Virus record (IMG/VR): IMGVR_UViG_3300034072_000766
Span: 1-39,588 of that record
Length of the DNA: 39,588 nt
Origin: a virus
Strand: one strand, 5' to 3'
A model generated the notes under the pieces. That model worked only from the letters and a program-made list of their open reading frames with translations, had not been told where the DNA came from and made no database searches. Of this stretch, positions 1 to 39,588 are shown in pieces. A program made the position numbers and the translations under genes. Positions within the stretch are counted from its first letter, which is position 1. Every line of letters begins with the position of its first letter.

Positions 1-15
1 CGTGCCCTTCTAGGG

Positions 16-44
16 TTGACAAATTTGTAAAAGCGGTTTAGGTT
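16..44 (+). promoter_or_regulatory. Putative early promoter with palindromic operator
   Basis: TTGACA at 16-21 is followed after 17 nt by TAGGTT (39-44), a good -35 with a weak -10. The -35 overlaps the perfect 10-bp palindrome ACAAATTTGT (19-28). The same 13-base string TTGACAAATTTGT recurs at 10925 over a much stronger promoter. It lies about 35 nt upstream of the first gene of the early operon. A repressor-operator role is inferred. Confidence 0.5.
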
Positions 45-77
45 CAGCGTACCAAACACCACATTGAGGAGATGAGA

Positions 78-446
78 ATGAGATACTGGGACGACCGCGT
101 GGAACTTTCCACGCTTGTCGGCAAGACGCTTGCCGAAGTCAGAAGATCTGGCGACGAAGAACTGTTTTTTACCACGCAAGAAGGCGAAACCTTCAAGATG
201 TACCATTCGCAGGATTGCTGTGAGTCGGTCTACATCGAAGACATTGAGGGCGACCTTGATAGTCTCGTCGGCAACCCTATCCTTGTTGCAGAGGTTGCCA
301 GCAACGACGACCCGGAGGCTAACGAAAGCGGAACGTGGACCTTCTATAAGCTGGTGACGATTAAGGGCCACGTGGACATACGTTGGTACGGCTCGTCGAA
401 CGGATACTATTCGGAATCGGTCGATTTCGTGAAGGTGTCCGCATGA
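78..446 (+). CDS. DUF7448-like phage protein
   Basis: A small acidic protein of 122 residues. The central block with HSQDCCESVYIEDIEGDL, followed by LVGNPILVAEV, matches what I recall of the DUF7448 family of phage and bacterial proteins, which has no known function. There is no membrane segment or signal peptide. ATG at 78 is preferred over ATG at 72 because GAGGAG at 66-71 sits at proper spacing only for the later codon. It is the first gene of a run of overlapping co-directional genes; its stop overlaps the next start (ATGA). Confidence 0.75.
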   Translation: MRYWDDRVELSTLVGKTLAEVRRSGDEELFFTTQEGETFKMYHSQDCCESVYIEDIEGDLDSLVGNPILVAEVASNDDPEANESGTWTFYKLVTIKGHVDIRWYGSSNGYYSESVDFVKVSA

Positions 447-964
447 CCAAACCAGCCAACGATAACTATTTGGCCGCCGACGTCGCCAACCTCGAAGCGC
501 TTTTCGCCGACATGCTTGCCGCTTATCCCGAGCTCGAAGCCGACGAAGAATTGCGCGCCGATATGCTGGAAGGAGAGACCAACTTCCACGCCGTGCTGAC
601 GCGCCTCGTAAATGGTGAGCGCGACGCCGACAGCATGGCAAAGGCCGTGGCCGGCCGCATCTCCGACCTTCAGGCCCGCAAGTCGCGCGCCGAGCGCCGC
701 AAGGAAGCGCTTCGGGGGTTGATGTTTAAATTGCTGAAAGCTGCCGGCGTGCCGCGCGTGCCGTTGGCGGAGGCGACGATATCCATCGGCAAGAAGGCTG
801 CATCGGTCGAGATCATCGATGAGGCGTTATTGCCCAAGGCGTACGTGCGCGTTTCGACGTCGCCTGACAAGACCGCTATTAAGGAGGCGCTGCAAGCGGG
901 GGCGTCTGTGCCGGGAGCGAAGATGGGCGAGGCGGGTGAGCAGTTATCGGTGCGCGTCGCATGA
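443..964 (+). CDS. Siphovirus Gp157-family protein
   Basis: A 173-residue, strongly helical and charged protein. The order is an N-terminal helix pair, an Arg/Lys-rich middle (residues about 75-110) and a C-terminal part containing KKAASVEIIDE and ALLPKAYVRV. This matches the Siphovirus Gp157 family, common in phage early regions next to recombination and replication genes, with no firmly established biochemical role. The start at 443 overlaps the preceding stop (ATGA); the upstream extension of the frame lies inside the previous gene. The N-terminus carries PANDN, a motif that recurs in this phage. Confidence 0.75.
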   Translation: MTKPANDNYLAADVANLEALFADMLAAYPELEADEELRADMLEGETNFHAVLTRLVNGERDADSMAKAVAGRISDLQARKSRAERRKEALRGLMFKLLKAAGVPRVPLAEATISIGKKAASVEIIDEALLPKAYVRVSTSPDKTAIKEALQAGASVPGAKMGEAGEQLSVRVA

Positions 965-1905
965 CCAGATATCATTCAGTAAGTGGTGGTGCCGGATCTT
1001 GGCTGGCCGCCATGGTCGACATGAAGGCAAACCCGGATGCAGAACACCGCTTCGTTTTTGCGGATACGCTTTTCGAGGACGCGGATTGCTACCGCTTCCT
1101 CATCGAAGGCGTCGCCCACCTTGTCGGTCGCAACGTCTCCAACATACTGCCGCGCGCCGAGGACTTCCCCGACTACCGTGTTGCGGGTGACTTCGACATC
1201 GAAACCTACGCCGGCAATTCTGAATGGCGAGCCTTCTTGGCGCAGCTGCGAGAAGACGCAACGGCGGCCATTCCGGAACTGACTTGGCTAGTCGAAGGTC
1301 GAGACCCATGGGAAATCTTCAGGGACAAACGTTTCCTAGGCAACAGCCGGATTGATCCGTGCTCAATGCTGGCAAAGCGCGACTTGATCGACGCGTGGCG
1401 GGACGTTGTCGCCGACAAGGAGCACGACGTCATATGCGTAGGCATCGGCCCCGACGAGGCCCATCGCTACCACAGACTTGCGGCAAGGCACGCAAAGAAT
1501 GGATGGCGCTACGAGGCGCCGCTACTGACGTCCGAGGCTGGACAGTTCGGTGCGTTTGGTTATCTGGCGGTTGCCGGCATTGAGCGGCCGCGTCTGTACC
1601 GCATGAACTACATCCACAACAACTGCGGCGGGTTCTGCATCAAAGCCGGTCATGCGCACTACCAGAACAGGTTGCGAATGCAGCCGGAGCGGTACGCCTA
1701 CGACGAGATGATGGAGCGCAAGCTCGGTGAGTACCTTGGCAAGGACATCAGCGTGCTGACGAGCCGCGTTGGCAGTGACGCCAAGCAGCCGATGACGCTG
1801 GCCGAGTTCCGGCGCAAGAACGAAGCGCAACCGGAGATGCAATTTGAATACGAGCCTGGCAGTAGCGGCTGCGGCTGCGCGATCGATTATGAGGAGGCGG
1901 CATGA
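961..1905 (+). CDS. PP-loop ATPase, PAPS reductase-like
   Basis: A 314-residue protein with SVSGGAGSWLAA at the N-terminus (residues 6-17), a SGGxxS PP-loop typical of ATP-pyrophosphatases such as PAPS reductase, DndC and QueC/TtcA-type enzymes. A mid-C-terminal cysteine-rich stretch, NNCGGFCIKAGHAHY, is followed by a C-terminal SSGCGCAIDY. Four or more clustered cysteines suggest a metal or FeS site or sulfur chemistry. Adenylation of a substrate by ATP is expected from the family. The substrate is unknown; a nucleotide or DNA modification role is inference from the deoxyribosyltransferase-like and methyltransferase neighbours. The first four bases overlap the previous stop. Confidence 0.6.
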   Translation: MTRYHSVSGGAGSWLAAMVDMKANPDAEHRFVFADTLFEDADCYRFLIEGVAHLVGRNVSNILPRAEDFPDYRVAGDFDIETYAGNSEWRAFLAQLREDATAAIPELTWLVEGRDPWEIFRDKRFLGNSRIDPCSMLAKRDLIDAWRDVVADKEHDVICVGIGPDEAHRYHRLAARHAKNGWRYEAPLLTSEAGQFGAFGYLAVAGIERPRLYRMNYIHNNCGGFCIKAGHAHYQNRLRMQPERYAYDEMMERKLGEYLGKDISVLTSRVGSDAKQPMTLAEFRRKNEAQPEMQFEYEPGSSGCGCAIDYEEAA

Positions 1906-2282
1906 GGATCTATTTAGCGCACCCAGTCACTGACTATGGGACGGAGAGGCAATCCGCTGCCATAGCTCTCATATGCTCCCGAGGTTGGCAGGTCGAAAAC
2001 CCAGATCAGCCCCATCACGAGGCTGCATATCGATCTCATGGAATGGCGCATTTCGTGGAGGTCGTCGAAGATTGCGACGGGCTCGCGTTCTTACGTTTTT
2101 ATGATTCGACTATCGGCGCGGGCGTTGCCAAGGAAATCGAGACGGCGCTACGGCGCGGCCTAACGGTATGGGATGCATCCGACGGCGACTTGTTGAATAT
2201 TGGTTCAATGATGCCGACGCCAATCCTGACGGTCGAGCAGACGAGGGCGAAGATTGCAGAAATCCGAGGTATCGTCGCATGA
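1902..2282 (+). CDS. Nucleoside 2-deoxyribosyltransferase-like protein
   Basis: A 126-residue protein beginning MRIYLAHPVTDYG, with CDGLAFLRFYDS in the middle and GAGVAKEIETALRRG afterwards. This is the usual order of the nucleoside 2-deoxyribosyltransferase-like/DUF4406 fold: a first beta strand with a nucleotide loop, then an acidic/Asp loop, then the GxxxEI helix. True family members exchange bases on deoxyribonucleosides. Many phage versions are uncharacterised, so catalysis is not assured. It is coupled by ATGA overlap to both neighbours. Confidence 0.6.
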   Translation: MRIYLAHPVTDYGTERQSAAIALICSRGWQVENPDQPHHEAAYRSHGMAHFVEVVEDCDGLAFLRFYDSTIGAGVAKEIETALRRGLTVWDASDGDLLNIGSMMPTPILTVEQTRAKIAEIRGIVA

Positions 2283-2554
2283 CCAGCAAGCAACACGAGG
2301 AAATGAAAGACGAGGGCGTTTGCCCTCGTTGCGAGGAGCGTGAGCTTTACCGTGATAGCGCGGATGTCGGCGTTGGTATCATCTACGGTCCGTGGGGGTG
2401 CCCGTGCTGCGGATGGTCGGAGTCGGAGCAGTATGACTTGGAATTCGGAGGAGGCTTGCAAGAAAACGGGTCTTACCTTGATCCATATGGCGGCCTCACA
2501 CCCGCAGAGAATCCCATAGCAAAAATGCTCGCTGCGGAGGCCAAAGCCGCATGA
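2279..2554 (+). CDS. Small zinc-ribbon protein
   Basis: A 91-residue protein with one CPRC and one CPCC knuckle separated by about 30 residues, that is a two-CxxC zinc ribbon. The C-terminal half is acidic and Gly-rich, then Ala-rich (AAEAKAA). The start at 2279 is chosen from the 4-bp overlap with the preceding gene; the frame upstream is shadow. I do not recognise a named family. Nucleic-acid binding or a structural zinc site is likely from the knuckles, but the role is unknown. Confidence 0.65.
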   Translation: MTSKQHEEMKDEGVCPRCEERELYRDSADVGVGIIYGPWGCPCCGWSESEQYDLEFGGGLQENGSYLDPYGGLTPAENPIAKMLAAEAKAA

Positions 2555-2838
2555 CCAAACCAACCTACATGATAGCCCACGGTAGCGCAGCTGTTCAGGC
2601 TGCGCGCATCATCGCAGCCAATGCGAAGGAGCGCGAAGACAAGGCGCGCGGCTATGAGTTGGCCGCGCAGTGGCATGACAAGCAGGAAAAGGCTTGCCGA
2701 GAGATTGCGGGCGACATTCGGGTCGGTTCGCACGTTAACTTGAAAGCAGCGGTAGCCGCAATTCATCACGGTGCTAGTGCTGCTGGCCTTCGTAATGCGG
2801 CGTCATCACTTCGGAGGCAGACCATCAATGAGCAGTAG
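2551..2838 (+). CDS. Hypothetical small phage protein
   Basis: A 95-residue, alanine-rich, mostly helical protein with a charged centre (NAKEREDKARGYELAAQWHD). It has no membrane segment and no recognised family. It begins with MTKPTYM, similar to the MTKPAND start of the Gp157 protein. It overlaps the preceding stop by ATGA and its own end overlaps the next gene by about 11 bases, so it is part of the same translationally coupled string. Confidence 0.6.
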   Translation: MTKPTYMIAHGSAAVQAARIIAANAKEREDKARGYELAAQWHDKQEKACREIAGDIRVGSHVNLKAAVAAIHHGASAAGLRNAASSLRRQTINEQ

Positions 2839-3052
2839 CCATTACATCATCGTTGCTCGCAACGATGAAACCAGTGAAATCCAGTTGCCGCTGGAGAACA
2901 TGACGCTCTACGGCTTGGGTCAAGACCCGGAGACAGGCGAACACGAGGAAGAGAATGTCGTACGTACATGTGCACTCAGCTACGGGCCTGAGTGGACACT
3001 AACACTCTACGGTCCTATCGGCACATCTTACGGCGGGACAGCCAAAACCTAA
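2828..3052 (+). CDS. Hypothetical small phage protein
   Basis: A 74-residue protein predicted as mostly beta strand (SSHYIIVARND, then LTLYGPIGTSYGG). It begins inside the end of the previous gene at ATG 2828; the longer upstream frame is out of register with that gene and unlikely. No family recognised. It ends the first block of coupled genes; a 91-bp gap with a hairpin follows before the helicase gene. Confidence 0.55.
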   Translation: MSSSHYIIVARNDETSEIQLPLENMTLYGLGQDPETGEHEEENVVRTCALSYGPEWTLTLYGPIGTSYGGTAKT

Positions 3053-3085
3053 AACTGACCAATATCTGCATACATTTTTTGGACA

Positions 3086-3122
3086 CCCGCCGCGCCACCA
3101 ACGCGGCTTCCGCTTCGGCGGG
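3086..3122 (+). other. Hairpin upstream of helicase gene
   Basis: CCCGCCG (3086-3092) pairs with CGGCGGG (3116-3122), with a short CGCG/CGCG pairing inside. There is no T-run after it, so it is not a classical terminator. It may be an attenuator or an RNA-stability element between two translational blocks. Confidence 0.35.
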
Positions 3123-3143
3123 ATCACCACATGAGGAGACAAT

Positions 3144-4553
3144 ATGAACATGAACGTTGCGCCAAGTGCGCAAGCGAACGCCTATGCTGCGTTCTTGGCG
3201 AGAAAGGCCATCTTAGACCCGCCGACGGGTCTAACCGAGATTCCAGATCTTCCATCGGTGCTATTCCCGTTTCAGCGTGACATCGTGACCTGGGCCCTCA
3301 AGCGTGGCCGTGCTGCGCTCTTCGCGGGCACTGGCCTCGGCAAGAGCTTCATGGAGCTTGCGTGGGGGCAGGCGGTCAACACCGCCACACAAGGCGATAT
3401 CCTCCATTTCGCGCCGCTGGCGGTCGCGGCGCAGATGGTGCGTGAGGCCGAGAAGTTCGGCATCCCCGCCAGACATGTGCGCTCGCAGTCGGACATCGGC
3501 CCAGGCATCAACGTCACGAACTATCAGAAGATTGATGCTTTCGATCTATCCCAATTCTCTGGCGTCATTCTCGACGAGAGCAGCATTCTGAAATCCGAGA
3601 CGGGCCACTACCGCAACGAGCTGGTCGATGCTTGCCATGGCATCCCATTCCGGCTGGCGGCAACTGCTACACCAGCGCCTAACGATTTCATGGAGCTCGG
3701 AAACCACGCTGAGTTTCTCGGCATCATGTCCTACTCCGACATGCTTGCGACGTTCTTCACGCACGACGGCGGAGAAACACAGAAGTGGCGGCTTAAAGGT
3801 CACGCCGAGAATGACTTCTGGCGCTGGATGGCGTCGTGGGCGGTCATGCTGCGTAAGCCTTCTGATCTTGGCTACGACGACGGCGCCTATCTGCTGCCGG
3901 CACTGCATCAAATTCACCATACTGTGACAGCACCCGCTGTTGTCGGTGATCTCGTGGGCGGCCGCGCATCGACGCTTCAAGAGCGCATCAAGGCGCGTCG
4001 TGACAGCGTGGATGATCGCGTAGCCTTCGCTGCCGCGATGACACCGACGGACAGGCCTTTCGTGTGGTGGTGCAATCTCAACGCCGAGAGCGAGGGCCTG
4101 ACTAAGGCCATCCCCGGCGCGGTCGAAGTGCGCGGTTCGGATAAAGAGGATGTGAAGGAGCGCAAGCTCATCGACTTCAGCGAAGGCCGGATTCGCGTGC
4201 TCGTGACCAAACCGTCTATCGCCGGTTTCGGCATGAACTGGCAGCACTGCGCCGACACTGGCTTTGTCGGCCTCAACGATAGCTTCGAGCAGATCTATCA
4301 AGCAGTTCGCCGCTTCTATCGATTCGGCCAGCAGAAAGAGGTCACGGCTCACTTTATTGCCGCTGAGACCGAAGGCGCAGTGGTTTCCAACCTGAAGCGC
4401 AAGGAGGCTGATGCCGACCGCATGGCTGCAGCGATGGTGCTCCACACAGCCAATATCACCAAGCAGGCGATCAATGCACAGGCGCGTGAGAAGGCCAGCT
4501 ACGACCCGAAAATCCCGATGCAAATCCCATCATGGCTAGGAGGTGCCGCATAA
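3144..4553 (+). CDS. SNF2-type superfamily 2 helicase/ATPase
   Basis: A 469-residue protein with superfamily 2 motifs in order: a Q-motif-like FPFQRDIVTWAL, Walker A AGTGLGKS (residues about 61-68), a DEAH-like LDESS (about 142-147), motif III TATP (about 174-177) and motif VI QAVRRFYRFGQ (about 383-393). Motif VI is of SNF2/helicase C type (QxxxRxxRxGQ). It should act as an ATP-driven DNA translocase. The gene ends in TAATG, directly coupled to a DNA methyltransferase, as in phage methylase-helicase pairs or fusions such as P1 DarB. A role in anti-restriction or genome modification is inferred. AGGAGA precedes ATG 3144. Confidence 0.85.
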   Translation: MNMNVAPSAQANAYAAFLARKAILDPPTGLTEIPDLPSVLFPFQRDIVTWALKRGRAALFAGTGLGKSFMELAWGQAVNTATQGDILHFAPLAVAAQMVREAEKFGIPARHVRSQSDIGPGINVTNYQKIDAFDLSQFSGVILDESSILKSETGHYRNELVDACHGIPFRLAATATPAPNDFMELGNHAEFLGIMSYSDMLATFFTHDGGETQKWRLKGHAENDFWRWMASWAVMLRKPSDLGYDDGAYLLPALHQIHHTVTAPAVVGDLVGGRASTLQERIKARRDSVDDRVAFAAAMTPTDRPFVWWCNLNAESEGLTKAIPGAVEVRGSDKEDVKERKLIDFSEGRIRVLVTKPSIAGFGMNWQHCADTGFVGLNDSFEQIYQAVRRFYRFGQQKEVTAHFIAAETEGAVVSNLKRKEADADRMAAAMVLHTANITKQAINAQAREKASYDPKIPMQIPSWLGGAA

Positions 4554-5611
4554 TGACTAACGCACACAACACTGCGGCACTGACCGCCGACATCAACGCC
4601 GTGAACCAGGTTGTCACCAATGACTATGCCATCTACGAGGGCGACTCGTGCGAGCTCATTCGTGCGATCCCTGGCGACAGCGTGCATTTCGGGATCCACT
4701 CTCCACCGTTCGAAGGCCTCTACAAATTCTCGAGCTTTGATCGCGACATCAGCAACAATGAGGGCGGCGCGTTCTGGGAGCATTACGCCTTCCTTATCCA
4801 GGAACTGCTGCGCGTGACGAAGCCGGGACGTATCCACAGCGTTCATTGCATGCAGCTACCGACGAGTAAGAGACGCAACGGCTTTATCGGCATGCGAGAT
4901 TTCCGCGGCGAGATCATTCGCGCCTATGAGGATGCCGGCTGGATCTTTCATTCCGAAGTCTGCATCTGGAAAGACCCGGTAGTTGCCCAGCAGCGCACCA
5001 AATCCATTCGCCTGCTGCACAAGCAGATCACGAAGGACAGCTGCATCAGCGGGCAGGGGCTTGCCGACTACATCGTCTCTTTCCGCAAGCCTGGCGATAA
5101 TCCGGAGCCGGTTGACGGGATGTTTGACATGTGGTTGGGCGACGAAAGTCTCGACATCAGCCGCGAGGCCTATGACCGACACGCCGCAGAAACAATTGCC
5201 GATGGTCGCACGCCCTGGAGCTTCGAGCAGTGGCGCTCCGTATTCGTCTGGCAGCGATACGCATCGCCGGTTTGGAGCGACATTCGCCAAACACGCACGC
5301 TGCAATACCGGTCCGCCCGAGATGAGCAAGACGAACAGCATATCTCGCCTTTGCAGTTGGACGTGATCGAGCGCTGTATTGATCTTTGGAGCCTGCCCGG
5401 CGAGACGGTGCTGACACCATTCCTCGGGATCGGTAGCGAGGTTTATTCTGCCTTCGAGATGGGCCGCAAGGGTGTCGGTTTTGAGCTCAAGCCTTCTTAC
5501 TTCCGCCAGGCGGTGAAGAACATCGCATCGCTGGGCACGAAAGAGCAGCCGGTGGCTGATCTCTTCTTTGCCGCCAACGACAATCATGCGGTTGCCAAGG
5601 TGGCCGCATGA
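4553..5611 (+). CDS. Site-specific DNA methyltransferase (N4/N6 type)
   Basis: A 352-residue protein. Motif IV reads HSPPF (residues about 49-53), the S-P-P-F/Y catalytic variant of amino-methyltransferases. The AdoMet-binding region, PFLGIGSEVYSAFEMGRKGVGFEL-like, lies at about 289-312 near the C-terminus, so the motif order is IV then I (beta-type arrangement). It probably methylates the exocyclic amine of C or A in phage DNA, protecting it from restriction. The start at 4553 overlaps the helicase stop. The C-terminus is AANDNHAVAKVAA, strikingly like an alphaproteobacterial ssrA tag (see findings). Confidence 0.85.
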   Translation: MTNAHNTAALTADINAVNQVVTNDYAIYEGDSCELIRAIPGDSVHFGIHSPPFEGLYKFSSFDRDISNNEGGAFWEHYAFLIQELLRVTKPGRIHSVHCMQLPTSKRRNGFIGMRDFRGEIIRAYEDAGWIFHSEVCIWKDPVVAQQRTKSIRLLHKQITKDSCISGQGLADYIVSFRKPGDNPEPVDGMFDMWLGDESLDISREAYDRHAAETIADGRTPWSFEQWRSVFVWQRYASPVWSDIRQTRTLQYRSARDEQDEQHISPLQLDVIERCIDLWSLPGETVLTPFLGIGSEVYSAFEMGRKGVGFELKPSYFRQAVKNIASLGTKEQPVADLFFAANDNHAVAKVAA

Positions 5612-5982
5612 CCAAACTCCCAACCACCCCGCGCCAGCACACGCCGACGGTCGACGCCGACCATAACCCGACCACATGCTTTGTCTGCGGCATGCACGCC
5701 TTCGGTATCGGCGTGAACGCCAATGGCCGCGACAAAGACCCTCACTACATCTGCCGGAGGTGCGCCGTGGGCATCGACAATTACAAGAAGATCGATCGGC
5801 TCGATGACTTCGAGCTGCGCGCTCTGGACGCCGGCGTTGATGCGGTTGGCGAGTACATCGCCGAGCATGGCGTGACGGACCTAGCGCACTTCGACGAGCT
5901 CATGCAGCGCATGATGGTCAAAGCGGCTTGGGAGGGGTGCGCGCGGGGGCTGAGGGCGGCTTTGTCGGAGGCGCCTTTTTGA
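5608..5982 (+). CDS. DUF6511-like zinc-knuckle protein
   Basis: A 124-residue protein with CFVCGMHAFG (residues about 24-33) and YICRRCAVG (about 47-55), two CxxC knuckles forming one zinc site, followed by a helical C-terminal half. This matches my memory of the DUF6511 family found in rhizobial phages; its function is unknown. It overlaps the methyltransferase stop (ATGA). Its own end overlaps the earliest possible start of the next gene (TGATG). Confidence 0.55.
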   Translation: MTKLPTTPRQHTPTVDADHNPTTCFVCGMHAFGIGVNANGRDKDPHYICRRCAVGIDNYKKIDRLDDFELRALDAGVDAVGEYIAEHGVTDLAHFDELMQRMMVKAAWEGCARGLRAALSEAPF

Positions 5983-5993
5983 TGGAGGGCAAG

Positions 5994-7394
5994 ATGCAGC
6001 ATGCAAATGATAACCACACCGGCTTGCGCTTCCTATCGGTTTGCTCCGGCATTGAGGCGGCATCGGTCGCTTGGCATCCGCTCGGTTGGCAATGCATCGG
6101 CGTGGCCGAAATCGAACCTTTCCCTGCTTTCGTGCTAGCGCACCACTATGGCGCAGGGCGCCCAAAGTACATGCCTGACCCCGGAGAACCGGGCATCAGG
6201 CTGAAGGATCAGCGTTCGCGAAAAACTGCCCTCAAGGCAGTGTCGCGGTTGCCGGTCGAGTCGGTTCTGACCAACTGGGGCGACTTCACCAAGATCCATA
6301 CCAGGACGCTCGGTCGCGTTGATATTCTGGCCGGTGGCACACCTTGCCAAGCGTTCTCCGTCGCTGGGTTACGCCAATCTCTCGCCGATGCGCGAGGCAA
6401 CTTGTCACTCGAATTCGTGAGGCTTGCGCATGAGCTTGCAGCTAACAATGGACTTCGGAATGTCGTCTGGGAAAACGTCGTCGGCGTTCTCAGCACCAAA
6501 GATAACGCGTTCGGCTGCTTCCTCGCCGGACTTGTGGGCGCAGATTCCGCCATCGAACCACCGCGAAGAGGGAAGTGGGCGCGTCACGGTATGGTCTCTG
6601 GACCTAAAGGACGGGCCGCGTGGGCTGTCAAAGATGGGCAATTTTTCGGAGTGGCCCAACGACGCCGCCGTGTGCTCGTTGTCGCAGATTTTGGAAACGG
6701 GGCAGATCCCGCAGCGGTTCTTTTTGAGCCCGAAAGCATGTTCCGGGATACTCCGCCGAGCCGAGAAAAGGGGAAAAGTATTACCCACCCAGTTGCACCA
6801 AGCCTTGTTAGCAGCGGCAGGGGAATAGAGCGAACCGGCGACACGAGAGGTCAGGATCCGGTTGTTGCGGTTGAATGGCCAGCAGAGGTTGCGTCAACGC
6901 TTAACGCTGCGTTCGGCGAAAAACTCGGTCTTGAAAATCAGCACATCAATTCTGGCGCTCCTCTGTTCGTGCCGTCGGCAGTAAGCGTCACTGGTGACGT
7001 CGCCCATACGCTCAAAGCCGAAGGTGCTGATGCCAGTGAAGATGGTACGGGGCGAGGAACGCCGATTGTATTTGTGCCGGAAACAACTCCTACAATGGTG
7101 ACGAGCGGTGATGGCCATACCGGTTTCCGGGACGAAAACGGCTTAGTAGTTGAGACCTATGTGATCAGGCTCGTTAGGCGCTTAACCCCCGTCGAATGCG
7201 AACGACTACAGGGCTTTCCCGACAACTACACTGACATCCCATGGCGCGGCAAACCTAACTCTCCTGACGGTCCGCGTTACAAGGCTCTTGGAAACAGTTG
7301 GGCAGTCCCGAAATTCATCTGGCTCGGCAAGCGAATCCAAAGACTGATGCCGGCGAACGACAATCAGGAGACCACCATTGCAAACGCCGCTTGA
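5994..7394 (+). CDS. dcm: DNA (cytosine-5-)-methyltransferase
   Basis: A 466-residue C5-cytosine methyltransferase with all core motifs: motif I SVCSGIEAASVAWHPLGW (AdoMet), motif IV GGTPCQAFSVAG with the catalytic Cys, motif VI VVWENVVGV, motif VIII QRRRRVL, motif IX RRLTPVECERLQGFPDNY and motif X ALGNSWAVP. Between VIII and IX, in the target-recognition region, are three loosely repeated segments (near residues 263, 335 and 365). It acts on phage or host DNA and probably gives restriction protection. ATG 5994 is preferred because GGAGGG precedes it; ATG 5982 is possible. The C-terminus ANDNQETTIANAA resembles an ssrA tag. Confidence 0.92.
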   Translation: MQHANDNHTGLRFLSVCSGIEAASVAWHPLGWQCIGVAEIEPFPAFVLAHHYGAGRPKYMPDPGEPGIRLKDQRSRKTALKAVSRLPVESVLTNWGDFTKIHTRTLGRVDILAGGTPCQAFSVAGLRQSLADARGNLSLEFVRLAHELAANNGLRNVVWENVVGVLSTKDNAFGCFLAGLVGADSAIEPPRRGKWARHGMVSGPKGRAAWAVKDGQFFGVAQRRRRVLVVADFGNGADPAAVLFEPESMFRDTPPSREKGKSITHPVAPSLVSSGRGIERTGDTRGQDPVVAVEWPAEVASTLNAAFGEKLGLENQHINSGAPLFVPSAVSVTGDVAHTLKAEGADASEDGTGRGTPIVFVPETTPTMVTSGDGHTGFRDENGLVVETYVIRLVRRLTPVECERLQGFPDNYTDIPWRGKPNSPDGPRYKALGNSWAVPKFIWLGKRIQRLMPANDNQETTIANAA

Positions 7395-7812
7395 ACTAGC
7401 GCAATATTATGTTGGCCTGCCTGCTAAATACAATCCACGACACAAACTAACATGCGCGGAGCCGATCATATTGATCGGCGCTGTGGAATGCTCAAACGGG
7501 ACGAAACAGCACAAGGCCTATTGCGTCAACTGCCGTCAGAAAGGCGGCGCTATCGCTCATGACGCACTGGCTAGCTTCGACCTCTCATGTGTTGAAGTGA
7601 TCGCATCTCACAATAAAGCGACATGTGAACGATGTGGCTCAGCGGGGGCGGAGACGCATCATTGGGCTCCGTATCACCTGTTTGACGATGCGAATGATTG
7701 GCCAACCAGCCAATTATGTCGGCGGTGCCATATGCACTGGCATTCAAAGGTGACGCCAGACATGCGCAACAGCGCCACTAACCAGAACAATATTCGGAGG
7801 GACGCCGCCTGA
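7378..7812 (+). CDS. HNH-like zinc protein, TTG start
   Basis: A 144-residue protein. The N-terminal half has Cys pairs (CAEPI..., CVNCRQKGG). The C-terminal half, CERCGSAGAETHHWAPYHLFDD then LCRRCHMHWH, has the CxxC-HH-CxxC-H layout of HNH-type domains. It could be a nuclease or only a structural zinc fold; no clear catalytic Asn is seen. AGGAG at 7366-7370 fits a TTG start at 7378, and I see no better ATG. It overlaps the Dcm gene end by 17 bases and the primase start by 1. Confidence 0.55.
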   Translation: MQTPLELAQYYVGLPAKYNPRHKLTCAEPIILIGAVECSNGTKQHKAYCVNCRQKGGAIAHDALASFDLSCVEVIASHNKATCERCGSAGAETHHWAPYHLFDDANDWPTSQLCRRCHMHWHSKVTPDMRNSATNQNNIRRDAA

Positions 7813-9980
7813 TGGCTAAGTTGAATTTCACGTTGCCTGCCATTCAGCAGGAACGCACGCCACTTGATGTTGCCCGCTCGTATATCGCAGCGGGCATTCA
7901 CGTTTTCCCATGCCGTGAAGTGGCAAGTGAAGGCGTTGACTATGCTACCGGCGAGATCATCGAATTCGCAGAAAAGGCGCCATATACGACATACGGCCTG
8001 AAAGACGCGACGAGATCAACCCGCATCATAGATATCTGGTTTGGCGAGCGTTACCCCGGCGCGGCCATCGGCGTTCCGACCGGCGAAAAGCTTGGCGCAT
8101 GGGTTCTTGACCTCGACAGGCACGGTGATCGTGACGGGCACACCTGGCTTGCCGAAATGGAGGCAAAACACGGGCCACTTCCCGAAACCGCACGCGCCAC
8201 GACAGCGAATGGCGGGACGCACATCTTCTTCAGGCACGTCGAGGGCGTTCGCAACCGCGCCGCGATAGCTCCTGGCGTCGATACGCGCGGTGAAGGCGGT
8301 TACATACTGTCTCCTGGCAGCGTTATGGAAGATGGACGCCGATATGCATGGGTTGACCACGAAGACGAGGATATACCGGAGTTTGCCGACGCGCCCGCAT
8401 GGCTGATTGACATGGTAATCACGAAAGCGCCTGCGCAGGTAGAAACAAAAAAGCGTGAGTACACATACCAGCCGGAAGCAAGCCCCGACGGCAAGGACAG
8501 GTATGCGGCGAAGGCATTCACGATGGAGCTTGAGCAGCTTGCGTCTATGCCGAAGGGAGAGCGCGGCCAGCAATTGTTCGCCAGCGCCTGCCGCATCGGA
8601 GAGCTGGTGGCTGGTGGCTGGATTTCGCGCAACGAAGCGGAGTCTGGTTTGCTGGATTCGGCGATATCAAACGGCCTTGTCGCAACCGATGGAGAACGCA
8701 AGTGCCTGGATAAAATCAAGAGAGGGCTCGACAAGACGGCCAACTCCCCGCGGCAGATACCGGATCGCGGATACGATAACGACAACACACCTGCGCCAGC
8801 GCCCGAAGTGATGTCTGCGTTTATCGAAAACACCAAGGCAAAGCAGAGTGCCAAGGCACAATCTACAGAAGACGCGCAGGCAGCAGAACCCGGCGTGACT
8901 ACAACACCTGCCGAGCCAAAGCAGCGCGGCCGCTTCGATGTCACGTGGTTCGACGAGATCGAGGAGGGAAAGCCGAAGGAAACCATTCTCAAGAACTGGC
9001 TTGGCGTTGGTGAATTCACAACTATATCCGGATTGCCCGGCACAGGAAAAAGCGTCGTGACAACCGATTTGGCATGTCACATCGCAGCGGGGATGCCCTG
9101 GCACGGACTGCCGGTTAGGCAGGGGCTTGTCGTGTACGTGGCGGCCGAGCGCAAGAAGCTTACCGAGCGCCGCATGATGGCTTTCCGCAAGCATCATGAC
9201 GTGCACAACGTACCGCTTCTGGTGGTTGGCGGGATGCTGGATTTTACCCGCGATGAGAAGGACGCGGAGGCAATTATCGGGCTCATCCGAGAGGCTGAAA
9301 CCATAACCGAGCAGAAGTGCGTATGGGTGATCATCGATACCCTGACACGTGTGTTCGGCGCTGGCGACCAGAATGCCAGCAAGGATATGGTGAAGTTTGT
9401 TCGATCCTGCGACCGCATCCTGACGGACACCGGCGCGCACGTCACGGCCATCCACCATAGCGCATGGAGCGGTGAACGAGGCAAAGGGGCCATCGATCTT
9501 GATGGGGCGGTGGATGCGTCATTCATGGTCAAAAAGGATGGCGCTAGGCATAAGCTTGTTTGCGACGGCACAAATGATGGCGAGGAAGGTGATGTGCTGG
9601 CATTCACCATGCAATCTGTCACTATTGGTCACAACGAAGATGGCGAGGCCACCACGGCGCCTGTTGTTGTTCCCGCTGGCACTGAAGCCAGGCTGACATC
9701 AGGGTCGCCTCTCAAGGGCTATCGGGGCGATGCGCTGAAAGCGCTTCACGATGCCATCGAAAAGCATGGCATCGTGCCTGACGGAGACGCATTCCCTGAT
9801 GGCGTCCTTGTGGTCGACGAACAGACGTGGCGAACCGAGTTCTACAACAGCCGAGACACCACCAATGCAGCGGGTGCGGAGACGGCCCGAAAACAGTTCC
9901 AAAGAGCCCCACGGCAGCTGGTAGAAAGCGAGCATGTCAACAATATAGGACTTTGGTACTGGCCAGCCGATGCAACCTGA
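7812..9980 (+). CDS. Primase-polymerase fused to RepA-like ATPase
   Basis: A 722-residue replication protein. The N-terminal AEP-type primase-polymerase domain (residues about 15-200) has LDLD as the catalytic acidic pair (about 98-101) and GGTHIFFR (about 134-141) carrying the conserved His. A variable linker is followed by a RecA/RepA-like hexameric ATPase: Walker A SGLPGTGKS near residue 405, Walker B-like VWVIIDTLTR and AIHHSAWSGERGKGAIDLDGAVD. The C-terminal 75 residues look like a winged-helix domain (ending NNIGLWYWPADAT). It should prime and unwind the phage origin. An array of 17 short repeats begins 36 bp downstream and is the likely target. Confidence 0.88.
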   Translation: MAKLNFTLPAIQQERTPLDVARSYIAAGIHVFPCREVASEGVDYATGEIIEFAEKAPYTTYGLKDATRSTRIIDIWFGERYPGAAIGVPTGEKLGAWVLDLDRHGDRDGHTWLAEMEAKHGPLPETARATTANGGTHIFFRHVEGVRNRAAIAPGVDTRGEGGYILSPGSVMEDGRRYAWVDHEDEDIPEFADAPAWLIDMVITKAPAQVETKKREYTYQPEASPDGKDRYAAKAFTMELEQLASMPKGERGQQLFASACRIGELVAGGWISRNEAESGLLDSAISNGLVATDGERKCLDKIKRGLDKTANSPRQIPDRGYDNDNTPAPAPEVMSAFIENTKAKQSAKAQSTEDAQAAEPGVTTTPAEPKQRGRFDVTWFDEIEEGKPKETILKNWLGVGEFTTISGLPGTGKSVVTTDLACHIAAGMPWHGLPVRQGLVVYVAAERKKLTERRMMAFRKHHDVHNVPLLVVGGMLDFTRDEKDAEAIIGLIREAETITEQKCVWVIIDTLTRVFGAGDQNASKDMVKFVRSCDRILTDTGAHVTAIHHSAWSGERGKGAIDLDGAVDASFMVKKDGARHKLVCDGTNDGEEGDVLAFTMQSVTIGHNEDGEATTAPVVVPAGTEARLTSGSPLKGYRGDALKALHDAIEKHGIVPDGDAFPDGVLVVDEQTWRTEFYNSRDTTNAAGAETARKQFQRAPRQLVESEHVNNIGLWYWPADAT

Positions 9981-10015
9981 TGAAATAAGGCAATTTTCCG
10001 CCTTATTTTGATTTT

Positions 10016-10355
10016 GTCCCGCTGTCCCGCTCTTGTCCCGGTTAAATTTCAATATCTTATCTAGTAGCGGGACAAAATGGCGGGACAAAATTACGCAACC
10101 ATAAAGTGCTACAACCTAGCGGGACAAAATCGTTTGCAAAAAGTGGTCTTGTCCCGCACTTTGTCCCGCTCATTTTTTAGGCAACGGGACAAAGCGGGAC
10201 AAAATCTGAAAAATCGACATAAGCAAAATCAATGACTTATAAGACTTTTTGTCCCGTTTGTCCCGCTTGTCCCGCTACTTGTCCCGGCGAACATCTAACG
10301 GGACAACATATACCCCCCTCTTAAGAGGGGGTATTTGTCCCGGTGTTTTGTCCCG
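10016..10355 (+). repeat. Origin-like array of 17 GTCCCG hexamers
   Basis: A 453-bp gene-free stretch holds 17 exact GTCCCG/CGGGAC copies, usually within TTGTCCCGC. Starts: 10016, 10024, 10035, 10151, 10163, 10251, 10260, 10269, 10281, 10337, 10350 (forward); 10068, 10081, 10120, 10185, 10195, 10299 (reverse). Spacing is irregular, with AT-rich DNA between. It sits directly downstream of the primase/RepA gene, as expected for a replication origin with iterons. Transcriptional autoregulation is an alternative role. Not a CRISPR: the units are too short, unevenly spaced and in both orientations. Confidence 0.7.
10314..10331. repeat. 18-bp palindrome in origin region
   Basis: CCCCCTCTTAAGAGGGGG is a perfect palindrome centred on TTAA, flanked by TA on both sides and lying between the 15th and 16th hexamers. 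A near-identical structure occurs in the inner element's repeat region at 13901-13917. It may extrude as a cruciform, bind a dimeric protein, or terminate transcription. Confidence 0.7.
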
Positions 10356-10433
10356 GAGATTTTTGGGGTGAGTTCTGGGACTGAAATTACCATTTAAAAA
10401 TATCCACCACACCCACCACCACAGGAGACCGTC

Positions 10434-10928
10434 ATGAACCGCAACGGGAAGACAAGCAAAAAACCCACCACCCAAACCACCAGCGTCAACGGCAAGCGCG
10501 TTGTCATCCGCACCAGCGCGACCGGCAAGGTTACCGTAGCTGACGCACCCATCAAGGAGAGCGAAGGGCAGGCGGCCCAGGTTCGTGCCCTGCGGTCGCT
10601 GCCGGAGTACGGTCGCCAGTTCCTGCTGGCTGGCGACATGAATTCCGCGAAGCGTGGCCCACGCGCCCAGGCTGACGCAATCGCTACCGGCATGACGCCG
10701 GGCGAGGCTGACCTGCGGATCTATATCAAGGGCGGCAAGCTGCGGATGATCGAGAACAAGGTCGGTAAGGGACGGCTGTCTACGGCGCAGGTTGAGCGCC
10801 ACGCGTCACTGGCGCGACTGGGGCATCCAGTCGAGGTGGTGCGGTTCACATCTACGGCAGAAGCGGCCAGCAAAGCCGTGGATCTGGTCAAAGGCTGGCT
10901 GGCGGACAACGACAACAGCAAGTCTTGA
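10434..10928 (+). CDS. VRR-NUC domain nuclease
   Basis: A 164-residue protein. A basic, Thr-rich N-terminal tail (residues 1-40) precedes a compact VRR-NUC domain: GMTPGEADLRIY with the catalytic Asp, then MIENKVGKGRLSTAQVERH with the E-x-K pair and downstream Gln, then LGHPVEVVRF. The family are PD-(D/E)xK-type nucleases, often phage Holliday-junction resolvases or replication-associated. AGGAG precedes ATG 10434. It ends with ADNDNSKS inside the next promoter. Its place just after the origin fits processing of replication intermediates. Confidence 0.85.
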   Translation: MNRNGKTSKKPTTQTTSVNGKRVVIRTSATGKVTVADAPIKESEGQAAQVRALRSLPEYGRQFLLAGDMNSAKRGPRAQADAIATGMTPGEADLRIYIKGGKLRMIENKVGKGRLSTAQVERHASLARLGHPVEVVRFTSTAEAASKAVDLVKGWLADNDNSKS

Positions 10929-10953
10929 CAAATTTGTGGAAATTGTCTATATT
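10925..10953 (+). promoter_or_regulatory. Strong sigma70-type promoter with operator
   Basis: TTGACA (10925-10930), a 17-nt spacer, then TATATT (10948-10953): near consensus. The palindrome ACAAATTTGT (10928-10937) overlaps the -35, as in the promoter at 16. It overlaps the last bases of the VRR-NUC gene and drives the 306-residue gene and possibly the tRNA. Confidence 0.7.
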
Positions 10954-10999
10954 ACAGCTGTGCGGATACCGACCGTGTAGCACCACAGGGGAGGCAGGA

Positions 11000-11920
11000 A
11001 TGGCCAGACATGGATCACTTGCGGAGCAGCTTTTTGCGTTGTCGAATAAAACTACGGCACCAAAGCCCAAAGCCCGCGTAGCTGCGAACGACAACAAACC
11101 GAGGATTCGGTCTGATCTTCCAGCGCTAAGGTGGCTTCAAGAGAACAGGCCAGATCTGGCGCCAGCAGTTGCTGATGCAATCCCAAGGCCGCCATCAAAC
11201 TGGTTCATTGAGGTGGAGCCAACACGGCAGGAGATTAGGCCCACCATTGGCGAGTTGATGAAGGCAAGCCAAGACGACGATGGAAATTTCCGCAAGCAAG
11301 AAGTTACCAACAAGGGCGTGCGACTTGGCAAGCTGATTTTCCGCAAGGGAATACTGGTAGAGTGGGGCGAAACGAAAAAAGGAAAGACACTCAAGCCAAC
11401 CGACAGGCCACGGACTACTCAAGACAAGTCGTCGACAGAGAGGCGACCGGACTTCTACTTAAGGACAAAGCCAACGACCAAGTCTCCGATGGATGCAGAT
11501 CATTATCATCGGCCACTATCAACGCAATCTGCCATACCTCCAATGTATGACCCGCTTACCGGTGTTGCTGAGGCAAGGAAGTTTCTTGAAGCCTTGGGGA
11601 TTGATGGAACGGTACCTGCAGAGGCCATCACTCATGCGGTTAAGGTGGGACGGCAGGTCGTGGCAGATGGAGCGGGATTTCTCGGCGGTGTATCAAGTCC
11701 GTCAGGTAATTCGTCAGAAGGCGCAGTTGCCTGGGAATCTCCAGAGGACCGCAAGAGCAACGCCAAGGATGTCCTTGACGAGGTGGCCGCCAGAGGAACA
11801 CTCAAGTCAATCGGCATGATGCTCGGATACAGCGAGGCTTATGCCCACATCGCAGGAAAGCATGCATTGGTGGAACTGGCGGAAACTCTGGATGCGATGA
11901 AAAAAAGCAAAAAAAATTAG
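11000..11920 (+). CDS. Unknown phage protein, 306 residues
   Basis: I do not recognise this protein. It starts MARHGSLAEQLFALSNK, then a basic low-complexity segment with AANDNKPRIRSDLP, a Trp/Pro-rich stretch, a long Lys/Arg/Thr-rich disordered middle (residues about 105-190) and a C-terminal helical domain (about 200-306) ending ETLDAMKKSKKN. It has no membrane segments. The C-terminal part contains TLKSIGMMLGYSEAYAHIAGKHAL, which could be a helix-turn-helix. GGAGGCAGGA precedes ATG 11000; the TTG at 10925 is the promoter -35. It is the last protein gene before the tRNA and could be a late regulator (inference). Confidence 0.7.
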   Translation: MARHGSLAEQLFALSNKTTAPKPKARVAANDNKPRIRSDLPALRWLQENRPDLAPAVADAIPRPPSNWFIEVEPTRQEIRPTIGELMKASQDDDGNFRKQEVTNKGVRLGKLIFRKGILVEWGETKKGKTLKPTDRPRTTQDKSSTERRPDFYLRTKPTTKSPMDADHYHRPLSTQSAIPPMYDPLTGVAEARKFLEALGIDGTVPAEAITHAVKVGRQVVADGAGFLGGVSSPSGNSSEGAVAWESPEDRKSNAKDVLDEVAARGTLKSIGMMLGYSEAYAHIAGKHALVELAETLDAMKKSKKN

Positions 11921-12155
11921 CAGACATATACACTCGAGCGGCCTCTTGTTGCGTACTCTTATGAAGGGGATAGGCAAACACCTATCCCCACTGAGACGCG
12001 ACTGAGGTCGCCCCGCCGTCATGCTGCATTCGGTGCAGCCGCTGAACGCAGCGGGTAACTATCCAAATGGCCGACCCAACCCACTGCTTGCAAGCTTGGC
12101 CCTGAATTGACAGGCGTGCACCACGGACGCGTGGTGCTTGGTCGGGATCCTTTAT
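11921..12155 (+). other. Non-coding stretch with stable hairpins
   Basis: No credible gene. Two perfect hairpins: 11966-11974 with 11981-11989 (GGGGATAGG/CCTATCCCC, loop CAAACA) and 12118-12125 with 12130-12137 (GCACCACG/CGTGGTGC, loop GACG), the latter 18 bp before the tRNA. Neither is followed by a T-run. It could be a structured leader for the tRNA or an unrecognised small RNA. Confidence 0.4.
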
Positions 12156-12232
12156 CGTGGAGTAGAGCAGCCCGGTAGATCGACAGCCTCATAAGCTGGA
12201 GGCCGTGAGTTCAAATCTCACCTCCGCAACCA
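12156..12232 (+). tRNA. tRNA-Met(CAU), initiator-like
   Basis: A 77-nt cloverleaf with encoded CCA. Acceptor CGTGGAG pairs with CTCCGCA, leaving C1 opposite A72 unpaired, the hallmark of bacterial initiator tRNA. The D arm is GAGC/GATC with A11:U24, the anticodon loop is CTCATAA, and the T arm is GTGAG TTCAAAT CTCAC. The anticodon stem is ACAGC/GCTGG, so the three consecutive G:C pairs usual in initiators are reduced to mixed pairs. The gene lies in the phage between early and late modules, just outside the inner element. Confidence 0.9.
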
Positions 12233-12249
12233 ATCCCATGCGCGTTCTC

Positions 12250-12268
12250 CTCCGCTTGCATGGTGATC
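12250..12268 (+). repeat. attL core, 19-bp direct repeat
   Basis: CTCCGCTTGCATGGTGATC is identical to 28831-28849, and the flanking bases differ at both ends. It lies 17 bp after the tRNA. GTCAATAAA occurs 16 bp inside it (12285-12293), and the same string lies 15 bp inside the right copy (28807-28815), as integrase arm sites would. Confidence 0.85.
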
Positions 12269-12305
12269 TAGAGTTGCCAATAAAGTCAATAAATACCAAT
12301 GACTT

Positions 12306-12328
12306 AGGCTCCGCAAGGGGCCTTTTTC
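12306..12328 (+). terminator. Rho-independent terminator
   Basis: AGGCTCC and GGGGCCT form a 7-bp stem (one G-T pair) around a GCAA tetraloop, followed by TTTTT. It lies 38 bp inside the element, downstream of the tRNA, and would stop outer-phage transcripts from entering the element. Confidence 0.85.
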
Positions 12329-12376
12329 ATGCGCTAAAAACGCTGTAAAAAAGCGTGAATGAAATCAACCGCTTGT

Positions 12377-12401
12377 CGGATGTTCTCGGATTTTAGCGGA
12401 T
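12377..12401 (+). promoter_or_regulatory. Three CGGAT repeats at 10-bp steps
   Basis: CGGAT at 12377, 12387 and 12397, exactly one helical turn apart, 36 bp upstream of the AlpA-like start and about 110 bp from the att core. Phased direct repeats of this kind are typical targets of small winged-helix excisionase/AlpA proteins. The binding protein is inferred. Confidence 0.5.
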
Positions 12402-12436
12402 ACTAGGCGCGACAAATGCGCAACAAGGAATGCAAC

Positions 12437-12640
12437 ATGGAACAGGATAAAGACCGGGCTGACCTGCTCTATGGCGTGCCCGAAATTGCAGAGTTTATGG
12501 GCAGGTCTACGGCAGCCGTATATCACCTAGCTCGCGCAACGGACTTCCCGAAATTCAAGCTTGGCGGCACGGTCTGCGCGCGTCGATCTAGTATCAACGC
12601 TTGGCTGGCTGACCTTGAAGCTAAGGCCCGCTGCGGATGA
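12437..12640 (+). CDS. AlpA/excisionase-like winged-helix regulator
   Basis: A 67-residue protein with a MerR/AlpA-type helix-turn-helix: LLYGVPEIAEFMGRSTAAVY (recognition region), ATDFPKFKLGGTVCARRSS (wing) and INAWLADLEA. This is the usual excisionase and satellite activator fold; in P4 and PICIs such proteins control integrase and early genes. ATG 12437 is preferred over 12416 because AAGGA precedes it at normal spacing. Its stop overlaps the Rep start (ATGA). The phased CGGAT repeats upstream are likely its own operator. Confidence 0.8.
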   Translation: MEQDKDRADLLYGVPEIAEFMGRSTAAVYHLARATDFPKFKLGGTVCARRSSINAWLADLEAKARCG

Positions 12641-13842
12641 AGGCGCGTAAGAAAGTTAGCCCGTTTGAACCGGGATGGAAGACGCCGGAGCCGTGTTTCG
12701 ATTTTCGAACGCACGGCTACTTCCCCCGAAGAGGCCGCAAGCAGTTCGTCATATCCGACCTGCTTGCCCTTGAGGAAATCAGCGTTGTCTATGGTGAGCC
12801 GGAGGCGGGCAAGGGCAATTTCGTTCTGAGCATGGCTTTAGCTGCTGCCAACGGCATGACTTGGTTCGGCAGGGATGCTGGTGTTCTTCGCGATGATGGC
12901 CTTTGGTGGCCCGCCGGCGTTCTGTACTTCGCTCTTGAGAGGGCGGCTCAAGTTGAGAGGCGCATCAACGCGTTCACCACCCACCACGGAATCATGTCTG
13001 ATATCCCTATCGCGGTCAGCGACGCAAAATTCGACATCCGCGAGGATAGGGCGGCCAGTATGATCGTGGAAACGGTCTATGAGGCGCATGATTGCTTTGA
13101 GTGCAGCAAGCTGCCGGGCGAGACCGACCGCCTGAGCGACTACCAGCCGGAAACCAACCTTGTCATCATCGACACCTTGGCCATGGCTCTTGCGGATGGA
13201 AACGACAGTGACCCAGGAGACCTTGGGCAAGCGATTAGGACATGCCACCGCATCAAGGATGAAACCGGCGCTCATGTATTGCTGGTTACGCACACCCCCA
13301 CAAGCGGCGATGCCCGAATTCGTGGTCATGGCAGCTTGAATGCAGCAATCGACTTGAGCATCCATGTTGACCAGAAGCGCGGCTCTCGGGTTGCATCCGT
13401 CAAAAAGAATAGTGATGGCGCAGAGAAGCCGAAGTTTTACTTCTCCCTGAAAAACATTCAGGAGCCGGTTATGTGGGACGACGAGGAAAGCGACTTTGTA
13501 ACTATCTCCCCCGCACCAATCCTTGTGGAGGAAGAGCCACCGAAGGCCAGTGATAAGCCGAAAGGCGAGGGCAAGCCGAAGGGACCATTACCAAGCAAAG
13601 GTGAGCAGCCCGTGCTGCATGCGCTGGCGGTATGCGCAGAACCGGTGGCCGAAGATGTTTGGCGTGCCGCATATGACGCTGCCAAGGATGAGGACATCAG
13701 CCCCGGCACCCACCGGACGCGGTTCTCTCGCGGTAAGGTCGCGCTAGTGGCAAAGGGCCTCATCAAGCAAGATGAGGCTGGCTTGTGGAGCGTTACAGTT
13801 TCACCGTTACAATCGGAAAACTGTAATTCTGAAATTCTGTAA
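12637..13842 (+). CDS. RepA-like AAA ATPase, satellite replication protein
   Basis: A 401-residue protein. A RepA/RecA-like ATPase domain (residues about 40-270) has a P-loop reading GEPEAGKGN (about 55-63), where the usual Ser/Thr after Lys is Gly, a Walker B-like NLVIIDTLAMAL (about 173-184) and VLLVTHTPTSG (about 213-223). A Lys/Pro/Gly-rich linker (about 295-325) leads to a C-terminal winged-helix-like domain. That domain (DVWRAAYDAAKDED through GLIKQDEAGLWSV) has the same layout as the end of the outer phage's primase/RepA protein. It lacks a primase domain. It probably binds the GTTACA repeats that begin in its own last codons. Confidence 0.8.
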   Translation: MKARKKVSPFEPGWKTPEPCFDFRTHGYFPRRGRKQFVISDLLALEEISVVYGEPEAGKGNFVLSMALAAANGMTWFGRDAGVLRDDGLWWPAGVLYFALERAAQVERRINAFTTHHGIMSDIPIAVSDAKFDIREDRAASMIVETVYEAHDCFECSKLPGETDRLSDYQPETNLVIIDTLAMALADGNDSDPGDLGQAIRTCHRIKDETGAHVLLVTHTPTSGDARIRGHGSLNAAIDLSIHVDQKRGSRVASVKKNSDGAEKPKFYFSLKNIQEPVMWDDEESDFVTISPAPILVEEEPPKASDKPKGEGKPKGPLPSKGEQPVLHALAVCAEPVAEDVWRAAYDAAKDEDISPGTHRTRFSRGKVALVAKGLIKQDEAGLWSVTVSPLQSENCNSEIL

Positions 13843-13929
13843 CGTCACGTTTTTCGACAGGTTTGGGCGCTCAGCCGTTACATCCGTCACATGTTACATA
13901 CCCCCTCTTTAGAGGGGTAGTAATGTAAC
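13792..13929 (+). repeat. Satellite origin-like GTTACA repeats and palindrome
   Basis: Six exact GTTACA/TGTAAC hexamers: forward at 13792, 13806, 13877, 13893; reverse at 13838 and 13924, plus looser copies. Near the right end, flanked by TA, is CCCCCTCTTTAGAGGGG (13901-13917), the counterpart of the outer phage's CCCCCTCTTAAGAGGGGG. It lies directly at and after the end of the RepA-like gene, so an origin or autoregulatory site is likely. Confidence 0.6.
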
Positions 13930-13976
13930 GTGTACGGCGTGACGCGCTTAGCCCTGTTTGCTTCATGGAGAGCAGC

Positions 13977-14249
13977 ATGGATTATGATGAAGTTTATGAT
14001 GCGGTGAAAAACGCATGTGATGATGCGTTGAAGCAGGAAGCTGATGACGCTGAAGTCCCCAAGAACGCATTTCCCATCAAGCCATTCAAGGCGGTGGATT
14101 TCTATGAAAGCCCTGTTGATGTCGTCGGCGTGGCACTAGTGGGGGCTGGCTTCGAATTCATTGTCATGAAGCGCGACCCTGCTGATGGCGATGCCATCTA
14201 TCTAAATCTCGAAAATCAGGTTTGGGACGCCCCTGAACCTTCACCGTAA
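13977..14249 (+). CDS. Hypothetical acidic protein
   Basis: A 90-residue, very acidic protein: DYDEVYDAVKNACDDALK, then EADDAEVPK, then a beta-rich part (VDVVGVALVGAGFEFIVMK). No family recognised. ATG 13977 has GGAGAG upstream; ATG 13965 is possible. It stands alone between the repeat region and the morphogenesis operon. The position would suit a regulator or DNA mimic, but nothing specific supports this. Confidence 0.5.
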   Translation: MDYDEVYDAVKNACDDALKQEADDAEVPKNAFPIKPFKAVDFYESPVDVVGVALVGAGFEFIVMKRDPADGDAIYLNLENQVWDAPEPSP

Positions 14250-14335
14250 TTCAGGGGTGGTGCCCTGATAGCCCGTGGCGCTCTTCTCCTCGCGCATCCG
14301 GGCGGCTGATCCGCTGGCAAGGCTGGCGTTGATCC

Positions 14336-14370
14336 CCCGCGCTCCCCGGTTTCGGCTGGGTGAGCGCGGG
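14336..14370 (+). other. 9-bp hairpin before the portal gene
   Basis: CCCGCGCTC (14336-14344) pairs perfectly with GAGCGCGGG (14362-14370), with a 17-nt loop and no T-run. It lies 27 bp before the portal start, in the only leader of the morphogenesis operon, so it could be a regulatory leader. Confidence 0.4.
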
Positions 14371-14397
14371 CGGTTAGCTCTCATGAAAAGGTACAAT

Positions 14398-15609
14398 ATG
14401 AACGTCTTCACCCGAGTGAGGCGAGCCTATTCGCTTGTCCGCAAATCCCTCTCAAATCCAACGGAGTTCGAAAAAGAGATCCTTGGCTTTCGGCAGGCGG
14501 CGGCAGGGATATCGGTCACGCCATCAATCGCAATGGAATGCTCTGCGGCTCGCGCTTGCGTGCAGGTTATTTCCGAAACAATCGGCCAGTTGCCGGTTAT
14601 CACCTACAAGAAGGGAGAGAACGGCCAGAAGGAAAGAAACCCTGACAGCCCAATCTACCCCCTTCTTCATGATGCCGTCACGGAATGGCTTTCGGCCAGT
14701 GAATTTCGTGAGATTGTCACCCGCGATGCTCTGCTCACTGGTAACGGTTACGCGTTGATTGAGCGGGATGGTGAGGAGGTCACCGGCCTCTTTCGCCTTT
14801 GCCCTGACCGGATGAAGGTTAACACGGACGAAGCGGCCGAACCGGTTTACAAGTACACGGATGATGGCAAGCAGATAGAATATCAGTATTCGGATGTCCT
14901 GCACATCCGCGCCCCCTCCTTTGATGGCTACACCGGCGCATCTCCCATTGTTGCTGCGCGAGAAGCGATTGCCCTAGCGGTGGTAATGGAGCGGCATGCC
15001 GCAACGCTGTTCAAGAATGGAGCGTCGCCCGGCGGCGTCATCGAGCACCCCGCACGGTTGGGTGATGATGTAGCCGAAAGGATTGAGAAAAGCTGGAATG
15101 CCACACATGGCGGAGACAATGCGGGCGGCGTTGCCGTGCTTGAAGAGGGCGCGTCATACAAGCAAGTCGGCATGACCAGCGCAGATGCTCAATTCCTCGA
15201 AATGCGAAAGCAGGCGAACGAAGACATTAGCCGCTTCTTCCGCGTGCCACCCATCTTCCTCAATGACTATGACCGGGCAACATGGGGGAACGGGGAGCAG
15301 CAGGGCACGCAGCTTGTGACCTATTGCCTGATGCCGTGGATGAAGAAGTGGGAGGCGGAAATTCGCCTGAAGCTCCTCAGTCCAGAAGAGCGAAAGACAC
15401 AATATGCAGAGTTCCTTGTTGATGACCTTCTCCGCGCCGACACAGCAGCGCGCTACGAAAGTTACGCCAAGGCAATCGCCTCCCGGTTCCTGTCTCCAAA
15501 CGAAGCCAGATCGCGGGAAAACCTGCCTCCCTATGACGGGGGCGATAAGTTCGAAAATCCGAACACAACCACCACGCCGGCCACCACGCCGGAGAAAGTG
15601 ACAGAATGA
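14398..15609 (+). CDS. Phage portal protein (HK97 gp3 family), satellite copy
   Basis: A 403-residue portal protein of the HK97 gp3 type. An N-terminal region with PSIAMECSAARACVQVIS precedes the conserved core DVLHIRAPSFDGYTGASPI and AATLFKNGASPGGVIEHP. The C-terminal part contains RFFRVPPIFLNDYDRATWGN and CLMPWMKKWE. It forms the dodecameric head vertex through which TerL pumps DNA. AAAGG precedes ATG 14398; longer upstream starts have no ribosome site. It is the first gene of the element's structural operon, unusually placed before rather than after the terminase genes. Its last bases overlap the next gene. Confidence 0.9.
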   Translation: MNVFTRVRRAYSLVRKSLSNPTEFEKEILGFRQAAAGISVTPSIAMECSAARACVQVISETIGQLPVITYKKGENGQKERNPDSPIYPLLHDAVTEWLSASEFREIVTRDALLTGNGYALIERDGEEVTGLFRLCPDRMKVNTDEAAEPVYKYTDDGKQIEYQYSDVLHIRAPSFDGYTGASPIVAAREAIALAVVMERHAATLFKNGASPGGVIEHPARLGDDVAERIEKSWNATHGGDNAGGVAVLEEGASYKQVGMTSADAQFLEMRKQANEDISRFFRVPPIFLNDYDRATWGNGEQQGTQLVTYCLMPWMKKWEAEIRLKLLSPEERKTQYAEFLVDDLLRADTAARYESYAKAIASRFLSPNEARSRENLPPYDGGDKFENPNTTTTPATTPEKVTE

Positions 15610-15932
15610 TTGAAAGACCCTTCGCCGGCGGAGAACACAAGTTCGCCTTTGGCTATGATGAAGCGGTTGAATGGGAGCGGCTACGGCGCAAGAGCCTTTA
15701 TCGCACGGCGCTGGAAATGGAAGATGACCGCTGGTTTATGGCCGATGTGATTGAGGTTGTTCGGCTTGGTCTTATTGGCGCGGGCATGCCCCAGTCAGAA
15801 GCGGATGATGCCGTTGAGTACAATGTCCGCAAACGCCCGCTCGCCGAAAACCGAAAGCTAGTTCTGGCAATCCTTGATGATGCGTACTTCGGTCCCAAGG
15901 AAGAAACTAAGACCGAAGAGGCCACAGAATGA
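15606..15932 (+). CDS. GTA gp10-like tail chaperone family protein
   Basis: A 108-residue protein. RPFAGGEHKFAFGYDEAVEW, then VIEVVRLGLIGAGMPQSEAD, then RPLAENRKLVLAILDDAYFG matches the gene-transfer-agent gp10/Phage_TAC_11 pattern, normally a tail assembly chaperone next to the tail tube gene. Here it lies between portal and capsid and overlaps both by 4 bases. A second, clearer chaperone is at 25320 in the same element, so this one may have another role. Confidence 0.6.
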   Translation: MIERPFAGGEHKFAFGYDEAVEWERLRRKSLYRTALEMEDDRWFMADVIEVVRLGLIGAGMPQSEADDAVEYNVRKRPLAENRKLVLAILDDAYFGPKEETKTEEATE

Positions 15933-17563
15933 CAAGGCTGGTCGTCAAAGCCAATAGCGTAAGCATTGGCAGTTCTGGCGAAGTCATAGGTATTGCATGG
16001 CCCTTCGGCTCACCAGATAGCGAAGGCGACGTCATCCGTAAGGGTGCCATTCGCTTCGCAAAAAATGTCCCCATGGTCATGGAGCACTACCAAGAGCAGG
16101 TTGTGGGGATTTGGCAGGACTTTGAAGAAACTGATGATGGCCTAGTGGTCAAAGGTCAGTTGTTTATCGAAGGCATCGGCCCCGCGCGAGAGGCGCACCG
16201 CAAGCTGAAATCCCGGCAGATCAACGGGCTTTCAATATCTTGGATTGGTGGAGATTCCGTTGCCCGACCCGGTGGCGGCCGCGAATACACCAGCATCACC
16301 ATCAACGAAATCTCTCTATGTCGCGACCCGGCTCACCCTGGCGCACGCGTCATCAATGTGAAATCCGCAAGCAGCGGGAAAGGCACGAAATTGAAAACTG
16401 CACCGAAGAAGAAAGCCGTTGAAGATCAGGTTCCGGCAAATGACAACGTTGACGAAAACGAAGAAGTGACCGTTGAGGAAGTCGATGAGCGAGTCGATGC
16501 ACTCGAAGCCGAACTGGCAGAAATCAAGGAGCTTGTCACCGGCACCAACGAAAGCGTTGCGGAAGTGACGAAGTCGGTTCGCCGTCTGGTCACCAAGTCC
16601 GCGCGTCCGGGCGCAAAGGTAGAAGCGCCTGAGAACGCCGAAGAGACCGCGAAGAAGGCTTTCGTTTCCTATCTTCGCCGCGGTGAAGACAGCACGGTCA
16701 CCAAGTCCCTGCGTCGAGGTTCTGACCCGAAGGGCGGCTATCTCGCTCCTCCGGAATTTGTTAAAGAACTCATTCGAGAAATCGTGGAACACTCCCCAAT
16801 CCGCGAAAACTCCTTTGTCGGCTCTACCGGCAGTTCTTCGGTCATCATCCCCGGCCGCGTCGGACGCACCAACGCCAAGTGGAAGGGCGAGACCGAAACG
16901 CAGGAAGAAAGCACCTTCGACTTCGAAGAGCAAGAAATCGCAATTCATGAAGTCAACACCTTTGTTGATGTCAGCAACCAGCTCCTAGAAGATTCCGAAA
17001 TCGACGTAGAGGCAGAAATTCGCCTTGCTTTCGCTGAGGATCTTGGCGGCAAGGAAAGTGAAGCATTCCTCTTCGGTGATGGCGTGAAGAAGCCAAACGG
17101 CTTCATGGTCGATCCGCGCGTCACTGACTTTGCTTCCGGTGCGGCCGAGGCGGTTACCGCTGACGGTCTTATCCAGATGCTCTACTCCGTCCCGCAGGTC
17201 TACCGCTCTTCTGGTGTATGGACGATGAACGGCACTACGCTGGGCGTTCTCCGCACCCTCAAGGATGGTGAAGGAAACTATATCTGGCGCCCCGGCCTCA
17301 CCGAGGGCCAGCCTGAAACGCTCCTTGGCCGTCCGGTAGTTGAAGCTCTGGATATGCCAGACATTGCTGCAGGCGCAACTCCGATTGTCTTCGGTGACCT
17401 GAAGCAGGCGTACCGCATCTATGACCGCACGGATATTGAGGTTCTCACCAACCCGTACCTGCTGGCCACGGAAAGCAAGACCCGCTTCCACCTCCGTAAG
17501 CGCCTTGGTGCCGGCGTGGTTCGTCCGTCCGCAATCAAGAAGCTGCGCATCGCCGTTTCCTAA
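15929..17563 (+). CDS. Fused HK97 prohead protease and major capsid protein
   Basis: A 544-residue fusion. Residues 1-155 form an S78 prohead protease: VMEHYQ (catalytic His near 52), GLSISW (catalytic Ser near 102) and a TINEISLCRDPAHPGA strand. Residues about 155-240 are an acidic, coiled-coil scaffold-like delta region (DERVDALEAELAEIKELV), preceded by VPANDN. Residues about 240-544 are the HK97 gp5 fold: GGYLAPPEFV, WKGETETQEE, FLFGDGVKKPNGF, YIWRPGLTEGQPETLLGRPV and FGDLKQAYRI. The outer phage makes these as two genes with an unrelated ClpP-type protease. The protease would have to release itself during maturation. Confidence 0.92.
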   Translation: MTRLVVKANSVSIGSSGEVIGIAWPFGSPDSEGDVIRKGAIRFAKNVPMVMEHYQEQVVGIWQDFEETDDGLVVKGQLFIEGIGPAREAHRKLKSRQINGLSISWIGGDSVARPGGGREYTSITINEISLCRDPAHPGARVINVKSASSGKGTKLKTAPKKKAVEDQVPANDNVDENEEVTVEEVDERVDALEAELAEIKELVTGTNESVAEVTKSVRRLVTKSARPGAKVEAPENAEETAKKAFVSYLRRGEDSTVTKSLRRGSDPKGGYLAPPEFVKELIREIVEHSPIRENSFVGSTGSSSVIIPGRVGRTNAKWKGETETQEESTFDFEEQEIAIHEVNTFVDVSNQLLEDSEIDVEAEIRLAFAEDLGGKESEAFLFGDGVKKPNGFMVDPRVTDFASGAAEAVTADGLIQMLYSVPQVYRSSGVWTMNGTTLGVLRTLKDGEGNYIWRPGLTEGQPETLLGRPVVEALDMPDIAAGATPIVFGDLKQAYRIYDRTDIEVLTNPYLLATESKTRFHLRKRLGAGVVRPSAIKKLRIAVS

Positions 17564-17633
17564 TCGGTCAACACATCACTGACTTTAGAGGGCTGCTTTC
17601 GGGTGGCCCTTCCTATTTCGCGAAAGGAATAAT

Positions 17634-18017
17634 ATGCGCGATCTTTCTCATAACATTGGCACCAAACTTGCGGTTGCCCCAGCGGTACAGACCGCAAGCG
17701 TGAATGGCCTGTCCATTGACACAAAAGACTTCGGCTCACTCGCTTTCGTCATTGCCACCGGCGCCATTGACGCTGCCGGCGTGTTCAATGCGAAAATTCA
17801 GGAGTCCGACACCGGCACATCTGGCTGGACCGACGTTGACCCTGAGCTTGTAACCGGAGCGTTTGCCAGCCCACTGGCTGCGAACTCGACCACAAAGGCG
17901 GGTTACATTGGCTACAAGCGCTATGCGCGTCTCGTGCTCACCAAGGGCACCGGAACTTCGCTTGTGATTGGTGCGGTGGCCGTTCAGGACCACGCAATCA
18001 AGCGCCCGGTAGCTTAA
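17634..18017 (+). CDS. Probable head decoration or structural protein
   Basis: A 127-residue protein, beta-rich, with VNGLSIDTKDFGSLAFVI, then FNAKIQESDTGTSGWTDV, then GYIGYKRYARLVLT. Proteins of this pattern commonly follow the capsid gene in rhizobial and rhodobacterial prophages and are probably capsid-associated. The role is inferred from position. GAAAGGAA precedes ATG 17634; a terminator follows 12 bp after the stop. Confidence 0.6.
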   Translation: MRDLSHNIGTKLAVAPAVQTASVNGLSIDTKDFGSLAFVIATGAIDAAGVFNAKIQESDTGTSGWTDVDPELVTGAFASPLAANSTTKAGYIGYKRYARLVLTKGTGTSLVIGAVAVQDHAIKRPVA

Positions 18018-18028
18018 TCACCTATCAC

Positions 18029-18054
18029 AAGGCTCGCTTCGGCGGGCCTTCTTC
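18029..18054 (+). terminator. Rho-independent terminator
   Basis: AAGGCTCGC and GCGGGCCTT form a 9-bp stem (one G-T pair) around a TTCG tetraloop, followed by CTTCTT. It lies between the decoration-like gene and the tail tube gene, so it may tune rather than end late transcription. Confidence 0.7.
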
Positions 18055-18069
18055 TTATGAGGTAAACAC

Positions 18070-18495
18070 ATGGCACAGCAAATCGGTCGCACGCTGCTTA
18101 TTCAGATTGGCAACGGCCTTGATCCTGAGGTCTTCACTAACTTGTGTGGCCTGACGACACGCAGTTTCGGTCTTAGCACCAATTCGGTTGAGACAACCAT
18201 TCCGGACTGCGAAAATCCCGCTGACCCGCCGCAGCGCACTTCCGAACCGGGCATCAACAATCGTACGTTCTCCGGCTCTGGTGCCTTTGTGAAGAGCGCC
18301 AACACTTCGGCCTTCTTCAACTATGTGGTCAATTCCGAAGTGTTCAATGCGAAAGTCATTGTTCCCGGTCTTGGCACATTCACCGGCCCATTCTTCGTTG
18401 CTGACTTCGAGCTTACCGGCGAAACCGAAGGCAACATGCAGTTCTCCGCTACCTTCGAGCCCACGGGCAAGTTGGCGTTTGTAGCCGAAGCCTAA
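18070..18495 (+). CDS. Major tail tube protein (TP901-1 type), satellite copy
   Basis: A 141-residue protein. GRTLLIQIGNGLDPEVFTNL, then CGLTTRSFGLSTNSVETTIPDC, then FTGPFFVADFELTGETEGNM and FSATFEPTGKLAF match the Phage_tail_2/TP901-1 major tail family. It would polymerise into a siphophage tail tube. A same-family protein is encoded in the outer phage at 37934, with the same PDC...DPP/DAP region, so the two tubes can be compared directly. Tail-tube genes are unexpected in known capsid-forming satellites. Confidence 0.85.
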   Translation: MAQQIGRTLLIQIGNGLDPEVFTNLCGLTTRSFGLSTNSVETTIPDCENPADPPQRTSEPGINNRTFSGSGAFVKSANTSAFFNYVVNSEVFNAKVIVPGLGTFTGPFFVADFELTGETEGNMQFSATFEPTGKLAFVAEA

Positions 18496-18660
18496 TCAGG
18501 TGGCACATGAAGAGGGCAACGGGTAGACCGCTATCGCGGTCCCCTTACGGGCCTGTCCGCCAACGGTAGACGCCTCTCCGCCACCAGCATTCGTTCAGGG
18601 AGTCAAGGCGTCACGGTCCAGAGCATCCCCTTTCTCCTTTGAGGGGTAACTGCTCACGTG

Positions 18661-18695
18661 CGGGCGAGGCCCATCCAACCTCGCCCGGTTTTTTT
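18661..18695 (+). terminator. Strong rho-independent terminator
   Basis: CGGGCGAGG (18661-18669) pairs perfectly with CCTCGCCCG (18679-18687), then G and seven T. It lies in the 213-bp gap between tail tube and HNH genes. An additional short hairpin GACCGC/GCGGTC lies near 18527-18542. It divides the structural genes into two transcription blocks. Confidence 0.85.
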
Positions 18696-18708
18696 ACATG
18701 AGGCTCAT

Positions 18709-19062
18709 ATGGTAGATGGAACACCGCGAGTGTGTGCATGCGGCCTTGAGGTGGTGCCGTATGGCAGCCCATGCTCATGTGCGCTAAGAAGGAAGGCCGC
18801 ATTGGATGCGGCGAGGCCAAGTGCTTCGGCAAGGGGATATGACAGGCAGTGGCGCAACCTGCGGAGCGCCTTCATCAAGGTCAACCCCACATGTTCAACG
18901 GATGGATGCGGCAAGCCCGCGACTGATGTTGACCACATAATTTCGGTGAAAGAAAAGCCAGAACTGAGGCTTGTTTGGTCGAATTTGCGGCCCTTTTGCC
19001 ATGCTTGCCACTCTCGTCACACCGCGAGAACGCAAGGATTCGCCCGAAAGTCCCCCCTATGA
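18709..19062 (+). CDS. HNH endonuclease (phage packaging type)
   Basis: A 117-residue protein. An N-terminal Cys cluster (VCACGLEVVPYGSPCSC) is followed by ARGYDRQWRNLRSAFIK and a classical HNH core: CSTDGCGKPATDVDHIISV, then WSNLRPFCHACHSRHTAR. This is the HK97 gp74-like nuclease that works with terminase in cos cleavage. It normally sits beside TerS; here four connector genes separate them. ATG 18709 is used because the terminator lies over the longer frame. Confidence 0.85.
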   Translation: MVDGTPRVCACGLEVVPYGSPCSCALRRKAALDAARPSASARGYDRQWRNLRSAFIKVNPTCSTDGCGKPATDVDHIISVKEKPELRLVWSNLRPFCHACHSRHTARTQGFARKSPL

Positions 19063-19136
19063 CGAAACTTTGGCCTTGGGGCCGTGGACCGTCGGGGGCC
19101 ACAACTTCGTGATTTTTCCTATTTGGAGTTTTGAGA

Positions 19137-19439
19137 ATGGCAATTTCTCTGGCCGATGTGAAGGCCGAATTGCGCATCAAGCATGCGCATGAAGACACTC
19201 TTATAGCACGGAAACTATCGGCCGCTCAAGACTACGTTGAGACCCAGATTGGCACAAAGCTAGCCGACATTCCGGGTGGCGCTCCTTCCTCCCTTGAGGA
19301 AGCGGTGATCAGTCTGGCGTGTCACTTCTATGAGTGGCGCGGCGCGGCAACCGAGGGCGGTTTGTCCTCTATCCCGGACGGCTTTCAAGATTTGCTGCGG
19401 GCAAACCGGTATGGAAGGTTTGCTGATGGCGCGGAATAA
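19137..19439 (+). CDS. Head-tail connector (gp6-like), satellite copy
   Basis: A 100-residue helical protein starting MAISLADVKAELRIKHAHED, the typical opening of the HK97 gp6 / Phage_gp6-like DNA-packaging connector, then AAQDYVETQIG and ISLACHFYEWRGA. It should form the first adaptor ring under the portal. The end overlaps the next gene by 14 bases. GGAG upstream supports ATG 19137 over TTG 19131. Confidence 0.8.
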   Translation: MAISLADVKAELRIKHAHEDTLIARKLSAAQDYVETQIGTKLADIPGGAPSSLEEAVISLACHFYEWRGAATEGGLSSIPDGFQDLLRANRYGRFADGAE

Positions 19440-19839
19440 AAGCGTGGCGCGCGTGGTCAAGCGCCTGCAGAACATCCCAAGGATGGTACGTGAGGAACTG
19501 ATTAAAGAGAACCTTGCGACCGCTGAGGAGGTGGCAATCGTGATGCGCCGATTTGCACCGGTTGATTCCGGAGCGTTGAAGGAGAGCATCACGGTTACCC
19601 CCGGCGGCGAGATGACCCCGCTCCATTCCCAGCCGGGCGGGCGATACGTGGTCCCTGATAATCAGGTGGTCATCACCGCCGGCAATAATGCAGCGCGGTA
19701 TGCGCATCTTGTTGAATGGGGCACCAACGACACCGAGGCCAAGCCGTTCTTCTGGCCGGTTATCCGTAGCATGCGGCAGCGCATGTTGAGAAAGCTTAGG
19801 GCCGCCGCCCGTAAAGCCGTGAAGAGGGGCGTAAAATGA
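19426..19839 (+). CDS. HK97 gp10-family tail completion protein, satellite copy
   Basis: A 137-residue basic protein. VVKRLQNIPRMVREEL, then MRRFAPVDSGALKESITV, then ARYAHLVEWGT and AKPFFWPVIRSMRQRML is the standard HK97 gp10 signature (PVDTGxLRxS / YAxxVExGT / PFLRPA). It probably works at the head-tail interface. ATG 19426 is the natural start; the upstream frame overlaps the previous gene too deeply. Confidence 0.85.
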   Translation: MARNKSVARVVKRLQNIPRMVREELIKENLATAEEVAIVMRRFAPVDSGALKESITVTPGGEMTPLHSQPGGRYVVPDNQVVITAGNNAARYAHLVEWGTNDTEAKPFFWPVIRSMRQRMLRKLRAAARKAVKRGVK

Positions 19840-20180
19840 GAGCTACATCTAGCCTCAGAAGCGTGCTGGTCTACGTCCAGAAAGAGGCCCCGGAAATAGA
19901 CGATGGTTACGGTGGCGTCATCCCCGGCGGTTGGGTCACTCAAGAGGAAGCGTGGGCTAGGGTCCAGCCGCTCAAGGGCAGCGAAACAGTCATAGCGGCC
20001 CGCCTCACAGGGAAACAGCCGTTCGTCATCACCATACCCATGACGCCCGAGAACGGCGCGATCGACCGAAGCTGGCGCATAAAAGAGGCTGACAGCGGCA
20101 AGATGCACCGGATTACCTCATTCGCCAACATGGACGAACACGGCCGGGACTGGGAATTGCTCACGGAGTATTTGACTTGA
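19836..20180 (+). CDS. Head-tail adaptor (Phage_H_T_join), satellite copy
   Basis: A 114-residue beta-rich protein. DDGYGGVIPGGWVTQEEAWA, then GSETVIAARLTGKQPFVITI, then WRIKEADSGKMHRI matches the SPP1 gp16 / H_T_join head-closure family. The gene order gp10 then adaptor is inverted relative to the outer phage (adaptor at 36658, gp10 at 37011). Both ends overlap neighbours by 4 bases. Confidence 0.8.
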   Translation: MRATSSLRSVLVYVQKEAPEIDDGYGGVIPGGWVTQEEAWARVQPLKGSETVIAARLTGKQPFVITIPMTPENGAIDRSWRIKEADSGKMHRITSFANMDEHGRDWELLTEYLT

Positions 20181-20566
20181 TTGAGCCAACCCTAGCTTTG
20201 CAGGGCGGGATTTTTGCCGCCATCAAAAACAACACGGCGGCCGGGAGCAACGTCTTTGACAAAGTCCGGCCGGATGTTTTTCCACGCGTTCAAATCGGCA
20301 GCGGGCAGGTGGTGACCGATGAGCCTGATTGTGTAGAGGGAGCCGAGGTATTCTTTCAAGTTGATGTGTACTCCAAGGCCGAAGGTTTCCTTGAATGCAA
20401 AAGCATCACTTGGGAGGTCCGCAACCTAATCCACAAACAGCCGCTGACTGTCGCCGAATGGACCTTGATTGAGGTTCGGCTGAGTGACGCAGACTACAGC
20501 CGGGATGACGCAACGGGCATCTCTCGCGGGCGCATGACGCTTCGGGCGTACATGGAGATGATCTGA
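20177..20566 (+). CDS. DUF3168 tail terminator-like protein, TTG start
   Basis: A 129-residue protein beginning IEPTLALQGGIFAAIKNN, a DUF3168 opening (compare ADPTLELQGAIIARLKAN in the outer phage at 37462), then FFQVDVYSKAEGF and a C-terminal GRMTLRAYMEMI. The family is thought to cap the tail tube (gpU-like). The only sensible start is TTG 20177, in TTGA overlap with the adaptor stop. TerS follows with a one-base overlap. Confidence 0.75.
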   Translation: MIEPTLALQGGIFAAIKNNTAAGSNVFDKVRPDVFPRVQIGSGQVVTDEPDCVEGAEVFFQVDVYSKAEGFLECKSITWEVRNLIHKQPLTVAEWTLIEVRLSDADYSRDDATGISRGRMTLRAYMEMI

Positions 20567-20943
20567 TGGCAAGAGGCCCAAAGGCTGGCATCGCTCGGCC
20601 ATCGAACCCTATGACCGAAATTCCTCCGCCTCCGTCAATCCTTGATAAGGATGCCCGCAAGGTCTGGAAAGAGATCATGCCCGATCTTGTTGAGCGAAAG
20701 ATTTTGACGGCAGCCGACATGCCGCAACTGCGGTCTTTCTGCATGGCGTGCGGAAAAGTCGAAAAGCTCGAGCGCGCCATTCAAGCAGACCCCGGCTTCG
20801 ACCCGGCACTTTACCGCGCCCAAGACAAGGCGATGACCACCGCCAGGCAGATTGGTGACCAATACGGACTTGCGCCCACTTCGCGCTCTAAGCCAGCAAT
20901 AAGGGATGCCGACGATGACGATAATGAGGCCATCTTGGATTGA
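20566..20943 (+). CDS. Terminase small subunit, P27 family
   Basis: A 125-residue protein: MARGPKAG, then EIPPPPSILDKDARKVWKEI, then LTAADMPQLRSFCMACG is the P27/phage terminase small-subunit pattern, which recognises DNA at cos or pac. The acidic tail ([12 protein letters not shown]) is translated from DNA that also encodes the start of TerL in another frame. It is unrelated in sequence to the outer TerS at 30454, so the element has its own packaging specificity. Confidence 0.85.
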   Translation: MARGPKAGIARPSNPMTEIPPPPSILDKDARKVWKEIMPDLVERKILTAADMPQLRSFCMACGKVEKLERAIQADPGFDPALYRAQDKAMTTARQIGDQYGLAPTSRSKPAIRDADDDDNEAILD

Positions 20944-22537
20944 TGATGGCTCCGAAATTGAAGACCCTCTAGGTTATGCGGCCCGCAACATTGAGTGGCT
21001 GGAGAAGCTGAAGCATCCCAAGAACAAGGCAAAGGGCAATCGCTTCACCCTTGATGAATGGCAGAAGCGCATACTTCAGAAAATCTTCGGGCCGCGTAAC
21101 CCAGACGGGACAATGATTGTCCAGCAGGTCTTCCTGCTTCTCCCTAGAGGCAACAGAAAAACATCTCTCTGCGCGGCCATCACCGCGCTTTTTCTTTTCG
21201 GTCCTGAGAAGGTCACCGGCACGCTTATCCAATCTGCCGGTGCAGCCCGAAAGCAGGCGCGAGAGTGCTATGAAGAGCTTGCCAGCATCGTGCAGTTTGA
21301 TGGCCGGCTCCGGGGTAACATTCGACTTCAGGACTACAAGAGCCGCATCATCTACCCGAAGCACCGCACGCGCTATGAGGCGGTCTCTGCCGACGCGGGC
21401 GTTCTCCATGGTGGCACGCCAAGGCTTGTCATTGCTGACGAGCTTCATGTGTGGAAGCACCGCGACCTTTGGGATGCGCTGGATTCCTCACTGACCAAAA
21501 CTGATGACAGCATAATGATGATCGCCACCACGGCGGGCCGAGGGCAGAACAACATTGCCTTTGAGAAATTCAACTATGCCTGCAAGGTCCAGCGCGGCGA
21601 AGTGGTCGATGATACGTTCTTGCCGGTAATCTTCTCCGCTACCAAGGATGAAGATTATAAGGATGAGGCGGTCTGGAGGGCGGTCAATCCGGGGCTTAAT
21701 TGCCCGGTGCCGTATCCGTCCCTCAAGAAGCTTCGGGCGCTTGCCAACAAGGCGGAGCACTCCCCCGGTGACAGGGATGAGCTTCAGCAGCTACATCTCA
21801 ATGTCTGGCTCGATAACTCCACAAGCAGCTTTGTTGAGATGCGGGAATATGACCGGGGCGCAGAACCTTTTGACATCGAGCAGTTTGCGGGTAAGCCGTG
21901 CTGGGTGGGCGTTGATATGTCTACTAGCGTTGACCTTACTTGCGTCGTTGCATGCTGGCGCGGCGAGGGCGACCACCTCTACGCTCACGCTCACCACTTT
22001 TGCCCGGAAGAGGGCATCCACAAGAAGGCCATTGTTGACGGCGTTCCTTATCCTCACTGGCAAGAGAAGGGGTTTATCACGCCCACCCCCGGAGTGAAGA
22101 TCGATCAGGACTATGTTGAGCGGTACATCACCGGCTTGTGCCAGAAGTACCGTGTGCAGGAAATCGCATTCGATGATGCCTATGCGGGCCTGCTCATTGC
22201 GTCACTCCAGAAAAGTCACCATCCGGTGATAACCATGCAACAGGGGTGGAAAACTCAATCCCCCGCGCTGATGCGCCTAGAGGCAAGGATACTTGCGGGA
22301 GAATTTCATCACGGCGGCAATCCCGTTCTGCGGTGGAATTTTGAAAACGCTGTTGTGAATACCGACAGCAACGGCAATCGCACGCTCCACAAAGGCAAAT
22401 CAACAGACCGAATTGACGGGTGCTTCGCAACATGGATGGCGGCCGACCGCGCTTCATTCGGTGGCAATCTTGATTCCGTCTACAGAGATCAAACGGCGCG
22501 GCCCGGTGGGCTTCGCATAATTGGAGGTCGTCGTTGA
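20915..22537 (+). CDS. Terminase large subunit, satellite copy
   Basis: A 540-residue HK97-type TerL. The N-terminal ATPase has an atypical Walker [11 protein letters not shown] (residues about 74-83), Walker B VIADELH (about 171-177) and coupling motif IATTAG. The C-terminal RNase H-like nuclease has [13 protein letters not shown] (first Asp), IAFDDAYAG and a late Asp in [10 protein letters not shown]. It pumps and cuts DNA at the portal. The Met chosen at 20915 has AAGGG upstream; 20906 is possible. The gene overlaps TerS by about 29 bases and ends TGATG with the tape-measure gene. Confidence 0.9.
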
Positions 22538-24537
22538 TGGCCAGAACCGAAGATGACCAGTTAGTATTCGCGCTTGAGACCCGCATCCGGGATCTTGAGC
22601 GCAACATGAACAAGGCCGCCAGAATTGTTGGAAAATCTGGCGACCAGATCGAGAGCCGGTTCAAGAAGCTCTCCAACTCAGTTTCTACCGGGGTGACCGG
22701 TGCCGTGGACAAGGCCAATGCGGCACTAGGTAAGCTGGGGATTGGTGCGACTATCGGCGTGGCGGGTATCACCGCCGCCGTTGCAGGTGTGCAGCAGCTT
22801 TCGGACACCGTTGCCAGAACTGGTGATGCGGCTCGCCGGGCTGGACTGGATTTTAAGACCTTCCAGCAACTGGCCTACGTCGCGAAGTCAAACCGCATTG
22901 AAGTTGATGCTTTAACTGATGGTGTGCGTGAGCTTCAGCTTCGCGGTGCTGAATTCTTTTCTACCGGGGAGGGCAGTGCGGCTGAAGCTTTTAAGGCTCT
23001 TGGGTATTCTGCGGAAGAGGTCCGTGAAAAGCTCAAGCAGCCTTCTGCCTTCCTCACCGAAATCTTGGACAAGCTCAAGCAGTTCGACAAGGCCAGCCAA
23101 ACCCTGATGACCGACTCCCTTTTCGGTGGAACCGCCGCCGAAGAGTTCGTGCGCCTCATCGATCAGGGCGCTGACGGAATCAGGCGAACCATCAGCGAGG
23201 GTGAGGCACTCGGCCAGGTGCTGACTGATGACGTGCTAGTGAAGGCGCGTGACCTTGATGATGTGTTCCGCGATGTCGGGGACACGGTGGGCGGCCACCT
23301 CAAGGCACTCATCATTGAGGCGTCTTGGGAGCTCGCCCGATTCATTGACACATGGCGAGGTTTCGAGAACCAGCGAACCACCACCCTTGATGCCAGCCTT
23401 GCCAGCATCGGTGAGAAGCGTCTTGAGATTGAGACCAAAATTCTTGAGTTGCGCGACCAGATGCGCAACAACACAAGCTTTCTGGCGCAGGCGGAAAACC
23501 GGCAAACCGAAGCGACAATCAAGGCGCTTCAGGAGCAATCCGACAAGCTCAACCAGCAAGAGTCCGAAATCCTTGGCGTGCTGAAAAAGCGCGACCCGGC
23601 GACCTCTCCTAGCAACCCGCCGCCGACTCGGACGTTGCCGCCTCCGCCACCGGATAAGGGCGGCGGAAGAAGTAAGGCGGCATCTGATGCGGAGCGCGAG
23701 CGCGAGGCCGTGGATAGGCTCATTGAGTCTTTGGATTTCGAATACTCGATGATTGGCAAGACCGACGTGCAGCGGGAAAAGATGCTTGCCTTACGGCAGG
23801 CGGGCAAGGCCGCCACTGAGGAAGAAAAGCTCGCCATCATGAGTAAGGTTGACGCGATTTATGCGGAAACCGAAGCCTATGATAATGCGAAGGCAGCGGC
23901 AGAAGACGCCAGAGATGCAGCGCGTGATTTCGCCGGCACGTTGGTGAATGGCTTGGTAGAGGGCAAAAGCGCGACAGAGGCGCTAGGCGATGCCCTCAAG
24001 AACCTTGGCAGCCGCCTGATAAATTCTGGCCTTGATAGCCTATTCGGTATGGGCGGCAAGGGCGGCGGCATCTTCGGCGGGCTGTTCAACCTCTTCGGTG
24101 GTGGAACCTCCGCGGCCTCATATGCTGGCCTATCAGGCGGCTTGTTTTCTGACGGCGGCTACACCGGCGATGGGACGAAGTACGAACCTGCGGGGGTGGT
24201 CCATAAGGGCGAATACGTCTTTGATGCCGATGCAGTCCGCAAGGCAGGCGGTCCGAAAGCGATGGAGGCTATGCGCCGCAATCTCAAGGGGTATGCGGAC
24301 GGTGGCTATGTCGGGGCTGCCCCGGCGCTTGCTACGCCATCTGTTAGCAAATCGAGTGATGGCTCTTCGGGAGCGTCATCGACCGTTCTCAACTTCTCTC
24401 CAACGATCAACGCTGAAGGAGCAGATGCGGCCGGATTGGCGCGCGTTGAGGCGAGCCTCAACCGGCTCAAAGCGGAATTCAACACTCGCGTTGAGGGCGC
24501 AGTCAGAGACGCCCGCAAGCGTAACGTGAAACTATAA
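22537..24537 (+). CDS. Tail tape measure protein, short
   Basis: A 666-residue protein. An N-terminal coiled coil ([20 protein letters not shown]), a hydrophobic glycine-rich helix ([20 protein letters not shown]), long alpha-helical repeats, a Pro-rich break (about residues 355-375) and the characteristic C-terminus [20 protein letters not shown] then [10 protein letters not shown]. These are hallmarks of lambda-type tape measures, which set tail length (roughly 0.15 nm per residue, so about 100 nm). It follows TerL directly, an unusual neighbour. GGAGG precedes ATG 22537. Confidence 0.85.
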
Positions 24538-24549
24538 GGATATTACAAC

Positions 24550-24684
24550 ATGGCACTTTTTACTGGATCTATCCTTGCGAGCTTCGGCGCGGGATTGGCT
24601 GGCGTTTTCACCAGTATTGGCACCTGCCTGCTTCGAACGAACTTCGAGGAATTTAGTATGGAGGATTACCATGACCGCCATTAA
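24550..24684 (+). CDS. 44-residue hydrophobic small protein
   Basis: MALFTGSILASFGAGLAGVF begins a hydrophobic helix of about 24 residues, followed by a polar tail ending SMEDYHDRH. AAGGA lies 9 nt upstream of the ATG, and the gene fills the tape measure-downstream gap, overlapping the next gene by 14 bases. It could be a membrane microprotein or a relic of a larger tail protein that often follows the tape measure. Unknown. Confidence 0.55.
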   Translation: MALFTGSILASFGAGLAGVFTSIGTCLLRTNFEEFSMEDYHDRH

Positions 24685-25312
24685 CACCTTCGTTCGCGAA
24701 AGCGGCATCTATTTCGTTGTCGACGGCGCGACCTACCTGCCAGCTATGGGGGGGCAACCAGCCAAGAGGGGGCGGATGGCCAAGGTTCATCACCTGCCTT
24801 GGCTCGGCGCTGCATTCGCAATCACCGGCCCCGTCATGGCAACGTTCTGTCACGGCCCGATGATTGGTGACAGCCCAGCCAAGAACTTCGACGAGTTCGC
24901 TACGGGCTTCCCTGAACTCCTCAAGCGGGGCGCGGACGATATGCGGAAGGCCGGGCAGGCCCATCTATTCGGCCCTTGTGAGGTCGTCATCGGTGGGTGG
25001 TCAGATGAGCGCCAGCGCTATGAAGCATATGCCGTCAGTACAGACAGCAGCATTTCAAACGGCAAGCCGGCATTCACCCTGCGGCCAGTCACGAAGTACA
25101 TCAGACCTTATCCGCCGGCTGCCGTCGGTGCTGAATTCCACCCAGAGAGCGCGGCGCGAGACGGCATGCGCATTCTTGAGATGCAGCGCCGTGCGAATGT
25201 CGAATCGCCAGACGGAAAAAGCGTCAGCGGCGCAATCGGCGCATTCGCTCAGCTTGCACACCTTACCCGTGACGGCATGACGTCAAAGCTTATCGGCTTG
25301 TTTGAGGACTAG
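24671..25312 (+). CDS. Tail-region protein, possibly Ntn-hydrolase fold
   Basis: A 213-residue protein. TAINTFVRESGIYFVVDGAT, then KVHHLPWLGAAFAITGPVMA, then CEVVIGGWSDERQRYEAYAV resembles phage tail proteins with a proteasome-like (Ntn hydrolase) layout: a first strand, DGA, a hydrophobic strand ending in Gly, and a GGWS strand. No catalytic N-terminal Thr is evident after Met (TAI is possible if Met is removed). GGAGGA precedes ATG 24671. Function unknown; the position after the tape measure suggests a virion or tail-assembly role. Confidence 0.5.
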   Translation: MTAINTFVRESGIYFVVDGATYLPAMGGQPAKRGRMAKVHHLPWLGAAFAITGPVMATFCHGPMIGDSPAKNFDEFATGFPELLKRGADDMRKAGQAHLFGPCEVVIGGWSDERQRYEAYAVSTDSSISNGKPAFTLRPVTKYIRPYPPAAVGAEFHPESAARDGMRILEMQRRANVESPDGKSVSGAIGAFAQLAHLTRDGMTSKLIGLFED

Positions 25313-25319
25313 ACTGCGA

Positions 25320-25850
25320 ATGAACCACAGCCTTTCCGTATGCAAAATAGCCGGGGAGTGGCGGCAATTGCGGCTTACTCTTGGCGCAGCATTTGCCATC
25401 GACGCATCTATTCCTGATGGTATGGATGCGTTTCTAGACCGAGTGCAGAACGGCTCCTTTATGATGAGGGAGTTTCGCACGGCCGTAGCAAGCTTGTTGG
25501 TGGGGGGTGGCATGTCATACGCCGCTGCTCAGCAATGCATAGCGGCTTCTGGATTGCAGGAAGTAACTAAGATTTGCCTCTCAATCCTCATCTGCTGCAT
25601 GTCTCCGGACGAAGGCCAGCCACAGAAGGAAACCGGCGGACCAACTGAAGTCTACCGCTTAAAGGACAAGGCGGCAGAGATTTACTCCATGGCTTTCCAA
25701 ATCGGTCTCAAGCCGCATGAGGTGAGGGATATGACGGTATGGGAGTGGAGTAGATGCGTGGAAGGCTGGAACCGCGCACATGGTCGCGGTGATGAGTTGA
25801 AGGCGCCCGCGAAGAGCGAACTGGATGATCTTGTGGCAAAGTACAGTTAG
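25320..25850 (+). CDS. Fused tail assembly chaperone
   Basis: A 176-residue protein. The N-terminal part (WRQLRLTLGAAFAI, then LDRVQNGSFMMREFRTAVAS, then LLVGGGMSYAAAQQC) parallels the outer phage's GTA gp10-like chaperone (38377). The C-terminal part (KDKAAEIYSMAFQIGLKPHE, then DMTVWEWSRCVEGWNR) parallels the outer small downstream frame (GKLRFAALYGTAAVMGF, then EMSVWQFMAAVDGY). In most siphophages this product arises only by programmed frameshift; here it is one open frame. GAGGA upstream supports ATG 25320. Confidence 0.65.
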   Translation: MNHSLSVCKIAGEWRQLRLTLGAAFAIDASIPDGMDAFLDRVQNGSFMMREFRTAVASLLVGGGMSYAAAQQCIAASGLQEVTKICLSILICCMSPDEGQPQKETGGPTEVYRLKDKAAEIYSMAFQIGLKPHEVRDMTVWEWSRCVEGWNRAHGRGDELKAPAKSELDDLVAKYS

Positions 25851-26146
25851 GGGCGAGAAATCGCCCCCAGCAGCCCCAGATAGGGCAGGCGCACGATGAC
25901 AGTCGAATTCCTGGCAATATCCATCAGGGTGCCGACTTCGCACGCCCCATCATAAGGACGGCCACGGCGGGCGCATGACGCGGCTGCGCTGTCGATGATC
26001 CTATAGCCGACCAGTCCAGCCGCAATGATGGTGCGGCCTTCCGGTGCTCCATTGGATGGCGGGACTACAATTATGCGAACGCCGGCAATCCAGATGATTG
26101 CGGCAAGCAGGGCGGCGATGAGGGCAAGCGGTATGGCGGTCTTCAT
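25847..26146 (-). CDS. Membrane-anchored hypothetical protein
   Basis: A 99-residue protein on the minus strand, the only reversed gene in the element. The N-terminus KTAIPLALIAALLAAIIWIA is a signal-anchor or transmembrane helix, followed by a periplasmic-looking domain with two Cys (SCARRG, GACEVG). It converges with the chaperone gene, the stops overlapping by 4 bases. The ribosome site before ATG 26146 is poor; a GTG at 26170 is possible. I do not recognise it; lysogeny-expressed cargo (membrane or envelope effect) is plausible. Confidence 0.55.
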   Translation of the reverse strand: MKTAIPLALIAALLAAIIWIAGVRIIVVPPSNGAPEGRTIIAAGLVGYRIIDSAAASCARRGRPYDGACEVGTLMDIARNSTVIVRLPYLGLLGAISRP

Positions 26147-26389
26147 GGCCGCACATTGCCAGAAAGACACACGCGCGCAAGTGCTTTCCCCGGTGGGGGG
26201 AATTAACTTGAAGTTTACGCTGTTTTAGCTAGGTTGTCCGTGGGCGTCAGAACCCGGACCAGTGATAGGCAAGCAGACGATTGGCGTCGTCGCTGCCGAT
26301 GCGTGAGACCCTTGGCGGGGTCAAAATCGCTATGCCGTGCGACTTGGCGGTTGCACGAACCCGACCTTTATAGGCCGGGGGAGTGCGCT
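26147..26389. other. Gap between convergent block and accessory genes
   Basis: About 240 bp. I see no gene or strong promoter; TTGCAC near 26353 and TATAGG near 26369 are poorly spaced. It would have to contain the promoters for the reversed gene and the following small-gene operon. Confidence 0.3.
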
Positions 26390-26626
26390 ATGTCCAGATG
26401 GGAAACCATTAAAATCGTGCTGCTTGTCTCACTGGCAAGTTCTGAACCCCCGGCCGCCGGTCTGATACCGGCTCTAGGAGCATCCCGCCGTCAGAAGCGC
26501 CGTGCTCCCCCGCCGTCAGAAGCGGGCCGACCAGTGAGCAAAACAAATGACTTTCAAATTCAATCCCGCATCCTATGCGGACATGCCTTCACACCTAATT
26601 CGCCGGGATATCTCTTCGCAAGTTGA
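26390..26626 (+). CDS. Doubtful small ORF
   Basis: A 78-residue frame starting MSRWETIKIVLLVSLASSE after GGGGGAG, with one hydrophobic N-terminal helix and a basic Pro/Arg-rich middle. Its last third overlaps the better supported gene at 26547 in another frame. A tandem 16-bp repeat (CCCGCCGTCAGAAGCG at 26484 and 26509) falls within it. It could be a small membrane protein or no gene at all. Confidence 0.25.
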   Translation: MSRWETIKIVLLVSLASSEPPAAGLIPALGASRRQKRRAPPPSEAGRPVSKTNDFQIQSRILCGHAFTPNSPGYLFAS

Positions 26627-26768
26627 GCGAATGATTGACTATCTCGATTCGCTTGAACCGGATTGTGACATCGAGGTTGACGCCGACATTGAAGCGGCAG
26701 AGACCGACCAGAACGAAAATGAGCCTTATTGCGGCTTCGCGCGGGACTATTGGGAGGAAATGGCATGA
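26547..26768 (+). CDS. Small acidic protein
   Basis: A 73-residue protein: KFNPASYADMPSHLIRRDIS, then VERMIDYLDSLEPDCDIEVD, then an acidic tail with GFARDYWEEMA. The DLEP/DIE-rich layout is common in small rhizobial prophage proteins of unknown role. It starts the four-gene coupled block leading to the HNH gene; its stop overlaps the next ATG. Confidence 0.6.
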   Translation: MTFKFNPASYADMPSHLIRRDISSQVERMIDYLDSLEPDCDIEVDADIEAAETDQNENEPYCGFARDYWEEMA

Positions 26769-26992
26769 GAGCCTTTCCAGACCTTGAATCCGAAGTTTGC
26801 GACGTATTCAACGCGACCCGCGTTGCCTTGGATTACGTTTCCGCTCAGTTGCTTTCCGTTATGGATAATGATGAGGCGAACACCGCCGCCTACATTCTCC
26901 ATGATGCCGCCAACAGAGCGGCGCTTCTCAAGATGAAGTTCTATGATGCGATGCGGGAGCATCACGCCGAAGCCTTGGCAGGTGCGGCATGA
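26765..26992 (+). CDS. Small helical protein
   Basis: A 75-residue, wholly helical protein (FPDLESEVCDVFNATRVALD, then NTAAYILHDAANRAALLKMK). The start at 26765 is set by ATGA overlap. It has no membrane segment and no recognised family; it ends ALAGAA, overlapping the next start. Confidence 0.6.
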   Translation: MRAFPDLESEVCDVFNATRVALDYVSAQLLSVMDNDEANTAAYILHDAANRAALLKMKFYDAMREHHAEALAGAA

Positions 26993-27183
26993 ACTGGCGC
27001 GACGTGTATCCAGAGGGCAGCACTGCTATGATCGACGGTGAGCGCTTCGAAGTAAGGCACAATCCACACGGTCTCGGCATTGACCTGCACCGCAGGTCTG
27101 ACGGCACGTTGGCTGTAACCATCGCACCTGATTACGTGCCGGTGATAGTCGACGGCATTGCCTTTAGGGAGGTGCGAGCATGA
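26989..27183 (+). CDS. Small beta-rich protein
   Basis: A 64-residue protein (NWRDVYPEGSTAMIDGERFE, then GTLAVTIAPDYVPVIVDGIA). No family recognised. It is coupled to both neighbours by 4-bp overlaps. Confidence 0.55.
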   Translation: MNWRDVYPEGSTAMIDGERFEVRHNPHGLGIDLHRRSDGTLAVTIAPDYVPVIVDGIAFREVRA

Positions 27184-27455
27184 CTAGCAAGCGCGTTACG
27201 CTTCGTCAGACGCTTCGGGAGAGGCAGAAGGGCAGATGCTGCTATTGCGCCGTGGAAATGGTCCCATACGTGAGCGTAGCTGGACGCCGTGTGAGCGGCA
27301 AGTGTGAAACGCTTGAGCATCTTCGCCGTAAGTCTGATGGCGGAACCAATGCAATCGACAATATGGCGCTGGCTTGCGCGACCTGCAACCAGAGCCGTGG
27401 CGGGCTTGATTGGCTGACCTACAAGACGATGAAGATGGGGGAGGCTCACCGATGA
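27180..27455 (+). CDS. HNH endonuclease, accessory
   Basis: A 91-residue HNH protein: RCCYCAVEMVPY, then ETLEHLRRKSDGGTNAIDNM, then ALACATCNQSRGG supply two CxxC zinc knuckles and the H-N-H core (EHL...N...N). It is a second HNH gene in the element, small and unlinked to terminase. It could be a nuclease acting on a competing phage or host DNA (inference). It overlaps the following microgene by ATGA. Confidence 0.75.
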   Translation: MTSKRVTLRQTLRERQKGRCCYCAVEMVPYVSVAGRRVSGKCETLEHLRRKSDGGTNAIDNMALACATCNQSRGGLDWLTYKTMKMGEAHR

Positions 27456-27535
27456 TCACGCCAATCGCACACATCGGGCTCTTTGCTTCCTTGGCGTGGT
27501 GGGTGGCTTTCGCTTCACCTCTTTCCCCATTCTGA
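27452..27535 (+). CDS. 27-residue membrane microprotein
   Basis: MITPIAHIGLFASLAWWVAF begins a single hydrophobic helix that fills most of the 27 residues. GGGAGG lies about 9 nt upstream, and the ATG overlaps the HNH stop (ATGA), so translation is likely coupled. A terminator follows 6 bp after the stop. Role unknown. Confidence 0.5.
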   Translation: MITPIAHIGLFASLAWWVAFASPLSPF

Positions 27536-27541
27536 AAACAC

Positions 27542-27573
27542 CCCGGCCCGGTCATTCAGTGGCCGGGCTTTTT
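27542..27573 (+). terminator. Rho-independent terminator before integrase
   Basis: CCCGGCC (27542-27548) pairs with GGCCGGG (27561-27567), an alternative GCCCGG/CCGGGC pairing overlaps it, then CTTTTT. It separates the accessory operon from the integrase gene 20 bp downstream. Confidence 0.8.
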
Positions 27574-27593
27574 GACATGATGAGGAGAATATA

Positions 27594-28775
27594 ATGGCAA
27601 CAGTTAGCAAAAGAGAATGGGAGCACGCCGGCGTCAAGAAGACCGCTTGGGTTGTCCGCTACAGTGACCAGCTTGGAAAGCGCCGCCTCAAGACCTTTGA
27701 GAAGAAAAAGGATGCCGAGGCTTACAAGGTGCAGGTGCAGACCGAGATAGGCGACGGCACCCACCTTGCAGACCGGAGCAATGTCACCGTTTCTGATGCC
27801 TTGAAGGACTTCGCTAAGACCTTGGATGAGAGGGTGGCAACCGGCGACAAGATGCGCTTCAAGACGGCCTACGAGTGGAAGAACCGCATGAAGGTGCACA
27901 TCCGGCCACTGCTTGGAAGCGTCAAGCTTACGAAGCTCACACCGGTCATCATACAGGACTTTGTTCGGTCCGTTGCCGACGTCGGCGGAGCTAACCGCAG
28001 CCGAGCCACCGTGACAAAATGCCTTCAAGTTCTGCAGGCCGCAATTGATGACGCAGTTGCGCGTGGAAAGCTTGCTCGCCGAATTGATGTGCTTGAGGGT
28101 GTCCGCATGATAGGCCAGCCCAAGAAAAAGGTGACTATCCCGACCAAGGCAGAAATCTTTCAGGCGCTGGAGGCGGCAAAGGGGTGGTTCCGGCCTATCC
28201 TCTACATGGCCGTTTTCACCGGCATGAGGCAGGGTGAAATTCGCGGCCTTCAATGGAGTGAGGTTGATCTTGATAAGGGGCTGATAGAGGTCAAGCAAGC
28301 GGCTTGCACGCTCTCCGGCATGATCCATACGCCGAAGTCACAGGCGGGTTTCCGGGTGATCCACATGGCACCGGAGTTGGTCGCCGAGCTAAAGGCATAC
28401 AAGGATAAGCAGAGCAAGACAGACGGACTTGTATTCCTTGGCAAGGATGGTCCGCTTGACCCTCGCGCCGTTCATGCCGCATGGGTGCGCTTGCAGACTG
28501 ACCTTGGATGGTGCCCGCCGCGTCCAGATTCGGAGAGGCCAAACACGCGCCGAAGCAAGTACAACTCTTCTGGCAAGTTTTCCTTTCACGCCCTGCGGCA
28601 CGTCACGGCCAGCCTCCTTGTTGAGAGTGGAGCATCCCCGCAACTCATCATTTCGATGATGGGACACGCAAGCATCACCATGACCCACAGCACTTACACC
28701 CACAGCTTCGACGACGCCAAGAACCGCGAAAAGACCACAGCGATGCTGAGAGAAGCCTTGTTTGAGGAGGCGTGA
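27594..28775 (+). CDS. int: Tyrosine-type site-specific integrase
   Basis: A 393-residue protein. An N-terminal arm-binding region (WVVRYSDQLGKRRLKTFEKK) and SAM-like core-binding domain (about residues 60-150) precede the catalytic domain with Arg in FTGMRQGEIRGL (near 208), HALRH (near 331-335), GH in MMGHAS and the nucleophile Tyr in STYTH (near 367). It inserts the element at the 19-bp core only 55 bp downstream. GAGGAG precedes ATG 27594. Confidence 0.93.
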   Translation: MATVSKREWEHAGVKKTAWVVRYSDQLGKRRLKTFEKKKDAEAYKVQVQTEIGDGTHLADRSNVTVSDALKDFAKTLDERVATGDKMRFKTAYEWKNRMKVHIRPLLGSVKLTKLTPVIIQDFVRSVADVGGANRSRATVTKCLQVLQAAIDDAVARGKLARRIDVLEGVRMIGQPKKKVTIPTKAEIFQALEAAKGWFRPILYMAVFTGMRQGEIRGLQWSEVDLDKGLIEVKQAACTLSGMIHTPKSQAGFRVIHMAPELVAELKAYKDKQSKTDGLVFLGKDGPLDPRAVHAAWVRLQTDLGWCPPRPDSERPNTRRSKYNSSGKFSFHALRHVTASLLVESGASPQLIISMMGHASITMTHSTYTHSFDDAKNREKTTAMLREALFEEA

Positions 28776-28830
28776 CCGCGACAAGGGCGCGACATGTTGG
28801 AAATATGTCAATAAAATCAACGTCTTTGAT

Positions 28831-28849
28831 CTCCGCTTGCATGGTGATC
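28831..28849 (+). repeat. attR core, 19-bp direct repeat
   Basis: Identical to 12250-12268. GTCAATAAA at 28807-28815 precedes it. The sequence beyond is outer-phage DNA beginning with a terminator. Confidence 0.85.
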
Positions 28850-28851
28850 GT

Positions 28852-28890
28852 GCGGCCCGTTCCCTTAATTGGTTGAGCGGGCCGCTTTTG
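28852..28890 (+). terminator. Rho-independent terminator, outer phage
   Basis: GCGGCCCG (28852-28859) pairs perfectly with CGGGCCGC (28878-28885), then TTTTGTTTTT. In the phage without the element it would lie about 40 bp after the tRNA and end the early/tRNA transcript. Confidence 0.85.
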
Positions 28891-28994
28891 TTTTTCCTTC
28901 AGACAATCCGTGGCTAGACCGGCCAGTTGAAAGCGAGAGTCCACTCGTTGCCACGGATTCCAAGCGTGGACGCAAGCAATGGACACTTGCCAAA

Positions 28995-29993
28995 ATGAAC
29001 TATGAAAGAATTTACCGCGATCTCATTGCGGATCGACGCGCCAATCCACCTGCTGAAAATGAATACGCGGAAGTGCATCATATCTTGCCGCGCTGCATGG
29101 GCGGAGGAGATGAGGCCGAAAATCTGATTCGATTGATCCCCGAAGATCATTTCTTTGCTCATCTGCTATTGGCTAAAATTCACGATACGGCCTCGATGTG
29201 GGGCGCAGTCATGGTAATGCACACGCGCAAATCAAGAAGCGAACTACTGCTCAGGAAGACGCGAGTGGCATACGGCTTTGCACGCAGGCGTTACGGCAAG
29301 CTTTGTTCCGAGTTTCGCATCGGTGAAGACAATCCGAACTACAATCCTGAACTTGTGACGCTCAAAAACTTGGGTGGCACTGTCGTTAGCCTTACTCGAA
29401 TGAATTGGGTTGCTGAGTACGGTATGAAGCACGAGTGGCTTTGCTCATTGCTGTCTGGCAGGATCAAAAGCTCAAATGGTTGGATGCTGCCTGAAACTGA
29501 ACCGAGCAAAACGGGCGTTCGCTCTGGAAAGCATAACGTACAGGCAGACATCAAGATACGGTATTGGCGTCATGTCGACGGCCGCGTATCCGTAGCGACC
29601 AAGTTTCGCTTAGCCGACGTGCATGGACTGCGCATCAATGATCTTAGCGCTGTGATTGCAGGTAAGCACGGTCACCATTCTGGCTGGCACCTTGACCCAT
29701 CAAGGATAGGCTGGAGTGGAAAGCCTAATAGGGTTCTTGGGCGAGATGATGAAGAGTACACCATCTACCACATTGACGGACGCAAGGTGACTGGAAATCG
29801 CAGAGCCTTATCTGGCGAGTGCGATGTAGGGCAAAGAGATATCAGCGCGCTGCTACGCGGCGCCAGAAAGTCTGCTCACGGATGGATGACAAAAGAAGTC
29901 ATGGATAGCGGATACATCCCTAACATGAAGCCACATGGATATGCAGCGGCTAATGACAACATTGATCCGGATCTGTTTGGTTGCGCCGCATGA
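28995..29993 (+). CDS. HNH homing endonuclease-like protein
   Basis: A 332-residue protein. The N-terminal HNH domain is EYAEVHHILPRCMGGGDEAE then NLIRLIPEDHFFAHLLLAKI, as in phage free-standing homing endonucleases. It is followed by GEDNPNYNPE and repeated modules that each end in a GR/GARxSxxGWM signature (LLSGRIKSSNGWM, then IAGKHGHHSGWH, then LLRGARKSAHGWM), resembling NUMOD-type DNA-binding repeats. ATG 28995 is chosen because the longer TTG frame runs through the terminator. The C-terminus is AAANDNIDPDLFGCAA. It is adjacent to the packaging genes and the att site. Confidence 0.8.
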   Translation: MNYERIYRDLIADRRANPPAENEYAEVHHILPRCMGGGDEAENLIRLIPEDHFFAHLLLAKIHDTASMWGAVMVMHTRKSRSELLLRKTRVAYGFARRRYGKLCSEFRIGEDNPNYNPELVTLKNLGGTVVSLTRMNWVAEYGMKHEWLCSLLSGRIKSSNGWMLPETEPSKTGVRSGKHNVQADIKIRYWRHVDGRVSVATKFRLADVHGLRINDLSAVIAGKHGHHSGWHLDPSRIGWSGKPNRVLGRDDEEYTIYHIDGRKVTGNRRALSGECDVGQRDISALLRGARKSAHGWMTKEVMDSGYIPNMKPHGYAAANDNIDPDLFGCAA

Positions 29994-30343
29994 CCCTCAA
30001 GTATCTTGCTCCTTCGATCAAGACCCAGTCTAGATCAAGTCTTGCTCCTGACATCAAGTACGATCGAGAGCGAGAGCGTCGATCGCCTTGGCGAAAGTGG
30101 TACAAGACTTCGAGATGGAGAAGGCTGAGAGAAGAGGTGCTTCTCGATTGCCTTTACACGTGTACCCGGTGCGGTAGGCTCGAGCGCAACACTTCGCTCT
30201 TGGTTGCCGACCACAAGGTACCGCATCGCGGTCGCGAGGAACTGTTTTGGGACCGCGCCAATCTAACTTGCCTGTGCAAGCCTTGTCACGATGGGGCGAA
30301 GCAGCGGGAGGAGCGCGAAGTCCCGCCAGGCGTGTGGGATTGA
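29990..30343 (+). CDS. HNH endonuclease, packaging-associated
   Basis: A 117-residue protein. RSPWRKWYKTSRWRRLREEV, then CLYTCTRCGRLERNTSLLVA, then DHKVPHRGREELFWDRANLT and CLCKPCHDGAKQREE is the HNH type coupled to terminase in cos phages. TerS follows after about 110 bp. The start at 29990 is set by ATGA overlap. Confidence 0.85.
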   Translation: MTLKYLAPSIKTQSRSSLAPDIKYDRERERRSPWRKWYKTSRWRRLREEVLLDCLYTCTRCGRLERNTSLLVADHKVPHRGREELFWDRANLTCLCKPCHDGAKQREEREVPPGVWD

Positions 30344-30453
30344 AGGCCGGGCCCCCAAAAAAGTCCATACTTCCTCTTCGGTCAGGGACCGGCGAGGGAG
30401 ACACGCGCAACTAAAATTCCATTTTTTGATTTTTTCTGGGGAGAATCACGGCC

Positions 30454-30777
30454 ATGGCCAGCGGCGGTTTTCGTGCCGGGGCAGGGCGCCCTAAAGGCGC
30501 GACCGCACCAAAGGCAAAGCCTATAAAAGTGGCGAAAGACATCAAAAAAGCGGCTCGCCAATCTGGGATGTCTCCACTTGATTACATGCTGACAGTCATG
30601 AATGACGAGGAGGCTGACGGAGAGCGCCGAGATCGCATGGCGGTTGCTGCGGCACCTTACGTTCATGCGAAGGCTTCCGACGCGGCAGGCGGCAAGAAAG
30701 AGCAGGCTCAAGCAGAAGCTGAGAGGCTGACGAAGGATAGCAAATTTGCGGTGCCGGCGCCGCCAGGTGGCGAGTGA
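30454..30777 (+). CDS. Terminase small subunit, outer phage
   Basis: A 107-residue basic protein: [20 protein letters not shown], then [20 protein letters not shown], then [20 protein letters not shown]. The GAGRPKG opening and the PLDYML/AAPYxHAK block are typical of a small-terminase group common in alphaproteobacterial phages. It selects the packaging site. It overlaps TerL (TGATG) and differs from the P27-type subunit of the inner element. Confidence 0.8.
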
Positions 30778-32459
30778 TGGAGTGGACGACGTCTTGTCCC
30801 GACTGGGAAAATAGAATTGTCGCTAAGCAACCGCTGATACCGCCGCCGCTATTTATCGCCGAGGCCGAGGCCGCTCTTGAAGTATTCAAGTCTTTAAAGA
30901 TCGTGGACGCTCCCGGCCAGCCAACATTTGGTGAGGCCTGCGAGGAGTGGGTTTTTGATTTCGTTAGGGCAATTTTCGGAGCTTATGACGCTGACAGCGG
31001 GAAGCGCTTAATCCGCGAGTTTTTCCTGCTTATCAGCAAGAAGAACTCCAAATCGACCTTAGCCGCTGGAATTATGGTGACGGCTCTAGTTCGGAATTGG
31101 CGCAGCTCCGCTGAAATCCTTATTCTGGCGCCCACCAAGGAAGTGGCTGATAACGCATATAAGCCAGCATCGGACATGATCCGTGCAGATGAAGATCTAA
31201 AAAGGATCATGCATCCGCAAGACCATTATCGGATGATTACCCATCGCGGCACGAAGGCTACCTTGAAGGTGGTTGCGGCCGATAGCGACACTGTATCCGG
31301 CAAAAAGGCATCTTTCGTTCTCGTTGATGAACTTTGGCTTTTCGGCAAAAAGGAAAATGCCGACGCCATGCTACGGGAGGCGACTGGTGGATTGGTGTCT
31401 AGGCCTGAAGGCTTTGTAATCTACCTGTCGACGCAGAGCGACGCGCCACCTGCTGGTGTATTCAAGGCCAAGCTCGATTACTATCGAAATGTCCGCGACG
31501 GCATGATCGATGATCGCAAGAGCCTTGGTGTTCTGTACGAATTTCCCAAGGCAATGGTGGAGCGCGAAGAATACCTGAATCCCGAGAACTTCTACATCAC
31601 CAACCCTAATATGGGTAAATCGGTGAGCAAGGAGTGGCTTGAGGATGAGCTAAAGAAGGTCCTGGCTGGCGACGGGGATACAAAGCAGACATTCCTGTCC
31701 AAGCACCTCAATGTCGAGATTGGCCTTAACCTTCGCGCCGACCGCTGGCCTGGAGCAGATTACTGGGAAGGCAACTCTAAATCAGGATTGACGTTAGAAT
31801 CCCTTCTTGATCGAAGCGAAGTGGCGGTAGTCGGCATTGATGGCGGCGGTCTTGATGACTTGTTCGGCATCTCAGTTCTCGGCAGAGAAAAGGGAAGTCG
31901 TGACTGGCTTTGCTGGAATCACGCTTGGGCACACGATGACGTTTTGGTTCGCCGAAAGGAAATCGTGTCGGTACTGCGCGACTTCGAGAAGAGTGGTGAC
32001 GTAACGATATGCTCTGACCCCTTCGAACCGATCAGGCAAGTCACCGAGATTGTTCATCAGGTCAAGTCGACCGGCATCCTTCCGTCAATCAACGGGATTG
32101 GTGTTGACCCCGCCGGGATTACTGCGTTGGTCGACGAGCTGACGGCTCGCGGAATCGACGGAGATACTATCGTCGCTGTTCGCCAAGGTTACGCTCTTTC
32201 TCCTGCGACATGGGGCCTTGAGGTAAAACTCAAAAACAAAACCTTCTGGCACTGCGGCTCGCCCTTGATGGCGTGGTGCGTGGGTAACGCCAAGGTAGAA
32301 GTGCACGGCGGTGCGGTGATCATCACTAAACAGAGCAGCGGCAGGGCGAAAATCGACCCACTGGTTGCTACTTTCAACGCCGCGATGCTCATGAGCCGCA
32401 ATCCAGAAGGGTTGTCGCAATCAGTCTACAAGACACGTGGCATCCGCCTAGCTGGTTGA
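30777..32459 (+). CDS. Terminase large subunit, outer phage
   Basis: A 560-residue HK97-type TerL. The Walker A-like [16 protein letters not shown] (residues about 84-99), Walker [12 protein letters not shown] (about 180-190) and coupling STQSD are followed by the nuclease domain with [22 protein letters not shown] and a late [10 protein letters not shown]. It is the packaging motor and endonuclease. ATG 30777 overlaps the TerS stop; GTG 30774 is an alternative. Confidence 0.92.
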
Positions 32460-32473
32460 ATCGGAAGGATAAT

Positions 32474-33748
32474 ATGGGATTTTTTGACCTCTTCCGGTCC
32501 AAACCGGAGGCTGAGGCGCCTAGACGTACGCCTCGCGCCGACTGGCAACAGTTTGAAGACCTTGACGATCCGTATCTCGCGCAGTTTCTCCGGTCCGGCC
32601 GGGAGACGGCGAGTGGTGCGGTTGTCACGCCAAGTCTTGCGCTTTTCAACACCACCGTTTTTCGTTGTGTCGACCTTATCTCAGGGTCGATCGGCATGTT
32701 GCCGCTATATCTGATGAGGAAGTCTGAGAAGGGTGGCTACGCTGAAGCCGAAGACCATCCGCTTTACACGGTGTTGCAGTATCAGCCAAATTCCTGGCAG
32801 ACGGCCTACGAGTTTCGTCGCCAGATGCAGGCCCACGCGCTGACACATGGAAATGCATATGCTCGGATCGTCAGGGGTGTTGGTCGTCGCGTGATTGCCC
32901 TTCACCCGCTCCATCCGAGTAACGTGTGCGTTGAGCAGGCAGACGACCTGACGGTGACATATAAAGTCACACTCAAGGGAGGTCGATATGTCGAGCTTCC
33001 AGCGTCCGAGGTGTTTCATGTCCGCGACATGTCCGATGATGGAATTGTCGGCCTATCGCGCGTGAAGCAGGCCAAGGAGGCTATCGGTCTTGCCCTCCAA
33101 ACGGAGCAGGCGGCCGGACGGCTATTCAAGAACGGCACGATGGTAGGCGGCGCGCTTACGCACCCTGGAAAATTGGGTGACGAAGAATTCGAAAACCTCG
33201 ATACCAGCCTGAAGGACAAGTTTTCAGGTGCCGAAAATGCCCACAAGTGGCTAATCCTCGAAGAGGGGATGAAGGCAGAGCAGTTTTCTCCGAGTGCGCG
33301 TGACAGCCAGCAAGTTGAAACGCGAAATCAGCAGATTGAGGAGATCGCCAGGGCATTTGGCGTCCCGAGGCCGCTTCTCATGATGGATGATACTTCATGG
33401 GGCAGCGGCATTGAGACGTTGGGCCAGTTCTTTGTCCGCTATGGCCTTGCGCCATGGTTCATCGCTTGGGAACAGGCGATCGCCAGGTGCCTTTTGACGC
33501 CAGATGAGCGACGTAACCACAAGGCTGACTTTGATGAACGCGAACTTCTGCGCGGATCCATGAAGGATCAAGCGGAGTATCTCACAAAAGCTCTTGGTGC
33601 CGGCGGATCTCGGCCGTTCATGTCGCAGAACGAAGCTCGCGATTACATCGGCCTCGTCAAAAGCGACGACCCAGACGCGGACAGCCTTAAAAATCCGATG
33701 ACGCAGCCTCCATCGGGCGCGTCCACTTCTCCTGAAGGACAAAAATGA
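32474..33748 (+). CDS. Portal protein (HK97 gp3 family), outer phage
   Basis: A 424-residue portal: PSLALFNTTVFRCVDLISGS, then SEVFHVRDMSDDGIVGLSRV, then LFKNGTMVGGALTHPGKLGD and ARAFGVPRPLLMMDDTSWGS. It is homologous in layout to the inner element's portal but clearly divergent. GGAAGGA precedes ATG 32474; the upstream TTG frame start is unlikely. It overlaps the protease gene by 4 bases. Confidence 0.92.
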   Translation: MGFFDLFRSKPEAEAPRRTPRADWQQFEDLDDPYLAQFLRSGRETASGAVVTPSLALFNTTVFRCVDLISGSIGMLPLYLMRKSEKGGYAEAEDHPLYTVLQYQPNSWQTAYEFRRQMQAHALTHGNAYARIVRGVGRRVIALHPLHPSNVCVEQADDLTVTYKVTLKGGRYVELPASEVFHVRDMSDDGIVGLSRVKQAKEAIGLALQTEQAAGRLFKNGTMVGGALTHPGKLGDEEFENLDTSLKDKFSGAENAHKWLILEEGMKAEQFSPSARDSQQVETRNQQIEEIARAFGVPRPLLMMDDTSWGSGIETLGQFFVRYGLAPWFIAWEQAIARCLLTPDERRNHKADFDERELLRGSMKDQAEYLTKALGAGGSRPFMSQNEARDYIGLVKSDDPDADSLKNPMTQPPSGASTSPEGQK

Positions 33749-34629
33749 GCCTACACAGAGCACCGGTCAGCGCCGTTGCGCGGCCAAAGTCGTATGAGTG
33801 GGACGTACCAGTTGCCGCACTTGAACGATGGGAACCATCGCCAAAGGCCGCCGAAGCGTCAGACGCTAACACAATCTCCATCTTCGACGTTATCGGCGAG
33901 GATTTCTGGACTGGTGGTGGGTTTACCGCAAAACGAGCGGCCGCAGCGCTCCGTGCGATTGGCCCCAATCCGGTAACCGTCAACATCAACTCCCCTGGCG
34001 GCGATATGTTTGAGGGGTTGGCGATCTACAACCTACTTGCCAGCCACCCAGCTGAAGTCACGGTCAATGTGATGGGATTTGCCGCCTCCGCGGCGTCCAT
34101 CATCGCAATGGCGGGAGACAAGGTGGTGATGGCGCCGGGGTCCATGATCATGATCCATCGAGCGTGGGGCATTGCAGTCGGCAATACCCATGATTTCGCA
34201 GATTCAGCGGCGCTTTTCCAGACTTTCGATAGCGCGATGGCTGACGTCTACGCCGGTCGTACTGGGCTCGAAACAGACGAACTCATGTCGATGCTGGATG
34301 GCCCGAGCAAGGCCTCTGATGGCACATGGATGTCTGCGGATGAAGCAATCGACAAGAATTTTGCCGATGAAAAGGCCAGTTTCACCCAGAATGGTGGAGC
34401 GAAAGCAGAGTTGCCATCGCATGTACTTGCGATGCGAAAAATTGAGAAGGCGCTTGCCTCTGCGGGGTTCCCAAGGCGGACAAGAAGCCAACTTTTGAAT
34501 GATATCCGAGGCACGCGCGATGCAGCCACGGACGCCACGCGGGATGCTGGCGACGAGCAAGCTCATGCCGATTTTTCTGCGCTGAAAGATGCGCTCAACG
34601 GCACAATTAAATCTCTTCGGAAAGGATAA
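33745..34629 (+). CDS. ClpP-type prohead protease, outer phage
   Basis: A 294-residue S14-like protease. NINSPGGDMFEGLAIYNLLA, then GFAASAASIIAMAGDKVVMA (nucleophile Ser near residue 114) and MIMIHRAWG (His near 138) match phage ClpP-like head maturation proteases. The C-terminal about 80 residues are helical and charged, scaffold-like. It processes the prohead. This differs from the S78 type fused to capsid in the inner element. Confidence 0.9.
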   Translation: MSLHRAPVSAVARPKSYEWDVPVAALERWEPSPKAAEASDANTISIFDVIGEDFWTGGGFTAKRAAAALRAIGPNPVTVNINSPGGDMFEGLAIYNLLASHPAEVTVNVMGFAASAASIIAMAGDKVVMAPGSMIMIHRAWGIAVGNTHDFADSAALFQTFDSAMADVYAGRTGLETDELMSMLDGPSKASDGTWMSADEAIDKNFADEKASFTQNGGAKAELPSHVLAMRKIEKALASAGFPRRTRSQLLNDIRGTRDAATDATRDAGDEQAHADFSALKDALNGTIKSLRKG

Positions 34630-34634
34630 CCCGC

Positions 34635-35849
34635 GTGGATATCAACGATGTAAAGTCTCTCATTGAAGAGCAGGGCCGCGCCTTTGAGGCGTTCAAGTCC
34701 GAACACAACGCAGCCCTCGCTGACGTCAAGAAGGGCACTGAAGATGTGGTTCGCACCGAAAAGGTTGACCGCATCAATAACGCAGTTGGCGAACTACAGG
34801 CTGCACTTGATGAGCAGGCAGCGAAGCTCGCTGCTCTTCAGACTGCCGGAGCTCAGCGCGATGGCAAGGACCAGACGAACCCTGCATACAGCAAGGCGTT
34901 TGAGAAGTTTTTCCGCAAGGGTGACGAGTCTGCCATCGAAGCGGCTATTGCTGGCGGTCCGAACGCCTCGCTGAACGTCACTACTCCGGAAGATGGTGGC
35001 TACACCGCGCCGCAGGAATGGGACCGGACAGTTACCGACAAGCTGAAGATTGTGTCTCCGTTCCGACAGATTGCGACGGTCATCACGATCAGCGGTAATG
35101 GCTTCTCCAAGCTCTACAATGACCGCGCGACCGCTTCCGGTTGGGTTGGTGAATCTGCTGCTCGCCCTGAAACTACGACGGCGAAGTTCGCCGAAGTGAA
35201 GTTTAATACGGGCGAGATTTACGCCAATCCGGCCGCAACTCAGCGCCTGTTGGATGATTCCGAGCTTAACCTCGAAAACTGGCTTGCCGGTGAAGTCGAG
35301 ACAGAGTTCGCGTATCAGGAGGGCGTCGCTTTTGTGTCCGGCAACGGCACTGACAAGCCCAAGGGCGTTCTGACTTACACCGCCGTTGGCTCGCATCCTT
35401 GGGGCGCTATTCCTACGGTCAATTCTGGCGCCGCCGCCGCTCTGACGACCGACGGTCTCATTGACCTGGTTTATGACCTGCCGAGCGAGCGCACTCCGAA
35501 TGCGCGGTTTACAATGAACCGCAAGACGCAGGGCGATATCCGTAAGCTGAAAGACGGCCAGGATAACTACATCTGGCAGCCCGGCCTTGTGTCTGGTCAG
35601 CCGGCGACCATCCTTGGCTTCCCGGTCACCGAAATAGCCGCAATGCCTGACATCGCGGCAGATGCTGTTCCGATCGTATTCGGCGACTTCGCTCGCGGTT
35701 ATCTGGTTGTCGACCGCATGGGTATCCGCATTCTTCGCGATCCTTACACCAACAAGCCTTTCGTGCAGTTCTACACCACGAAGCGTGTTGGCGGCGGTGT
35801 CACTGACCCGACGGCTCTTCGCTACCATAAGGTTGCGGTAACTCCGTAA
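34635..35849 (+). CDS. Major capsid protein (HK97 gp5), outer phage
   Basis: A 404-residue protein, GTG start at 34635 with AAGGAT upstream. Residues 1-100 form a helical delta domain; then GGYTAPQEWDRTVTDKLKIV, TASGWVGESAARPETT, FVSGNGTDKPKGVL, YIWQPGLVSGQPATILGFPV and FGDFARGYLVVDRMGI define the HK97 fold. The Lys-Pro-Lys-Gly loop and C-terminal TKRVGGGVTDPTA parallel the inner capsid. A hairpin follows 9 bp after the stop. Confidence 0.93.
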   Translation: MDINDVKSLIEEQGRAFEAFKSEHNAALADVKKGTEDVVRTEKVDRINNAVGELQAALDEQAAKLAALQTAGAQRDGKDQTNPAYSKAFEKFFRKGDESAIEAAIAGGPNASLNVTTPEDGGYTAPQEWDRTVTDKLKIVSPFRQIATVITISGNGFSKLYNDRATASGWVGESAARPETTTAKFAEVKFNTGEIYANPAATQRLLDDSELNLENWLAGEVETEFAYQEGVAFVSGNGTDKPKGVLTYTAVGSHPWGAIPTVNSGAAAALTTDGLIDLVYDLPSERTPNARFTMNRKTQGDIRKLKDGQDNYIWQPGLVSGQPATILGFPVTEIAAMPDIAADAVPIVFGDFARGYLVVDRMGIRILRDPYTNKPFVQFYTTKRVGGGVTDPTALRYHKVAVTP

Positions 35850-35858
35850 TCGATGATT

Positions 35859-35880
35859 GGGGAGGCTTTACGGCCTCCCC
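35859..35880 (+). other. Hairpin after capsid gene
   Basis: GGGGAGGC (35859-35866) pairs perfectly with GCCTCCCC (35873-35880) around TTTACG. No T-run follows, so it may stabilise or partially terminate the abundant capsid mRNA. Confidence 0.55.
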
Positions 35881-35932
35881 GCCCATCTAACTATAAGGGA
35901 GTCGGAACGCTCCCGTCACACAGGAGGCGCCG

Positions 35933-36115
35933 ATGGAAGTGCGTGTTGCGAAGGCATTCAAGGCGGTGCCTGAAGGCGAGGTTTATCCGCGCCAGTTTGA
36001 TGTTGGCGATATTGTAACAGGGCGCGTGGCTGATATAGCGCGAGCACTTGGGTGCGCGGCGGAAGACGTTAAGCAAAAACCGGCTCGACAAGGCAAGCAG
36101 ACAGATGGCGGTTAG
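35933..36115 (+). CDS. Small protein after capsid
   Basis: A 60-residue protein: EVRVAKAFKAVPEGEVYPRQ, then FDVGDIVTGRVADIARALGC, ending in a basic tail. AGGAGG upstream is strong. Similar small proteins between capsid and connector genes are frequent in rhizobial phages; a capsid-accessory role is possible but unproven. It overlaps the connector gene by 11 bases. Confidence 0.65.
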   Translation: MEVRVAKAFKAVPEGEVYPRQFDVGDIVTGRVADIARALGCAAEDVKQKPARQGKQTDGG

Positions 36116-36383
36116 TCTTGAGCGAGCCAAGTCCCACCTGAGGGTATTTCACGACGATGAGGATGCCGATATTCAGGCGTATCTTGATGCCGCAGAGGCT
36201 TACGTTCTGAAATACTGTAACCGTGACGCTATTCCGGCCGGAGCCACATCGGTATTCGAGGCGTCGGCGCTCTTGGTGTTGGGCGATCTCTATGAAAACA
36301 GGGAATCGCAGGCGGACATCACCCTCTATGAGAACAGGTCTGCGCATCGTCTTGTTGACCCGTATCGCCTTCTTCGGGTGTAG
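36105..36383 (+). CDS. Head-tail connector (gp6-like), outer phage
   Basis: A 92-residue protein: AVSLERAKSHLRVFHDDEDA, then DIQAYLDAAEAYVLKYCNRD, then FEASALLVLGDLYENRESQ. This is the standard gp6-like packaging/connector signature. ATG 36105 lies in the end of the previous gene; the longer GTG frame overlaps too far. Confidence 0.85.
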   Translation: MAVSLERAKSHLRVFHDDEDADIQAYLDAAEAYVLKYCNRDAIPAGATSVFEASALLVLGDLYENRESQADITLYENRSAHRLVDPYRLLRV

Positions 36384-36385
36384 CC

Positions 36386-36580
36386 ATGTGGCTCCGCTTC
36401 CATAAACCCTACGACTGGCGCCAGCCAGGCTTCACCGTTGCCTATCAGGCCGGCGTTTACAACGTCACTCGCGCATGTGCGGCCGCTGCGATAGCGGCCA
36501 AGGCTGCTGAACCCACCAAGGATCGACCGAATGCCAAACATCATGAAGAAGGTAAAAAACCTGAACAGGTTTCTGCTTGA
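36386..36580 (+). CDS. Small basic protein in connector block
   Basis: A 64-residue protein: WLRFHKPYDWRQPGFTVAYQ, then an Ala-rich helix and a Lys/Glu-rich tail. It starts 3 bases after the connector stop. Such WxxFxxxFDWxPxxG-like small proteins are recurrent in phage connector blocks; function unknown. Its end overlaps the next small frame. Confidence 0.6.
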   Translation: MWLRFHKPYDWRQPGFTVAYQAGVYNVTRACAAAAIAAKAAEPTKDRPNAKHHEEGKKPEQVSA

Positions 36581-36665
36581 TGTGAAACTTGGCCTAGATT
36601 TTGGCTGGTCGTTGCGGCGTTCTGTCAGAGAAGCTCGCCGCGTATACGGGTGGCTACATGGTTAA
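36531..36665 (+). CDS. 44-residue small protein
   Basis: MPNIMKKVKNLNRFLLDVKL begins this short basic protein, which continues with FGWSLRRSVREARRVYGWL. AAGGA at about 36518 gives good spacing, and it bridges the gap between the previous gene and the adaptor start, overlapping both. No family recognised; a coupling or virion-accessory role is possible. Confidence 0.5.
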   Translation: MPNIMKKVKNLNRFLLDVKLGLDFGWSLRRSVREARRVYGWLHG

Positions 36666-37014
36666 ACGCAAGAGGGCGGGCGCAGGCTCGCTGAGTGAGC
36701 GCATCGGCTTTGAGGCCGAGGTTGAGGGCGATGATGGATATGGTGGAGTTGTGGTGGGCTTTGCGGAGCAATTCGTTGAGCCAGCCCGCCTTGAACCGCG
36801 CGTTGGCAGCGAGCCTGTCATCGCCAGCCGTCTGCAAGGCGTCCAGCCCTTCATCATGACCATCCGCAGTAACGAGCGCACGCGCACCATTACGCCGGCT
36901 TGGCGGGCGCGGAACAAGCGTTCTGGCGTGGTCTACGCGATCAAGGCTGCGGTCAACATCGACGAACGCAACCAGTGGATCGAGCTGCTTGTGGTTGAGG
37001 GAGATGCCGGATGA
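36658..37014 (+). CDS. Head-tail adaptor (Phage_H_T_join), outer phage
   Basis: A 118-residue protein: AGSLSERIGFEAEVEGDDGY, then EPVIASRLQGVQPFIMTI, then WRARNKRSGVVYAIKAAVNI. This is the SPP1 gp16-like head-closure family. ATG 36658 is the family-typical start. Here the adaptor precedes gp10; the satellite has the reverse order. Confidence 0.85.
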   Translation: MVKRKRAGAGSLSERIGFEAEVEGDDGYGGVVVGFAEQFVEPARLEPRVGSEPVIASRLQGVQPFIMTIRSNERTRTITPAWRARNKRSGVVYAIKAAVNIDERNQWIELLVVEGDAG

Positions 37015-37469
37015 CAATTCTTGGCCTTGCCAAACTTAACCGCAAGCTGAAACAACTTCCTGTCGCCGCTGAAAAACGCATCAAGGAAGCGATGGAGGTC
37101 GGTGCCAACGAGATCGTTGCGCTGATGAAGTCGCTTGTTGCAGTGGATAGTGGCGATCTTCGCGATTCAATTGGATGGACGTGGGGCGAAGCTCCGAAAT
37201 ACAGCCAAAAGATAGCGACAGTGAAGTCATCCAACGGCAAGCTGGTAATCACTATCTATGCCGGCAATGAAAAGGTGCGCTATGCCCACCTTGTGGAATT
37301 CGCCACCAAGGCGCACGAGAACGGCGGTCTATACGCCGGTACTCAGCACCCCGGAACGAAGGCGCAGCCATTTTTCTTTGTTTCGTACAGGGCTCTGCGC
37401 CGCCGCACGAAGTCGCGCATCACGCGCGCAATAACAAAATCGGCGAAGGAGGTAGCAGCAAGTGGCTGA
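37011..37469 (+). CDS. HK97 gp10-family tail completion protein, outer phage
   Basis: A 152-residue basic protein: LKQLPVAAEKRIKEAMEVGA, then LVAVDSGDLRDSIGWTWGEA, then VRYAHLVEFATKAHENGG and AQPFFFVSYRALRRRTKSRI. These are the canonical gp10 motifs (VDSGxLRxSI, YAHLVE, PFFxP). It joins head and tail. It overlaps both neighbours. Confidence 0.88.
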   Translation: MTILGLAKLNRKLKQLPVAAEKRIKEAMEVGANEIVALMKSLVAVDSGDLRDSIGWTWGEAPKYSQKIATVKSSNGKLVITIYAGNEKVRYAHLVEFATKAHENGGLYAGTQHPGTKAQPFFFVSYRALRRRTKSRITRAITKSAKEVAASG

Positions 37470-37860
37470 TCCTACCTTGGAGCTTCAGGGCGCCATTATC
37501 GCGCGCCTCAAGGCAAATTCTGCCGTCACTGCGCTAGTTGGTAGTCGCGTCGCGGACATTCCTCAGTCTGCATGGGCAAAGCCATACATCAGCATCGGCC
37601 CATCCAACTACGTAGCCGAACTTGTCGACTGCGTCGATGGCGGCGAGGTTATGATGCAGATCGACTGCTGGTCTGAATCTACGACCATGAAAGAAATACG
37701 CGACATTGCTGACGCGGTACGCCGGGCGCTCCGGAATTGGGAGCCTGCGCTAGCGACGAACGCCATCGTGACATTCGATCCATGGCGCACGGATTTCATT
37801 CGCGACGGCGCACTTAAGCAGGCCTCGCTTCGCTACACGGCGATCGTCGAAGAGCCGTAA
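37462..37860 (+). CDS. DUF3168 tail terminator-like protein, outer phage
   Basis: A 132-residue protein starting ADPTLELQGAIIARLKANSA, then RVADIPQSAWAKPYISIGP, then GGEVMMQIDCWSESTTMKEI and a C-terminal SLRYTAIVEEP. DUF3168 family, gpU-like tail terminator. GTG start at 37462 with AAGGAGGT upstream. Confidence 0.85.
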   Translation: MADPTLELQGAIIARLKANSAVTALVGSRVADIPQSAWAKPYISIGPSNYVAELVDCVDGGEVMMQIDCWSESTTMKEIRDIADAVRRALRNWEPALATNAIVTFDPWRTDFIRDGALKQASLRYTAIVEEP

Positions 37861-37933
37861 CGGCTGGCTTTTAGCGGGCCGCAACCATCACCCACCAACA
37901 CTAGCCGGTTGACGGCACATAAGGAGCCCTTAA

Positions 37934-38377
37934 ATGGCGCAGCCTATTACTGCACGCTTTGGCAAATTCAGGATTCTTCTCGGCGATGACGCCGATCCTA
38001 TCGTCTACACTGCGCCGTGCGGCTTCACTTCGAAGTCAATGACGCTCAACAAGTCTCTGTCCGAGGTTAGCCTCCCGGACTGCGCCGACACAGACGCACC
38101 TATCGTCCTCGGCCGCGACGTTGAAAGCATTTCCACGTCCATCTCTGGCGAGGGCGTTCTTGCTGCTTCTGCAGTAGAAACATGGCTTGACGCATACGAA
38201 AGCACGGAAAGTGTGCCGGTTAAGGTTGAGATTGAATTCTCCACTGGCGTCGTTACATGGACAGGCGCGATGCATATTGAATCGCTTGAACTCGGCGCTG
38301 AGCAGGGTGGTCGCGTTACCATCAATGTCTCCATGCAGAGCGATGGCGCGCTTACTCGCACGAGCACGATCGTCTAA
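37934..38377 (+). CDS. Major tail tube protein, outer phage
   Basis: A 147-residue TP901-1-type tail tube protein: GKFRILLGDDADPIVYTAPC, then GFTSKSMTLNKSLSEVSLPD, then VTWTGAMHIESLELGAEQGG and VTINVSMQSDGALT. Similar in plan to the satellite's tube (18070). AAGGAG precedes ATG 37934. The stop is immediately followed by, and overlaps by one base, the chaperone gene. Confidence 0.88.
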   Translation: MAQPITARFGKFRILLGDDADPIVYTAPCGFTSKSMTLNKSLSEVSLPDCADTDAPIVLGRDVESISTSISGEGVLAASAVETWLDAYESTESVPVKVEIEFSTGVVTWTGAMHIESLELGAEQGGRVTINVSMQSDGALTRTSTIV

Positions 38378-38760
38378 TGAGCCGTGACGCAACGGTAACG
38401 TTCGACTGGGCAGACGGGACGCATTCGTTCCGTCTCGCCTGGGGGCAGCTTAGCGAACTGCAAGAGAAATGCGAGGCCGGCCCATATGTCGTGCTCCAGC
38501 GGCTGCACAGCGGCGAGTGGCGCGTCGAGGATATCAGCAACATCATCAGGCTGAGCCTTATCGGCGGCAAGATGGAGCCGGTGGCTGCGCTGAAGCTGGT
38601 GCGCGCGTATGTTGAGGCCCGCCCGCCAATGGAGAACCTTGTGCCAGCGCAGGTCATCCTGTCTGCCGCGCTCATGGGGGCGCCGGAGGAGGCTGTGGGG
38701 GAGGGCGACGCAGCAAATCAAACCGAAAACAGCTTGACGAACTCCCCAACGGCAAGCTGA
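38377..38760 (+). CDS. Tail assembly chaperone (GTA gp10-like)
   Basis: A 127-residue protein: ATVTFDWADGTHSFRLAWGQ, then LQRLHSGEWRVEDISNIIRL, then SLIGGKMEPVAALKLVRAYV. This is the GTA gp10/Phage_TAC_11 type, which coats the tape measure during tail assembly. A second frame, -1 relative to it, stays open beneath its last 25 codons and continues to 38939 with homology to the C-terminus of the satellite's fused chaperone. A programmed -1 frameshift is therefore likely, as for lambda G/GT. The G5 run at 38697-38701 is a possible slip site. Confidence 0.75.
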   Translation: MSRDATVTFDWADGTHSFRLAWGQLSELQEKCEAGPYVVLQRLHSGEWRVEDISNIIRLSLIGGKMEPVAALKLVRAYVEARPPMENLVPAQVILSAALMGAPEEAVGEGDAANQTENSLTNSPTAS

Positions 38761-38792
38761 GGTTTGCTGCGCTCTACGGGACTGCGGCCGTG

Positions 38793-38939
38793 ATGGGATT
38801 TACGCCGCAACAGGTTAACGAAATGTCTGTTTGGCAATTCATGGCGGCTGTTGACGGCTACGTCGAGGCAAACACGCCTGATGACGGGTCGCTGACGACG
38901 AAAGAAATCGACGATCTTTGGGAGTGGGTGCAGGGGTGA
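38793..38939 (+). CDS. Chaperone extension (frameshifted C-terminus or small gene)
   Basis: If started at ATG 38793 this is a 48-residue protein: MGFTPQQVNEMSVWQFMAAV, then DGYVEANTPD, ending EIDDLWEWVQG. The EMSVWQF...DGY part matches DMTVWEW...EGW of the satellite chaperone. Homology extends upstream of this ATG (GKLRFAALYGTAAV in the same frame), which favours synthesis as a -1 frameshift extension of the preceding gene. No ribosome site is seen before the ATG. Confidence 0.65.
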   Translation: MGFTPQQVNEMSVWQFMAAVDGYVEANTPDDGSLTTKEIDDLWEWVQG

Positions 38940-38958
38940 TCGATTCATACGTCAACCA

Positions 38959-38987
38959 TTGACATGGGTATGGTCGTGAGCCATATA
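38959..38987 (+). promoter_or_regulatory. Putative promoter
   Basis: TTGACA (38959-38964), a 17-nt spacer, CATATA (38982-38987), followed by TATAAG. It lies just after the chaperone block, and the only thing before the terminator at 39039 is about 50 nt of non-coding DNA. Confidence 0.5.
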
Positions 38988-38994
38988 TAAGGTA

Positions 38995-39072
38995 CTTCTA
39001 GGGTCAGCCGAGACCTCCTTAAACGGCATATACAGAAAAGCTCGCAGGGGTGATGACCTGGCGGGCTTTTTT
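38995..39072 (+). ncRNA. Possible small RNA (promoter to terminator)
   Basis: About 78 nt bounded by the promoter at 38959 and the terminator at 39039-39072, with no start codon linked to a ribosome site. The transcript start is estimated from the -10 position. The alternative is that the promoter serves distal late genes by read-through. Confidence 0.3.
39039..39072 (+). terminator. Rho-independent terminator
   Basis: AGCTCGC pairs with GCGGGCT (one G-T), extended by AGG/CCT inside, then TTTTTT. It faces the minus-strand genes ending at 39116, and on that strand it is followed by a short TTTT, so it may work both ways. Confidence 0.75.
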
Positions 39073-39115
39073 GTTGGCAGACGCGGTGCGCGGGCTCCGC
39101 ATCTGCCTCAGTCAG

Positions 39116-39202
39116 TTATCGCTTAAAGCGATCGACAATCTGCATCACAGCTAAAACCGTCGCCGGTATAGCCATGATGAGCAGAAGCACTTCTAGAGAC
39201 AT
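39116..39202 (-). CDS. 28-residue membrane microprotein
   Basis: MSLEVLLLIMAIPATVLAVM then QIVDRFKR: a single transmembrane helix and a basic end. A strong AAAGGAGG lies 6 nt before the ATG on the minus strand. Its start overlaps the preceding minus-strand frame by 10 bases. Role unknown; such peptides can act in membrane stress, superinfection exclusion or toxin systems. Confidence 0.55.
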   Translation of the reverse strand: MSLEVLLLIMAIPATVLAVMQIVDRFKR

Positions 39203-39387
39203 GAGGCCTCCTTTCTATGTTGGCCGGGTTTGGATTGCCGCTTGATGAGGGCGGCCCCACACTCGTCGGAAGCAACAGGCATCCCGCGATGCTTTCGTGC
39301 TCTCCTTATCCGCCGAGTGCTGCCAAGAATGAGGATGACCAGTTCTATTGACGGTTGTCTAGTCAGATTTTGAGTTGAGCGCCGCAT
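39193..39387 (-). CDS. Possible small minus-strand gene
   Basis: From ATG 39387 this frame encodes about 64 residues: MRRSTQNLTRQPSIELVILI, then LGSTRRIRRARKHRGMPVAS and a basic tail. A short hydrophobic segment (IELVILILG) is flanked by many Arg. There is no clear ribosome site, but it overlaps the genes on both sides, consistent with coupled translation. It may also be non-coding. Confidence 0.35.
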   Translation of the reverse strand: MRRSTQNLTRQPSIELVILILGSTRRIRRARKHRGMPVASDECGAALIKRQSKPGQHRKEASCL

Positions 39388-39588
39388 GGATGGCTTCAAT
39401 ATGTTTGTCCAGATCGGATTCGCCACCAACAGGGCGAAGCTGGACGAGCATCTTTTGCACCTCAACCAATATCGGGCGGGCGGCAAGGCCAGTGTGGATT
39501 AGTTGGCGGATGGCTTCGGCGCGAGATGGTAATTCTTCCTGCTGACGACGCCAGTCATCTACTGCCCTGATGAACTCATCGGACACCC
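39359..39588 (-). CDS. Ribbon-helix-helix-like protein, partial
   Basis: MSDEFIRAVDDWRRQQEELP then SRAEAIRQLIHTGLAARPIL is the conserved C-terminal pattern of CopG-like ribbon-helix-helix proteins (D-x-W...SRAEAIRxLI..GL). The first readable in-frame start is GTG 39586, but family members usually have a beta strand before this, so the gene probably continues beyond the window edge. A DNA-binding regulator on the opposite strand to the late genes is expected to be expressed in the lysogen. Confidence 0.6.
   Translation of the reverse strand, partial: VSDEFIRAVDDWRRQQEELPSRAEAIRQLIHTGLAARPILVEVQKMLVQLRPVGGESDLDKHIEAIHAALNSKSD

What the first reader, a model, noticed from the sequence alone, without database searches (positions are those of the whole stretch)
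12156..12232. Phage-encoded initiator-like tRNA lacking the full three G:C anticodon stem pairs
C1xA72 and A11:U24 are initiator hallmarks, but the anticodon stem has A:U, G:C and C:G pairs instead of three G:C pairs, and a 27:43 A-G mismatch. The three G:C pairs normally help P-site entry. A variant initiator could change start-codon choice (TTG and GTG starts are used by several genes here) or escape host quality control or tRNA-cleaving defences.
Basis: partly seen in the sequence, partly recalled or inferred. Interest (0 to 1): 0.6.

Follow-up and report, generated by a model that had tools for sequence, protein, structure and literature searches.

The report
Phage initiator tRNA with recoded stem
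This bacterial virus carries its own gene for the tRNA that starts proteins; it belongs to a viral class whose stem differs from the host's right beside a known toxin cut site, which might let the virus keep making proteins when the cell destroys its own starter tRNA, though that use is unproven.

Summary
The tRNA at 12156-12232 is real: a CAU tRNA with C1xA72, A11:U24 and encoded CCA. "Lacking three G:C pairs" is mostly host background: the 23 host-type initiators in 16 genomes holding this tRNA type all carry A29:U41. What is unusual is C31:G39. G30:C40 stays nearly invariant (92 of 93 distinct viral tRNAs), and stems covary strongly, so the class is maintained. Eight viral contigs carry the window's tRNA with C23 and C27, so this copy has two private stem-breaking changes and may be weakened. 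Best reading: a phage initiator tRNA that keeps the P-site pair but changes position 39, the 3' side of the A38/C39 bond cut by enteric VapC toxins, as a back-up initiator. The evasion step is inferred; drift is a serious rival. The start-codon idea is unsupported. In passing: a 16.6-kb capsid-encoding, integrase-bearing element is inserted 17 bp downstream.

The parts
12156..12232 (+). initiator-type tRNA gene, anticodon CAU (12190-12192), C1xA72, A11:U24, A29:U41, G30:C40, C31:G39, CCA encoded
12187..12195 (+). loop-closing pair C31:G39 (12187 and 12195), flipped relative to host G31:C39; host position 39 is the 3' side of the VapC A38/C39 cut
   Evidence: cut site from PMC4105405 passage
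12179..12183 (+). two private C-to-A differences (positions 23 and 27) that break pairs 12:23 and 27:43; eight viral contigs with otherwise the same tRNA have C at both
   Evidence: cloverleaf energy -19.4 against -25.6 kcal/mol; Rfam 50.2 against 61.7 bits
12020..12062 (+). conserved non-coding block upstream: hairpin CATGCTGCA..TGCAGCC, then GGTAACTAT; present in 10 aligned loci, including one without a detected tRNA (L007)
   Evidence: alignment
12063..12155 (+). about 92-nt module between GTAACTAT and the tRNA; absent from L100, L108, L164, L207, L091, L160 and NV1.1.1; present in L003, which has no detected tRNA, with differences on both sides of a hairpin stem (two sequences, by eye)
   Evidence: no Rfam match
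12233..12268 (+). conserved stretch after the tRNA, ending in the left copy of the 19-bp repeat (12250-12268); in relatives it continues without a break into 28850 onward
12250..28849 (+). not part of the tRNA: inserted element with its own integrase and capsid genes, bounded by the 19-bp repeat (see Noticed in passing)

Best explanation
Shown: this is a phage-borne initiator-type tRNA gene of a class found in many viral contigs. The class keeps the initiator D-arm pair A11:U24, usually lacks a Watson-Crick pair at 1:72, and keeps the central anticodon-stem pair G30:C40, but replaces host G31:C39 by C31:G39 (less often A:U or U:A). Inferred: it is charged with Met (CAU, A73), formylated and used in the P site, because the central G:C pair is kept. 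It serves as a back-up initiator during infection when the host's own initiator is removed, most plausibly by VapC-type nucleases; with G instead of C at position 39 the phage copy should be a poor substrate for an enzyme that cuts between A38 and C39. Inferred for this window: two extra stem mismatches make this copy weaker than its relatives', or mark early decay or a sequencing error.
For: tRNA and initiator features. Host background A29:U41, G30:C40, G31:C39: (23 of 23 host-type copies in 16 genomes); the general pattern matched 170 of 289 genomes of the class. All 13 Rhizobiales genome loci have 1.6-7.0 kb of protein-level similarity to viral contigs outside the tRNA, so they look like prophages. 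G30:C40: 79 of 81 regular-frame distinct tRNAs, the other 2 G.U; 92 of 93 distinct in a scan not selected at 31:39; 38 of 38 in alignment A1. A scan for a changed 30:40 found only 27 viral contigs, not limited. Covariation. Cut site A38/C39: PMC4105405 passage. A Rhizobiales VapC (Bosea) depletes tRNA-fMet, with elongator tRNA-Met not degraded, when expressed in E. coli in the cold: PMC8522696 passages. Nine host genomes with this tRNA type each carry 4-24 PIN-domain genes. Named phages with the flip: NV1.1.1, RHph_TM3_3_3, Bajun, phiM12, Pumpernickel, DSS3P8.
Against: No expression, charging, formylation or cleavage data. In the scan not selected at 31:39, 77 of 93 distinct viral tRNAs still have G31:C39, though some are probably host genes at prophage edges. 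27:43 and 29:41 also vary, so the change is not confined to position 39. 26 of 81 regular-frame tRNAs of the class have a Watson-Crick pair (U1:A72 or A1:U72) at 1:72. PMC10264068 states that phages generally avoided encoding tRNA-fMet where VapC-LT2 is the nuclease (passage). No particular VapC was matched to any phage here. The window copy has two broken pairs, and its predicted best fold is not the cloverleaf; nor is that of the relatives' copy. U3oG70 departs from a formylation determinant (C3:G70; PMC7949028 passage).
Confidence: 0.4

Rival explanations
1. The phage tRNA is an ordinary supplementary initiator (dosage or late-infection supply). Its stem drifts because a phage copy is under weaker selection; only the pairs needed for folding and the central G30:C40 are held. 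The flip at 31:39 has no defence meaning.
For: Several stem pairs vary while pairing is kept (27:43, 28:42, 29:41, 31:39). 77 of 93 distinct viral tRNAs keep G31:C39. Phage initiator-type tRNAs with host-like G31:C39 also exist (phiLM21, phiKX1, Myrna).
Against: Changed 31:39 pairs are mostly C:G (65 of 81) rather than a spread of types. Host initiators of the class almost never change it.
Confidence: 0.33
2. This particular copy is decaying or carries base errors: two C-to-A changes four bases apart break pairs in the D and anticodon stems, so it may not be a working tRNA in this phage.
For: Eight contigs hold the same tRNA with C23 and C27, which restore both broken pairs; Rfam score 50.2 against 61.7 bits; cloverleaf energy -19.4 against -25.6.
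Against: The remaining 75 positions are identical to those relatives, including CCA and the T arm; ARAGORN and Rfam still call it. It is one metagenomic contig; reads were not available.
Confidence: 0.17
3. The variant initiator shifts start-codon choice towards GTG or TTG in phage genes.
For: Some GTG and TTG starts with good Shine-Dalgarno sites exist (5 GTG and 2 TTG of 37).
Against: The anticodon loop CTCATAA is unchanged; 30 of 37 picked starts are ATG. Many first-codon TTG/GTG in the ORF list come from the mechanical rule of taking the first possible start.
Confidence: 0.03
4. The tRNA is an attachment-site relic: the phage or the inserted element integrates into a host initiator tRNA gene and carries a copy of it.
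For: An integrase-bearing element starts 17 bp downstream of the tRNA.
Against: The repeat (12250-12268) lies outside the tRNA. The longest run shared with host initiators is 14 nt. Relatives with the tRNA have the 19-bp site empty.
Confidence: 0.02

Closest known systems
Alphaproteobacterial (Rhizobiales) initiator tRNA-fMet
   Same: CAU, C1xA72, A11:U24, A29:U41, G30:C40, CCA encoded
   Different: Host has G31:C39, C3:G70 and U27:A43; window has C31:G39, U3oG70, A27xG43 and G12xA23; 14-18 differences over 77 nt
Canonical bacterial initiator tRNA with three G:C pairs (E. coli type)
   Same: 1:72 mismatch, A11:U24, G30:C40, CAU
   Different: Only the central one of the three G:C pairs is kept in the original orientation
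Unconventional initiator tRNAs (Samhita, Shetty and Varshney 2012; seen only as a reference entry, content recalled)
   Same: Recalled: E. coli can live on an initiator keeping only the middle G:C pair when the normal pool is reduced; Rhizobium and Mycoplasma lack the full set
   Different: Here the gene belongs to a phage and the third pair is reversed, not only the first one lost
Phage tRNAs proposed to evade anticodon nucleases (PMC10264068; abstract and passages seen)
   Same: Change relative to the host next to a known nuclease cut site
   Different: That work reports anticodon-loop changes and says phages mostly avoid tRNA-fMet for VapC-LT2; here it is tRNA-fMet and the change is in the loop-closing stem pair
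Sinorhizobium phage NV1.1.1 tRNA-Met (OP484858, 29095-29170)
   Same: Same gene order and place (early genes, tRNA, then terminase region), same stem core CCAGC/GCTGG, A11:U24, no pair at 1:72
   Different: C1xC72, different D loop, 27:43 paired; no inserted element between the tRNA and the late genes

Membership tests
Bacterial initiator tRNA (canonical, three G:C pairs) | No Watson-Crick pair at 1:72 | tested here: met
   C1xA72
Bacterial initiator tRNA (canonical, three G:C pairs) | Purine 11 : pyrimidine 24 (A11:U24) | tested here: met
Bacterial initiator tRNA (canonical, three G:C pairs) | G29:C41, G30:C40, G31:C39 | tested here: not met
   A29:U41, G30:C40, C31:G39. So it is not filed as a canonical 3GC initiator; it is an initiator-type variant
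Bacterial initiator tRNA (canonical, three G:C pairs) | Formylation determinants G2:C71 and C3:G70 | tested here: inconclusive
   G2:C71 present; position 3:70 is U.G; determinants as stated in PMC7949028 (passage)
Bacterial initiator tRNA (canonical, three G:C pairs) | Charged with Met, formylated, enters P site in vivo | not testable with these tools
   needs bench work
Alphaproteobacterial initiator tRNA | A29:U41, G30:C40, G31:C39 stem | tested here: not met
   first two met, third reversed; host set
Phage initiator-type tRNA class with C31:G39 (defined here) | A11:U24, G30:C40, C31:G39, CAU, paired stems | tested here: met
   the window copy has two stem mismatches that its near relatives lack
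Phage tRNAs that evade anticodon nucleases (PMC10264068) | Base change relative to the host at or beside a known cut site | tested here: met
   G39 for host C39; cut between A38 and C39; A38 kept
Phage tRNAs that evade anticodon nucleases (PMC10264068) | Insensitive to the nuclease and supports phage growth | not testable with these tools
   no assay
Integration-site tRNA relic | tRNA segment identical to the host gene, inside the attachment repeat | tested here: not met
   longest shared run 14 nt; repeat lies outside the tRNA

The most novel reading that the evidence does not exclude
Phages across many groups carry a recoded initiator tRNA that keeps only the ribosome-critical middle G:C pair and swaps the loop-closing pair so that VapC-type defences, which cut host tRNA-fMet at A38/C39, cannot cut it. 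It competes poorly while host initiator is plentiful and takes over when the host pool is destroyed: a conditional replacement initiator.
Probability: 0.25. Interest if true: 0.75.

Novelty: new variant of a known kind. Interest (0 to 1): 0.45.

Why it matters
Initiation is rate-limiting, and tRNA-fMet is a recurrent target of VapC toxins. A recurrent phage initiator that differs from the host at the cut site would give a direct test of whether initiator-tRNA cleavage acts against phages, and would show which stem pairs the P site really needs: in viral copies only G30:C40 seems fixed. It also corrects a common expectation, since in Alphaproteobacteria the missing first G:C pair is normal.

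Tried and rejected
Start-codon shift: rejected as main reading. Attachment-site relic: rejected. tRNA carried by the inserted element: rejected, because relatives hold the tRNA with the site empty. "No three G:C pairs" as the oddity: rejected after the host survey. Known RNA family for the upstream module: none at Rfam thresholds. A search of viral contigs with the element's portal found only 2 loci, with its integrase 6, with its excisionase-like gene 2. The integrase was not found in the three contigs around the second element, which are fragments. One search used a mis-set pattern (one base too long in the D loop), so its zero is uninformative. By-eye reading: in the listing (cut short by the tool) one alphaproteobacterial initiator, G249, has full 3GC. 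Counts rest on 112 of 120 stretches; the 8 left out were among the loci already held, fetched by the scans for changed 31:39 or 30:40, so the true share of stretches with a non-G31 tRNA is 12 to 20 of 120. One search dropped 15 of 96 distinct viral tRNAs, and 6 of 36 genome tRNAs, as not fitting the regular frame. Alignment A1 used 37 of the 80 distinct tRNAs listed, plus the window; those 80 already had at most one broken pair. Of the 14 phage records fetched by me from the 70 (found by likeness to the window), 13 parsed, and NV1.1.1 was added; EliS-L02 could not be parsed as a CAU tRNA, and the D-stem register printed for phiM12 and ValKK3 is off. A statement that this variant is not in print rests only on listings in the held library.

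Full report
Observation. The window is an IMG/VR virus record of 39,588 bases. ARAGORN and Rfam agree on one tRNA, tRNA-Met(cat), at 12156-12232. Two further departures were not reported: G12xA23 in the D stem and U3oG70 in the acceptor stem.

Phage and place. The phage is a relative of Sinorhizobium phage NV1.1.1. Both share a Dmt methyltransferase gene (85% DNA identity over 540 bases), and in both the order is early genes, tRNA-Met, then the terminase and capsid region. The tRNA sits in a non-coding stretch where some relatives have other RNAs; L009 and L011, for example, have tRNA-Thr upstream of the terminase.

Host background. Searching 16 genomes that carry a C31:G39 tRNA gave 39 initiator-type matches: 16 with C31:G39, one per genome, and 23 host-type, all with A29:U41, G30:C40, G31:C39. 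In 289 genomes of the class, 170 matched the general pattern, and only the seed genome had a non-G31:C39 copy. So A29:U41 is normal for these hosts and C31:G39 is the oddity. Extracted host initiators differ from the window tRNA at 14 to 18 of 77 positions.

Distribution. All 13 Rhizobiales loci among those 35 have 1.6 to 7.0 kb of protein-level similarity to viral contigs outside the tRNA, so they look like prophages; the five Mycoplasmataceae or Ureaplasma loci have U31xU39 and little or no such similarity. In a viral scan not selected at 31:39, 93 distinct tRNAs gave 31:39 as G:C 77, C:G 11, G.U 4, U:A 1, while 30:40 was G:C in 92 (112 of 120 stretches used). A scan for a changed 30:40 found 27 viral contigs in all. 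Of the 14 named phages parsed, C31:G39 is present in NV1.1.1, RHph_TM3_3_3, Bajun, phiM12, Pumpernickel and DSS3P8; Pumpernickel has G11:C24 rather than A11:U24, DSS3P8 has U.G at 30:40, and phiM12, Pumpernickel and DSS3P8 have U1:A72, so these three are less clear as initiators.

Is the class maintained? In 38 aligned tRNAs 98.8% of pair cells form standard pairs, 13 of 20 pairs change on both sides somewhere, and no shuffle of 500 reached any of the five measures. 10:25, 11:24, 13:22, 30:40 and 53:61 never vary there. This fits a functional tRNA with the central anticodon-stem pair under strong constraint.

The window copy. Eight viral contigs carry the same tRNA with C at positions 23 and 27. 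The window's A at both sites breaks two stem pairs: Rfam 50.2 against 61.7 bits, cloverleaf energy -19.4 against -25.6 kcal/mol. It may be weakened, or the bases may be errors; no reads were available.

Mechanism. Enteric VapC toxins cut tRNA-fMet at one bond between A38 and C39 (PMC4105405, passage). A Rhizobiales VapC from Bosea depletes tRNA-fMet, with elongator tRNA-Met not degraded, when expressed in E. coli in the cold (PMC8522696, passages), and nine host genomes with this tRNA type have 4 to 24 PIN-domain genes each (PIN domains include VapC toxins but were not typed). The phage class keeps A38 and replaces C39, mostly by G. I therefore favour a back-up initiator that host nucleases cut poorly. 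Against this, 29:41 and 27:43 also vary, most viral tRNAs in the scan not selected at 31:39 keep G31:C39, and PMC10264068 says that phages generally avoid tRNA-fMet for VapC-LT2 (passage). Drift under weak selection is nearly as good a reading. Work recalled from Samhita and others (2012), seen here only as a reference entry, holds that the middle G:C pair alone can sustain initiation when the normal pool is reduced; that would fit both readings.

Start codons. The anticodon is unchanged, and 30 of 37 starts chosen by Shine-Dalgarno match are ATG, so there is no sign of altered start choice.

An inserted element. From 12250 to 28849 lies a 16.58-kb stretch bounded by an exact 19-bp repeat, with an excisionase-like gene, AAA ATPase, portal, protease-capsid fusion, head-tail genes, small and large terminase, a 667-aa tape measure and a tyrosine integrase at the right end. 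Relatives of the phage have the 19-bp site once, with the flanks continuous. In a second phage of the family (contigs L392 and L393) a related element (excisionase-like gene 73% identical; a stretch of the 245-aa protein 94% identical over 187 residues) begins inside the portal gene after about 114 codons, where relatives have an intact reading frame. This looks like a family of capsid-encoding elements, perhaps satellites, that integrate into phage genomes. It deserves its own study and is not part of the tRNA claim.

Verdict. Its likely role in surviving initiator-tRNA cleavage is testable but unproven.

Noticed in passing
window 12250-28849: A 16.58-kb integrase-bearing element with its own portal, capsid, terminase, tail tube and tape-measure genes, bounded by a 19-bp direct repeat, sits between the phage tRNA and the phage late genes; relatives show the empty site. 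It looks like a capsid-encoding satellite integrated in a phage genome.
   Followed up: partly
L392 about 5470-7401, L393 about 350-10724, L394: A related element interrupts the portal gene of a related phage after about 114 codons, a second case of such an element inside a phage; right junction not found.
   Followed up: partly
window 12020-12062 and homologous stretches in nine other loci: Non-coding block CATGCTGCA..TGCAGCC..GGTAACTAT conserved upstream of tRNAs, and also in L007, which has no detected tRNA; function unknown.
   Followed up: partly
window 12063-12155; L003 about 120-194: Optional RNA-like module with differences on both sides of a hairpin stem between window and L003, no Rfam match.
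   Followed up: no
window 12240-12268, continuing at 28850-28896 in relatives: Conserved non-coding element just upstream of HNH and terminase genes; could be the phage cos region (guess), which the inserted element splits.
   Followed up: no
L172 581-654 and 772-856; L009 8211-8281; L011 8830-8904: The place between early and late genes seems to be a hot spot for different tRNAs.
   Followed up: no
L193, L197, L198, L199, L213: Ureaplasma and Mycoplasmataceae MAG initiator-type tRNAs with U31xU39.
   Followed up: no

What the first reader, a model, noticed from the sequence alone, without database searches (positions are those of the whole stretch)
12250..28849. A capsid-encoding satellite-like element sits inside another prophage
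A 16.6-kb unit with its own integrase, AlpA-like regulator, Rep protein, terminases, portal and capsid is bounded by a perfect 19-bp repeat. It splits a siphophage exactly between the early/tRNA region and the HNH-terminase late region. Removing it recreates a conventional phage map. Capsid-forming satellites are known to integrate in host chromosomes; residence inside a phage genome would link it physically to a possible helper and let it ride along or block the helper's late genes.
Basis: partly seen in the sequence, partly recalled or inferred. Interest (0 to 1): 0.88.

Follow-up and report, generated by a model that had tools for sequence, protein, structure and literature searches.

The report
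Phage satellite embedded in another prophage
A 16.6-kb virus-like parasite that carries its own capsid, DNA-packaging and tape-measure genes has integrated inside a larger bacterial-virus genome, within a small structured-RNA gene of that virus, and related elements sit inside the late genes of other alphaproteobacterial prophages.

Summary
Confirmed. The 12250-28849 unit is an integrated element inside another phage. Thirty-nine other viral contigs carry its target site uninterrupted, with one 19-bp core. In L008 the two window flanks are joined across that core at 98% identity.

The element is intact: terminator, AlpA, helicase-type Rep, portal, protease-capsid fusion, HNH, connectors, TerS/TerL, tail tube, tape measure, integrase. 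I found no tail-tip, receptor-binding or lysis gene.

The case is not unique. Three other contigs carry an AlpA-to-integrase element seen at both ends: inside terL, at the 3' end of terL, and in a capsid gene. A fourth shows the left end (portal); three more show only the right end.

The known precedent is the enterobacterial helper-embedded PICI (PMC10111431). Here the integrase lineage differs, the gene order is reversed, and head plus tail-tube and tape-measure genes are carried. The window's site is not a protein gene. It is an Rfam-unmatched phage RNA: a hairpin with a CUCCUC loop plus a terminator, supported by compensatory changes. The element keeps the hairpin and supplies a replacement terminator.

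Satellite behaviour (helper dependence, induction) is inferred. Verdict: new variant of a known kind.

The parts
12156..12232 (+). outer phage tRNA-Met (CAT)
   Evidence: ARAGORN; conserved next to the empty site in many relatives
12233..12268 (+). hairpin 1 of the outer phage's structured RNA (CU-rich loop UUCUCCUC), left intact by the insertion
12250..12268 (+). attL core, 19 bp
12269..28849 (+). integrated element, 16,581 bp including one core copy
   Evidence: empty sites in relatives
12307..12327 (+). element-borne terminator-like hairpin (GGCTCCGCAAGGGGCCTTTTT) just inside the left end
   Evidence: hairpins in the same place in four other embedded elements
12416..12640 (+). AlpA-like regulator/excisionase
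   Evidence: PHROG 66 and Pfam HTH_17
12637..13842 (+). AAA_25 helicase-type replication protein
13902..13917 (+). palindrome CCCCTCTTTAGAGGGG after Rep, candidate origin
   Evidence: same palindrome after the outer primase at 10315
14275..15609 (+). portal protein
   Evidence: PHROG 12, E 8e-116
15606..15932 (+). tail assembly chaperone-like (Phage_TAC_11, GTA-gp10)
15929..17563 (+). prohead protease-major capsid fusion
   Evidence: PHROGs 80 and 10
17634..18017 (+). conserved protein of the module (phrog_5707)
   Evidence: 71% in L115
18070..18495 (+). tail tube protein
   Evidence: PHROG 1407 and Pfam Phage_tail_2
18658..19062 (+). HNH endonuclease
19330..20566 (+). neck, head closure and tail terminator genes
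   Evidence: PHROGs 5, 25, 176
20566..20943 (+). terminase small subunit
   Evidence: PHROG 83
20906..22537 (+). terminase large subunit
   Evidence: PHROG 9, E 2e-127
22534..24537 (+). tape measure protein, 667 aa
   Evidence: PHROG 10574, E 1e-138
24575..27183 (+). accessory region, mostly unknown; 25302-25850 is chaperone-like
   Evidence: no lysis or tail-tip family found
27180..27455 (+). second HNH protein
27594..28775 (+). tyrosine integrase, adjacent to attR
   Evidence: PHROG 1 and Pfam Phage_integrase
28831..28849 (+). attR core, 19 bp
28850..28889 (+). outer phage RNA's own terminator hairpin, now stranded right of the element
   Evidence: compensatory changes in relatives
28869..32459 (+). 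outer phage: homing endonuclease-like gene, HNH, TerS, TerL (start of the late region)

Best explanation
The unit is a helper-embedded, capsid-encoding phage satellite. Its tyrosine integrase recombined a 19-bp core into a phage RNA gene that lies between the phage's early region and its HNH-terminase late region. Shown: the insertion, its exact ends, the intact gene set, and empty sites in relatives. Hairpin 1 of the RNA survives at attL, and a terminator-like hairpin supplied by the element lies just inside its left end. Inferred: while integrated it is replicated and moved with the host phage; on induction AlpA and Int excise it and the phage site is restored; Rep amplifies it; its own head, terminase, tail tube and tape measure build particles; the tail tip, receptor binding and lysis come from the helper.
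For: Empty sites: 39 exact-core contigs and 9 variants. The gene set is intact and no lysis or tail-tip family was found in it. A syntenic capsid-packaging-tape-measure module without recognised tip or lysis genes recurs in L115, S. meliloti pSymB and a 17.5-kb circular Paracoccus plasmid; TerL relatives occur in 125 genome stretches, the listed ones alphaproteobacterial. Related elements (AlpA first, integrase last, same direction as late genes) sit in other prophages: both ends are seen in terL at about codon 90 (G001), the terL 3' end with a 16-bp repeat (G004), and a capsid gene at about codon 375 with an 11-bp repeat (G002); L024 shows the left end in portal; G649, G003 and G005 show right ends in head genes. 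Four more embedded elements carry a hairpin just inside the left end. The site RNA has 14 pairs with two-sided changes, 0 of 500 shuffles equal.
Against: No excision, induction or particle data exist. Helper dependence rests on the absence of recognisable tip and lysis genes, and several accessory genes (24575-27183) are unidentified. The same site was not found occupied in any other contig or genome searched. The outer phage is truncated at the contig end, so its own later tail genes are unseen. None of 80 genome loci with the related terminase shows an insertion in a split late gene.
Confidence: 0.77

Rival explanations
1. The inner unit is an ordinary autonomous small temperate phage that happens to have integrated into another prophage; its tail tip and lysis genes are present but too diverged to recognise.
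For: It has head, packaging, tail tube, tape measure, replication and integrase genes, and several unknown genes at 24575-27183.
Against: Only about 2.6 kb of unassigned sequence remains, none of it matching PHROG or Pfam tip or lysis families. Relatives in S. meliloti and Paracoccus lack recognised tip genes as well. Related elements repeatedly sit inside phage head genes, which fits a satellite better than chance.
Confidence: 0.13
2. The region is a defective mosaic: two prophages recombined and neither is functional now.
For: Phages of this group are mosaic; the window's late module differs in type from that of most exact-core relatives.
Against: Exact att duplication, integrase beside attR, AlpA beside attL, all major open reading frames intact, and empty sites matching both flanks.
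Confidence: 0.06
3. The contig is an assembly chimera of two elements.
For: The window comes from a public viral-contig set; its reads were not available.
Against: A 19-bp repeat is shorter than usual assembly words; both junctions coincide with an att core, with the integrase and AlpA at the expected ends; parallel cases occur in other contigs.
Confidence: 0.03
4. The conserved insertion site is the outer phage's cos site rather than an RNA gene, so integration would directly control packaging.
For: It lies just upstream of HNH and TerL in the relatives and has a dyad.
Against: Stems change on both sides while pairing is kept, a Rho-independent-type terminator follows, and the loop is CU-rich. 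No contig was found to end inside the box.
Confidence: 0.07

Closest known systems
Helper-embedded PICIs (HE-PICI), e.g. 11capE in E. coli NRG857c (PMC10111431)
   Same: Small AlpA/Rep/integrase satellite carrying capsid genes, integrated in a prophage, all main genes in the direction of the late genes, short identity block at the ends, several different late sites used by related integrases.
   Different: Integrase only 21% identical to that of 11capE. There integrase and AlpA stand at the upstream end; here AlpA is upstream and the integrase downstream next to attR. The site in the window is an RNA gene. Hosts are alphaproteobacterial. A complete head-packaging module plus tail tube and tape measure is carried.
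Capsid-forming PICIs (cfPICI)
   Same: About 14 kb on average in the literature (PMC10803314) against 16.6 kb here; own capsid and packaging genes (TerS, TerL, portal, HNH, connectors), AlpA and integrase.
   Different: This element also encodes tail tube, tail terminator, chaperone and tape measure. It resides in a phage, and the alphaproteobacterial groups are outside the host list given in PMC10803314.
Mulch and Flayer satellite-helper systems of Streptomyces (PMC10690885)
   Same: Satellites that encode their own encapsidation genes (abstract).
   Different: Different hosts and a different satellite-helper arrangement; not compared by sequence here.
Small capsid-gene plasmids of Alphaproteobacteria (Paracoccus marcusii 17.5 kb, Roseomonas mucosa 16.9 kb)
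   Same: Homologous portal, protease-capsid, HNH, TerS and TerL genes, and tape measure in the Paracoccus plasmid.
   Different: Circular plasmids, not embedded in a phage; no integrase of this type found.

Membership tests
HE-PICI | integrated inside a prophage with an identity block at both ends | tested here: met
   19-bp core and empty sites
HE-PICI | integration site within a late protein gene | tested here: not met
   in the window the site is a noncoding RNA gene upstream of the late region; met by the related elements G001 and G002
HE-PICI | integrase belongs to the HE-PICI clade | tested here: not met
   21% identity over 308 columns, E 0.005, to the 11capE integrase; only one member was compared
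HE-PICI | integrase and AlpA at the upstream end, in late-gene direction | tested here: not met
   direction met; order differs: AlpA upstream, integrase at the downstream end
HE-PICI | excision after induction of the composite | not testable with these tools
   needs an inducible strain
cfPICI | own capsid, portal and both terminase subunits | tested here: met
cfPICI | integrase, AlpA and replication gene | tested here: met
cfPICI | no tail genes; tails taken from the helper (from own knowledge of the family) | tested here: not met
   tail tube 18070, tail terminator 20177, tape measure 22534 present
cfPICI | mobilised by a helper phage | not testable with these tools
   no strain
complete temperate siphophage | tail tip, receptor-binding and lysis genes | tested here: not met
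   no PHROG or Pfam match in 24575-27593; a few unknown ORFs remain

The most novel reading that the evidence does not exclude
Alphaproteobacteria harbour their own class of helper-embedded satellites, evolved separately from the enterobacterial HE-PICIs. Its integrases repeatedly choose sites in or beside phage head and packaging genes. Its members carry capsid and tape-measure genes, and the terminator at their upstream end cuts the helper's transcript until excision. One member targets an undescribed phage small RNA and rebuilds that RNA's 3' end on integration.
Probability: 0.5. Interest if true: 0.85.

Novelty: new variant of a known kind. Interest (0 to 1): 0.72.

Why it matters
It indicates that living inside a helper phage is not a peculiarity of lambda-like phages of enterobacteria: a different integrase lineage in Alphaproteobacteria does it at several sites. 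These satellites carry structural genes up to the tape measure, so the line between satellite and phage is thinner here. Integration into a phage RNA gene that keeps the hairpin parallels the well-known use of tRNA genes. It also points to a conserved phage RNA with a loop that resembles the complement of a ribosome-binding site, whose job is unknown and testable.

Tried and rejected
Cos site as the identity of the insertion box: first favoured for its position and dyad, then set back when two box variants and diverged relatives showed an RNA with compensatory stem changes and a terminator, and when no contig was found to end in the box.

Occupied copies of the same site in 84,980 genomes: none with the attR-type pattern. 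In 395 genomes of one family the core was found twice, both empty.

Embedded copies among 80 genome loci of the related terminase family: none by the split-gene test.

Shorter tape measure in satellites than in phages: not supported; lengths overlap.

Structure of the unknown 24665-25312 protein: model too poor to use, pLDDT 38.

Close DNA relatives among GenBank phages: none for 15000-39588.

One clade for all embedded integrases: the small tree leaves most branches unresolved and mixes in ordinary phage integrases.

Full report
WHAT IS THERE. The window is a complete IMG/VR record of 39,588 bases. A perfect 19-bp direct repeat stands at 12250 and 28831. Between the copies all assigned genes run rightward: AlpA-like regulator, AAA_25 replication protein, portal, tail-assembly-chaperone-like protein, prohead protease-capsid fusion, a conserved unknown, tail tube, HNH, neck, head closure, tail terminator, TerS, TerL, a 667-aa tape measure, accessory genes, a second HNH and a tyrosine integrase next to the right copy. 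To the left lies an early region of another phage (Mu Gam-like, helicase, methyltransferases, primase-polymerase) ending in a tRNA-Met. To the right lies its late region (homing-endonuclease-like gene, HNH, TerS, TerL, portal, protease, capsid, connectors, tail tube) up to the contig end.

THE INSERTION IS REAL. A scan of 2.9 million viral contigs found the 19-mer in 39 contigs. All 39 are uninterrupted: sequence like that left of the window's left copy is followed by one core and then by sequence like that right of the window's right copy. In L008 the left flank matches over 113 bp (98%) through the core, and the right flank over 73 bp (98.6%). Where flanking genes could be seen the order is early gene (homologue of 10434-10928) - core - HNH - TerL - portal. 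A scan with the left half of the box added nine more uninterrupted variants.

WHAT THE SITE IS. The conserved box folds as two hairpins. The first has an invariant UUCUCCUC loop, the second is followed by a T-run; folding z-scores are about -6. A covariance model found diverged relatives in other prophages, in most cases with homologues of the outer phage's HNH or of its last early genes nearby, including phages with the window's TerL type. In an alignment of 14 distinct rows, 14 of 25 pairs have changes on both sides with pairing kept, 0 of 500 shuffles reach this, and slid controls collapse; that alignment was fitted to the model and so leans towards it. Rfam has no match there. I therefore read the site as a phage structured-RNA gene with its terminator. 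Its function is unknown; from general knowledge a CUCCUC loop could pair with ribosome-binding sites. The 19-bp core covers the loop's 3' half and the 3' arm of hairpin 1. At attL hairpin 1 stays complete, and the element provides a terminator-like hairpin about 40 bases inside (12307-12327), while the phage's own terminator is stranded to the right of attR. This is like integration at the 3' end of a tRNA gene. The alternative that the box is a cos site is kept as a rival at low weight.

NOT A ONE-OFF. Relatives of the integrase, and the core scan, led to other prophages with related elements. G001 (L124/L109): an element of about 9.8 kb splits terL at codon ~90 (N part residues 6-94, C part 85-384 of L103's TerL). 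G002 (L125/L126): about 9.9 kb splits a protease-capsid-type protein at residue ~375 with an 11-bp repeat. G004 (L123/L112): 16.0 kb at the 3' end of terL with a 16-bp repeat. L024: AlpA at 73% and Rep at 37% identity to the window's, following a portal gene cut at about codon 113, in a contig that still has the empty RNA site. G649, G003 and G005 show only the integrase end, followed by the remaining part of a portal or other head gene; these three identifications were read from the translated sequence by eye. Where both ends are seen, AlpA stands at the upstream end, the integrase at the downstream end, and the direction is that of the late genes. The five known left ends have a hairpin just inside; three have a clear T-run, two a weak one. 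The interiors of G001 and G004 carry replication-initiator-like, capsid and tape-measure genes, and G003 a tape measure; G002 gave no capsid hit.

THE CAPSID MODULE. The same gene order from portal to TerL and tape measure occurs in L115, on Sinorhizobium pSymB plasmids, on a 17.5-kb circular plasmid of Paracoccus marcusii and around TerL relatives in genomes of Hyphomicrobiales, Rhodobacterales, Azospirillum and others. Some groups show head genes only (for example L139, L142, L153-L157). None of those 80 genome loci was embedded by a split-gene test, so embedding goes with the integrase type, not with the capsid module.

HOW IT PROBABLY WORKS. Shown: insertion, ends, gene content, empty sites, and the recurrence of related elements in other prophages. 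Inferred: AlpA and Int excise the element on induction, which reunites the two parts of the phage; Rep and an origin-like palindrome after it (13902, similar to one at 10315 in the outer phage) replicate the element; its own terminase fills its own capsids; tail tube and tape measure are its own, while the tip, receptor binding and lysis would be borrowed. The upstream hairpin may keep helper transcripts out of the element and, where a late gene is split, silence the genes behind it until excision.

KNOWN KINDS. Helper-embedded PICIs are described in PMC10111431 (491 cases at 14 sites in lambda-like late genes). I compared the type case, 11capE: its integrase lies at the opposite end and is 21% identical. 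Capsid-forming PICIs are discussed in PMC10803314 and PMC11389934. The window combines both ideas, fails one or more defining features of each, and is filed as a new variant rather than a member.

LIMITS. No functional data. The integrase tree is small and mostly unresolved. The host of the window's phage is unnamed; exact cores were found in two genomes of the family around G012 (Rhizobium herbae, L152), which points to rhizobial hosts.

Noticed in passing
12233-12268 and 28850-28889; L008:4846-4921; L065:8171-8251; L231-L237: A structured RNA with no Rfam match in rhizobial prophages: hairpin with CU-rich (CUCCUC) loop plus terminator hairpin, with many compensatory changes.
   Followed up: partly
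L115:3930-4000: The capsid-module element L115 has a hairpin with the same TTTCTCCTC loop and a following T-run, upstream of its portal gene (weak model match, E 3.5e-4).
   Followed up: no
10315 and 13902: Outer phage and inner element share the palindrome CCCCTCTTWAGAGGGG right after their Rep genes, with different flanking repeats; candidate origins of one type.
   Followed up: partly
L226:9407-10636: A gene cassette of about 1.1 kb sits between the structured RNA and a second copy of its terminator.
   Followed up: no
L008:9002-9110, L029:10449-10594, L230:2415-2513: Rfam ar35 small RNA matches in these phages, separate from the insertion site (the L008 match is below the gathering score).
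   Followed up: no
28869-29993: Homing-endonuclease-like gene (374 aa, TTG start, overlaps the terminator) between the RNA site and the HNH gene of the outer phage.
   Followed up: no
L139, L141, L142, L153-L157: Variants of the capsid module that keep portal, protease-capsid, HNH, TerS and TerL but show no neck, tail or tape-measure hits.
   Followed up: no
L024: One contig carries both the empty RNA site and a related element in its portal gene, so two sites in one phage type are used by relatives.
   Followed up: partly
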